DNA of 51,736 nucleotides from Fragilaria crotonensis. Lineage: Eukaryota; Bacillariophyta; Fragilariophyceae; Fragilariales; Fragilariaceae. The stretch is from contig JAKSYS010000450.1 in the NCBI GenBank assembly GCA_022925895.1, positions 1 through 51,736 on the forward strand. The letters are read 5' to 3'. Of the stretch, positions 1 through 51,736 are shown piece after piece; the first letter of the stretch is position 1, and each line of letters starts with the position of its first letter. The notes below the pieces were generated by a model. It was not told where the DNA came from. It saw only the letters and a program-made list of their open reading frames with translations, and searched no databases. The translations under genes were made by a program, and so were the position numbers.

Positions 1-29
1 TACACAATTTTCTAGTTTAGTTTTCGCAA
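1..29 (+). promoter_or_regulatory. Conserved 5' terminal motif of the LINE
   Basis: The bases TACACAATTTTCTAGTTTAG and the following CGCAA recur almost unchanged at the 5' end of LINE copy D (minus strand, 47564 downward: TACACAATTTCTAGTATTAA, then TTTGCAA). The two elements belong to different families with strongly diverged proteins. I infer a constrained terminal function such as an internal promoter or initiator. Confidence 0.55.
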
Positions 30-95
30 ATACGTTCTGTCCTTCGACCGTAATTGCGTACACCGAATAGGAAGTTGTCGCGTAACCTCACCACC

Positions 96-872
96 ATGAC
101 CATGCCGGAAAGGAGGCAATCAACGCCTCCGTCAGCTTTCCCAGCGGAAGCAGAACTATCGCATCCTTTGTATAGTTTTCGTTGCGACCAGTGGTTCGAT
201 CATCCAACTCCAAACGGTCCCGATTGGTTTTCGGCTGAAGAACGCGCTCGACGCGATGCAAACGCGTACGCTTATCGTCAGCACGGCACCAAAGAAAATT
301 GGTTTCGTTACCTCTATTTAGGTTTCTTCGTCTTCGAAGACTGTTTCGAATGTGATAAACTTTGGGCTGCAATGGAGTCAGATCCGCTTCAAGTGCATCG
401 TTCGATCTGGTACAATTTTCGGTTCCATGTAGATCAAGAGATGGATATCCCACCGCAGTTAAATGCCTGGGCGATGAACGTTTCCAGAGAGTACCTTTCT
501 CATTATGATCCTTCTACTCTTCATGACACGGACACGTTAGCCTATTCTTGGAAAACCATGCCGTTTATGACGACACCGATGGATACCGACGACCAGACGG
601 ATTGGATTCCAGTCATGGGGCGGAGACGTTCCAAAAGCCCTCCGAAGTCTACCGATAACGAACCACCACCCACCAACAATACCACAACCGTCTCACCTGA
701 TCGCCTCCTAGAGTCATTGGAGGATGAGTCTCCCAGTAGTTTGGCATTGTCGGCTTTCAAAGTGCAACGAAACAGAATCCACCAAAAGAAACGATTCTCA
801 AAGCTCTCCTGGTCTCAAGGTCTCCCACCTGTGACCACAGTTACCGAAGACATCGAAGAAGAAAGAAGTTGA
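96..872 (+). CDS. LINE ORF1a protein, copy A (unknown domain)
   Basis: An open frame of about 258 codons, the first ORF of the LINE. I chose the ATG at 96 over the upstream in-frame ATG at 54 because the context ACCACCATGACC is shared exactly with the ORF1a start of copy D. The protein has no domain I recognise. Its middle (about 375-470) aligns with copy D around a pattern of F-x-L-W, D-x-L-Q-x-H, W-Y and H-x-D, followed by D-[IV]-P and W-A. The C-terminal third is polar, Pro- and Ser-rich with basic patches (GRRRSKSPP). It is the only unbroken ORF of this copy. An RNA-binding or packaging role is possible, but this is inference from position only. Confidence 0.7.
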   Translation: MTMPERRQSTPPSAFPAEAELSHPLYSFRCDQWFDHPTPNGPDWFSAEERARRDANAYAYRQHGTKENWFRYLYLGFFVFEDCFECDKLWAAMESDPLQVHRSIWYNFRFHVDQEMDIPPQLNAWAMNVSREYLSHYDPSTLHDTDTLAYSWKTMPFMTTPMDTDDQTDWIPVMGRRRSKSPPKSTDNEPPPTNNTTTVSPDRLLESLEDESPSSLALSAFKVQRNRIHQKKRFSKLSWSQGLPPVTTVTEDIEEERS

Positions 873-881
873 CTCGCAGGC

Positions 882-3219
882 AATGACCGATAATCCACAT
901 CCCGAGTTGGCAAGTGAAAACTCAGTGCCCACACAGTTGAAGTCTTCCCTTTCCCGAATATTCCCACAAACGACGGTACTCATCGAGTAAATGTCAAATG
1001 GACACCACCTGAGAACACTCATGCATACGAGAAAGATAAAAAGAAACTGAATGAAGCCATTTATGACATCGTTCAGGAACTGATTCCCCATGAGGTAGGA
1101 ATTCTCTACAGGTGGGAGAGCGAAGACCTCTCTGTGTCCAAATCGGCACCGAGCATGATTGCAGAAGAACTTCGAGACTTTATCACTCCTGTTATAACAA
1201 TCGTTCATTCCCAGCGCCAGATCATTTTGGACTTCGGATCGGTTTCAGCATTACTCCAGGGCAGTGGTTGCGGTCAAACATTACGGCAGGAGTTCTCAAG
1301 GCCAAAGAGTGGAGTTATCGATCTCAAATTCCAAGAGCACAAGTGGAAAAATGGTCATCGCAGGATACGTCCTCTTGAAAGCTCCCAACACCACCCAGCT
1401 TCATCGATATACTCAATTCTTGCGCAGCGTGCTTCCCACCAACACCCCATACTTTGACATCGTCCGGTACAAAAAGTCTCCAATGGATCAGTTGATACCA
1501 CATCTTCGTATCCAATGCGGAGAGAACACGTGATGCCCTATGTCATGCGTTGCTTCCAGTTTTAACAGGTCACGGGAGTGCTCTCTTCATCCCAAGATAC
1601 GCATTAGGTACAATGACAGATGAAAAATTCGCAGCCATTTTCAGGTACATGAAAGGTGGGCACGCTCTCTGAAGGCCATTCCTATGACGCCGACCATCAA
1701 CCATCTCGATCAAGCACGTATTGAATATAATGCAGATGGAACCACGATCGAACGGTCTACTCGAGAATGGGCAGCAACAATACTGGCGGTAGACAACGTC
1801 TCCCCAGCACTTTGCGATGTAGTGAACGGACCACCCGATCATAAAGCTTACTTGTTGGTCCCAAGCCAGTATTTGCAGAAGGTTCAACAAGAGTGGAGGT
1901 CCTACAAATCACGCCTGTATCCACCCAACCAACGGGAAGCACGTTACCGGGACAAGATTCCAGGTTTACCGGATGTCATTCACATCCAAGCCGAAATTGC
2001 CGCTAATGTATCGTTCCTAGACAAGCTCTCAACGGCAGCAGGGTGGCATGACAACATTCAAGAGCAAGTTTCTACTTTCCCGAACGCTCGAGCAGAAGGG
2101 GAGGTCAACCGCGCCCAAAATCACATCAGTAAACGACGATCGGAAGGCAGTCCAGAGTGGCCCACACCAATGGAGGCCTCCAACCCAATGAGACCCCTTC
2201 GCAACGCATGGAAGACCAAACAAGGCCAGGTAGCAGCCGATCTCAATAGTGCAGGAGGCGATACATCCATCGGCACTGATGAAGATCGGAGCGCCGGGTC
2301 AACACATTCCCTCACGCACGCTTCTAGAACTTCGTCGGATACCAAGTTTCTCGAATTAGAAAGATCAATGAAAAAGAAGTTGGAAGCACTTGATGTATCA
2401 GGCCGAAAGTCTTCAATGCGGTTACAATCAATCGAACAACAGTTCACAAGGATCGACGAATTCGATAAAAAATTGGCCGCGGTGTCGGACAAAGTGGAGA
2501 AGGCAACCGAACAGATCGAGAAATCTGGCGAACTTCAGAAACATATCTCCGCAGATATGGAGGAGATGAAAGTTCTCACGGAAAAACAATTTACAGAAAT
2601 GAACAATCGGTTACTGACAAATATGGAATGTCAACACAAGATGTCGACTACAATGCTCGATTTACATGCACATTTTGAAAAGTTGTCTGCCTTTATGGAA
2701 GGCTTGGCGACAAAATGGAATTTGATCGAGAACCAGGACCAATCACTGCGGTGGCCTCCATGGACAAACCACCTTCCAAGTCGGTGCTGTCTCAAAGACA
2801 CGTTACGGACTTATGCTCTACAAGTAGCGCAAGTTCTGCTTCAGGGTCGTCACAGTCCAACGCCCAGTCCGTCACTTCGTCCGCCTCCTCAAAGGTTTAT
2901 TGTTCCCGGAAAGAAGAAACAACGTTCGCATCGGAAACTCGGTAACAAGAAGCAACAGCATGACCATTCTCATCAAGTCTACAGTTCCAACGATTCTCCT
3001 GGTTGTAACTCCGAAGTTGAGCTTATGGAAGTATGTACTAACCTTGATGAAGCCTTCGACTCTCCGGACATCATCAGCAGCCCTGCTCAGGTCAATCTTC
3101 CCCCGCATGACCCTAGTATGTCGCCTGTCCTAACCCAACCGACGCCTTATCCATTACCCGCTCCCCTTGATTCCCAATACACCTATCCCTCGGATCAAGC
3201 TGGAGCGACTGAAGCATGA
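882..3219 (+). pseudogene. LINE ORF1b, copy A (globular part plus coiled coil), frameshifted
   Basis: This is the second ORF of the LINE, probably starting at ATG 882, nine bases after the ORF1a stop. Its N-terminal part (about 940-1540) is split over several frames but matches copy D at NDGTHRVNVKW (NDGTIRISLRW in D) and at SNSKSTSG. From 1684 it is open to 3219 (511 codons). That part has a globular segment (YLLVPSQYLQ, NVSFLDKLS, both paralleled in D), a long heptad-rich coiled coil (about 2360-2710, QQFTRIDEFDKKL), a basic patch (GKKKQRSHRK) and a Pro-rich tail. By position and coiled coil it resembles LINE ORF1 RNA-chaperone proteins, without their RRM or zinc knuckles as far as I can see. 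Confidence 0.75.
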
Positions 3220-3451
3220 GTACACAAGGAAGCATCGCAGCCGTCCAAGGACATCAGCTTTGGGAGAAGGTTCAAATGCGAGACATTCATTGGAGAGCGC
3301 ACAAGCGCAATGGAAAATCTATTTAGTAAGGCTATGTCCCAAAGCAATTTTTGGAAGACTCCGACAAGCACGGACGTCAGCCAAGTTCGCTTACTCGGAG
3401 CAACCAACGCGAGAATTACCCTTGGGAGATATTCTCACCTCCAAAGCGCCC

Positions 3452-4270
3452 AATTGTACCCGAGTTTACGTTCAAAACGTCAATGGTTTATCTTTAGACC
3501 GAAGAGGTGGACAACTCAACGACGTATGCAAAGTTCTTCAAGAAGTTCAAGGGGACGTTTTTGTGGGCAAGAGCACAACCTCGACGTCACTCAAGTGTAT
3601 ATTAGAAGTATTTTATACGATACGGTTAAACAATACTGGCATCGAACAAAGTTTATCGCAGGCACTACGCCCATCCCGTTTCGAACGCATTACAAGCCCG
3701 GCGGTACGTTCCTCTTAACCATAGGGAGCTTATCCGGTCGGATCATCCGTCAAACACAAGATCGATGGGGTCGGTGGGTTGTTCAAGAATTCGTTGGTCG
3801 TTCGGGGACAAGAATTGTTATTGCATCCGCCTACCAACCAGTTGACAAACGGGGACAAGACGGCAACTTAACTGTGGCAGGCCAACAACGAAGCCTCCTT
3901 CTGCAATCTCAGGACGCACTAAGTAATCCAAGATCAGCATTTCGTCGAGATTTGCTCAAAGAGTTGCTCGTATATCAGCGAGCAGGTGCTGACATTTTAT
4001 TGGTCGGGGATTTCAACGAAGCATTCGGTTCTGATCCCGACGGCTTAAGTTTTGTTGCAGGAGAACTGAAGTTGGTTAGCCTGAGTGCTTGTCGACACTC
4101 ATCAAAGGTTCCCGCGACTTACGCTCGTGGCACCAAGTGTTTAGATTATGCTCTCGGCAGTCAGCGACTCAAGAGGCGCTGGTCAAGATGGGATATGACG
4201 CCTTCAATGCTCGCTTATCTTCGGATCACAGAGGTTTCTTTCTCGATTTCGACACGGTCAAACTCTTCGG
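3452..4270 (+). pseudogene. AP-endonuclease (EEP) domain of LINE ORF2, copy A
   Basis: Endonuclease/exonuclease/phosphatase fold that nicks target DNA to prime reverse transcription. Visible motifs are VYVQNVNGLS at 3464-3493 (first strand with catalytic Asn), GDFNE at 4006-4020 and SDHRGFFLDF from 4221 (catalytic Asp-His). The piece is split over three frames with shifts near 3600-3690 and 4100-4200. Motif order and spacing agree with the better preserved copy D domain (minus strand, 43079-44334). Confidence 0.8.
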
Positions 4271-5380
4271 CAGTCCGACTCAGGATCTTGCAACACCAGC
4301 TCGGCGCATGCTCAAAGCAACAAACCCTCATCAGGTCACCGAATATATCAACAACATGTATGAGTTCCTTGAGGAGCACAATGCTTTCCGACGAGGCGAG
4401 CGGTTGACGTATGCGGGAAACAGGCATCAATATGCGGAAAAACTAGATCGGGATGTTTTAGCTGCAAGTCTAGCCGCTGAGGCACATATTCCACAGTTTA
4501 ATGAGCCAGCTTGGTCGGTCGCATTAGCTACAGCACGACGTCGAGTTCAATACCTTCGGAAATGCTTATCCGCATTCCGAAATGCACTCGATAGTTCCAT
4601 CATTCTCCAAGAATATTCAGTCGAACTCCCTACTGACGAACTACCAAGGAATCAAGGCCATTGCTCACGTCTCCTTAGATGGGCAAAAAATGAGGTCAGC
4701 CCGAATCATCAAGGATAGTTTTGCGACCCGTAGCTCTGAGCGTCTTCAGCGCATCAACGACCTGGAAAAATCAATTTCAAAAGCCGATAAGCTCACTGCG
4801 CAACGGTTGCGCAGGATCATGAAAGCCGAGGACATCAAAGCAGTCACCGACAAACTAAGACACGTACGTGGCAAATCCCACCAAGGTAGTGTTGTCCGTC
4901 TAGAAATTCCACTGAACGAAGGCGACGATCCAAAAAACGTGTGTCCAATGGACCCAAGTCGATATCCCATCCGAGATCGTTCGTCTTCTTCAAGAGAGGA
5001 ACCGGTTGCATTTCGGTCAAGCCCAAGGTACCCCGTTCACGATACCACCCTTGTCGGAACTGCTGGGCTACACTGGTACTAGTGAGACGCAAAACCAACT
5101 CCTGCGGGGAACATTCGACAATTCTGGTTTTGAAGGGAGCATCCAGCTACTCCTCCGTCACCTCCAATTTGCCCAGTCCACAATCGCGGATACGACCCGC
5201 CCCACTATCAGTGACGACGATTTTTGTAGCAAATTGAAACTTTGGTCCGAATCCACTACAACGTCCCCTTCCGGTATGCACTTAGGGCATTATAAAGCTC
5301 TCATCGCGCGGCATTCATACTCCTCTGAAGCTGCTGACGAAGACTTGACTCCAGAGTATAGGAGAAACGAGACACCTTGA
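4271..5380 (+). pseudogene. Linker and N-terminal fingers of the RT, copy A
   Basis: This is the alpha-helical linker between endonuclease and RT, rich in charged residues (FATRSSERLQRINDLEKS region), in frames changing near 4640 and 4950. The end (5230-5310) contains STTTSPSGMHLGHYK. It matches STSPSGRHLGLYK in copy D and is the RT0/motif 1 region typical of LINE reverse transcriptases. The frame ends at a stop at 5378-5380; the RT continues about 80 bases later in another frame. Confidence 0.65.
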
Positions 5381-5458
5381 ACTATCGACAGCAGGCCTTA
5401 CGAAGCCTACGCTTAGCGCTAATCAACTACTCATTGAGCGCGGCTATTCCTTCCAGCG

Positions 5459-6252
5459 GTGGCAAAAGTGGTAAATACTATGCTATTTAAAGACCCCGAT
5501 AATGTTCGGTTGCATCGCACACGCGTTATCCACATCTACGAAGCCGATTTCAACTTGTTTCTTGGTATCAAGTGGCGCGAAGCGATGCATCAAGCGGAAG
5601 ATCTTCGGTTATTGAATGATGGGCAGTTTGGTTCCAGACCGTCCGGAATGCCACAGAGCCAGTTTTTATTGAAGAACTCCAACTTGAGATATCAAGAGCC
5701 ACTCGGAAGCCTGTCGTTCTTACAAATTACGATGCTACAGCTTGTTACGACCGAATTATTCCGAACCTGGGTATGACAGTCAGCCAAAAATTCGGCGTTC
5801 CAGCAACAGTGACGGAAAGCAACGCGGCTACTCTCGAAAAAGCTGAATTCCATGTGCGCACCGAGTTAGGTATTTCTCCGACAGGATATCATCACGAACA
5901 AGATTTTCCTATTTATGGGACGGGCCAAGGAAGTGCGAACTCCCCGGCTATGTCTAGCACTCTCTTTGATTGCTATGATACGCAAGCGCATCCAGCAACG
6001 TATTGGGATACACAAGACGACGTTCGAGTCGACTTAGGTCTGATCGGTTTTGTCGATGATTGCAACGGCCAAACAAACTCCTTCGCAGACGACGGGTCAC
6101 CGACTACGGTGAAAACATTAGTGGCTCAGGCACAGGCAAATGCGCAATGTTGGACGGACTTACTTATGGCGAGCGGGGGGGCTCTCGAGCTCTCTAAGTG
6201 CTCAAATCACATACTACAGTGGCAATTTTCCATGCAGGGGCGCCTGTGTTAG
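5459..6252 (+). pseudogene. Reverse transcriptase catalytic core, LINE copy A
   Basis: RNA-dependent DNA polymerase palm. HIYEADFNLFLGIKW (about 5530-5575) and LLNDGQFGSRPSG are the fingers motifs. Motif A is NYDATACYDRI at 5725-5757, motif B GTGQGSANSP at 5917-5946, and motif C GFVDD ending at 6060. The catalytic box is FVDD instead of the common F/YADD, in both LINE families here. Frames change near 5660 and 5760, so the core is not expressed intact. Confidence 0.85.
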
Positions 6253-7319
6253 TTCCTAAGCATCCTGCCGCGGAAGTCAATATCACAGTTCGGGAACGCC
6301 AAGATGATGCGGGAACGGAGCTGCGGGTCCTTTCTGCATTCACAGCTCATAAAACCCTGGGTCATTATAAAGATCCAGCGGGGACGCAACGCGAGCAATA
6401 CCGGCAGCTGAAGCAAAAAAGTGACTCAATCACAGCTTTCTTGTGGGAGGTCCCATTAACTCGCTTGGAAGCCTGGACGTATTACTTTGCGTGTTATTTA
6501 CCTGCAGTCAGCTATCCTTTGGCGAGTTCTTCCTTATCAAAACAATGCCTTGAAAACGTCCAACGGAAAGCAATGTCGATTATCGTTCCGCGGTGTGGTT
6601 TCAACCGTAATACCAAAAAAGCAATCTTGTACGGACCACTCGCTCTTGGAGGTGCAAGTTTCCGGTCTCTGGTTGTTCAACAAGGAGTGGCTCAAGTGAT
6701 GATGTTCGTCCGTCAATGGCGAACTAATTCGATTGCCGGCAAACTCCTTCGTATTGCCGTCTCGTGGTTTCAATCCCAAGTCGGAGTGTCGTATTCATTC
6801 CTCGAACAGGTTCACACTCCACTCCCACATTTGGAATCGAAATGGCTTCTTTCCCTTCGCGTCTTTCTCGCCAGTATCAATGCCAAACTCCGTCTCGATA
6901 CACCGTACATACCGAAACTTCAAAGACTACACGATTTTTGCATCATGGATGTCATTCAATCATCGGGAAGATTCACACCGACAGAAGTGTGTCGTCTTAA
7001 CTACTGCCGGCTGTACCTCAAAGCGATGACCGTTTCGGATCTATCCAGTATTGATGGTCGAGTGTTAGACAAGAGTAAGTTATCAGGTCATCACTCCTTT
7101 CTGAGTAGCTATAAGCACGGGACTTTCATACATCAGGAAAGCCCATCAGCATCTACATGGAAGTTGTGGCAGAAAGCAAACCTCCTATGGAGCACGCCCG
7201 ACGGGAAGCTACTCCAGCCTCTTGGCGATTGGGTTCTCCGCTTCACCAAATGTACCTCCGCCATCCAGCTTATTGGCTATCCGCCAGGTTGTGGGTTCGA
7301 TCGACACACGCTACGTTAA
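6198..7319 (+). pseudogene. RT thumb and connection region, LINE copy A (373-codon open frame)
   Basis: A 373-codon open stretch after the RT palm. It contains FTAHKTLGHYKDPAGT, which is also where truncated copy B begins, and RKAMSIIVPRCGFNRNTKKA, close to QKKAMSIIFARCGYNRNTKK in copy B. The segment corresponds to the RT thumb and the linker to RNase H. It ends by a frameshift about 60 bases before the next open frame picks up similarity to copy B. Confidence 0.75.
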
Positions 7320-8092
7320 ATGTCACCCTATTTCAGATCGCGAGTTCCAGGAATCCAACATATCGTGTTCGTGGGAATCTCTCCCCACTCAAGCTGTCCC
7401 AATATGCGCTACGCATTCCTCGCCCGGGGTGTGGTTGATTGCGCAGCATAGCCATATCCTGGAGGTCAATAAGCCACCGTGCGCAGGTACCTTCACTCAG
7501 TATGTCGCTTCCCTCTCTGATTGGGAAAAGGAATTGCTACAATATGTGGAACTTGAAGTTGACCCGTTTTCGGTCGCCGATGCTCTCGAACATGGTGTTC
7601 GTGGAGTCAGCGATGGATCCGACTGGCATCAAATTCAGGGTTCATTCGGGTGGACTATGAGCAATGATATCGGTGAACGATGCGCATACGGTATGGGTCC
7701 GGCCCGTAGTGCGTCCCCACACGCTTACAGATCTGAAAGCTACGGTCTCCTCTCGTTATTGTGTTTTTTGCGCAGACTTGCAGAATTCACTGGCAAGCAT
7801 ACTACGTGGCGTGGGGTTCTCGCAACGGATAGCCAGAGCCTTATTGATACCGTCCTCCAGAAGCCACCCGCCAGCACGGCGTCCACCATGTCGAGTCATG
7901 CCGCAGAAGGAACGACGGCCATCCGAAGCACGCCACTCGACCCGTTGACCCCCGAGTGGGATATCATCTCGGGAATTCAAAGTCTCTACAAGAGATGCCC
8001 GACATCACGCTTCAACACGTAAAGGTCATCAAGACCGTGATACTCCATATCATCGTCTCCCGCTCCTCGCCCAGTTGAATGTAGACGCAGAC
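7222..8092 (+). pseudogene. RNase H domain of LINE ORF2, copy A
   Basis: Type I RNase H that degrades template RNA after reverse transcription. Catalytic residues are present: Asp in VSDGS (7612-7614), Glu in RSESYG (7735-7737), Asp in ATDSQS (7828-7830), then KGHQD with His at 8027-8029 and a final Asp in NVDAD (8084-8092). The open frame 7222-8022 covers the first three. A frameshift near 8020 separates the GHQD and NVDAD end, so the active site is not encoded in one frame here, unlike in copy B. Confidence 0.83.
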
Positions 8093-9151
8093 GCTCAAGC
8101 ATCGCGATATCAACGCGACTTCGGATCTTTTCAACCAGAGGTGTTGCTTACAGAATGGTCGGGCGTGCATCTGGAATTTCCAACCGGAACCGTCACTGCT
8201 CACTACGATACAGCTTTACGTTACCAAGCGACGGCGCCTGAATTACAAGAACATATGCGAGAGCGGTACTCATGGACGGCACAAACTATGTCTGTAATAA
8301 ACTGGACTGCACATGGTAAAGCCTTGCAACGTCACATCAATAAGAGAACTCATCTGGTGAAATTGGTTCACGGGTTACTTCCGACCAATGCAAAACTCCA
8401 TCGTGTCGACCCTCGTCGCAAGCGATGCCCAAGTTGCCAAGTCTGCCCGGAGACGTGGAGTCATATCCTTCGGTGTAAGTCGGAGGCCCATACATCTTGG
8501 CGTGCATCGATGGTCCAAGTGGTAGCACGGAAGTGTGACGACCTCAACACAATGCCGCGGTTGAAAACTCTCTTGTTGCAGGCGCTCCGGGAATGGTTTC
8601 TCCACTCAAACGAAGAAGTTCCTTACCAACTCGAAGCCCCGAGCACAGCACCTGCCGCAATTCGCAGACTAGTTTATCAGCAGAACGCAATCGGTTGGGA
8701 ACACGTGTTCCTGGGTCGTTTTTCTAGCAACTGGAGCTCGCTCCAAGATGAATACTATGCGCGACGGGCTCATTCGATCGATACAAAACGACAAACTGGG
8801 CTACGATGGCAGATTGCAATTATCAGTACGTTGTGGAACCAGTGGTTCCTTTTGTGGGCTACCCGAAACCAGTCACTCCACGGCGCAGATTCCAAATCGA
8901 GGAACCAGGCAGAGCGTCGCGAAGTCGATCGCATGTTAGCCGACATCTACGATGCTCGGAACCAGATGGAACCGAGTATCCAACAATTGTTGTGCCGCGA
9001 TATCACCGAGCATTTCACCAAATCAGTGCCTTACAACAAAAATTGGCTGTCAACTTACGGACCACTTTTCAAGCAGAGCATCCATCGAGCAAAAGTTAAG
9101 GCTATCCAGGGAATGAAGTCCATCACATCGTATTTCGGGCCAAAGAAGTAA
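8075..9151 (+). pseudogene. C-terminal part of LINE ORF2, copy A: zinc motif and PIP-like tail
   Basis: This open frame of 358 codons forms the end of ORF2. It has a C-x2-C-x8-H-x3-C motif at 8426-8476 (CPSCQVCPETWSHILRC), an alpha-helical Trp-rich region (QQNAIGWEHVFLGRFS, WNQWFLLWATRNQSLHG) and an invariant end MKSITSYFGPKK just before the stop at 9149-9151. The zinc motif is of the kind found at the C-terminus of many LINE ORF2 proteins. The tail resembles PCNA-interacting peptides and recurs in all five copies. Confidence 0.8.
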
Positions 9152-9220
9152 CACCTTACTCATCACGGGATTGACTACTGGCCGCTTCTGGTTACGGTAC
9201 TGGGAGTGTCAAGTCGTGCG

Positions 9221-9289
9221 GGTCGAGCGTTTTTAATATGAACGCCGCGGCAGTACGTTAAATTAGATCTGGGGTTTTTTTTTGTTTTT
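9221..9289 (+). promoter_or_regulatory. LINE 3' end: hairpin, conserved 16-mer, T-run (copy A)
   Basis: A small hairpin (GCGTT 9227-9231 with AACGC 9241-9245) is followed by CGCGGCAGTACGTTAA (9246-9261), a short spacer and T9-G-T5. The same order occurs at 17134-17193 and 27524-27583 with different stem bases, so base pairing is conserved rather than sequence. I infer that it is the site recognised by the reverse transcriptase for target-primed reverse transcription. Confidence 0.65.
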
Positions 9290-9345
9290 GTCTGCTGTCA
9301 TAATTGAAGGGTCGAAGTCGTTGAGCCGACAAACAAATACCACAC

Positions 9346-10345
9346 ATGCATTATTTTCCTCCTGCTTTTGCCATTACAATGGAGATTGATGAAGAGAACA
9401 ATTTAGGCAGAGATCATGATTGTGATGATGACATGGATATTTTGTTGATCATCGCTCAATGCATCAAGAACAACAACGTTGCGCTGATCCAATGTCTTCG
9501 CCGTCGCCGTCGTAAACAACAGCATTTCCATTGCCAGTGTGCTTGCTGCCTTGCGAATCCTTTTACCTTTAGATCACAGGCATTTACCAGGGCAGCAGAA
9601 AGCCATCTTTTGACATCATGAGGCCTTTTTGCATCCAAAGTAGATTACTATGCAATCTCTGGCAATTTGATGACACCCATTTTTAAAGATCGACAAATCT
9701 TCCAAATGATGTTCAGAGTGTCTAGGAGTTATGTCCAGAGAATGCTTGAGGAAATAATGACCACAAATCATCCTTTCTATGCAAAGTCAATTAATGTAGC
9801 TGGGAAAAAGGGGGGCATCTTTGGAAGCAAAAGTTCTGGTGTCATTAACAACCTTCGCGTATGGAGTCCCGCCTCATACCTTTACTGATTATTTCCAAAT
9901 GTCAGAGGGACTTGTTGCAATGTGCTGCAATGAATTCGCTGCAATAATGAAACAACGTTTTGACAAGGAATCTCTCCATATTCCCAACACCACTGACCTG
10001 AAGAGGATTATTGTACAACACAGCAAGGAGCGTCACCAATTGAATGAAATGTTCAGTCTGTTGGAATGTATGCATTCTGGATGGAAAAAGAATTGCCCAA
10101 AAGCATGCTGGCAAGTATCCTTCAAGGCAGGAAAGGAAAGTGCTGGTGGACCAATAGTTGTGATTGAAGCATTGTGCAACCTTAGTAATTTGTGGTTCTG
10201 GCATGGATTGTTTGGATATGCTGAGTCCCTGAATGATCTGAATATCCTTAATCTCTTGCCATTTTTGGAATCGTTGGTTGATGGAACATTCTCGGAGCTG
10301 GAGAAGAATTGCGGAAAGGATCCAAACGAAGTCAATAATATTTAA
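9346..10345 (+). pseudogene. PIF/Harbinger-type DDE transposase, broken
   Basis: Family match is by motifs. FRVSRSYVQRMLEEI (9710-9760) is the usual N-terminal helix. FAYGVPPHTFTDYFQMSE (about 9850-9905) matches the L-x-YG...D-Y-F segment. ECMHSGWKKNCPKACW (10064-10110) is the C-M-H-x-x-W-K-N-C-P signature. LWFWHGLFGYAESLNDLNIL follows (about 10190-10250), with the second catalytic Asp in NDLN. The first catalytic Asp of D-C-x-H is Glu here. A frameshift lies between 9820 and 9890, and the protein stops at 10345 before the third acidic residue. It is therefore a dead copy. LINE A abuts its 5' side and may have cut into the element. Confidence 0.8.
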
Positions 10346-10373
10346 ATATGATTTTTGTACTTGTTGATGGGAA

Positions 10374-10969
10374 CTACCCCCCGTACTCAAGATTTGTCAA
10401 AGGCATCCAGATGCCTCCGACCGACAAGGAAAAGAGATAACAGCATAGCAGTAGTCCCTCGTAGTCCCACCCATTTTTGTCCTTACCATGCTGATCACTA
10501 CCGCTGCTTGTAGTACGTTCTTCTTCCACCTCCTTTGGAGGATCATTGTTAAGCTCTGCCTTGCTTGCTACCAATTGGTCCTCATCATCTTCAATCTTCT
10601 TCATTGTTGCCAAAGCCAGGTCATACTGGCCACACGTTGCGTAAATGGAGGCCATCTTCATCCATTTCTCATTCTCAACTCATCCTGCTTGGTTGAGGTA
10701 GCGGCCATCAAGAACACCGAGACTAACTCTCTTGTAGCAGACAATTTGTCGGCCACCATTTTCTCCTCTTCTGCATTTCTGGTATTGACCAAACATGTCA
10801 ACAATCCAGGTGCTACAGACAACAGAACTCCTGCATCCTCCAACTTCTTAATTAATTTGGCTTTCTTCATTCCGATTGGCCGTTCCATGTTAATTCCTTG
10901 CACCAGCGGTGCACTATTATTCACCAGCAAGTTGCGGTCATTCTCTTTAAACACAAAACTTGTTGACAA
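10374..10969 (-). pseudogene. Partner ORF of the Harbinger element (Myb/NAM-like C-terminal region), frameshifted
   Basis: Read on the minus strand, convergent with the transposase. RPIGMKKAKLIKKLEDAG (about 10830-10885) resembles the RP-x-G-x-K-x-A-K signature of NAM-associated/Myb-like proteins that accompany plant-type Harbinger transposases. About 50 codons on, a one-base shift near 10665 leads into EKWMKMASIYATCGQYDLA, the A-x-x-Y-x-x-x-G-D/Q helix pair common in that domain. The N-terminal DNA-binding part is not recognisable upstream. Harbinger elements usually need both proteins, so a two-ORF remnant is the simplest reading. Confidence 0.5.
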
Positions 10970-11262
10970 GTGGAAGCGGCATCGTAAAGGAAACGAAATT
11001 TATTCTGAAAGGACGATCTGTAGTATATGTGAAACCTAATAGAATCGAAGATCTGAAACATCATAGATACCATATGAGACAAAGGAATAATTTCCCCGTA
11101 TATACGAAACAACGAATGATTAACAATAAATGTCGAATTTCAGTTTTCTTTCGGATACAGCATAAAATCTCCATACAAGAAGACTGCAATACAATGAACG
11201 AGAAATGGATTCAGAAAAAGATATGTCTGAATCCGAAGTTGTAGAGACGGAATCTGTCTAAA

Positions 11263-11752
11263 CTCTTAAGTGAAACCTCTAAAGTTTTGTCTAATGTCTA
11301 AAGTGTTTTACGGAATCTCTCTAATGTCTTAAGTCTTTAGAGAGAATGAGACTTTAGACAAAACTTTAGAGGTTTCAAGAAATGTTTAGAGATTCTGCAG
11401 ATTTCATCATGACCAGCCACGGACGAGTTTCCACGATTCCAACTTAACCAGGTTTCAGTACAAAATGACCATGGTGCGGTATTCTCTCTAAACATAAATT
11501 TTGTCTCATGGCTTCTACATACAATCAATACTACAAAGAGGTGCCTAGACAGAGATTACCGCACCTTCCACGGTCATTTCTTGCTAACTTGCTCTTAAGT
11601 GAAACCTCTAAAGTTGTGTCTAATGTCTAAAGTGTTCCACGGAATCTCTCTAATGTCTAAAGTCTTTAGAGAGAATGAGACTTTAGACAAAACTTTAGAG
11701 GTTTCAAGAAATGTTTAGAGATTCCGCAGATTCCGTCATGACCATGGACGGG
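11263..11752. repeat. Two direct copies of a hairpin-forming repeat (about 160 bp each)
   Basis: Copy 1 (about 11263-11423) and copy 2 (about 11592-11752) are near-identical direct repeats 329 bp apart. Each contains inverted arms. In copy 1, TGAAACCTCTAAAG plus TTTTGTCTAA (11271-11294) pairs perfectly with 11354-11377. A second, smaller pair (TCTCTCTAA with TTAGAGAGA) sits inside. I see no coding potential. They could be tandem MITEs or a partly duplicated foldback element. Confidence 0.75.
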
Positions 11753-12680
11753 TTTTCCAAGATTTCAATAAGACCAATGCCTGTCGTACTAAGGATTCCC
11801 AACAGTTTCCACGGAAGTTTTAGGTGTACCGTTTGGTCGGATCTCTCTTGTCTCGGAGTATGTCGCTAATTCAGTCGCTCTTGTTATCTCTATATAGAAG
11901 CCTGCGCCTCAGTGCCCTTATGATCATCGGCGACCGGCAAAGATGCAGATGAGGCAAATATAGGCTATAATAGAAGTTGTGAGGAATACACGAAGTACTC
12001 CGATTAGAATAACTAATGGAACTGCCGGCAGTTTAGGTACTGTGATTGTAGCTAGTACAACACAGCACAGTACAGCTGGATGATCCTGACAAATGGGTCC
12101 TGCACTCTCACAAAGGTCTCTCATTTTTATTGCTCAGTGGCAATCGATTGGGGCGGCATGCCTTTCTGTATCCTGACTTATTCAACAACAGTTTGATTGT
12201 TGTCATCACAAACTGCTGTGAAGGAAGAAAAAATACGGCTGAAAATGAATGCCAGTAGTTGGTGGAGTACTCGGAGTACCTCACAAAATTTCTGAATATC
12301 ATCACCAACACAGTAAAGTAAAATAGGGTTGCTTCAGAGAATTTCAATATAACTGCATGGGTACAAGTGCTCGTACCAGGTATACCTGTTTATTGATAAT
12401 ACTTCAATAAATTGCTGGTGCGCAGGCTTAAAAACACACACGCACCATTCCTGATCAGAAAACTGAGGAGGGGCTGAACCATAAATCTGACCACAAATAA
12501 ATTGTAATTCAATTAAAGCTAGTAAGGGTACTGTACTACGTAATTATGCAAGTTGGTAATATGATGATTTACGAACTTGTTTGACACAAATCAGACAATA
12601 TTTCTATGGGATTCAGCTACTTTTCACGTAAATTGCAAATGGGAGATATTTTTGGTTTCTGAAAGTTGTATGGAAATGGG
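11753..12680. other. Stretch without recognisable genes
   Basis: No open frame with recognisable similarity, no long repeat and no RNA gene that I can support. Short GTAC-rich words occur, as in other non-transposon stretches of the window. Confidence 0.5.
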
Positions 12681-12788
12681 CTACGATGCATGCATACCTG
12701 AGGCTTTTAATAAGATTCCTGAACTTTGAAATGGGATGACAAGGAAAATTCTACTATAAACGTCACAACCTCGGATCGGCACCCTTAG

Positions 12789-12845
12789 ATGAAGGGTGAT
12801 TCGGTGAGTGCCGTTGTTGAGTGGAACATCAAAGTTTGGAATTAT
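12789..12845 (-). pseudogene. Short LINE ORF1b remnant
   Basis: On the minus strand, IIPNFDVPLNNGTHRI matches the N-terminal ORF1b motif of copy D (LIPNSNVPINDGTIRI) and copy A (NIPTNDGTHRV). Similarity fades on both sides. This looks like a scrap of a third LINE lineage in opposite orientation. The match is short, so chance cannot be excluded. Confidence 0.4.
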
Positions 12846-12875
12846 AGCTGATGTTTTTCCAATTGATGCTGTCAT

Positions 12876-13984
12876 GTGTGAGTCAGTTTCATTGCCGTGA
12901 ACTGTCTGCCAGTTGATCGATGGCTGCTCTCTCTGCGTCGGTGTCTTCGGGTGTTTTGCTTGTTTGTTCCGTTTCGCTTTCCTCGGAATTTGCTTGTTGG
13001 TGTAGACGTATCACCCAACCAGCTGATGCTCTCTTAAACGGTAGAATAGATTGGACCAATCTGTTCTTGATGGATGTCTGGAGTTTTTGTGGTCACTTTT
13101 TGGACTTGACGCATTGCGTTGTTTCGAAATGCCAACTGTGGTCCAGTGCGTGGATATAGCCTGCACTATAGTGAGGGCTTTCCATGTCGTGCGAGTTGTG
13201 TCACTGTGAGCACCGTTGAGGTATGAATCGCAAGGTAGATTTGTGAGCGGAATCTTCAATTTCCTTTTGGATGATGAACGTTGATCGGTTTAAGTCATAA
13301 AATTGAGAATTGATACCATAGAAACCCAACTGCATTGTGTCCTAATCAGTTTTGCTCCAGTTGTGGTCATTGATGTAAAAATCATGTTTTTGCATAAGGT
13401 TGACCACATTCGGTGCATTTTTTATTTCACTCAAACGATGCTTCGATTGAATGCGATGAATGACGAAGTGTGTTGTATTGGCCAGAGACTCTGAACTCTT
13501 CTCTCCTGCAGAAAAAGACAATTTATGGACGGTGACATGGTTAGTTTGGGATTCTGGCTTATTGTGTAACGGGTCCAGTTTGCCAATCTTGCGGTTATAA
13601 TTGTCGTATGCGAGCAGCTCAAGACACAAGTAACGGATTCAATGTACTGGAAGGGTGTTGCTGCCATGGAGACTCTGTTCACAACAATAAGCTCATGTCT
13701 GACGAACTTAGAGGGTGATGAAGCAACCTTCTCATCTGTATATGCATGTTGTGGCAATTAAATTTCACCTTTCTACTCATGATGCTTCTGTAAAGACAGC
13801 CTGAATCTTACCAGTGCCGACATTGAGCATATGATACCATTAACTCACCACCGCTTCTTGAGTATATAGTACACAGAAGCACACGGTCTTCCATTGGCAA
13901 TGGATCCCATGATCTTCGAGATGCAAACAAAATGTAGCTGCTCTGTTTAGTGAAGAGTTTCTTCACTTGGTGGGAAAGCTTCGA
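12876..13984. other. Decayed region, no assignable gene
   Basis: On the minus strand, weak open stretches can be chained over 13010-13757, but they carry no motif I recognise and change frame repeatedly. They may be remains of another mobile element. No repeat, RNA gene or regulatory site can be supported. Confidence 0.4.
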
Positions 13985-14258
13985 TCAACCAGCATTTGAA
14001 GTTGGCGCTTGCTCGTCCGGCCAATGGAAATGAGAATCTTTGTTGCAAGATGTTCAGTGAATTTGCAAACTTCATCACTTCTTGCAACTCCAATGGCTAT
14101 GACACAAACACTGACTTTTAAGATGTCTCCATGAAACCTTTGGAGCCATGGACATTGTGTGATGGCAATTACTATGGCACAATCAAGCTTCCAATCTCTG
14201 GTATCAACAAGCTCGGAAGGGTTGAGAGTGGAAACACTATTCTATTCATTGCAAAACA
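13985..14258 (+). pseudogene. Remnant of an unknown coding region, 5' part (interrupted by LINE B)
   Basis: One frame reads through most of this stretch (CCKMFSEFANFITSCNSNG, stop at 14119, then from ATG 14131 DGNYYGTIKLPISGINKLG) up to the LINE B insertion. If LINE B and one copy of its 15-bp duplication are taken out, the same frame continues at 17210 for another 34 codons to a stop at 17310-17312. The frame closure suggests that LINE B landed in a coding sequence, itself already carrying a stop. The protein family is not recognised. Confidence 0.45.
14244..14258 (+). repeat. Target-site duplication, 5' copy (LINE B)
   Basis: ATTCATTGCAAAACA, repeated exactly at 17195-17209. It fixes the 5' boundary of truncated LINE B. 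Confidence 0.9.
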
Positions 14259-14372
14259 GATCCAGTCACAGGTCGTGAACACAATCTCGAATATCTACCT
14301 CCTCATACCGCCCACAAAACGTTAGGACACTACAAGGAACCCGCGGGCACTGCACGAGCGCAGTTTTCCCAA

Positions 14373-15533
14373 TTGCAGAAGAAAAGTAACGCTATCACTG
14401 AGTTCCTATGGTCAACGCCATTGTCGAGGGCAGAAACTTGGTTGTATTATCATGCCTGTTACCTCCCGTCGATTTGTTATCCATTAACATGTTCTCATTT
14501 GACACACAAACAATTAACGTCAGTTCAAAAGAAAGCAATGTCCATTATTTTCGCACGATGTGGTTATAATCGGAATACAAAGAAAGAAATTATCTTTGGA
14601 CCAGTCGAGTATGGGGGCGCAAACTTCCATCACCTCTACATAAGACAGGGAACCCAACAGGTGACTTACTTCATGCGACATTGGCGTACAATGACTTCAG
14701 TGGGGAAGATGTTCAAATGCGCACTAGCATGGATACAACTTTCGAGCGGAGTCTCATACCCGATTATGGAGCATGCTAATACAAGCTTACCACACTTGGA
14801 AGCAAAATGGTTCACGTCCCTTCGAACATTCTTATCAAGTATTAGGGCAAGGATCATGGATCACATCTTGGAAGCGGGAACATTCACGGCATCAGAAATA
14901 CGACGATTAAATTATTGCAGACTATATCTCCAGGCCGTCACAATTTCGGACATCACAATGATCACAGGAGATGTACTGGATCAGAGTAAACTCGCAGGTT
15001 ATCCTTCACTCCAGAGCAGCAAATCACACTGGATCCCAATAAATCAAGAGCGACCATCGGAGAAGGAATGGACACTTTGGAAGAAGGCAAATTTACTGTG
15101 GAGCGACACTCGGGGTCATCTCAAGATCCCGCTTCGCAAGTGGCTGAAGGATGTCCATCACCAACGTAACTATCACTTCGCGTATCAATATAGAAAGAGT
15201 GTCTGGATCCGAGAGCACGGAGGCGGATATCAAGTCCATCGATTAAGGTCCAGTGGTAGGTTGCAAGACAGACAATGGATACAAGAGCGTGCACAACTGC
15301 CACAGCAATCAGTCCCGGTCGAATTATATAATGATGCAGCGGGATCCTGGAAAATACTCAGCCCAACATTCTCCATTGTTACACCTCATACAATATCACA
15401 GTCGGCAACAGCAACGTTTGATGCATACATCGAGACGCTCGAGTCGTGGGAATTGATTTACTCCGTCATCTCACGTTGGACATCGATCCCTATTCTATTT
15501 GTTTGGAAGCTCATCAACACTTCAGAGCGGTGA
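14373..15533 (+). pseudogene. LINE B ORF2 part 1: RT thumb and connection
   Basis: A 386-codon open frame; the same frame extends upstream to the truncation point at 14259. It parallels copy A 6340-7500: NAITEFLWSTPLSRAETWLY, KKAMSIIFARCGYNRNTKK and RLNYCRLYLQAVTISD. Near 15450 the homologous reading passes into the next frame (AYIETLESWE, then DLLRHLTLDIDPYS), so a single indel separates it from the RNase H part. Confidence 0.8.
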
Positions 15534-17062
15534 GCGATGGATCCGTGTTGTCAAACGGAAACGCATCCTTCGGGTGGATCTTAAGTAATCGGAGAGGAGA
15601 ACGAGTTGCAGAGGGTATGGGACCAGCACGAGGACGGAGAGTACATTCATACCGAGCAGAGGCATGCGGTCTGTTATCTTTTCTACGGTTCCTTATACGG
15701 ATCGCCAACTTTACACAGATGCACGAGACATGGCACGGAATCCTCGCAACGGACAGCCAAAGCGTACTGGATACCTTGTTTGGACAAGATCGCGATGATA
15801 GCAATGAAAATGAGCCTCTAGACCTAGATAACCAATGCGTGGTGTTGGACCCATTATGTCCGGAATGGGATATCTTGATCGAGATTCAGGCGGCACTACG
15901 AGTTTTACCAGGAGTCCGTCTACAATACGTGGAAGGCCATCAAGATCAGAAGAAACCATATCAGTCTCTCGAGCTTCTGGAACAATTGAACGTGGACGCT
16001 GACAGAATCGCGGAAGAATATCACGAGCTTCTCCAACCGCAACGGCCATATGTACTATTATCTCCGCACGCACGAGCGCACTTAGTGTTTGAGGATGGGA
16101 CAGTAACCGCAAGACATGCAGAGTTTATCGAGACCCAGGCAACGGCCGAACCTTTGGTGCAGCATCTCGCAAAGAAACACTCCTGGAGCGATGGAGTTAC
16201 GGAAAATATCAATTGGAAAGCTCACGGGCAGGCACTCAAGCGGAATCGACAGAGACGGTCTCATTTTGTGAAAATGGTCCACGACATTCTCCCAACAACA
16301 AGCTTGCAAAATAAATATGATGGCGGGAAAAGAACATGTCCCCTCTGCCAACACCCGTGTGAAGATAGCGATCATATTCTTCGATGTCAACACCCTTCCC
16401 GAGTCGAGTGGCGTCGCCAGTTTCTCCACGGAATCTTGGAGTTTTGCAATAAAACACACACTTATCCCCCGATACGGATTCTTCTCATCACGACTATGCA
16501 GAGTTGGCTAAGCGGCGAAGATAACCCACGGATCGAAAGAGATCAATATCCAGCAGATATGAGCTCAATCATTCGGCAACAAGCCAAAATAGGATGGCGA
16601 CAGATGCTTCAGGGACGATTCTCCAAGGCGTGGAGTGACATTCAGCAGCGGTACCACGAATTAACGTTCCCGACTCAACAATATACTCCCGACAAATGGC
16701 AAGTGGGTTTAATCCAGAAGATCTGGGAACATAGGCACAAAGTCTGGATTTTGCGAAATGAAGATTTACACGGCAGAGATATCAGGAGTCGACAACAGGC
16801 CGAGCGTAAGGAAATCCAACGACAACTGCATGCCATCTACTCCCAGCGACCGATGATGGACCCACGAGTGCAATCCCTGTTACTTGAAGCACCAGAGGCA
16901 CATGATCGATATCCTGTTCAGGTGACAAAGAACTGGATACGAATGCACGCTACAACATTCTCGGAAAGCGTCAAGCGGGTGAAGACCAGAGCACTACATG
17001 GGGTGAGATCTATTCGTTCGTATTTCAATCCTATCCCAGCGGTAGATGCGGAAGCGACATGA
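15446..17062 (+). pseudogene. LINE B ORF2 part 2: RNase H, zinc motif, PIP-like tail (538 codons open)
   Basis: This is the best preserved ORF2 C-terminal half in the window. All RNase H acidic residues lie in one frame: VSDGS (15536-15538), RAEACG (15659-15661), ATDSQS (15752-15754), EGHQD (His 15938-15940) and NVDAD (15992-16003). The zinc motif CPLCQHPCEDSDHILRC is at 16338-16387 (C-x2-C-x8-H-x3-C). Helical Trp-rich repeats follow (QQAKIGWRQMLQGRFSKAW). The tail is VRSIRSYFNP at 17003-17032, followed by nine further residues. It cannot be made as part of a full ORF2 because the copy is truncated and has a frameshift upstream. Confidence 0.85.
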
Positions 17063-17133
17063 TCCGACATAGCATAAGTTTATGAACGGTACCTACGACT
17101 CATTCAAGGGTCGAGGCTACCCGTGCAAGTCGA

Positions 17134-17193
17134 GTACTCGTACAGTCGAGTACCGCGGCAGCACGTTAAGTAGATTTTCGGTTTTTTTTTTTT
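17134..17193 (+). promoter_or_regulatory. LINE 3' end: hairpin, conserved 16-mer, T12 (copy B)
   Basis: Stem GTACTCG (17134-17140) pairs with CGAGTAC (17147-17153) around a 6-nt loop. CGCGGCAGCACGTTAA follows (17154-17169), then a short spacer and T12 (17182-17193). The duplicated target begins two bases later. The T-run is on the coding strand. Confidence 0.7.
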
Positions 17194-17194
17194 A

Positions 17195-17209
17195 ATTCAT
17201 TGCAAAACA
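17195..17209 (+). repeat. Target-site duplication, 3' copy (LINE B)
   Basis: Exact repeat of 14244-14258. Confidence 0.9.
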
Positions 17210-17560
17210 ACTTGACCGCCAGATCACTCCAACAAGGGATACTTGCTCCTGCATTTGGTTATGGAAGTCAAACTCGGTAGCGTTCTTGAAACTGCTGACA
17301 ACAAAAGGATGACGATGATGACATCAATGGTGATGAAGCCATAGTTGAAGATGGTGCTGGGCAAGAGGTTCCAATTGTTGATGATGACGATGACTGAGAT
17401 GAAGAATTTGATCGGATTGATGTGTCAGGCGGTGTGGGTACAATTGCTGATCGGGATCTATTTGTTGGACTCGATGACAAAATTGAGGATACTGGTGTTA
17501 ACATCCTTGGTGATGAGAAGGTACTACTACTCCCAGTTTAGTATTCTCTTCTTTAGCAGT
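17210..17560 (+). pseudogene. Remnant of an unknown coding region, 3' part, and acidic frame
   Basis: 17210-17312 continues the frame cut by LINE B at 14258. Downstream a different frame encodes a strongly acidic stretch with an internal stop (Asp runs near 17305-17400, then GGVGTIADRDLFVGLDDKIE). Both look like decayed coding DNA of one former gene or transposon. Function unknown. Confidence 0.35.
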
Positions 17561-17948
17561 TAGATGCATTCATCTCATTGTTCATCCTCATTCTCAAGAG
17601 TACTTGCTGTCAAACTCCGCTCGGACCAGGAGTGGAGTCTGTTAAAGTACAGTAGTACAAGTAGTCCTCCGAGTACATATGCAACAAAAGTCTACACAAG
17701 TTGGTCGTTTTTTACGGTTATGCGACCAATTGTCTACACTTCGTGTAAACTTTCAGACTCTCCATTAGGTATTCGATACGCTGTATTTGTACAAAAATGG
17801 ATACTACTGGAAGGTCCGGCCGCACCGTCGGAATCGAGGAAAAAACGAGAACACGTGACACCTCATAAGTAAGAGTCTCGCTTCCACGGTATGTTATTTT
17901 CAACTGATAAAAAGCAAGGCCGGCGCGTTTATCATGTGGATCCTAGTC

Positions 17949-18283
17949 AGTGAAATTCCACTTCACCTAAGTGAAATTCCACTTCCCCTTAGTGAAATTC
18001 CACTTCTCCAAAGTGAAATTCCACTTACCCGAAGTGGAATTCCACTTCACCGAAGTGGATTTTCACTTACCCGAAGTGGAATTCCACTTCTCACAATTCG
18101 ATGGACACACGTGACGCCTACACAATTCAGTATGAATTCATTTTGGGAACATTGCATTTCACTTCGGGTAAGTGGAATTCCACTTCCCGAAGTGGAATTC
18201 CCCTATGTGGAATTCCACTTCCCCGGAGTGAAATTCCACTTACCCGAAGTGGAATTCCACTTCACTGAAGTGGATTTCCACTT
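17949..18283. repeat. Array of about 14 copies of a 16-bp palindrome
   Basis: The unit is AAGTGGAATTCCACTT or a near variant, itself a perfect palindrome. There are about seven copies in 17949-18091 and about seven in 18156-18283, mostly one every 20-22 bp with 4-7 bp spacers. A segment of about 48 bp (18021-18068) recurs at 18236-18283 with few changes, so the array grew partly by duplication. Any apparent protein (SEIPL repeats) is only a by-product of the repeat. Confidence 0.85.
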
Positions 18284-18441
18284 CGCATCAGAAAACCTTG
18301 CCGGCTCGTTTGGATTGACTGCAAAAGCTACAAATATCGCAGCACATGTATTTTGAAGTCGGCGTGCGCGGAAATGACTTCGTTACCGGAACTTAACGGC
18401 TAGAACGTGCTTTGGCCGGACCTTCCTGAAGGTAGATGCTT

Positions 18442-18469
18442 AAAAGTCTACATTGTAGTGTAGACTTTT
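18442..18469. repeat. Perfect 11-bp hairpin AAAAGTCTACA / TGTAGACTTTT
   Basis: Arms 18442-18452 and 18459-18469 with a 6-nt loop. The same word is found at 17693 and, as a palindrome centred on CTGCAG, near 27612-27630. Confidence 0.7.
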
Positions 18470-18471
18470 TC

Positions 18472-18487
18472 ACATCTGGTTGAATTC
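18472..18487 (+). repeat. Target-site duplication, 5' copy (LINE C)
   Basis: ACATCTGGTTGAATTC, repeated exactly at 21309-21324. Confidence 0.9.
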
Positions 18488-18566
18488 ATATCAGGCGTCA
18501 TTGTCACAACATCAAAGGGCGCAAATTTGAAGACAAGACATCAACGAGCCTGCTAGAATTCTTGGG

Positions 18567-19094
18567 GTGCATCAAACACCGTCAGGGGATTTCTCGGAAC
18601 ATATTAAAGCTCTTAAAGCCAAGGCCAACAAATTCGCAGGCTACCTCAAATCCCCCCGACTAACTCCTGGAGAAATCCGAGTTTTCCATCGCACAATATA
18701 TGACCCAGCCATGCGGTATTCACTGCCAGCGATAGCGGTGGACGAAGAAGAATTGGCTCAGGTGCAGACAAAAATCATTTCAACGATTGTGCAAAAACTG
18801 GGACTATCCAGCAAATTGCCGGTCTCAGTGCGTCACGGTCCAATATCCATGGGCGGCTTTGGACTCATGGATCTTCGCACAGAGGGCGGAATTGAAATGG
18901 TTAAATATTTTCGTCACGAGGTTTATGGCAACACAGAAGTCAGGAAGTTGCTCCTCCTTCAACTTCAGGCATCACAAGCAACTCGAATCGGGAGTACCCA
19001 TGCAACTATTATCGGAACCGAGTACACATATACCGTACCTCACGCCGACTTGGATTCTCTCAATGCGTCAGTTCATGTCAAATCACAACATTAG
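18567..19094 (+). pseudogene. LINE C ORF2 part 1: RT thumb
   Basis: A 175-codon frame aligned with the end of the copy D RT ORF: FHRTIYDPAMRYSLPAIAV, AVDEEELAQVQTKIIS and SVRHGPISMGGFGLMDLRTE have near-identical partners there. The homologous frame ends near 18970-19050, where reading moves to the +1 frame. Confidence 0.75.
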
Positions 19095-19830
19095 CATGGA
19101 AATCACAAATGCTCTCACGCTACCACTTCGGGGTCCAAATGACCAGTACATCATGAACTCAATCCGTTTGAAAGGCTGTACAACGCAACAACAAACAGAT
19201 ATCAATCTCATACGTCTGTTCCTCCAAGTGACGACGATAGCCGATATGGTGGATAGACATGAACCTTCTAAGATTGCAGAATGGGCACTTGACGGCATAC
19301 AACCTACAGATTTTGCTGCTAATCCGACGTGGCCGAGACAACAAACTCCGACTTTGAAACAGCAGCGTCTGTGGAGGCGATATATTGCGTCACAATTCAT
19401 CAGGTACGGGAGGGCATGGATAGTAGCACCCCAACGTACACTGAAGGATCTGAAGGTACAAATCAGCAAGGAATCTACACAACAACAAGATGCCGCCCAG
19501 ACCCTGCCGTCGAGACTCAAACGATTACCACGGAACAAGCGACGTCTCCTGTCTCACATCAATTTTACATCCGATGAGGACACACTCTGGAAAGAATGCC
19601 AACGCAAACAAATTCTTACGATTGCTTCAGACGGCGGCCTGAAAGGTCGCAAAGGTACGATTGGATGGAGCGTGACGACACCAAAGAACGACATTCTATG
19701 CGAAGGGGCAGGACCTATCGATGGACCGTACGATACCGCTAGTTCTACGAGATGCGAACTCAGTGGATATGCGGCAGCTCTCCTGTTTCTTTCATTGCTA
19801 GCTACACCGACACTGGGGACTGCGTCATAA
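18970..19830 (+). pseudogene. LINE C ORF2 part 2: connection and first half of RNase H
   Basis: An open frame running to 19830. Its meaningful part starts near 18970 after the shift from the previous frame. It contains ASDGGLKGRKGTIGWSV (first catalytic Asp), GPIDGPYDTASSTRCELSGY (catalytic Glu) and then stops. The next catalytic Asp (TADSQTAI, about 19847-19870) is in another frame. Confidence 0.75.
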
Positions 19831-20685
19831 ATGCACGTTCCGATGGGTAACTGCTGACAGTCAAACCGCAATAAACACGTGGTGCGGGAAACTCGATCAT
19901 CACGAACCAAACTGCGTCAACCCGCAAATCCTGATTATCTCGGTGTAATTTGATCGGAAACTAAGTTCCTTCGTCGGAAAATTACGCCGAAGTGGATCAA
20001 AGGCCACCAAACGGTGCGACACGATATCCATAATGGACATAATTGGGATGTAAGCCGGAAGAATCACGTTGACTCCTTGGCAACATGGTATCGCGAGCAA
20101 TCCAATAAACGACAATCAATTGAGAAAACAGATCACACTCCAGAAGCAAGAGTAACGGTATTGCTTAACGGGGTTCAATTGGTATCTCAGGTCGAGTCCA
20201 GTCTTTGTTTCCATATCAACGGCTATCACTTGCGGTTGCATATCCAATCGCAACATCGGTGTTCGAATGCCACCTGCTGGAATCGAATCGACGTGGAAGC
20301 TCTCGGACGTTTCTATAAACGATTACCACCAGCTGCACAGGTGGCGCAAACGAAATTCATGTTCAATCAATGGCATACGGGCGCAACGAGGATCCGTAAC
20401 GCAAGGGTCAAGGATCCCCAGCTTCGATTCTGTCCGTGCTGCAAGACGACGGACGAGACGACAACGCATGTGCTTCAATGCCGATCGAATTCGGACATGA
20501 AAAAGGTCTCCAAATTTTCAGAAAAACAATGTCTCCGAAGGAACCACACCCAGTGTTTCAAATCCTACGAGATGGCATCACCTCTTGGGTGGAGGGCATT
20601 GAAGTATACGATCCTCCGATTGATCAGATTCCGTCTAAATTCCATGACCGCCTGCGCGCAGCACTACGCGATCAGCAGACGATAG
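19831..20685 (+). pseudogene. LINE C ORF2 part 3: end of RNase H and zinc motif
   Basis: After TADSQTAINTW, a further frame carries KWIKGHQ (His, about 19990-20010) and NHVDSLAT (last Asp, about 20065-20090). Then come the linker and the zinc motif CPCCKTTDETTTHVLQC at about 20430-20480 (C-x2-C-x8-H-x3-C). The open part is 20014-20685. RNase H residues are all present but scattered over three frames. Confidence 0.75.
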
Positions 20686-21164
20686 GATGGGATAACGCTG
20701 TCAAAGGGTACTTGAGCGTTGAGTGGCGTTTCATGGCGGCAGACGCCATGTTCGATTCTTCACCCGCCAAAACTGACAGTGGTTTTTACCGCATCCACAA
20801 CATTCTTAAAGCCGCTCATATTCTCATGCAGACGACATGGAAGGCTCGGAATAAAATGCTACATGACAATCAGGATGCCGTCAACCGACACATTAGGGAA
20901 GCGGAGGCGGAGGAGAGAACTGAAATGCATCGACAATCGAAAAATTTAAGAGCAGGCGATCAGCATTACTGTGAGCAACCATTGGAAAAGATCCTAAGAA
21001 ACAAATCGGCGTCCTCACGACGACGATGGCTTCGCTACATGAAAATGGCCCAGGATAGATCCAGTCGCGACGGGAAGAGACAAACTTTACTGACCAATTT
21101 TTTCAGACCTTCGGTCACGGATACACAACGTTCAGACACACTTGGAATACAGACACCGAAATAA
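20436..21164 (+). pseudogene. LINE C ORF2 part 4: C-terminal domain with canonical PIP-box
   Basis: The homologous frame from about 20540 to the stop at 21162-21164. It aligns with the copy D end: QTIGWDNAVKGYLSVEWR, HYCEQPLEKILRNKSASSRR, then SSRDGKRQTLLTNFFRP. QTLLTNFF (21081-21104) fits Q-x-x-[ILM]-x-x-[FY]-[FY] exactly. About 19 residues follow the motif. Confidence 0.75.
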
Positions 21165-21308
21165 TGTTTCGAGTTAGGGGGGATAGGGGTAGGATAACAT
21201 GCTCGTCGCCGCCATGGAATACGGGCTGGCCACGACGGGGTACACACGATGGTTTTGTCAAAAGATCAACGACGGTGGTAATCCTAAATAATTAGGTCTA
21301 TTATTATT

Positions 21309-21324
21309 ACATCTGGTTGAATTC
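21309..21324 (+). repeat. Target-site duplication, 3' copy (LINE C)
   Basis: Exact repeat of 18472-18487. Confidence 0.9.
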
Positions 21325-21391
21325 TACTGGACAACTTCAGAGTACATGCCGGTAGTTGAACATGGCATAGTATTCACTGAAATCAAGGTTT

Positions 21392-22205
21392 GTGGCCCGT
21401 CCAACAAAAAACTTTTCTGTGCCTACACACTACACAAACATGCATCATTACAACCAAGAAAACATTGCCCACCCTGAATGGACAAGAATGGCTGGAGGAC
21501 AACGACATATGGTAGTACTAGGCAAGGCGAGCCTGGTGCCCCCCTATTGTGGGAACAATATTGCGGTTCACGATGTTCATGCTGATCAAGTGCAGGAGAC
21601 AGAGGGCAATCAAAAGAAGCTGAAAACTAAACGAGAGCTCCGGAACCGATAGAAGGTTCTTATTTGATGGCTGAAGGAGCACTACCCTGAGTACACTGAT
21701 GCTGGGGGAGTTGTTGCCAGCACATCCCCTAAACACATTGCAGATCCGCAGTTTTTCCAGCCTACAAATGCAGAGGATTTGTACTACAAAGGTATAAATG
21801 TGGCGCTTATTAAGGCATTTATTGCCAGTACAAAGAAAAAGGCAAATGGAAAAATATGTTGCTACTCCAACCTTCAAAAGTTTCATGATGCCATGCTCAG
21901 AATTTGCTTTGGGAGGAAGAGGCCCCATTTTTAGATTGTTCGTGGTCTCAAAATGGTATCCAAATGCTCTTCTTGTGCCTGGCCTGCAACCCTGCATTGG
22001 CAAGTGCAACGGAAATTCTTCAGCATCATGGGGCGAATGGAATGAAAGTATGGATGGATTGAGAGTTGGGAGTCATGTTGTCAGAATTGATGAATGCATA
22101 TGGATCTATACTATGATAGTATCTGGTGTAGTGGGGTTTTGTTTGTTGCAAATTTGGAACTTTATACGTAACATTATTTGCTTCGTACCATGTACTGTAG
22201 AATGA
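21392..22205 (+). pseudogene. Decayed ORF of unknown (probably mobile-element) origin
   Basis: Three frames can be chained. An 86-codon start (21392-21652) ends in a basic run (KKLKTKRELRNR). Another frame follows with DLYYKGINVALIKAFIAS and TKKKANGKICCYSNLQKFHD (about 21775-21900), and then a decayed rest. The second segment reminds me of a repeated protein family of stramenopile genomes, possibly the core-binding part of a tyrosine recombinase, but I cannot prove this. It has no relation to the neighbouring LINE ends. Confidence 0.35.
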
Positions 22206-22409
22206 ACAGTACGAATTAACGGTCAAAATCTTCTAGTTGAATTTTAACACAGTAATTAGTCTAGTTTCACTGCATACTACATTGTGCGTAGCTACCAAAG
22301 TACAAGTTCTTTCTTTAAGATAGAGTGGATCTACTGTACGTTATACGATACATCATACATTCCGTACGGCGTACAATTGTGCTCCGAGTACTGTTCAACA
22401 TTGGTAGGG

Positions 22410-22424
22410 TTACATTTTGCGACG
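22410..22424 (+). repeat. Target-site duplication, 5' copy (LINE E)
   Basis: TTACATTTTGCGACG, repeated exactly at 27582-27596. Confidence 0.88.
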
Positions 22425-23003
22425 ACGCGGATGAGACTCGAGATCATATCATTCGGTGTTCCAGCATGGAGAGAGACCAACCAATGGCGACGAAAATTCA
22501 TGAGGGCAATAGATCGTTTCCACGAAAAGGAAGACACATTCCCGCTGCTTCGGAGCGTGTGGAGAGAGGCGATGGAGCTATGGTTTGCCCAAGAGACGCA
22601 GGAGGACGTAGAAGTAGCACCATTCTTGTTCCCAGCTGAGGTTCGACAGGTCATTGTACAACAAAATGCAATTGGATGGCGACAACTCTTCAACGGACGG
22701 TTTGCGAAGGCGTGGGCAACAGTGCAAAACGATTATTTGGCAAGAAGGCAAGGTCTAACAAGCGACGAGGAGATTGCGCACCAGCGGAAGGATAAGAAGG
22801 GCAAACAATGGCAAAAGAAGTTCATCATCGCGATCTGGAAGCAGTGGATGGTATTGTGGAAAAGTCGGAACGAACTAGTCCATGGGAAAAATGTAGCTAC
22901 TCAACGGGAAGCGAATCGTCGACAGCCAGCTGGAAGCTGATCTACGGGGTATATACGATCAGTGAGAACACTTGGAACCCGAGTTCCAATCCCTATTGTT
23001 TAG
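22425..23003 (+). pseudogene. LINE E ORF2 C-terminal part, before the LTR insertion
   Basis: Encodes RDHIIRCSS (zinc motif end), then QQNAIGWRQLFNGRFAKAW and WKQWMVLWKSRNELVHGKN, each with close counterparts in copies A and B. A frameshift near 22910-22930 moves the reading into the frame that meets the LTR boundary, and that frame contains a stop near 22960. Confidence 0.75.
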
Positions 23004-23460
23004 TGTCAGTGCATCATTTCCCGCGCTTGTCTCAAGCTACCATTGTCATGCTACAGTACGGTTCATGCTACTATATCCACCCGTACATTGGAAATACTGT
23101 ACCTATTTGGTACTGTCGCATGACTTCACGAACGGACTACGGTAGTCTAAAAGGAGTGGATCTTCCCACTCCGGTCACAACTTCATCTTAGCTTAAACAC
23201 TTACCCTCAACTGCATCTTTGCCGGTCTAGGATCGTAAAGGTGAAGAGGGATCGTTTGCTGCTTTGATACAACACTCCCAACTCTTTCCAACAGACTCGT
23301 CGCCGCGCGTCCGGACACGCTTGTTCTCACTTGTTTCGACTTGTTCTGTCGATCAGCCTCGATCATTGTCACTTGAGCGAGTCTTCCCTCCTGCCTTGCG
23401 TCTAACCCGCTCCCCAGCGAGCGAGCGTGAACGTAAGGCCTTGGAAAGATTGTTCTAACA
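23004..23460 (+). repeat. 5' LTR
   Basis: 457 bp, begins TGTCAGTGCATC and ends GATTGTTCTAACA. Nearly identical to 26832-27288. Confidence 0.92.
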
Positions 23461-23472
23461 GGTTATGAGCCC
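23461..23472 (+). promoter_or_regulatory. Primer-binding site, complementary to the tRNA-Met anticodon arm
   Basis: GGTTATGAGCCC directly follows the 5' LTR. Its reverse complement GGGCTCATAACC is the anticodon stem-loop of tRNA-Met, including the CAT anticodon. Priming from a half-tRNA cut in the anticodon loop is known for copia of Drosophila and related elements. Confidence 0.75.
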
Positions 23473-23634
23473 AAACTCTGCTAGGGTTAAGGATATATAT
23501 CCATAAGCAGAGAACGTGATCCTACGCACCTCTTAACTGACGCACGCCCACACGTCAGGCACAATCGGGTCATCTTTAAGTAACTCAGTGATCCGACTTG
23601 CAGATTCACGAATCTAACATCGATTGCCATTCCT

Positions 23635-24547
23635 ATGTCGGACGCCGGGGAGATCCAGTACCCGAATAACCGTGTGTTGCTCACGGTCGACATTGAGGAT
23701 TGTCCATTGGTAGAGTTCCCTCTGTGAACTATTTGATTTGGCAACTTCCACTCTTGTTTATGATTACCTTGAGGTGCTACAAGATTATGTTACACAAGTT
23801 CTTGAAGATACAACTTGGCTTGACCAGCAATGCAAATTGCGTCTTCGCAACACTGCATCCGGGGTTTTTGACCGCAGGGCCGATGGACGTATCTTTTCTA
23901 TGCGAAAACCAGCGTTGCAGAGGCGGATTGCTCAGACTCTACGGAGCCGCCGTGGGAGTCCTCATCCCATGGACATTCCTCTTTTCATCCGTTTTCTGCT
24001 TCCTGACATTGACCTTCCACCACGCCGATCCACCTTCCCTGTGGCTATTCATAGTGACTACCATGCGGATCTCCGTCATTGCCCCTCTCCCACAACACTC
24101 CAGTTGCCCATTCCTCCTCATGACGTCTTGCACGATTTGGGAAACAGCAAACATGATCCTGGTGCTGTGTTTTATTCCACTACCCCTGTACTGGTTGATT
24201 CCTGCGGCGCTCGCGTTATCCAGACTCAACATGATCTTCCACACGCCACTGCCACTGCACCACCTGATGACACGACGTTTGTGCCGATCGTTCCTGCTCC
24301 AATCTTTGGGGCCCCCTGTTTGTCTGATTGTGGGATTATCGATTTGAATGGCTGTGATATTGCAATGGCGGGCCCTGTTGCACTCAAGGACACAATGGAT
24401 GATGATGTTGGCATTGCATCGTTCATGGGACGCACACTACCTCCGACAATTCAATTTGCCCATCCCCCACCAGCATTAATACCACCAATTTCTTTTTGGC
24501 GTGCTATGAAATGGAGAAGGCGAGTTCTGCATCCGGCGCAACCATAG
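23635..24547 (+). pseudogene. Uncharacterised ORF inside the LTR element
   Basis: The reading probably starts at ATG 23635 (MSDAGEIQYPNNRVLLTVD), is closed by stops near 23726, and continues in the +1 frame as a 269-codon ORF (23738-24547). That part begins STLVYDYLEVLQDYVTQ and has Arg-rich and Pro-rich segments (LRSRRGSPHPMDIPLF). I recognise no Gag, zinc-knuckle or enzyme motif. It may be a divergent Gag, possibly with a frameshift at 23.73 kb, or a captured sequence. A cellular function cannot be inferred. Confidence 0.4.
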
Positions 24548-26817
24548 TGAGCGTGGAATTGACGGGACAGCATGGCTTGTTCATGGATGCGATGCATGTG
24601 ACGAATGATCCAGCACCAGGCTGTATCGTAAGCATCAGACTCGCACCCTCGGACCAGGCACCCCCAGAAAGTATGCCATCCATTGCGCACGATCTGGCCT
24701 TCTTATGAAAGACAGCCCACTCTTCGTTGACCACCTCCAAACGGTGCCCGAAATGGATCCTACCACCACCGCGGCGTCTTCCTACGGGTTCCTGCTTCCT
24801 GGCAATGACAGGGGCGTACGCAGCCGCCTTTCCCTCCCTCGCCTGCTCACCCGGTATCAGCCCATCGATCGCGGTCGGAGTCCTATCAATCTACTGTGAC
24901 CCTTGCTCCACTTTCTATTCCTTGTCCACTTCCTGCAGTGTGGCCAATGGGGAGTGTCTGTTGTCGCTGTAGACGATACCCGCCCTGTGACGATACTGCT
25001 ACTGTATATCTGCCTTGGGACAAGGTACCGATGCAAGCCTCTGTTGGTGGCAAGTACCATACAGCCTACTCGGAACTTGGTACTCCTATCAATTCCACAC
25101 GCCAAGTATTACTTGTCACACATCATGTACGTCGGTGAAAATGACACCTGCTCTACGACGACATTTTGATGGCATTCGTCAGCATGTGGATGTGGACCGC
25201 ATCTGCATGGACCGGCACAATCAGACCATCATTGGGACCACGACGTTGTCCCCACACAGCTCATCTCCCGATTGCCCACTCCATTGGATTCGTAGCCATG
25301 CCTTTCGTCATTCCGACGTTCCACAAGTAACGATGATTGCCCAAAGCATTTGCAATTCAGATGAAATGATTGAATGGTGCCGTGGTTGTGGGTAACGCTT
25401 GACGGGAACACTGTGGCACGCAGACCCGCAGTTATCGGGCTAATTCTGTTGCACGGTGATGCTAGCATGTTTATTGGGCAACAAGGACAAGCAGCCTACG
25501 CGTTGTCATCCATCCCATTGCTAAATTCGGTGATTTTGTCAACAACAGATTGCCAATTGCACCACCCCTCTGAACAGCTGCACCTTTTGCACGAAGCCAC
25601 TGATTGTCGCATCACCAGGCGTTTTGTTCTGTTCCGAACAGTGCAACTCGCCCGCAAGGATGGATTCGATGATGTCCTGGTCCAACATGCCGCGGGAGTT
25701 ACGGTGCTTCTATATTGAACTGGACACATCAACGACGACTTGCTTCAAGCAAGGAATTCCGGAATTGCCAAGGTTGCCTGGCTTCGCTCGACCGAGGATA
25801 GGAAAGCGTGGCCAAATACCCAGCATGTCAAAATCGGCCGGGCACAGCAGGAGTCAAAGACTATGGGTGTATTTGCCAACGCTCTCCTCCGTGGCATGCT
25901 GTCCGTGACGCGTGAGCTCCGCACAACCAAAATCCCACGAGGTAACTGGTATTGAATCCACTCAAACTTCGACACTCGAACGAACGTCCCTCGCACTGCT
26001 ACTAGGAGACACATTCTGTCAAGGACATGCGGATCCCATCATATCCCCGAAGGGGCCGTACCCTCCTTACACCACATTTGAGATGCTTACAGTGCAACAA
26101 CTGGTGCATCAACTGAGGGTGGCACGGCATCTGCGGTCCTCGACGTTCGGGCATGACTCTTTGTTGCAATGGCCTTCCCCTTCATTCCCACCTGCCACTA
26201 ACCGACAGTTGCTGCCATCACGTTAAATGCACACTTCCTTTGCTTTCCCAATGGGGGAGTGTGTCCGTGCATGTTTGCTGTGCCTTTTGCTTCTTGTTCC
26301 AACAGTCAAACTTGTTTGGTGCGACTTTGCCCCAACTGGTAGCACCAGTGCTGGTACGGACGTTCATGGCCCCTCCCCCCTGCAGGGGATTTCTCTCATT
26401 ATGATGCCAATAGCAAAGCGGAAATGACTGCGCATCACAGCACCCGCACTGCTGCGATAGCAAGCAACTTCACCCTCAGGGCCGTGGACCACACAGATTC
26501 TGTGGCAGCAGAGGAGACATTGCACGAGTGTGCATTGCCCTGTCAGAGTCACTGCTCATCATCATCATGGATTCATTGATACTCCCTTTTGCTTCCCAGT
26601 GTCCAAGCTGTGCTCAGAAGGGATTAGGAACATTGATTGCAGACTCTCCTTACCCGAAACCAAAAGCGTGTTTTCTGCAGATATCACTATGCTGTGTTGA
26701 CCTTGCCGCCTTCAGAGTAACTTCCGTGCCCCATGGACTCCTCCATTCTCCTACGTCAATTTCATTTGCCTGATGCACTCCTATTGCTCATTGATCAGTC
26801 TCTTTCTTTGATCCTGT
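24548..26817 (+). other. LTR-element interior without assignable genes
   Basis: Several medium open stretches on both strands (for example 25015-25395 and 25374-25718, plus strand) show no conserved motif and no consistent frame. Two internal sequences resemble the junction of polypurine tract and 3' LTR (near 24944 and 26249), described as a finding. No reverse transcriptase or integrase signature was seen. Confidence 0.5.
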
Positions 26818-26819
26818 CA

Positions 26820-26831
26820 ATGGGGGGAGTG
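26820..26831 (+). promoter_or_regulatory. Polypurine tract
   Basis: ATGGGGGGAGTG immediately precedes the 3' LTR and is the expected plus-strand primer site. Confidence 0.75.
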
Positions 26832-27288
26832 TGTCAGTGCATCATTTCCCGCGCTTGTCTCAAGCTACCATTGTCATGCTACAGTACGGTTCATGCTACT
26901 ATATCCACCCGTACATTGGAAATACTGTACCTATTTGGTACTGTCGCATGACTTCACGAACGGACTACGGTAGTCTAAAAGGAGTGGATCTTCCCACTCC
27001 GGTCACAACTTCATCTTAGCTTAAACACTTACCCTCAACTGCATCTTTGCCGGTCTAGGATCGTAAAGGTGAAGAGGGATCGTTTGCTCCTTTGATACAA
27101 CACTCCCAACTCTTTCCAACAGACTCGTCGCCGCGCGTCCGGACACGCTTGTTCTCACTTGTTTCGACTTGTTCTGTCGATCAGCCTCGATCATTGTCAC
27201 TTGAGCGAGTCTTCCCTCCTGCCTTGCGTCTAACCCGCTCCCCAGCGAGCGAGCGTGAACGTAAGGCCTTGGAAAGATTGTTCTAACA
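26832..27288 (+). repeat. 3' LTR
   Basis: 457 bp, same ends as the 5' LTR, followed by the duplicated TTTAG. Confidence 0.92.
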
Positions 27289-27293
27289 TTTAG

Positions 27294-27450
27294 AGACGAA
27301 CAAGAGCATCTCAGGAAGTATCATCTGAGCACAATGAGGAATTGGATATCGACGAATGCACCAATCTTCCAACAAAGTTTAAGGCAAGCCAAACGAAGAG
27401 CAATTGCAGGAGTTAGATCAATAAGGTCCTATTTTGCACCTGTTCGGTGA
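27294..27450 (+). pseudogene. LINE E ORF2 C-terminus, after the LTR insertion
   Basis: Encodes the last 50 or so residues of ORF2 up to the stop at 27448-27450, ending VRSIRSYFAPVR. VRSIRSYF (27412-27435) is the PIP-like tail shared with copies A and B. Confidence 0.75.
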
Positions 27451-27523
27451 GTCTCGGGGCTGGAAGTATGACTACTGGACGCTACTCTTACCCTATTGTA
27501 AAGGGTAGTATCTAGTCGTGTGG

Positions 27524-27583
27524 GTCGATCGCCCCTTAGTGATCGACGCGGCAGCACGTTAAATTGATGTTTAGTTTTTTTTT
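27524..27583 (+). promoter_or_regulatory. LINE 3' end: hairpin, conserved 16-mer, T9 (copy E)
   Basis: Stem GTCGATC (27524-27530) with GATCGAC (27541-27547), then CGCGGCAGCACGTTAA (27547-27562), a short spacer and T9 (27575-27583) running into the duplicated target. Confidence 0.7.
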
Positions 27584-27596
27584 ACATTTTGCGACG

Positions 27597-28135
27597 GTAA
27601 CCAAGATTAAAGTCTACACTGCAGTGTAGAATTTCCGCCCGCACTTATACGTCGTACTCAGTACACAGCGTACTGTCCATGCGCTGTTGAGAAATGATAG
27701 TCATAACTCACAACAGCATGGACGGTCGAAAACGGTACAATGTACTACTACTACTACTACTACTAGAGAGAAGAAATCGAACTTTCGAACTGTCGTACAG
27801 TAAAATGGTCGTACGGTACAGTCCACCACTGTGGCAAATCAGTACAGTGAGGTACGACTGCCTCGAGTGCTTGCATGCTTCTTCTCTACCGAGTCACCCA
27901 GTACCAGTACTGTTTACTGAGGACTCTATGTTAAACAAAAATAGAAATGTACTACAGTTATACTACCGGTACCAGGTACTTGTACAGTAAAATAATAATA
28001 GCAGTGACCTTGTACTGTACCGGATACGAACGGTAGAGCATGGCACAGTACTCCAGTAGTCGTTCGCTGACGACAGACGGCCCGCTCGCATGATTTATGT
28101 ATCATACCGTGCTCCCCGGAGGATTCACAAAAAAC
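27597..28135. other. GTAC-rich non-coding stretch
   Basis: No gene or long repeat. The palindrome GTAC occurs about 19 times in roughly 440 bp (27650-28090), about ten times chance. A short (CTA)n run occurs near 27745-27764, and a palindrome TCTACACTGCAGTGTAGA near 27613-27630. Confidence 0.6.
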
Positions 28136-28813
28136 AGGCCCGTTCTTTCCGTCGCAGAATCACCCGCAAAAATCAGCCGCAATCGCACGCTTCGCACGCC
28201 CTTTTTGCGACTGATTTTTGATGACGGTTGGAAAGCCCTCGAAAAGGGCTCCCGCAGAATTTCATTCAGATGTGAACCGGATGAGGTGTTTTCTTCTGCC
28301 AAACATACAGATGAACGTCCACACGCCAACTGCATTGCACTGTCATACGTACAGTACCGTCATCACAATGCAGTGCATGTGTATGTACAACGGACAACGG
28401 CTACTACATCCTACTAGTATCTCGTATGTCATAGTCATGAGAGAATAAGAACAGACGCATGCATTTCATGATTTATCCAATTTGAAACCATCAAGGCATG
28501 ATGTGATGAATGTGCGCATAGTAACGAGTGACACGTGACACAACAAGGGGACATTCATGTCGTTGTTACTGTAGGGCTGCGATACTGTACTATTTTGATG
28601 AGTGAATTAAAACCCGGATTTCTGCGGCTGATTTTTAAAAACCCGGATTTCTGCGGCTGAAAAACCTCCCCGAAACAGCCAGGAGGTTTTTCAGCCGCAG
28701 TGCTATTCATTTAGCCGCAGAAATTTTTGACTCACTCGAATGAAATTTGATTACTTCGACTACTGGTCTGCGGCTGATTTTGCGGCTGATTCTGCGACGG
28801 AAAGAACGGGCCT
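28136..28813. mobile_element. MITE with 45-bp terminal inverted repeats
   Basis: Left end 28136-28181 and right end 28769-28813 are inverted copies starting AGGCCCGTTCTTTCCGTCGC, with one mismatch and one indel. The interior has multiple TCAGCCGC/GCGGCTGA words and a perfect 19-bp hairpin (CTGCGGCTGAAAAACCTCC at 28651-28669, complement at 28682-28700). There is no coding capacity beyond repeats. The family is unclear; the GGCCCGTT start recalls PIF/Harbinger MITEs, but I see no clean 3-bp duplication. Confidence 0.75.
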
Positions 28814-29071
28814 CAATTGATACTGTACACGCCACGCGTCACGCGTGTGAGCATCCATCTTTCCGCAACAGAAGCAAGCCTGATCGAGGTTGGTTGGAAC
28901 GGGCCGAACGCCATCATTCGCACGAAAAACGCAGGATTCTTTCCCCATCTCCCGGATGCTCCCTATCCCTCTGATGTAGGTGTGTTGTATACAAAAATAC
29001 AAGGGGATACGAGAGAATGTAACAAACTCGAACTCTCTCGAACACGGCTCAGGATTTGCCGTACATCCAAC

Positions 29072-30400
29072 ATGAAATTTTGCAAGCTCATTTGGAAAAA
29101 CGTGGTGCTTGCCGTACTTACAGCATTGTGGGTCACTATTCAGTTGAACATTCCGAGCGATCTGTCAACCGAGCAATCGATCGCAGAGCTGCTTAAAGAA
29201 TCAAAAGCCAGGTTGGGTTTCCGCCTAATTAGAACTGATCCAGGTGCCATACGAGGTAACATTCTCGACGGGGTCGATTACTTTTGCTTACGATGGGAGG
29301 AAAAGTCGATTGACATTGACGAATGGTGGACGCACCACCCTGAGTATGTGGCTGACGAACAAAATACCACACATGAGTGCTTCCGCAAGGAAAGGTCACT
29401 CGAGAAGCGTCGATTATTTCAGAGAATATACGAGAATCAATTCCACTCGAGGTGTGACAACCTGTTGAAGCGCCCCTTAAGAAGTGCTGGTTGGGGCTCC
29501 GACTTCAATGGCTTGGGCGAAGGTCTGTTACAAGCGCTTGCGTTGCAAAAACCAATGCTTGTGGTTCCTCCTGCCTGGTTCCCAAAAGGACAGGGTTGGC
29601 TTTACACTGTGAAGGGGGATGGTTCCGCTGAAACATGCGTTTCCAAGGACCTTCAATGCTACTTCCTCCCAACCATTAGCTCAGCTTGCATGAACGGTAC
29701 ATCGTTCTTGGACCTAAATACCACCGGATATGATGACGACCCTTACTGGTTTTATCATGGCAACAGTTCTTTCCCGTGGGCATATCAGTACATGACACGT
29801 GGTCAAAGGTGGCTTCGCAGGGAGATTGTGCAGTTTGTGGATAGACAAAGGCCTCGTTTCCCACCAAATGAAAATTGTTCGGTTCTGCACGTACGGAGGG
29901 GTGATCTTCTTCTTGAACCTGAGAATCGTTTCGCACGAGGTTATCACGCTTTATCTGAATACCTTGATCTACTTCCGGCGGAAAGGCGACAAGCCGGGTC
30001 AAATCTCCTGCTGTTGACTGATGATGCCAATGCCATCGATGAGGCGAGGCTGTTGCATCCAGATCTGAATTGGCATTGGTTTAACCGTACTCGAAACAGA
30101 GGACATCAAATGACATATGGCAAACACATTGTCGCAGAAACACCCAAGGATGATGTCGTTGTAATTCTTGGAACGTTCGAGGCAATAAAGGGATGTGATG
30201 CTCTGGTGACTGGATATAGTGGCTTTTCATGGCTGCTTCGTGAACAAATCGTCGATGCCGGGAAGGATAGAGGGCGTGAAGTGTTTCTCGGTGTTGTTGA
30301 CGAGAACTTTACAAGTCCAGAGGCGCGTCAGAAATCTGGGGAGGTGATAGCAAAGAAGTTGGAAGAAGCAAAAGCGGCGGCGGGTCTCCTCCGAAGGTAA
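29072..30400 (+). CDS. FUT8/GT23-like glycosyltransferase, type II membrane protein
   Basis: The only gene that looks intact and cellular: 442 codons from ATG 29072. The frame is open from 28817, but I prefer 29072 because the protein then starts with a signal-anchor (WKNVVLAVLTALWVTIQL, residues about 8-26). The lumenal part carries GWGSDFNGLGEGLLQALAL (about 29490-29547), HVRRGD (29890-29907) and GCDALVTGYSGFSWLL (about 30192-30240). These match the N-terminal, H-x-R-R-x-D and C-terminal motifs of the alpha-1,6-fucosyltransferase superfamily, which transfers fucose from GDP-fucose in the Golgi. Several N-x-S/T sequons fit a secretory-pathway enzyme. Donor and acceptor are not proven. A MITE ends 258 bp upstream of the start. 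Confidence 0.72.
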   Translation: MKFCKLIWKNVVLAVLTALWVTIQLNIPSDLSTEQSIAELLKESKARLGFRLIRTDPGAIRGNILDGVDYFCLRWEEKSIDIDEWWTHHPEYVADEQNTTHECFRKERSLEKRRLFQRIYENQFHSRCDNLLKRPLRSAGWGSDFNGLGEGLLQALALQKPMLVVPPAWFPKGQGWLYTVKGDGSAETCVSKDLQCYFLPTISSACMNGTSFLDLNTTGYDDDPYWFYHGNSSFPWAYQYMTRGQRWLRREIVQFVDRQRPRFPPNENCSVLHVRRGDLLLEPENRFARGYHALSEYLDLLPAERRQAGSNLLLLTDDANAIDEARLLHPDLNWHWFNRTRNRGHQMTYGKHIVAETPKDDVVVILGTFEAIKGCDALVTGYSGFSWLLREQIVDAGKDRGREVFLGVVDENFTSPEARQKSGEVIAKKLEEAKAAAGLLRR

Positions 30401-31917
30401 AGTAATTTGGAGTGGTGGAGGTACGTATCTGTTCTGAGTTATGACTATTGTTTGTGTTGTGTTAATTCATTGATTGTGCTTGTGATTTCACAGATGGCAT
30501 TTGACGATGTAGTCTTTATTTCAGGATGAAGGAAAGAAACGACAGTTTGAACCCGATGTGAGAATGTCCGAAGGAAGGACAAGAGGAGCGAGGCGTGCTA
30601 AAGTTAGAACTGGCCACACCAGTGCGTTCAGAAAATCGAATTGTTCTGCACTAAACTGCAGACTTTATGAAAACAGCAATTGAACCGATCAAGAATGCTG
30701 GGCTATTTCTTTGGTTCAACTCGTGTCTTTTTCCGTCATGTTCCCTTCCACTGAGCAAGGTGCTCAGAAGATAAAAAGGGTAGAAGATGTGATGGCCTGG
30801 CGAATGATAAATAAGAAAACAGATTCAATTAAAGTGCTTCCACAACAACGTGATTCGTACGATGGTAGAAATCGCCATGTAGACAACTCCAAGCCTGACC
30901 TTTCCTCGGTCATCCACTATGATGTTGCTGTCGGATCCAGCAGTGGTGCTCATGTGACGGATGATGACATAATAAATACCGTACATTTCGTATCCAGTTC
31001 GACAATGTACATCGGCACTCCGCGATGAAGAGCTCGAGACAAGCGGTGCATTCACGAATAAAACATGTGTCTTGTCCTTGAAGAGTTGTCAACAACTAGT
31101 GACGCCACTTGCTTCATGTTCGATGCGGACGTCGGAGAAATGTGATCTCGGTTCTCGTATGAATAGAAACATCATGGCCAACGTCTCTTCCATCCATTGC
31201 GAGGATCACACGGGACCGTGTCTCACAAGGTTTTGTGCGGGAGACACGAATGAGCGGGTAGTCCAATTGAATCATGACTCAATCAGAAAGTTCATATCAA
31301 ATATACAGGCGCTCCGTTCGTTAAAAAAACTTGATTGACGCTGAAGGTGAAGGTGGGAGAGCAAGAGTGAGCCCAATTGACAATTCGAGACAATTCGAAG
31401 GTTCCAGTTAAATAATGTCTGTCAGCGTAAGTTTGCAAGACCGCAAACATCGACAGCCAAGTTCGAGGTGCTTAGGACCAGTCAAGTATAAGAGAAACCC
31501 AACTGTCTCCAGCTACGCCCTTGCTTACTGCGGGTGACAGGGAGTGGTGATGGGCCTAGAGGGCCCACGAACATGATGCTCTCACTCCTTCCGTTTGTCA
31601 AACATAATGTAGCCGCACGCATTTTCGGGATTTACCAGTAGAGTCCTCCACGTACTAGGTCATCGCCCCTGGATCCTTTCGGCGCCCCGGGTCATTATTG
31701 CGGCATGTACGACGATGACGACGACGACGACGACGAATTGCTTACCATGTAAAGAGATTCTCTCGAATGCAGCAGCACGAACAGACGGACTCGATAAAAC
31801 ATCAAGTTCGCCAAGGAAGAATAACCATGCTTCAAAGCCAGCTCAGAGGTTGCGCTAAACCAAAGTCGACGAAGTCAAGTCACCGAAGGCGATCCTCGTC
31901 AAGATCGCTATGACAGC
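30401..31917. other. Downstream region without clear genes
   Basis: Probably the 3' UTR of the glycosyltransferase followed by non-coding DNA. An 88-codon frame at 31072-31338 (+) has no recognisable feature. A short (GAC)n microsatellite lies at about 31709-31737. I find no long repeat. Confidence 0.5.
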
Positions 31918-32055
31918 CTAAGGCTCGGCACCGAGAGAAGCCTTAGTCCCCTTCTTTGTCACTCTCAGTTCAACTCCCTGCCCATTGCATTTGGGACAGT
32001 GATTCTTTCGCTTTAACCAAGTCTTGAGGCAATCAACGTGAAACTCATGATGGCA
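31918..32055 (-). pseudogene. RING-H2 zinc finger remnant
   Basis: Minus strand, ending at a TAG (31918-31920). CHHEFHVDCLKTWLKRKNHC followed by PKC is the C-x-H-x-F-H-x2-C...W-L...C-x2-C half of a RING-H2 finger, the E2-binding fold of ubiquitin ligases. Upstream in this frame a stop occurs within 12 bases. The next frame is open but lacks the first Cys pair. So either the first half lies behind an intron, or the gene has decayed, perhaps when the pogo element landed nearby at 32355. Confidence 0.5.
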
Positions 32056-32356
32056 TGCCAGGGACCTGATTCACGTTCCTTCGTGCTTGCACTTCGCTCG
32101 TCGTCTGTACCAGCAGTCCTCATGAAAAGCGGTTTGGTCATCAACACAAGATGCGCTGTCACTCGCACTGCCTGGTTCGATTCATCTACCGAAGCATCGT
32201 CGTCCTCAACTGTCGAATCGCCGAGTCATGGTCCATGCGCCTCTCATGCCATTGTATGATGGTATGTACAGTAGGTGTTCTTCCGCGCGATCCTGACAGA
32301 CAGTTAGCCTGACGAACGATCGGGCTACTCGAGAACTAGTTCTTGGTACAAGCATA

Positions 32357-32373
32357 AGCACAGTAGTGGCACG
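32357..32373 (+). repeat. Left terminal inverted repeat of the pogo-like element
   Basis: AGCACAGTAGTGGCACG, preceded by TA. Confidence 0.9.
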
Positions 32374-32609
32374 GAGCTTTTTCAAAGAGTAGTGGCACAG
32401 TTACCAATTTCATGCATTATCGATGTATTCATACACTTATACTTCTGTTTCTGCCGCAATCGATCTTCTCAATGACACAAATTGGTATTGAGGTCCTGTA
32501 GCTAGTTTGTAGGTAGCATGTACGATGCAAAACATATGAAGGCTTAAAGATCGTAATGTTCTGCGAATTCGCATCGCACAGTTTCTTGAAAACAATTGCT
32601 CATTGTTTG

Positions 32610-33683
32610 ATGATGCCAAAGAAGCGAAAGGCACTCCAAAACAACCATGACAATGTGCAACCATTGAAACCAGGAAGACCATCTGACCAAGAGTACAGCA
32701 TCAATGATGCTGTGAAGATGGTAGGTAGATCACATTGACATCACCAAACTCATCATTGTTGTATGAGTTTTGATGACCCTATTGTTTCAATTTCTCACAG
32801 ATTTCTTTTCATTCCCTACGCAAATTGTGTACTGCTAAACTTTTCGCAGGTAATTCACGGAAATCTGAAACTGAATGAGGCTCTTCGTGCATGCTGCCTC
32901 CAAGGTGTTGTGAGCTTCCAAAAGCTCCACTATCATGTTAAAATTGCTCGGAAGGCACTGCTGTCTCATGCTCCTGCAGGCCATGCAAGCCGTGAGGGTC
33001 TGATTATTGGTGTTTGTGGTCGTGCATCGTCGGACTGCACTGTTGACACCCGAACAACAATGTCGCCATTAACGGAAGCATCAGCGCTGTCGGCGGCAAT
33101 GGCATTCCCGCAGCAGCCGCTTGCCGTTGAAGAAGAAGAGTTATTGCCACCGGTTGTCAAGAGACGTAAATCATCCAAGCAAGCAAGTGAGGCGAGGGCT
33201 GAAGCAAAGATACGCTCTGAGTTGTACAACCAACGTTTCAAGACGGCTTTCAAGGAAGGAACGGACCTTCTCTCGCAGCGAATCACAAGGAGCAATCAAG
33301 ACACAGCAGCACCTTCCTCATTGTCCGTCGACAAACTTGTTGCAGACCTTAATCAGAAGTATAATCTTGTCGAAGGAAACAAGAAGCTAAGCAAGACCAC
33401 TCTTTACAGGGCTGTGCGTCATGGAAAAGTGGGCGAAAGTCCCATGAAGCGAGGACCTGCTCCCAAGATACCAGATGTCCTACTTGAGGTCACTTCATTG
33501 CATGCAGAAGTAAGCCAAGTTGGCGAAGGTGGAGAGTTACGAGGGAGGGAGATCAAGCGAATCCTTGGGGCTGCTGTCATCGGAACAAAGTACAAGCACA
33601 CATTTACTATCGAGTCTGCTTGGAAGAAGTTACGGTCACGACATCCAGAGCGACTGCAGACAGGGACGAAGGTTTCAATGGAA
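32610..33683 (+). pseudogene. pogo-like transposase, N-terminal part (exons 1 and 2)
   Basis: Exon 1 starts at ATG 32610 (MMPKKRKAL, a nuclear-localisation-like start) and ends at 32720. A GT-AG intron of 129 bp (32721-32849) keeps the frame (AVKM, then VIHGNLKLNEALRACC). The first part is a pipsqueak-like helix-turn-helix (INDAVKMVIHGNLKLNEAL...LHYHV). A Lys/Glu-rich linker and a second helix-turn-helix region of CENP-B/Tc5 type follow (KLSKTTLYRAVRHGKV, SAWKKLRSRHPERLQ). The frame is cut at 33683 within KVSME. It continues as EARSKWTTVNN at 49833 once the CACTA element and one AA are removed. Confidence 0.82.
32721..32849 (+). other. Spliceosomal intron in the pogo-like transposase gene
   Basis: GTAGGT donor and TTTTCGCAG acceptor, 129 bp. 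Removal joins two helix-turn-helix halves in frame, whereas reading through meets a stop at 32736-32738. Confidence 0.75.
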
Positions 33684-33711
33684 CATCAGAAGGCCGCTTT
33701 TGTTAACTATG
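33684..33711 (+). repeat. Left terminal inverted repeat of the CACTA-like element
   Basis: Starts CATCAGAAGGCCGCTTTTGT. Matches 49803-49830 inverted, 26 of 28 bases. Confidence 0.85.
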
Positions 33712-34188
33712 TCAAAAAATGGTTACTTTTTGGTCGTAAGTCATTAATATATTGCCTAATGTTAACATATAATAATCAAAAGTAAGTATAGTCTTATGAT
33801 AACTGAATATTATAATTTATGTTTCTACAATGTTTGTTTCTTTCCATTGACGGTAAATAATAAGCAGTGAACATCTTCAATTTCTGATGAACATCGTTTT
33901 TTTTGTCATGGTAACTTAGACCATACTTCAAACAGATATAGTAACATATCTCAAGGCGTCAAACCATACATAACATATTTCAATAAAATATATTGATATT
34001 CAAACATTTCTTTTTACCATTCCATTATGTACGACTTCGTCATGCTGATTGTTGGTATGTCGTTTGACAAGGGAATTATATTCTCACCACCATATCTGGC
34101 AGTTCTTAAAATATTACATTCGTCTGATCAAAGAATTGTGCTCGTATTGCAACACTCTTCACTCGTTGTCTATCTTTAATCTACTACT

Positions 34189-35829
34189 ATGTCGACATCA
34201 CTTTCTGAGGATTGTGCTGTTTGTGGGAAAAGTTTCAAGAGGCTTGGTGCGCACCTTGTGCGTAGTTTGGCATGTGGTTCTTATTACATGCCACGCCGCG
34301 CTGACACAGATGAGTGTCGTGAAAGTGAAGGCGCTGATCATGGCACCCGTCCGAATTTGAGATCCTCTTCGTATAGCACTCTCTTTCGTGCACAACGTGC
34401 AACTGTAAGAGGAGAGGCGGATGACGAGCCGCCAATCATCAATGTGAATGGAGTTGACGACGAAGACTTTTTTGTGATGGATGACGATGATGGTTTTCCG
34501 AATGACAATGTTGATGAGGAGGATGTCCCCAGTGATGCAAGTGAAGGCGAGGAAGGTCCGGATGCCGGTGTTTTGGACTTGTATCTGAAACTTTTCCAGC
34601 TGCAAGATAACCCGCTAGGTCTTGCGCGTTTTTCTCGGGAAGAGGAGGTCTTAATTGAGTTATTGCAGCTCTAAAGGAGCTCCATTGTCCACTCAAAGCG
34701 TTTGAGATCATACTCAAGTGGGCTGCAAAATCAAATGGTAGTGGTCATACTTTCCGCGAGGTTGTCAGCCCAGTCGCAGCAAGGTAATCGCTAACTTGTA
34801 CGAAAGGTACAACATGAACGGATTGATCCCGAAGGAGAAGAAATTGTACCTGCCTTACACCCAGAGAACAGTGTCCATGATTTACTTTGATGCCCGCGAA
34901 GTGTTTGCGTCACTTCTCTCATGTCCCACACTTAATCAAGACGAAAATTATTTTTTGACGACGCAAAGGATCCATTCATCGCACACAAGCATCGTCTGAT
35001 GTTGGCGACATCCACACTGGTCGTTGCTACAGAAAGACATACGAGGCTCTAATAAAGTTTGGCGTTGATATGCTGTTACCTTGCGTCATAGCAATGGATA
35101 AGACATATCGATATGGCAGGACGGCTCCAAATGGAGCCCATAACAATCTCACACGGTCTATTGAATCACACTATGCGCCGCCTCCCAAGTGCCATGCGCA
35201 TCCTTGGATACATCAATCACAGCACCGCACCTCCCAACTAGCGCAGATGTTGATTCCGATTTCAATTCTCCAGAAGATCTGGCGGATGATGTTGTGCGAA
35301 TCAAGAACCCAATTCATCCGCCCGCCAACGGTGATCTTAGTTGGGCAACGTTACTCCTCAATGAAACACATGCAGATTCAGTTTATACTCGAAGAGTCTG
35401 GATTTTTGATTCTACAGAACAGTGGCTTCAAATGGAATTTGCATTACAACAACACCATTCACAAAGTGGTGTTCCACCCTATGTACCTTTCATCGTCGGC
35501 GATACAGAGGGTCACGACCGTCTCTGTGGTCATTACAGCAAGATTCATGGAGGTCAAACAGCTTTGAATCTGTGAATGCCCCAGTTACTTGACGGGGTAT
35601 TCGAAGTCAAAGTTCCCCACCGTCTCCAAAAAAGTTGATTCCTTAGTGCAGAGGGGCTTGACTGCTGAGCTCCAATCAATGTCTCAGAACTATCTCAAGA
35701 ACGGGTTTGAAGGCGTCCGATTTGGCATGCACAATAAGCGCGGAATTTTTGGTGCGTGCCCAGGCGAAATGCTGCACTTGATCTCGCTTGGTTGGTTTAA
35801 GTACTGCCTCCAGGCTTTCTCGGCTCAGG
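34189..35829 (+). pseudogene. CACTA/Plavaka-like transposase, frameshifted and truncated
   Basis: The first frame (34189-34674) begins with a zinc-binding-like segment CAVCGKSFKRLGAHLVRS...C and an acidic linker. Reading then shifts near 34665, 34785 and 35105. Diagnostic parts are AMDKTY (about 35088, putative first acidic residue), AGRLQMEPITISHGLLNHTM, VPFIVGDTEGHDRLCGHY (about 35480-35533, second acidic residue) and MHNKRGIFGACPGEMLHLIS then GWFKYCLQAF (about 35727-35820). These segments are typical of Plavaka-type transposases. At about 35830 similarity stops abruptly in a GC-rich sequence, so the C-terminal part is lost. Confidence 0.75.
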
Positions 35830-36206
35830 CCGGTCCACCCAAGAACCCACCGACCAGCCCGCACTCCCCCGGCGCACTCGCCTTCTTCGCACGTCGGAAC
35901 CGTCGCCGGAACGCACGCCTTTCTTCCGGTACGACAGCCATGGACAACAGCGACATAACCGACGAGGGAGTCGGAAGACTCTCTCTTGTCCCACGCCTGG
36001 AGGGGAGGCGATTCCGCCCCCCGTCCACGATTGCCTGCGACCCCAAAACACGGGGCGACTGCCCTAGATTCCGAACGGACATCGCAGTCGGCATCGTCCG
36101 GTTCCCCGCGGCACCCTTCTCTTCGACAACGTCGAATCTACCCTTCCCGCGACCGCCAACCCCCCGTTGACTGGATGACATTGTTCGGCCTTCTCCTGCT
36201 GCCTGG
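35830..36206. other. GC-rich foreign-looking segment inside the CACTA element
   Basis: The base composition jumps to GC-rich immediately after the transposase match ends, and one frame stays open on each strand (35589-36170 plus, 35825-36214 minus). Neither translation resembles anything known to me. The segment continues beyond the small nested element at 37545. Capture of host DNA by the CACTA element is one explanation, deletion followed by filler DNA another. Confidence 0.4.
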
Positions 36207-36208
36207 CA

Positions 36209-37542
36209 CATCACAAGGTGGTTTTTGGTGACTTTTTAAAAATAAATTGCATTCAATATATATTGTGAGTGGACGGGGACTATTCACCAAATAAAATTGT
36301 CAACAACATTTAGTTTGATTATTCATCGTTAATATTCATATTACATTTTAAAAGTTTAACATTTGTCATTTGCTTTGTTGATTTATATCACCATGTGGAT
36401 TGTAATTACAATGTTAAAGTTAAATACAATGACAATTATAAAGTCAAAACAGGCTTAAACTTCAAGTACATGCACATTCATTTTTAATACATCACATGTT
36501 GGTTTATTTATTCCAGCATGTGGATTGTGCGACCATTGTTTAAATTATGTGCTACGACAATTAAAATTCAAAACACGCCTAAAACTCTGAGTATATTCAT
36601 GCTCTGATCCATTCAAGCTTCGAACCAAATCGTGGCTCCTCCTTTTCTCCCTCATCCAAAATCCACAATGCTGCACCCCAAACAATTCAACACTTTTTGA
36701 CTCAACCCTGATGGCGCCTGACTTGAGTCAATCCTCGTTGCCTGGCTGCATTTGCATTGTAACGACAGTGACAATGTTGTCATAAACCGAACAACGACAC
36801 GGCGATCCTCGAATGTTGGTGCTTTTGGCATTCGAGGATTACGTTGTCGTCATTTTCTTGATCAGTCTTGTCATTGCTGTTGCGTTGTGCTACACGTCCA
36901 CTGAGTACATTTCTTATTTGAAACCAGTCCGGGAGAATTTGCACTTTGAATTCCTGTAGAGATGTACAGTGGTCCTCCTACAAGCACAATTTCTGGCGGT
37001 TTTTTTCTATTTCAAACCAGATGGAGCTGGAATAGTAAATCTTTGAATTCCAGCCATTGTCAGTACCTTGTTAACCTTTTTTGTTATAAATGAATTTTAA
37101 TAGTGATATGAAAACACCAAATTCATCTCTTGAAAAAACGGTTGTTACTGCAGAAATAAATTTATGGTTTTGTTGACTCCAGTAGAAACAAATTATGGAA
37201 TCCACCATTTGTTGATTATAAATTAATGGGATTCACCCTTTTGTTGACTCCAGCAGAAATATAATTACGGGATCCAACAATTTGTTGACTCAAGCAGAAA
37301 TAACTGTATGGAACCCACTGATTTGTTGACTCCTAAAAATATACATTTGTCATAGTTTGATAAATCATCAATTCAATCACCAACTCATCAAATACTTTGA
37401 TTTAGTATATACATTTAAATCTCAGTAAAAATTATTTATGCGTAGATATCACTTTTTAATGTTGAAAGGGGCCATAATTTTAACCATAAACAGTCATTAT
37501 TGACTACAACTATATCAACTCACTTTTTACCACCTTGTGATG
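36209..37542. mobile_element. Non-autonomous CACTA-like element (1.33 kb) nested in the larger one
   Basis: Inverted ends CATCACAAGGTGGT (36209-36222) and ACCACCTTGTGATG (37529-37542), flanked by CA on both sides (36207-36208, 37543-37544). The ends share CATCA-x-AAGG and the 2-bp duplication with the host CACTA element. The interior is AT-rich and has an 11-bp hairpin (ATCCTCGAATG 36805-36815 with 36829-36839). Four or so degenerate repeats of a unit of about 55-60 bp containing TTTGTTGACTCCAGCAGAAA lie at about 37140-37340. It has no ORF of note and is likely mobilised in trans. Confidence 0.8.
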
Positions 37543-37544
37543 CA

Positions 37545-37930
37545 GGTAAGGTCCGCGCGACGCCACTTCGTTCGACAAGAATGGGATGGTGATCACGCAC
37601 CACGACGAGGAGACAACCCAACACCAGACCAATGGCAACAGTCGCGAGCGCGTCCTCCTCCCCGTACTCTTCGTCCACAAAAACGACAATCAACCCGCTG
37701 CCTGGCGAGGACTGTGCAGTTGTTGCAGAAGAAACGCACGCGGCAAGAAAGGATCGACAACAACGCAAGACCACTGACAACAATTGCGAGCGCGTCCTCC
37801 TCCCCGTACTCTTCGTCCACAAAAACGACAATCAACCCGCTGCCTGGCGAGGACTGTGCAGTTGTTGCAGAAGAAACGCGCGGCAAGAAGGATCAACAAC
37901 AACGCAATGATCGGGCGAGGCTTCATTGAA
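37545..37930. repeat. GC-rich segment with a 142-bp tandem duplication
   Basis: The unit beginning GCGAGCGCGTCCTCCTCCCC at 37644 is repeated at 37786 almost exactly, through about 37906. Because 142 is not a multiple of three, the two copies are read in different frames of any translation. The open frames here are therefore unlikely to be a gene. Confidence 0.65.
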
Positions 37931-38600
37931 TGTTCTGATTCAATGGAGGTAATGGTGCAATTCTGGTGTCAGAAATTGCATACCAGGCGCATACGACATG
38001 GTACACACAACTCTAGGGACTCCACACCTGGGACTTTATTGCAAGCCCTCTAAATAAATTCGATTTTTATCTAACAAATAGACGCTATATTTATTTATGA
38101 TACGGATATGTGGATTCGATATTAAGTCAATAGTACTTCAATGCAAATACACCAAAACCATTGAACAACACAGAACACCAATATTTCAATAAGTGCGTTG
38201 ACTTTATTATGCATGTATAATATATTACTTTCCCAGGACCGTAGTATGCACTGTAACAGCGCTACAATACTACACTGTACATTGTGTAAAATTACATTTA
38301 GGAATCTTGTATCAAAAGTCATCATGTCATGTATCATGCTGCCTAAGTACAACAAGTCACATGTATAGAATTTTTTTGGCTATGTATAGCATTTATAAAA
38401 AGTATATGAATGGAATGTATTTTTAGTCGCCAATAACAAGATTTATTAGCGTGATTGAAACGCAGGACACTGCAACTTATACCATTACGTGTACAACGAT
38501 GTACACAGTACCTAGTATGATGCATGACACCGAGCGAGTACAGTCCATGTGTACCATATATGTATTTGAAAAGCAATACATATCCATATAAGATCATAGA
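37931..38600. other. CACTA-element interior without genes
   Basis: AT-rich DNA with GTAC-rich words near 38450-38560, no open frame of note. It belongs to the CACTA element up to the LINE D target site. Confidence 0.45.
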
Positions 38601-38623
38601 GTAAAAAACGGTGGATTATGTAT
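38601..38623 (+). repeat. Target-site duplication, left copy (LINE D)
   Basis: 23 bp starting GTAAAAAACGGTGG, exactly repeated at 47562-47584. Confidence 0.9.
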
Positions 38624-38652
38624 ATGTAACCTAATTATAAGGTTGTCACCGT

Positions 38653-38674
38653 GTACTGGCCGGTAGGCCAGTAC
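38653..38674 (-). promoter_or_regulatory. Hairpin in the 3' UTR of LINE D
   Basis: GTACTGGCC (38653-38661) and GGCCAGTAC (38666-38674) form a 9-bp stem with a 4-nt loop, shortly before the 3' end. It is a candidate recognition structure for reverse transcription. Confidence 0.55.
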
Positions 38675-38758
38675 CGTGTACCCACACCCGGCGGCGAACC
38701 GCGGGATGATTTAACTAAACTATGAACTGTACATAAACCTCATACAATCATGCGTCAA

Positions 38759-39319
38759 TCATGACAACTTACTTGGAAAGAAAGATGTCAGTAGAGATTG
38801 TCGGGATCCGTCCCGCGAATATGCCTCCGTAGATTGCTTCACTATTCGTAGCCATCGTCGACGATTCGAAGCGGATCCAGACAGTAGTTTTTCAAGCGAG
38901 CCGGAACAGTAGTGCTGGTCGTGATGGGGAAGAAGATGTGGCTTACTGTGGTAATATTTGATCTCCGCAATATCACTGTCACGAATTGCCCGGACGTTGT
39001 CATCGTCCTTGTTGTGGAGAGCGGAATTCCTCGAAAGCCAAACGCTTCTGGTAAATACGTGTGTCGCGTGTATGATGGATCTCATGCGAAAGTCTCCTCT
39101 AGCGGTATCCAATTTCGTCGGTTGGTATAAATCATGAGCAGCAGCCTCGCGCCATGAGGTACTGAAGAAACCTCGAAGAGCGTTACCCCAAATACCGGCT
39201 TGATCGCGAATTGCATCTTGGAGAGGATTGAAACACAGGGTCATATTCCGTAAGGCGAGGGGCAAATGGGACAGAGTCTTCGTGTTCAAGCCAGTGGAGG
39301 AGACCTGCTGCAATGACAT
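38759..39319 (-). pseudogene. LINE D ORF2 C-terminal part with canonical PIP-box
   Basis: A 186-codon frame, related to copy C throughout (HATHVFTRSVWLSRNSALHN, QHYCSGSLEKLLSGSASNRR). It ends SRDGSRQSLLTSFFPSKLS and a stop. QSLLTSFF at 38777-38800 fits the PCNA-interacting consensus exactly, four residues from the end. Confidence 0.75.
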
Positions 39320-39635
39320 ACCTTACAGGATGAATGTCCTTAGAGCAAATATCGGCCTTCAGTGTCTTGACATGCAGAGAACGTTGTGGACAAGATGGAC
39401 ATTTCAGCAGATGATCCGTTGTCTCCTCAGAAACTTTACAGCATGGACACAAACTCAGCAGCGGATCTTTGACGGTTGCTTGCTTGAAGCGTCGCGTGCC
39501 GACCGGTAATTGCTCATGGACGAACTTCGTGCGAGTTATTTGTTGGCGTATTGGAAGACGACGATAATGTGTGCCAAACGCCTGGACGTCGATTGTGTTC
39601 CACACTGCGTCAGACCACTTCTTCTTTTCCTGCAA
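39183..39635 (-). pseudogene. LINE D ORF2: zinc motif region
   Basis: A 150-codon frame containing CPCCKVSEETTDHLLKC (C-x2-C-x8-H-x3-C, about 39399-39449), preceded by a helical segment paralleled in copy C (FGTHYRRLPIRQQITRTKFV). It overlaps the C-terminal frame by a frameshift near 39250. Confidence 0.72.
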
Positions 39636-39681
39636 GTATTGTCGGAGATGGTAGCCGTTGACATGATACCGTATGGTGTCG

Positions 39682-40197
39682 TCAAACTGACCTGTAAGAC
39701 GCTGATTGTTGATGGATATGGAGCATTGTTGAGTATGGACGTGATCGCAAAAAAGGGCGAGATTTCAGGGAACCACTTGTGCGATACCCTGTCGCGAGGG
39801 AATCAGCTGCTATGTTCAATGATACTGGCACTGAGAAGGTCCTGGTGCTCCGGGAGTCTTGATGGCCTTTTATCCAGCGATACTTAAAGTTGCTTTTGAT
39901 AGATGCGAGATGTATCCGAATGACGGAGATAAGGTCTGCGTCGTTAGGCATACGCCGCGAGGGGTGACGCGTCGCGTAACGTCGGACTCTCGAAATGGCC
40001 GCTTTGCTGTCGCAAAGCCAAGTAAATCTGCATTTATGTCGAATGCCCCAGAACTTAGATAAATGGTCAAGAAAAAAGCAACGCGGATGCGTAACCAGAA
40101 AGTTCACATCGCGTAGAGGAAGCTGTCTCAAATGGACCATCGACTGGTCCTGCGCACCGAAATAAGACAGTTGGGCCATCGGAAATAACCCAGCCAT
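39682..40197 (-). pseudogene. LINE D ORF2: second half of RNase H
   Basis: Contains FTWLCDSKAAISRV (third catalytic Asp), YRWIKGHQDS (His) and LNIAADSLAT (last Asp). It follows the first half (40067-40378) after a frameshift near 40070-40140. Confidence 0.75.
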
Positions 40198-40378
40198 AAG
40201 TCCCCTGCGTTTTCAACAAGCCACCATCGGTTGCGACGTAGAGTCGTCTTTTGGACCGAAATGATTTCCACACTCGAAGGTCAGTGGATGTCTGCTCGAT
40301 ACCATCCAACATTCTGCGACTATGTTGTGATAGACTCGACAGGTAATCCATGAGGTCGGCAAAAGCGATTGGTGGCAA
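40067..40378 (-). pseudogene. LINE D ORF2: first half of RNase H
   Basis: Contains VATDGGLLKTQGTYGWVISD (first catalytic Asp) and SSTRCELSGYASAL (catalytic Glu), matching copy C almost residue for residue. The upstream part (40213-40801) is connection region broken over several frames. Confidence 0.75.
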
Positions 40379-40801
40379 TCGATCTGCAGGTGGAGCACGT
40401 GGGGGATCCTTGTAGGGAGCGGTCTTCCAGTAGGGAACGTATCGAAGGTATGATGACTTGATGTACCGTTTCCATAATCGAATTTGATGTTTGGAAGGTG
40501 ACTGTTGCCGTGGCCATAAAGACTCGCAGTGAATCCCTCAGGTCGTTGGCCATCCAGTAGCAATAGGTTGACAGCCTTTGGATTCGATCGGTCGGTTATG
40601 TCCGCAAGGGTCGTGACTTGGAGAAAAAGCCTGACAAGGTTGATATCTTTTGTTGTGCAGGAGAATACCGTCGAAGATGAATGTCTTGCATAATATATTC
40701 GTCATTAGCGCCGCGAGGTTGAATCGTATGTACGTCGCTCACAACGACCGACATGTTGTGGAGCGATAGAAATTGACGCAGGGATAGGATCCAAGTCGGA
40801 G

Positions 40802-42517
40802 TCAGATACGAAATATGGATGTTTGGGAACTGGAGCAGGTCCTGACCAATGCCGGCTTCGATTTGTAGATATTGAAGATTGAGCCTGAGGAGCTTTCCGT
40901 TTCAGAGTTGCTATATATAGCGTCTCGAAAGAATTTCAGCGATTCGATTCCCACTTCCGTGCGCAAGTCGTAGAGATCAAGGCCACCCAGTTCGCGAGGA
41001 CCATGCCTGATAGATGTTGGGATGGTACTGGACGTTGAGCTTTTTAGGATGGCGGGAATGATGCGAGATTGAACGATGCCAAGCTCCTCTTCATCGACTG
41101 CCACTGCTGCCAATCCATATCGCATGGACGGCACATACATGGTCCGATGGAAGATGCTTACGTCTGATGCCGATAACCGCGGTGACAGAATACGAGTCGC
41201 AAAGGCATCAGCTTTCTGCTTCAAGTATTTAATGTGGGGTCCGAAGTCGCCAAGAGGATTCATCAAAACACCGAGCATTCGTGTAGATTCGTCCAGTGCG
41301 GTTCTCCTGATGATAGATGCATCCTGCTCTTTATTCCCCTGATAAACGCGAACGTCTCGATCTGTAGATCTGATGGGGCTAATGACTGGACGACCATTTG
41401 TCCATTCCCACCTGACTATAAACCAGGAACACTTTGCCAGATTGAGTTTGCCGCCTGAGAGAAATAATAAATGTTCCCACGTTTGTGCAACTTTCTCTAG
41501 GCGAGCAATAAGGTCGTTTAGGTCAGTATCGTCTGACGACGAAGTGAAGCTGAGTGACGTGTCGTCAACGAAAGCATCCGAAAGTCTCTGGTGGGCAATG
41601 TCTCCCGATAGCGATGAGAAATTCACGCGATCCGGTATCAAGCGATCCAACGTTTGAAGCAAAATTACGACGAGAGAGCCAAACTGCGGGTGAAGCGCCA
41701 CTCCTTGACCCGTCCCAAACAGTGGAGCGAATGCTGTCCCTTGATAGTTGTCCTTGGATATACCGTGGACCGTTTTGACAGTGTATTGCATGAACTGTAA
41801 CGAATCTGCGTGCGTTCGAATGGCGTTACGTGGCATGCCACATTTCCGTGCCGCAAGCATCCCAAGGCCGACAATTATGCGATCGTAACAAGCGGACGCA
41901 TCATTATCAAATCGAGCGTAGTCATGCTTCAAAACCCGACAGAGATCGCTGGATAACTGGGTGAGCATGATGGGATCTATTGCCATACGACCCGGAATAG
42001 AGCCATGTTGCCCGTCGTGTAGAAGATTCATCGAAAGTGCTCGTCTAACCAACCGGTGTCCCCACTGAAGCTTCAGAAAAAAGTTGAAATCTGCTTCAAA
42101 TAAATGTATTATTCGAAGCCGATTAATGCGGGGCCGACCGAAGTCCTTTTCAATAAGGACATTTACCGCCTGACTCCAGCGAGGAATGGAGATTCCACTG
42201 CCAATCGAGATGTTTAGGAATTTTACAAAACAGTCCAGTAGAATTGGATGTTGAATTTCAGATTTGTAGAGTCCTAAGTGTCGTCCCGATGGTGACGTTG
42301 ATGTAGCTTCCCTCCATGACTTGAATCCACGTAGGACATCATCATGACTGATGTCAGTCGGAATATAGCCTTTATCACGAATCGATGATGGGATGGTAAA
42401 TGATGCCAGGAACTCCCGAAGAGCTGGGTCATCGTTAGACCATTCGCATGGAGACATACCCTCAAGGATCCGATCAGACGACAGCGATAGACCAGAGAAT
42501 GTTATGGCGTCGTACAA
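40802..42517 (-). pseudogene. LINE D reverse transcriptase (571-codon open frame)
   Basis: The longest RT frame in the window and apparently complete in its catalytic core: STSPSGRHLGLYKSEI (N-terminal fingers), IIHLFEADFNFFLKLQWGHR, LLHDGQHGSIPGR, motif A FDNDASACYDRI (about 41879-41914), motif B FGTGQGVALHPQFG (about 41685-41725), motif C AFVDDTSL (FVDD at 41561-41572) and motif D/E GGKLNLAKCSW. The RT thumb follows (ESTRMLGVLMNPLGDF, FHRTMYVPSMRYG). It is part of the broken ORF2, so expression as a polyprotein is unlikely. Confidence 0.85.
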
Positions 42518-43082
42518 AGACCGTTGCCCAGTGGTGATTCGCTCGCAGCTCGAAAAGATTCTCGGTTGTACTTGAGAAGATGCTTTTCCATTTGATCTCT
42601 ATCGATTACCGTCTCCCAAAGAATATCTGATGGGTCGCGGTTTTGAAGAAGATGATATGCGTGAGAGTCATCAACATCATGGTCTGATGTGGATGATCCA
42701 GCAGGAACCAGAATTTTGGATAGACTGGACACGACAGTTGGTTTCACCGTACGCCGGATGTCGCTGAATTTGTTACGGATGGTTTCACCATCAATAGTCT
42801 TCCTCACGATGGCCGCTTTTCTTTTGGACTCTGTCATTGTGTCCGGATCGCAGTCGTCTTCATAATTAGCAAGCAGTTCTTCGTAACATTTGAGACGCAT
42901 CGGAGTTGCGGCAGATTGGCATTTATAGAATTCAGACGAGGCTTTGTTAAAATGTGCGCGAACCTCTTGTATTGATAGTTCCTCATTGAGGAATGGAAAC
43001 CGAAAAACGCTATCATGAACTCGAATTTGCTGTTGCCATCGACTGAACGTCGCAGAGTAGTCCTTGTTCTCTGTGACTTCAC
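42502..43082 (-). pseudogene. LINE D ORF2: linker between endonuclease and RT
   Basis: Two overlapping frames. The second has SKRKAAIVRKTIDGETIRNK and WETVIDRDQMEKHLLKYNRE, the usual LINE segment before the RT fingers, where the RNA template or target may be held. Equivalent to 4700-5080 in copy A. Confidence 0.6.
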
Positions 43083-43873
43083 GTAGTCGAAGTTTCCAGT
43101 AGATACGAATAAATGCTCTGTTTCGAAGAATTGGGGACCACCGGCATTTTTTTGGGTGGTTTGCTTAACGCATTCTCAGCCGCCTTCATTGCTCGTCCTT
43201 TGTCGTTATCCCACGCAATTAGTTGAGAGCGAATATCATCCCGGGACATAGAGTGGAAATAATTATACAGGTTGGTAATGCGGTCGACCATTTTGTGTGC
43301 CGTATAATATTCCATGACTTTATTGTTGTATTTTGTTACCAGTTCAGGGTTTCCTGTATGAACCGTCCGCAACTTGTGAGGCATGATTGGCTGGGAACGA
43401 TGAAAAAACCCCATTGTGAGATCGACGTAAAGACCGCGATGGTCAGACTGTGGACCCTCGTTATAAGCTAGGGTTCCTGATCGTTCCAGGAATTGACGTG
43501 CACTCTTGCAGCCAAGGATGAAGTCAATCCGTCGAGATGCTGCTCCAATGTATGTTGATTCCGCTGGATCGTCGGCGTGAAAGTCGAAAAGCGCGCAATG
43601 GTCCATGAATGCTGCAAAATGTGGATCCGAAGACATCGTCGCGTTGGCGTCCATCATAACCACGATAGCGTGTCCAGACTCTTGAAGACGTACTATTTGG
43701 TGTTGGAGATCGCGGAGGAATAGGCGCCTTGGATTGGGAGACTGTTTCGTTAGTGAACGAAAGTAGTTGTATTCTCGTGCGAATGCGCTTCCAAGTGGTA
43801 CCGACCGAATAGACCCTGAGCAGATGCGGTATGCTGTTATCACAGAGAGTTTTTGTTCCTCAGAACCCGACAA
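43079..43873 (-). pseudogene. LINE D ORF2: AP-endonuclease, C-terminal two thirds
   Basis: A 264-codon frame containing VVMMDANATM (catalytic Asp and Asn, about 43636-43665), RRIDFILG and SDHRGLYVDL (catalytic Asp-His, about 43420-43450). It follows the N-terminal piece at 43912-44334 after a frameshift in between. Confidence 0.8.
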
Positions 43874-43911
43874 TGTTACTCCTGACCATCGGCCAAGTCC
43901 AGTGGGGTCGA

Positions 43912-44492
43912 TTATACTTTCACCATGTACTCGGATACCAGGCTTCCAGCCACCACCGTGACAGTTCCTCCCGCTTGAAAATTCTCCGATGTCGGAATGG
44001 GGTCAATTGCGTTCGTGGGAAATCCGAACACTGTTTTGTGCTGCCGATGGAACCTGCGTACCACATTGTTGAACTCGTCACGTAGATGATGATGTTGCCA
44101 GCAGGTATTGGTTTCTGCAAGTCCAGCAAGATCCACATGAAGAGCTTGGAGTGCGTTCATGAAGTACCTGTAATCCTCGCCACTTCGGGAGACGCTTAGA
44201 CCATGCACGTTTTGAAAGAATAACCGCACTGTTTTCTCTGATTTTTGTATAATGGCGTCGCCATAAGACTTTGTCAAAGCAGGATCTAAGGGATGATGAC
44301 GAGGTTTCCGTCCGGGGCGATGGGGAATCGACATAAAATGTCCGATAGGAAGTAGGGAATGGATGGATCGATGGGCAGGTTGCGATATCTGCGACTTTGA
44401 TAAGGCCTGCCATTTTGGGTTGCTGCGACGGAAGATATCCGGTGGCTCTCTGCAAGGACTACATGTGATTGGGAGTCTTCAGACGAACTCAT
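43912..44492 (-). pseudogene. LINE D ORF2: start and AP-endonuclease N-terminus
   Basis: ORF2 starts at ATG 44492 (ATGAGTTCG), overlapping the ORF1b stop by 14 nt. After a frameshift near 44300 the frame 43912-44334 encodes VRLFFQNVHGLSVSRSG (first strand of the EEP fold) and LAGLAETNTCW (catalytic Glu, in the E-T-N motif), up to the next shift. Confidence 0.75.
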
Positions 44493-45210
44493 GATGCTGA
44501 CCCGCCGCCTTGAGAGTTTTCCTTGTATCGACTCTCAAGGTCGGTGGTGATGTCGTCCAGCTTTGTTGTGGCCTGTAGAGTGGATCCATGTTGTTATCGT
44601 CAGGGAGTGTTTGAGCCGCCTGAGATAAAAGAGCCGGACTCTCCATATCGCAATCGAGTGCCTCTGATGTCTGTGTTTCAATGATAGATGATCTGTGGCT
44701 TTGACTGTTGCCAGAATTATCATGCTGATCATGAACTTGCTGCCGCGCGCCAGCGTCGCCAGTGTCAGTTTCTGTGCAACCCGGCCGATACTTCTTTTTG
44801 ATTGGTGACGAAAATGAGACCCGATCCAGCTGACGATTTGAATATTCAGAAGAAGGAGAGTGCTGTGTGTTGTCTTCCTCTACTGCACGGTGTGTTGCAA
44901 TGGTCATGGTCTGGCCACCAGTCGCCTGACTACCAGTCTGAATATGTGTCTGAGCGATCATATCCATAAGTGCTGATATCTTATCGCTGAGTGTATTCAT
45001 TGTTCCCCCAACTCCGGCTTGTTTCTCCATAACATTCATCAGATTGCCCTCCATCATGTCAAAACGGTGATCCAGGTCATCGAATCGTGTGAATTGTCGT
45101 TCCATGCGTTCCAGTCTCTCAGTGTTGATACGATCCTTCCGATCGAATTCCTTTTGCTGACGTTGTATCCGAGCATCAATTTCTTGAAAGCGGGCCGTGG
45201 ACGTCGACAT
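44479..45210 (-). pseudogene. LINE D ORF1b: coiled coil and C-terminal tail
   Basis: A 243-codon frame with heptads over about the first 90 residues (RIQRQQKEFDRKDRINTERL, ERMERQFTRFDDLDHRF), matching the coiled coil of copy A. A Ser/Gln-rich tail with a basic patch (PIKKKYRPG) follows. It ends QHHEFV and a stop at 44479-44481. The coiled coil suggests oligomers, as in known LINE ORF1 proteins. Confidence 0.72.
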
Positions 45211-45226
45211 TGATGACAGGCGGGAA

Positions 45227-45811
45227 CTAATTGAGTGATTTGAGTCCGTAGACGCCTCCGTAAGAACCGTTGACCGCAGCCCATATTGATCTCGAATTGA
45301 TTCCAGTGGGGTAGGGGGGCATCCTTGGCTTCGACGTTTTGTCCTTGTCCACGGATGAGCGCGTCTCGGCCTGTGGTGGAGGCGAAGAATTTGGTGTTGA
45401 TTTGCTTTCTACGGATCCTCCAGATACGCGAGATGACTCGGCTCTTGAGTCTGATTCTTGTGATGCTGAATCGACGCTTTGAGCTGTTGTTTGTTTCCAC
45501 GATTCCGTAGACGAAAATAGTTTGTCGATGAAAGACAAATTTGCGTTTACTTTGGAGACCACGTGGATGACTGTTGGAGGGGGTCCGATAGCGTCCCTAA
45601 ATCGTTCCTCTCTGATTGAGAAGGGGAATACTCGACGGCGGTACTCTTCAAAAGCCTTGCGAACCGTGTCTTCATGCTGAGGAGCCATGAGTAAAAAAGA
45701 TTTTTGATCGTATCCGCCATTGACGACGTCGACATGTGCTGATTCGTTTCCCTCTGCTGATACAATGGATGCCGCCCAGTCCCCTTGTGGTCCTCTCCAT
45801 CTGTGTGCCAT
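45227..45811 (-). pseudogene. LINE D ORF1b: middle globular part
   Basis: A 194-codon frame with SFLLMAPQHEDTVRKAFEEY (partner of YLLVPSQYLQKVQQEW in copy A), IREERFRDAI and NANLSFIDKLFSS, then a Ser/Pro-rich linker. It is separated from the coiled-coil frame by a shift near 45230. The N-terminal neighbour SPMINNLDTVRTEFFPDGTQ is in another frame (45672-46196). Confidence 0.65.
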
Positions 45812-45903
45812 CCGGAAAGAACTCAGTCCTCACAGTATCGAGATTGTTAATCATTGGGGACAATTGAATAAAACGAAGCGACTTGATATAGGAATCGTGC
45901 TTC

Positions 45904-46623
45904 TCAAACAAGGTCATTGCTTCTGTCGTTGTCATCTTCGCAAACGCAAACCGTGGAATATATACTCCCGCCCCAGATCCGTCCAAAGTAGAGAGCAAAG
46001 TCTGGCTCAGAGAATGGACATGGTTTTCCACATTGTACCACAAGGTGATTGATATCTTGGTCGAATGGCGTGCGACGATGGAGAACGATGTTAAAAAAGG
46101 GTCGTGTCGGGAAGCTTGCTCCTGAGACTTTGTAAAACCTGGTACGATGCGTAGTACGAGGAGCTTTGAGAAGGATGTAGCCAGCAATAACATCATCTCC
46201 GCTTGTACTTTTGGAATTGGAAAACGACGCCGTTACTTTGTTCCTTGTAAATGCTTCCTGCACGCGTGGCAGATTCCTCCAGGAAAAAGAAGGTTTGTCA
46301 GTAAAACCGAAGCGAAGAGGCACAATGATTTGCGATTGGGAAGGTAAAACGGAAAGAGAGGGCGCAATATACGATCGCACTTCCTCTGGTGTCATTTTGG
46401 AAATGGAATTGCAGTGTTCCGTTCCTTCGTCTGTCCATCGGTATAAAAGACCATCTTCGTCTCGAAAAACATCATTGAGAAGCGAATGAATCTCAGCGGA
46501 CAAAGCGTTCGATTTCTGAGATAGCGCAAGAGAGACCACTTCTGAATTCGTTTTCCAGCGAAGCGAGATCCGGATTGTGCCATCGTTGATTGGAACGTTC
46601 GAGTTAGGAATCAGAGCTGACAT
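45904..46623 (-). pseudogene. LINE D ORF1b: N-terminal part
   Basis: ORF1b starts at ATG 46623 (MSALIPNSNVPINDGTIRI), 13 nt inside the end of ORF1a. The frame continues with a globular, beta-rich-looking domain (SKSTSGDDVIAGYILLKAPR, FDQDINHLVVQCG). Copy A has clear counterparts (SKSTSGKMVIAGYVLLKAPN). No database family comes to mind. Confidence 0.68.
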
Positions 46624-47468
46624 CTTTCCATCAGTGGACGATGAGAATGAATTCGAATCTTCCTTTCTTTCATGCTCGTGTTTACGACTTGTTGGGAGCG
46701 GATTGTTTGTCTGCAAGTTTGGCTTGTTCTGCGGGGTTTGTTCGGCTGCAACGTGATCAGAGGATTGACCGTGGGGACTATCTTTACTGGAAGTGGAGGA
46801 TCAACTTCCATTGGTTCATCGTCTTGTTCTTCTGGGATTGGAGGTGTGGTGAATGCCAGTTGCTGTTTGAAGAGGTCTGTTGTCTTGAGAACAATCGACG
46901 TCTTTTTCGAAGCCAAGGATGCTTTCCTAGCAGTCTGAGTTCGACGTTTAGCTTTTGCGGATCCAATGACCTTGTTCCATGAGTAGATGTTAGACGCGCG
47001 CTTTGACCATTCTGCAAAACCGATGTTAACCGTGTCCACCGGAAGAACTTTGTCGGTGTGAGTGGATAGATAAGGTAGCGAAAAGGTATTTGCCCAATCG
47101 TGAAGCTTCTTTGGAACATCAAGTTTGCGATCAATGTGATACATATATCGGTACCAGACAACTAGGTGAAGTTGAAGTTGGTCGGTGTCAAAATTGTTCC
47201 AGAGTGCTTCGAAATCGGTGAAAGACACAATGTCCCGCCCGAGGGTGGTGAACCTATGCCAGGCAGTTGGGGTGGTGTCGTTGCGTTGAACTGTTTCCTC
47301 ATAGATTCGTTTGACTCGTTCGTTCTGAGTTTCAGACAAATGTTCTGGGGGAATGTCGATGTCGGGGAATTCTTTCCAATCTTTCAACAGAAAACCAAAG
47401 GAGTCATCAGTGTCAGGTGGAAGAGACGTAAGAAGGGTGGAGAACGGAGGATCCGCTGTTTCGGTCAT
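46611..47468 (-). CDS. LINE ORF1a protein, copy D (unknown domain)
   Basis: An open frame of 285 codons from ATG 47468 to a stop at 46611-46613. The frame extends upstream, but this ATG has the same CACCACCATGACC context as copy A. It shares with copy A the core WHRFTTLGRDIVSFTDFEAL, QLQLHLVVWYRYMYHIDRKL and DVP, and has a basic, Pro-rich C-terminal third (AKAKRRTQTARKASLASKKT). It ends MERCQL, with the ORF1b ATG overlapping. Function unknown. Confidence 0.7.
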   Translation of the reverse strand: MTETADPPFSTLLTSLPPDTDDSFGFLLKDWKEFPDIDIPPEHLSETQNERVKRIYEETVQRNDTTPTAWHRFTTLGRDIVSFTDFEALWNNFDTDQLQLHLVVWYRYMYHIDRKLDVPKKLHDWANTFSLPYLSTHTDKVLPVDTVNIGFAEWSKRASNIYSWNKVIGSAKAKRRTQTARKASLASKKTSIVLKTTDLFKQQLAFTTPPIPEEQDDEPMEVDPPLPVKIVPTVNPLITLQPNKPRRTSQTCRQTIRSQQVVNTSMKERKIRIHSHRPLMERCQL

Positions 47469-47561
47469 GGTGGTGACGTGCACGACGGCCTCGTTGAGTT
47501 TACTACTGTAAATCGGTTGACGGACGGACTGGTGTTGCAAATTCTTAATACTAGAAATTGT

Positions 47562-47584
47562 GTAAAAAACGGTGGATTATGTAT
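47562..47584 (+). repeat. Target-site duplication, right copy (LINE D)
   Basis: Exact 23-bp repeat of 38601-38623. Confidence 0.9.
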
Positions 47585-47810
47585 TAAATGTGTATGTACA
47601 TTCAAACAAAATAAAAGCATACAGTGTTGTAGTAAATTGACATGTTTGGAATAAAAAAGATACGATATAGTCGTGTAAAGTGAACTTCAAGCAAACATAA
47701 TATTGCAATAATTGATCCATCTCTCATTTTTAATTGATGCGATCTAAAATACAACTTGTTGCTTTCGCTAACACTTCGTCTTGTTGCTTGCTCTATTCCC
47801 TTTTGTCAGC

Positions 47811-49485
47811 ATGTCAAATCCACAGAATCCTGCTCTAGCATCGCCATCTCAGAACCTTCGGAGTTCTTCGCGACGCATTCGCGAACCACCAGCTGACCAA
47901 ACACCCGTTCGCGAAACACCGTTGGAGCGTGCCGCAAGGAGAGAGGCAGAGACGAAGAAGGCTGAAAGACGTGCAGCTAAAGCAGCTAAGGCAGCTAAGG
48001 CAGCTAAGGCAGCTGAGGCTGCTGAGGCTGCTGAGGCAGCTAAGGCAGCTAAGGCAGCTAAAGCAGCGGAAGCTGCTGCAGCAGCAGAGGCAGCGGAAGC
48101 TGCTGCAGCAGCGTCTACGCAACGGAAACGAGTTGTTGGCGCGGGGAACAAGAGGAAATATAGACAGAAAAAAACAAAGGAGTCCAAAAAAACGAAAACA
48201 ACAAAAGTGCATAACACCTCGTCAGATTCTGGCGACATTGAGTCGGCGGATGATGATTCTTGTTTTGAACCCACCGATGGCGCTGAAGACGAGGCTGATG
48301 ATGACGACGACGACGACCAGGCTGATGACGACGACAATAATGATGACGGGGCAGAAATTGATTCTTACGTTTCAGCAAACTCATACCTTGACGACGACCC
48401 ATTGGCATCGCCGGAGGAAGGTAGAGCGGTGCCCGCGAAGCTACTGAAGAGTCGAGACGCGGTGCCCAGGCAGGCGCAGTGAATCCTCTGAGGACAAGCA
48501 ACAGCGAGGAACACGGTACGCCACCTCCACCACCGGCGAGCTGATTCCAGGGAAATTGTTAGCAGGATGCCGTTGGAAGCTCCAACAGCACAGAAGAATG
48601 TTGTACGGAGGATTGTTTTGTTTGTTAAAACACACTCTTCCGTCAGATCAAATTCGTTACCAGTACCAAGTCATTTAACGAAGCTTTTCAAAAGGTGCTG
48701 GCGGAGGAAAGGCCACGGAATCCATACATATTTCAGTTGACGTACCAGAATTCGTTCAAGACGGCCTTGAATCAGAAGCGAAGTACGTGTGAGTTGTCTG
48801 GCAAGATTGTGGTCAAAGCTATCAATACAGTGTTCAAGAATCGTGAAGAGGAATTCTTCACTTTTGATGAATTCTGCAAGCTAAGACGAGCGACTACCGA
48901 AAGAGAGAGAAAGCGTTTCTCTGGTTCTTCGACAGTTTTTGGAGTGTGTTTGCGGGGCTACCGCATGGAATAATGCGAAACAAAGCAGCTCGTTTCGGAG
49001 GCGAGACCCCAGTGGATCAAAAATTGTCAGTGTGAGTGATGAAGCATTTGCGTTGTTGTTAATTGACAATTACTTGAAAAGTGGAAAACCAGGGCTGGTG
49101 AAGAAGTCGCAGCCCGCATCGACTCGGTAGCAGGTGGCGCAGCTGCAATTGCGACTGAAGGTGAGGAGATCACGAGAAGGAAACAAACAAAGACAGCCGG
49201 TAAATACACTGGAAAAGCTCAAGGACAGTGTAAGTGGGGTGGCTGAGTCCCGAAGGCATCAAACAGTTCAATTTTCTTCGCAAGTTAGTGAAAGCAGACA
49301 GGGAGGCTGACAAGAATTGTGACGACGAGCCGAAACGGATGGAAAAGTTGCTGATGGATTTCTGCCGGACAAAGGCCGGAATAAAGGACCCACAGGATAA
49401 CGCAAACCTAGACGGTGCTCACAACAATGCAGCGGCACGGGCAATGGAGAATGTTGAGGCAGAATGGGACTCTGATGACGACTAG
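47811..49485 (+). pseudogene. Second protein of the CACTA-like element, broken into several frames
   Basis: The first frame starts at ATG 47811 (MSNPQNPALASPSQNLRS). It has a long Ala/Lys/Glu repeat (KAAKAAKAAEAAEAA, 47974-48112, predicted helix) and acidic runs (Asp-rich near 48290-48345), and closes at 48480-48482. Later frames carry IFQLTYQNSFKTALNQKRS (about 48728), SDEAFALLLIDNYLKSGKPG (about 49034) and GKYTGKAQGQCKWGG (about 49198). The last one is followed by GIKQFNFLRKLVKADRE and an acidic end (49234-49485). I read these as one decayed protein, but introns are possible. The family is unknown to me. Location at the CACTA right end suggests a transposon accessory factor. Confidence 0.5.
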
Positions 49486-49802
49486 GAGTTTGTTTTACTG
49501 CCATCCACTTTAAAATGCAATAGAATGACTTTCGTATGAACAATATCTGTTGTATTAAGATGAATAACCTAATCAATTAATCAACATAAAATGTAACTAT
49601 GACTTAACATGAATTGCATAATTACAATATATATCGTTGACTTGAGTAAAAATAAATGGTAACTAAAGCGTGCTTTATTTTGAGATAAATTATCCAAACT
49701 TACAATATATAATAGAAGTAGTATTTTATTGTTCAAGTTACCATTTCTGTTAATAAGTAAAATCTAACTGATAAAAAAATGGTAACACTTAACACCAAAG
49801 AA
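49486..49802. other. AT-rich sub-terminal region of the CACTA-like element
   Basis: Non-coding. Contains ATGGTAAC words at about 49646 and 49778 and the complement at about 49737, resembling the sub-terminal transposase-binding repeats of CACTA elements. Confidence 0.55.
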
Positions 49803-49830
49803 AATAGTTAACAAAAACGGCCTTCTGATG
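49803..49830 (+). repeat. Right terminal inverted repeat of the CACTA-like element
   Basis: Inverted match of 33684-33711, followed by AA, the second copy of the 2-bp duplication. Confidence 0.85.
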
Positions 49831-49832
49831 AA

Positions 49833-51462
49833 GAAGCAAGGTCGAAGTGGACAACCGTCAACAACCTTGAGCAATGGTTTGATGACGTCAAGGCTGACTT
49901 AATCAATTCTGGCCTTGTGATTGACCGCGAGGTCAGAGATGAAGAAGGGGTGTTGATGTCGGAAGTTGACTTTCGCTCCGACGATGTTCGACGGCGAATT
50001 ATAAACATGGACGAGACCCATCATGATCTGTCTATCACTGGCGATAAGGGCGGGTCAAGAGCGCTTGTGTATTCAAATCCAAAGCGTCAGCGGGGATTCA
50101 AGAAGACTGTCAAGGCTGGAAGACATGTAACTGGAGTGTATGCCACCAACGCTGCCGGCGAAGCTCTTCCTCCGCTCTACATTTTTTGACTCGGGTGCCA
50201 AGATTGAATCGAACTTCCGTGTCAAACTGAGCTGGCTTAACGGCCTTCCAACAATCTCTGGTCGGTTTGGTTGCCCTAGTACAATCGAGCAGTCAAGTTA
50301 CTATTCGGTTCGAGCAAGAGGATCTATGGACGACTCCCTCTTCAATGATTACATTGAACGTGTTGTGCTCCCGCTCTATCCAAACATTTCGAAAGAGGCG
50401 AGGTTTGATGCAAACGGTAAGCTCCTTTGTGGCCCTGTAATTTTAAAGGTTGATTCTGGTCCAGGGCGAATTGTTGCAAACCTTGACAGCATCTCAAAGC
50501 GTGCCGCATTCAGAGAGCTTGGTCTATTGATACTCATGGGTCTTCCGAACGCCACCAGCGTCAACCAGGAGATGGACGCCCTCTATGGAGCGTTCAAGTC
50601 CGCAACATATGCTCGAGGTGAAGTTATTCTGACGGAGCGCATGCGACTGAGGGGTCTTGAGAGGTCAGCTGCTGCTGCGGCAGCCACAAACGACACGACT
50701 GGCACTGATGCTGCTGCTGCTCCTAAGCTGACGCCCTTTTCAATGGGCTTTGAAGACTTGTCAACTGTTGTCGATGGCAACAGCACCGACGACGTCTCCA
50801 TGAAGCCGTTTACGAGGACCTTCACACGAGAGAAGATTCTCCGATCATGGTCGAAGGTTGGATTTTGCCCGTTCACCAGAAACTGCGTTCAGGGCAAGAA
50901 GGTTCGGCATGAATTGGGTCAAGCTTCGCAGGACAAGGCTCTTGAAGATCTTCATGAATCCTATACTGGCGTTGTCAGCAGAGCTGATCAGGAAGGTCTG
51001 AACGCTGGAATTTTTGATGGAAGGATCCCAGTGGCAAAGTGCGTCAACCGTGAACCAGTTGAAAATGATCAAGTCAAGAAGCTTGTGGAAACAAAGGGCT
51101 CATTCTCTGCAGGTGGACTCTGGAGTATCTGCGGCACAAGGATCGGGAACGCAAGCGTCGTCTTGAGAGCGCAGACTGAACAACTTGCCATCGAAGCAGA
51201 CAAGGCTGCATCGACGTCGCAAAGCAAGTTGCAGAGGCGTGCAAAGCTACTGTTAACTGCGCGACAAGCTCTTCTAAAACATGAGAATGCTCCCGCTTCG
51301 ATGACTGACAAAGACTGGATTGACATCGTTAGATGGGTGTTACCTGAGTCAAATGCAGATGGCCTCTTGAAAGATCTACGGAAAAAGGATGTCATCATCC
51401 AAAAACTTATGTCACTTGATCGCGATTGGAAAACGTACATTCCAACTGTTGACGAAGTTTAA
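49833..51462 (+). pseudogene. pogo-like transposase, C-terminal part with DDE catalytic domain
   Basis: Continues the frame cut at 33683. EARSKWTTVNNLEQWFDDVK precedes NMDETHHD (first Asp, 50010-50012), ILKVDSGPGRI (second Asp, 50452-50454) and NATSVNQEMDALYGAFK (third Asp, 50575-50577). These match the DDE_1 superfamily (compare N-x-T-S-x-x-Q-x-x-D in Tigger and jerky). A stop at 50187-50189 follows a run of six T. With one T fewer, the frame continues LYIFDSGAKIESNF to the end at 51462. The C-terminal 250 residues are charged and helical. The break may be a real mutation or a sequencing error. Confidence 0.83.
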
Positions 51463-51613
51463 ATATGCAATCCTATAGACTTTTATGTTAAGAAGTTGTT
51501 CAAAGCATTTGGATTCAATTACAACAGCTTTTATGTTGCCATTTGCCTTGCATGATGTGACCTGAATTGTTTTCAAAACACCGATGGCCAAAATAACACG
51601 AGAAAAGCACGGG

Positions 51614-51630
51614 CGTGCCACTACTGTGCT
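51614..51630 (+). repeat. Right terminal inverted repeat of the pogo-like element
   Basis: CGTGCCACTACTGTGCT, exact complement of 32357-32373, followed by TA. Confidence 0.9.
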
Positions 51631-51736
51631 TAAAAAATTACGGAGCTCGGTCATTCGACTAAGCGTAAGTCCACCAGTATCCATTCTCCTCCAACCTACT
51701 TTCAACAGAAGGTGTACCGTCTATTCTGCATCGTAT

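Follow-up and report, generated by a model that had tools for sequence, protein, structure and literature searches.

The ORF2 proteins of two related LINE families in the diatom Fragilaria crotonensis very probably end in a PIP box, a short C-terminal peptide that would tether ORF2p to PCNA during target-primed reverse transcription. In family II this peptide reads as the textbook form QxxhxxAA, and the family I version, which has no Gln, is a candidate non-canonical form. Elements with the terminal box probably copy themselves while docked on PCNA. The peptide would bind the PCNA ring in its hydrophobic pocket while the ring sits on the target DNA, and the docked box would keep the reverse transcriptase (RT) and RNase H-like domains on site during first-strand synthesis. 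The tether would persist through removal of the template RNA and the priming of the second strand, and where a LINE encodes its own RNase H domain, it would in this way tether RNase H activity to PCNA itself.

Five LINE copies in one window

The window—the whole stretch of 51,736 nucleotides analysed here—contains all five of the terminal aromatic peptides claimed in a preliminary description, as a six-frame scan confirmed (Table 1). The same description spoke of five ORF2 copies. This holds for the peptides and not for copy E as an intact ORF2, since its reading frame is open for only 49 residues ahead of the box and the copy is split by an insert. The LTRs of the insert are at least 455 bp long and 99.78% identical (self-BLAST), TTTAG repeats flank it at 22999-23003 and 27289-27293, and a family I tail match lies at 27283-27447. 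Copy D had to be corrected to the minus strand, where its family II match spans 39214-38777; the plus-strand frame at the same place is unrelated. The ORF2 of copy A is distributed among several frames, and its 3' part contains the end of the RNase H-like domain (LNVDADAQA), a zinc-knuckle-like CPSC..H..C, the C-terminal domain and the terminal box.

Table 1. Positions of the LINE parts, the terminal peptides and the insert in the window
Feature	Positions	Strand	Details
ORF2 3' part, copy A	8075..9151	+	matched with residues 1192-1568 of family I ORF P0002
PIP-box-like peptide MKSITSYF, copy A (family I)	9113..9136	+	4 residues before stop; six-frame scan
ORF2 3' part, copy B	15446..17062	+	RNase H-like domain, zinc knuckle, C-terminal domain, box
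PIP-box-like peptide VRSIRSYF, copy B (family I)	17003..17026	+	11 residues before stop; six-frame scan
ORF2 C-terminal part, copy C	20436..21164	+	
Canonical PIP-box peptide QTLLTNFF, copy C (family II)	21081..21104	+	19 residues before stop; six-frame scan
Left part of copy E ORF2 C-terminal region, frame-shifted	22352..22998	+	tblastn with P0002 and P0003
LTR-flanked insert splitting copy E	23004..27288		4,285 bp; LTRs by self-BLAST, TTTAG repeats and termini from the sequence
PIP-box-like peptide VRSIRSYF, copy E (family I), in broken ORF2	27412..27435	+	4 residues before stop; six-frame scan
Open stretch of copy D ORF2 C-terminal part	38759..39322	-	174 residues before box, up to stop
Canonical PIP-box peptide QSLLTSFF, copy D (family II)	38777..38800	-	5 residues before stop; six-frame scan

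ORF2s with the box also appear to carry an RT and an RNase H-like domain. In a 1568-aa ORF (C153), RVT_1 matches in the same open frame with 31.2 bits in the genome search, over the cut-off, and with 27.0 bits in a second search (cut-off 29.6). The other profile scores stay under their cut-offs: RVT_1 with 23.4 bits and RNase H (PF00075) with 21.2 bits (cut-off 25.8) in L194, and RVT_3 with 16.7 bits (cut-off 21.6; E 0.0072) in the RNase H-like domain of copy B. RNase H domain profiles had no match in L193. The motifs SDG, TDS, GHQD and [DE]AD, candidates for the catalytic acids of an RNase H fold, occur in this order in 3/3 ORFs, and one combined pattern failed to match. Family I ORF P0002 has a single match to the box core, at the C-terminus, and none between the EN open frame and the RT; the EN frame of copy A has no core match either. 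In family II, a 481-aa frame upstream of the RT in L194 contains two Gln-less core matches, LKSMRSYY and SAMIRRYW.

Conservation of the box and its likely partner

The main sample consisted of 160 loci whose alignment mostly reached the ORF2 tail, and to offset this selection 28 more were added, most of whose matches ended before the tail. Scanning the coding strand in any frame, which may also count off-site matches, gave the core with its aromatic pair at 147 of the 160 loci, Leu at position 8 at another 8 and neither at 5. The short-match loci gave 13, 3 and 12, and the sequence of three of these last 12 (L169, L173 and L177) is truncated by a contig end. At one of the 147 loci, L113, a stop lies within the box. 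Of the 160 loci, 15 with a short terminal open stretch or no stop were omitted from the column alignments, which comprise 75 family I and 74 family II rows of ORF2 C-termini. The evidence for conservation comes from one genome, that of the host diatom. Searches of single window proteins against viral contigs found no relative outside this genome.

The core xxxhxxaa stands at one locked position in 64/75 family I and 70/74 family II rows. Written as ...[ILM]..[FY][FYW], it is found at the locked column offset in 64/75 and 68/74 rows, and at the next-best offset in only 2/75 and 15/74. Among the 2,960 tail residues of family II there are 68 matches to the strict box Q..[ILM]..[FY][FY], compared with two in the 14,860 residues of the remaining domain. 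Terminal boxes are more frequent than chance allows. By hhalign (99.7%, E 3.6e-27), the two families have homologous C-terminal domains in which the boxes align, at an identity of about 14% in the profile comparison. The flanks of the box are mostly basic, with a net charge above zero in 70/72 family I and 59/74 family II rows; basic flanks are reported to raise affinity (PMC6881253).

The host has a normal PCNA. Its exon 2 matches residues 114-258 of human PCNA at 1.7e-54. Human LMDLDVEQLGIPEQEY is the counterpart of the connector loop LMDIDNEQLGIPDTPY, and the end KYYLAPKI is identical; the docking region, whose residues presumably line the pocket, is conserved. Several host replication proteins contain comparable peptides: FEN1 carries QARMDSFF, and a POLD3-like protein has QGSLMGFFAKK at its C-terminal end. 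The preliminary description had likened the Gln-less family I form to the PIP box of RNase H2B, and the host protein agrees well with this, its tail being nearly the same peptide (its last residues are GMKSLSSFFGAKKK, those of copy A GMKSITSYFGPKK). No such box was found near the end of host RNase H2A. A capture of the RNase H2B tail as DNA is unsupported: in a by-eye comparison synonymous codons differ and the tails have no DNA homology. On these grounds, the likeness is more likely to have arisen by convergence than by capture.

PIP, RIR and MIP motifs overlap, and family I lacks the Gln. Both points would fit a PIP-like motif made for some other partner, such as a clamp other than PCNA (9-1-1) or proteins recognising the motifs for REV1 or MLH1 binding with which it overlaps. 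This is unlikely, as the canonical pattern QxxhxxAA fits 68/74 family II rows. The likeness of family I to the PCNA-binding tails of RNase H2, both host RNase H2B and human RNase H2A (LRKITSYF; PMC11731006), argues in the same direction.

Constraint on the box and a second box

The preliminary description proposed positions 1, 4, 7 and 8 as a test of conservation. The residue classes are held at 4, 7 and 8 in both families and at 1 in family II. Position 1 is Gln in 70/73 family II and 0/71 family I rows, position 4 is I, L, M or V in all rows (71/71 in family I, 73/73 in family II), position 7 is aromatic in 71/71 and 71/73, and position 8 in 63/71 and 70/73. Leu takes position 8 in two minor lineages of family I. 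Intact LINEs without the aromatic pair, which, if numerous, had been named as evidence against a PIP box, therefore exist, but as a minority: they make up 2 of the 19 family I loci whose open frames measure at least 1000 aa (L025 and L027, frames of 1076 and 1197 aa).

Changes were counted on trees of 71 family I and 73 family II rows, with lengths of 25.5 and 27.1 changes per column. The key box positions lie at the slow end of the distribution of rates, and the columns immediately after the box are among the fastest. In family II, positions 1, 7 and 8 have 3, 8 and 6 changes (family median 17) with 3, 2 and 3 exits from their class, and position 4 has 15 changes without a single exit from I/L/M/V. 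Class exits in family I number 0 at positions 4 and 7 and 3 at position 8. Some of the x positions are slow as well (5, 7 and 9 changes at positions 2, 3 and 5 of family I, median 15; 4 changes at position 5 of family II, almost always Thr), which means that the constraint extends beyond the key residues. Within the box pN/pS is 0.137 in family I and 0.083 in family II, and in the four codons after it 0.80 and 0.59. The box is under purifying selection and is deeply conserved, with a PIP-like pattern of permitted residues.

The slow x positions could also be read structurally: the box would then close a terminal helix that lies against the C-terminal domain and stabilises the fold, and would resemble a PIP box by accident. 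The distance from a conserved Trp to the box is fixed within each family, and in a low-confidence AlphaFold2 model from four window sequences a helix at 200-235 continues into the box. The model is weak in just this region (mean pLDDT 69, last ten residues 54), and an accidental likeness is improbable given that the residues permitted in family II at positions 4, 7 and 8 follow the PIP pattern and that in neither family does an adjacent aromatic column pair other than the box reach 90% conservation (family I has no such pair, family II one, the box itself). In addition, one sub-lineage (L162) has a second canonical box 30-35 residues downstream of the first, beyond a poorly conserved linker. 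This box, QQRMT[SAE]F[FY]PGRPPD, is in frame in 6/7 loci of the lineage, and among four distinct sequences it is 83% identical compared with 21.5% for the preceding linker; a box kept beyond such a linker is what would be expected of a portable linear motif. That the box has no function and is merely inherited by copies alike through recency is scarcely credible: many copies are near-identical and broken-frame loci still have the box, but the tree lengths, the slow key positions beside fast next columns, the pN/pS of 0.08-0.14 against 0.6-0.8 after the box, and the presence of the core in at least one member of 32/35 clusters at 50% identity (16/17 in family I, 16/18 in family II) speak against it.

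Comparison with known systems

For human L1 the site of PCNA contact is a matter of dispute, with an NTE helix and a wrist motif as the candidates. A PIP box in the terminal peptide could be altered without touching the enzyme, which would make it directly testable whether and why LINEs need PCNA. The occurrence in two families that separated long ago, the further box of one lineage and the resemblance to the tail of host RNase H2B together suggest that clamp docking has been selected for in a LINE that bears an RNase H and lies outside the animal L1 clade. It is possible, though doubtful, that such LINEs are a self-contained counterpart of RNase H2, with their own RNase H and an RNase H2-like C-terminal PCNA tether. 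RNA removal and second-strand synthesis would then take place on the clamp and bypass host RNase H2, on which elements without an RNase H depend. PCNA docking would be a general LINE requirement for which different clades use unrelated motifs that can replace one another, and a single lineage could gain and lose boxes. A literature search covering titles and abstract openings, with most subscription papers outside its coverage, found no description of a terminal PIP box in a LINE.

R2 non-LTR elements use target-primed reverse transcription. They share this with the mechanism proposed here, but are stated to lack a PIP box (PMC10830420). Human L1 is a LINE whose ORF2p uses PCNA, as is proposed here for the diatom families; the same paper reports PCNA binding as required for retrotransposition. 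The sites proposed for human L1 are internal (an NTE PIP box at residues 407-415 and a wrist 'PUB' motif), so that the box at the extreme C-terminus in the diatom would be distinct from both reported contacts. The preliminary description had taken the L1 box to lie between EN and RT; this is now contested, as PMC7617806 places the contact in the wrist domain, by prediction with mutants. Human L1 also has no RNase H domain (PMC6068448).

Clamp-binding peptides are also known from other mobile-element enzymes. PMC5371812 lists the pogo, Tigger, Lemi1 and Ac/Ds transposases as well as beta-clamp motifs in IS transposases; these differ in belonging to DNA transposons, and the relevance of the eukaryotic ones is there called unclear. 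The PIP boxes of host POLD3/p66 and FEN1 resemble family II, but belong to cellular replication proteins. RNase H2 is likewise a different protein from LINE ORF2p, and its PIP boxes, at the C-terminus of RNASEH2B and in RNASEH2A, have the same Gln-less form, xxx[IL]xx[FY]F, as family I. Cryo-EM has shown the Gln-less peptide 265-LRKITSYF-272 of human RNase H2A on PCNA (PMC11731006), and copy A, with MKSITSYF, shares ITSYF with this human protein and GMKS..S.FG.KK with the tail of host RNase H2B.

The terminal box in the window and across the genome

The preliminary description had placed a PIP-box-like (PCNA-interacting) peptide at the ORF2 C-terminus of all five LINE copies in the window, A, B and E of family I and C and D of family II. 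A six-frame scan recovered all five peptides (see table); copy E is broken, its ORF2 being split by an insert. The described distance of 5-20 residues from the ORF2 end holds for B, C and D, and is 4 residues in A and E. A window search with the C-terminal tails returned the same five places and one small fragment, itself part of copy E. The insert in copy E is an LTR element lying slightly more than 100 bp upstream of the box, and since its LTRs are near-identical (99.8%), the sequence suggests a recent insertion.

Features located in the window and in the host genome (G000)
Feature	Position	Strand	Details
Box, copy A	9113-9136		MKSITSYF; 4 residues to stop
Box, copy B	17003-17026		VRSIRSYF; 11 residues to stop
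Box, copy C	21081-21104		QTLLTNFF; 19 residues to stop
Box, copy D	38777-38800	-	QSLLTSFF; 5 residues to stop
Box, copy E	27412-27435		VRSIRSYF; 4 residues to stop
Tail-matching fragment, copy E	22939-23004		
Family I ORF2 sequence, copy E	22352 to 22998, picks up again at 27295		protein match to family I ORF2
Insert splitting copy E ORF2	23004-27288		4,285 bp; LTRs at least 455 bp, 99.78% identical; TTTAG target repeats on both sides
Host RNase H2B homologue	L200:1264-2535, G000:C870	-	PF09468, 27.5 bits vs cut-off 25.2

The genome shows 19 matches to the silicon transporter family (best E 4.0e-193), evidence that the host is a diatom. Protein searches of the same genome gave, among the matches listed, at least 118 hits to the ORF2 end of copy A and at least 152 to the ORF2 end of copy C. 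Tails were read at 160 of these loci (main sample) and at 28 further ones, mostly with alignments stopping before the tail. Column alignments combined 145 of the 160 with four window copies, giving 75 family I and 74 family II rows. At the locked column, xxx[ILVM]xx[FWY][FWY] is present in 64/75 and 70/74 rows, and the canonical QxxhxxAA in 0/75 and 68/74. For a slightly narrower core at that same offset the counts are 64/75 and 68/74, the next best offset reaching 2/75 and 15/74. Of the clusters formed at 50% identity, 16/17 (family I) and 16/18 (family II) include one or more members with the core.

Changes were counted on trees inferred without the box columns. Conservation of positions 1, 4, 7 and 8, the check proposed for aligned ORF2 C-termini, holds for family II in this genome (73 rows, median 17 changes): positions 1, 7 and 8 changed 3, 8 and 6 times, and all 15 changes at position 4 stayed within I/L/M/V. 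Positions 2, 3 and 6 changed 19, 12 and 21 times; position 5, almost always Thr, changed only 4 times, so the x positions are not all free. In family I (71 rows, median 15) the slow positions 4, 7 and 8 (3, 5 and 4 changes) bear out the proposal and the Gln at position 1 is missing; positions 2, 3 and 5 likewise change comparatively seldom (5, 7 and 9). The fastest columns of family I include those just behind the box, and the same goes for several in family II. The claim that the motif outlasts its flanks is supported by pN/pS in disjoint close pairs (n=15 and n=16, few changes counted), which is 0.137 (bootstrap 0-0.290) and 0.083 (0.013-0.230) inside the box of families I and II, against 0.80 and 0.59 in the four codons after it. 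These changes are distributed as expected of a PIP box.

In a 96-row tree the two families split with full support. Their C-terminal domains are related in a profile comparison (99.7% probability, E 3.6e-27, 237 columns, 14% identity) that pairs the boxes with each other, and the box was therefore probably already present in their common ancestor.

Exceptions and a second box

Scanning the coding strand in any frame gave the core with its aromatic pair at 147 of the 160 main loci (one, L113, with a stop codon inside the box), Leu at position 8 in 8 and neither in 5; at the 28 harder loci the counts were 13, 3 and 12. The Leu-8 form arose in two lineages, both of family I; L025 and L027, whose frames stay open over 1076 and 1197 aa, belong to one of them. 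Many otherwise intact LINEs lacking the aromatic pair had been named as evidence against the idea; they proved to be few. Among main-sample family I loci with frames of at least 1000 aa (n=19), 16 keep the pair (Tyr-Trp in four), 2 have Leu-8 and 1 is frame-shifted just before the tail; in family II (n=16), 14 have QxxhxxAA, one (L145) has Val at position 7, and the last is L162. A small family I lineage (L022, L023, L168) ends in VRPITEWL, non-aromatic at position 8, and the fetched frames of L022 and L023 hold no searched box form elsewhere.

An extra canonical box lies further downstream in L162 and L161, two family II loci whose frames run open for 1975 and 1978 aa. Two genome searches collected relatives with this second box (L203, L205-L209; L210-L213). 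QQRMT[SAE]F[FY]PGRPPD is in frame at 6/7 L162-lineage loci, the seventh, L204, being frame-broken there. Identity among four distinct sequences is 83% in the second box, 100% in the PGRPPD that follows, 21.5% in the 30-35-residue linker preceding the second box and 46% in the original box. Three of the four no longer have the final aromatic of the original box (QRSITQYI, QRQVTQYM, QQLVTRYM), and L207 (QQTLPQYF) still satisfies the pattern. The second box of the L161 lineage reads QMSILRYF (L210-L212) or, one residue longer, QTSILVRYF (L213). Judged by sequence, the second box acts like a portable linear motif because it is kept beyond a poorly conserved linker; if the box were instead part of a terminal helix packing on the domain, the downstream box of the L162 lineage would be hard to explain. 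At L190 (G000:C397:10980-11700), QSLITSFFSPV recurs just beyond the stop codon as QSRITSFFSPV, so that the box region is tandemly repeated.

Candidate host partners and known systems

In all three ORFs examined, RVT_1 is followed by SDG, TDS, GHQD and [DE]AD in RNase H order, with Pfam RNase H scores under the cut-offs and no match for L193; further downstream come a CPxC..H..C motif resembling a zinc knuckle and then the C-terminal domain. Upstream of the RT, the frame of family II locus L194:3528-4970 (-) has two Gln-less core matches, LKSMRSYY and SAMIRRYW. Contig C880 holds many of the genome's RVT_1 matches, which we take, as a guess, to be possibly organelle group II introns.

The host genome yielded one gene for PCNA (PF02747, E 1.8e-48), its exon 2 matching human PCNA 114-258 (1.7e-54) with the connector loop and C-terminal KYYLAPKI included. 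Host FEN1 has QARMDSFF, and a POLD3-like protein ends in KQGSLMGFFAKK. The host RNase H2B homologue ends in STKGMKSLSSFFGAKKK and copy A in AIQGMKSITSYFGPKK; set side by side, as GMKSLSSFFGAKKK and GMKSITSYFGPKK, they are nearly the same peptide. A C-terminal PIP box is also known from human RNASEH2B. Human RNase H2A binds PCNA through a Gln-less LRKITSYF seen by cryo-EM (PMC11731006). The claimed likeness of the family I form to RNase H2 PIP boxes thus stands, and by analogy it has close precedents for Gln-less PCNA binding, because both the host RNase H2B tail and the human RNase H2A peptide resemble it.

It is likely, from these features, that ORF2p docks on PCNA through the box. While target-primed reverse transcription is under way, the candidate box would bring ORF2p to PCNA at the nicked site, where the RT and the RNase H-like domain may be held. 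Human L1 depends on PCNA. Elements that lack an RNase H rely on that of the host, RNase H2, for which PCNA has been proposed as the anchor (PMC6068448). Host RNase H2 could be dispensable for an element that encodes an RNase H itself and carries an RNase H2-like tether.

PIP boxes are already known in mobile elements: pogo, Tigger, Lemi1, LINE-1 and putatively Ac/Ds (PMC5371812); R2 is stated to be without one (PMC10830420). What would be new is the terminal placement on LINE ORF2, described in none of the titles and abstract openings searched. The PIP box placed between endonuclease and RT in human L1 is disputed: the NTE box has been challenged and a wrist motif favoured (PMC7617806). Human L1 would contact PCNA at the NTE or wrist, whereas the diatom families carry their candidate box at the ORF2 C-terminus.
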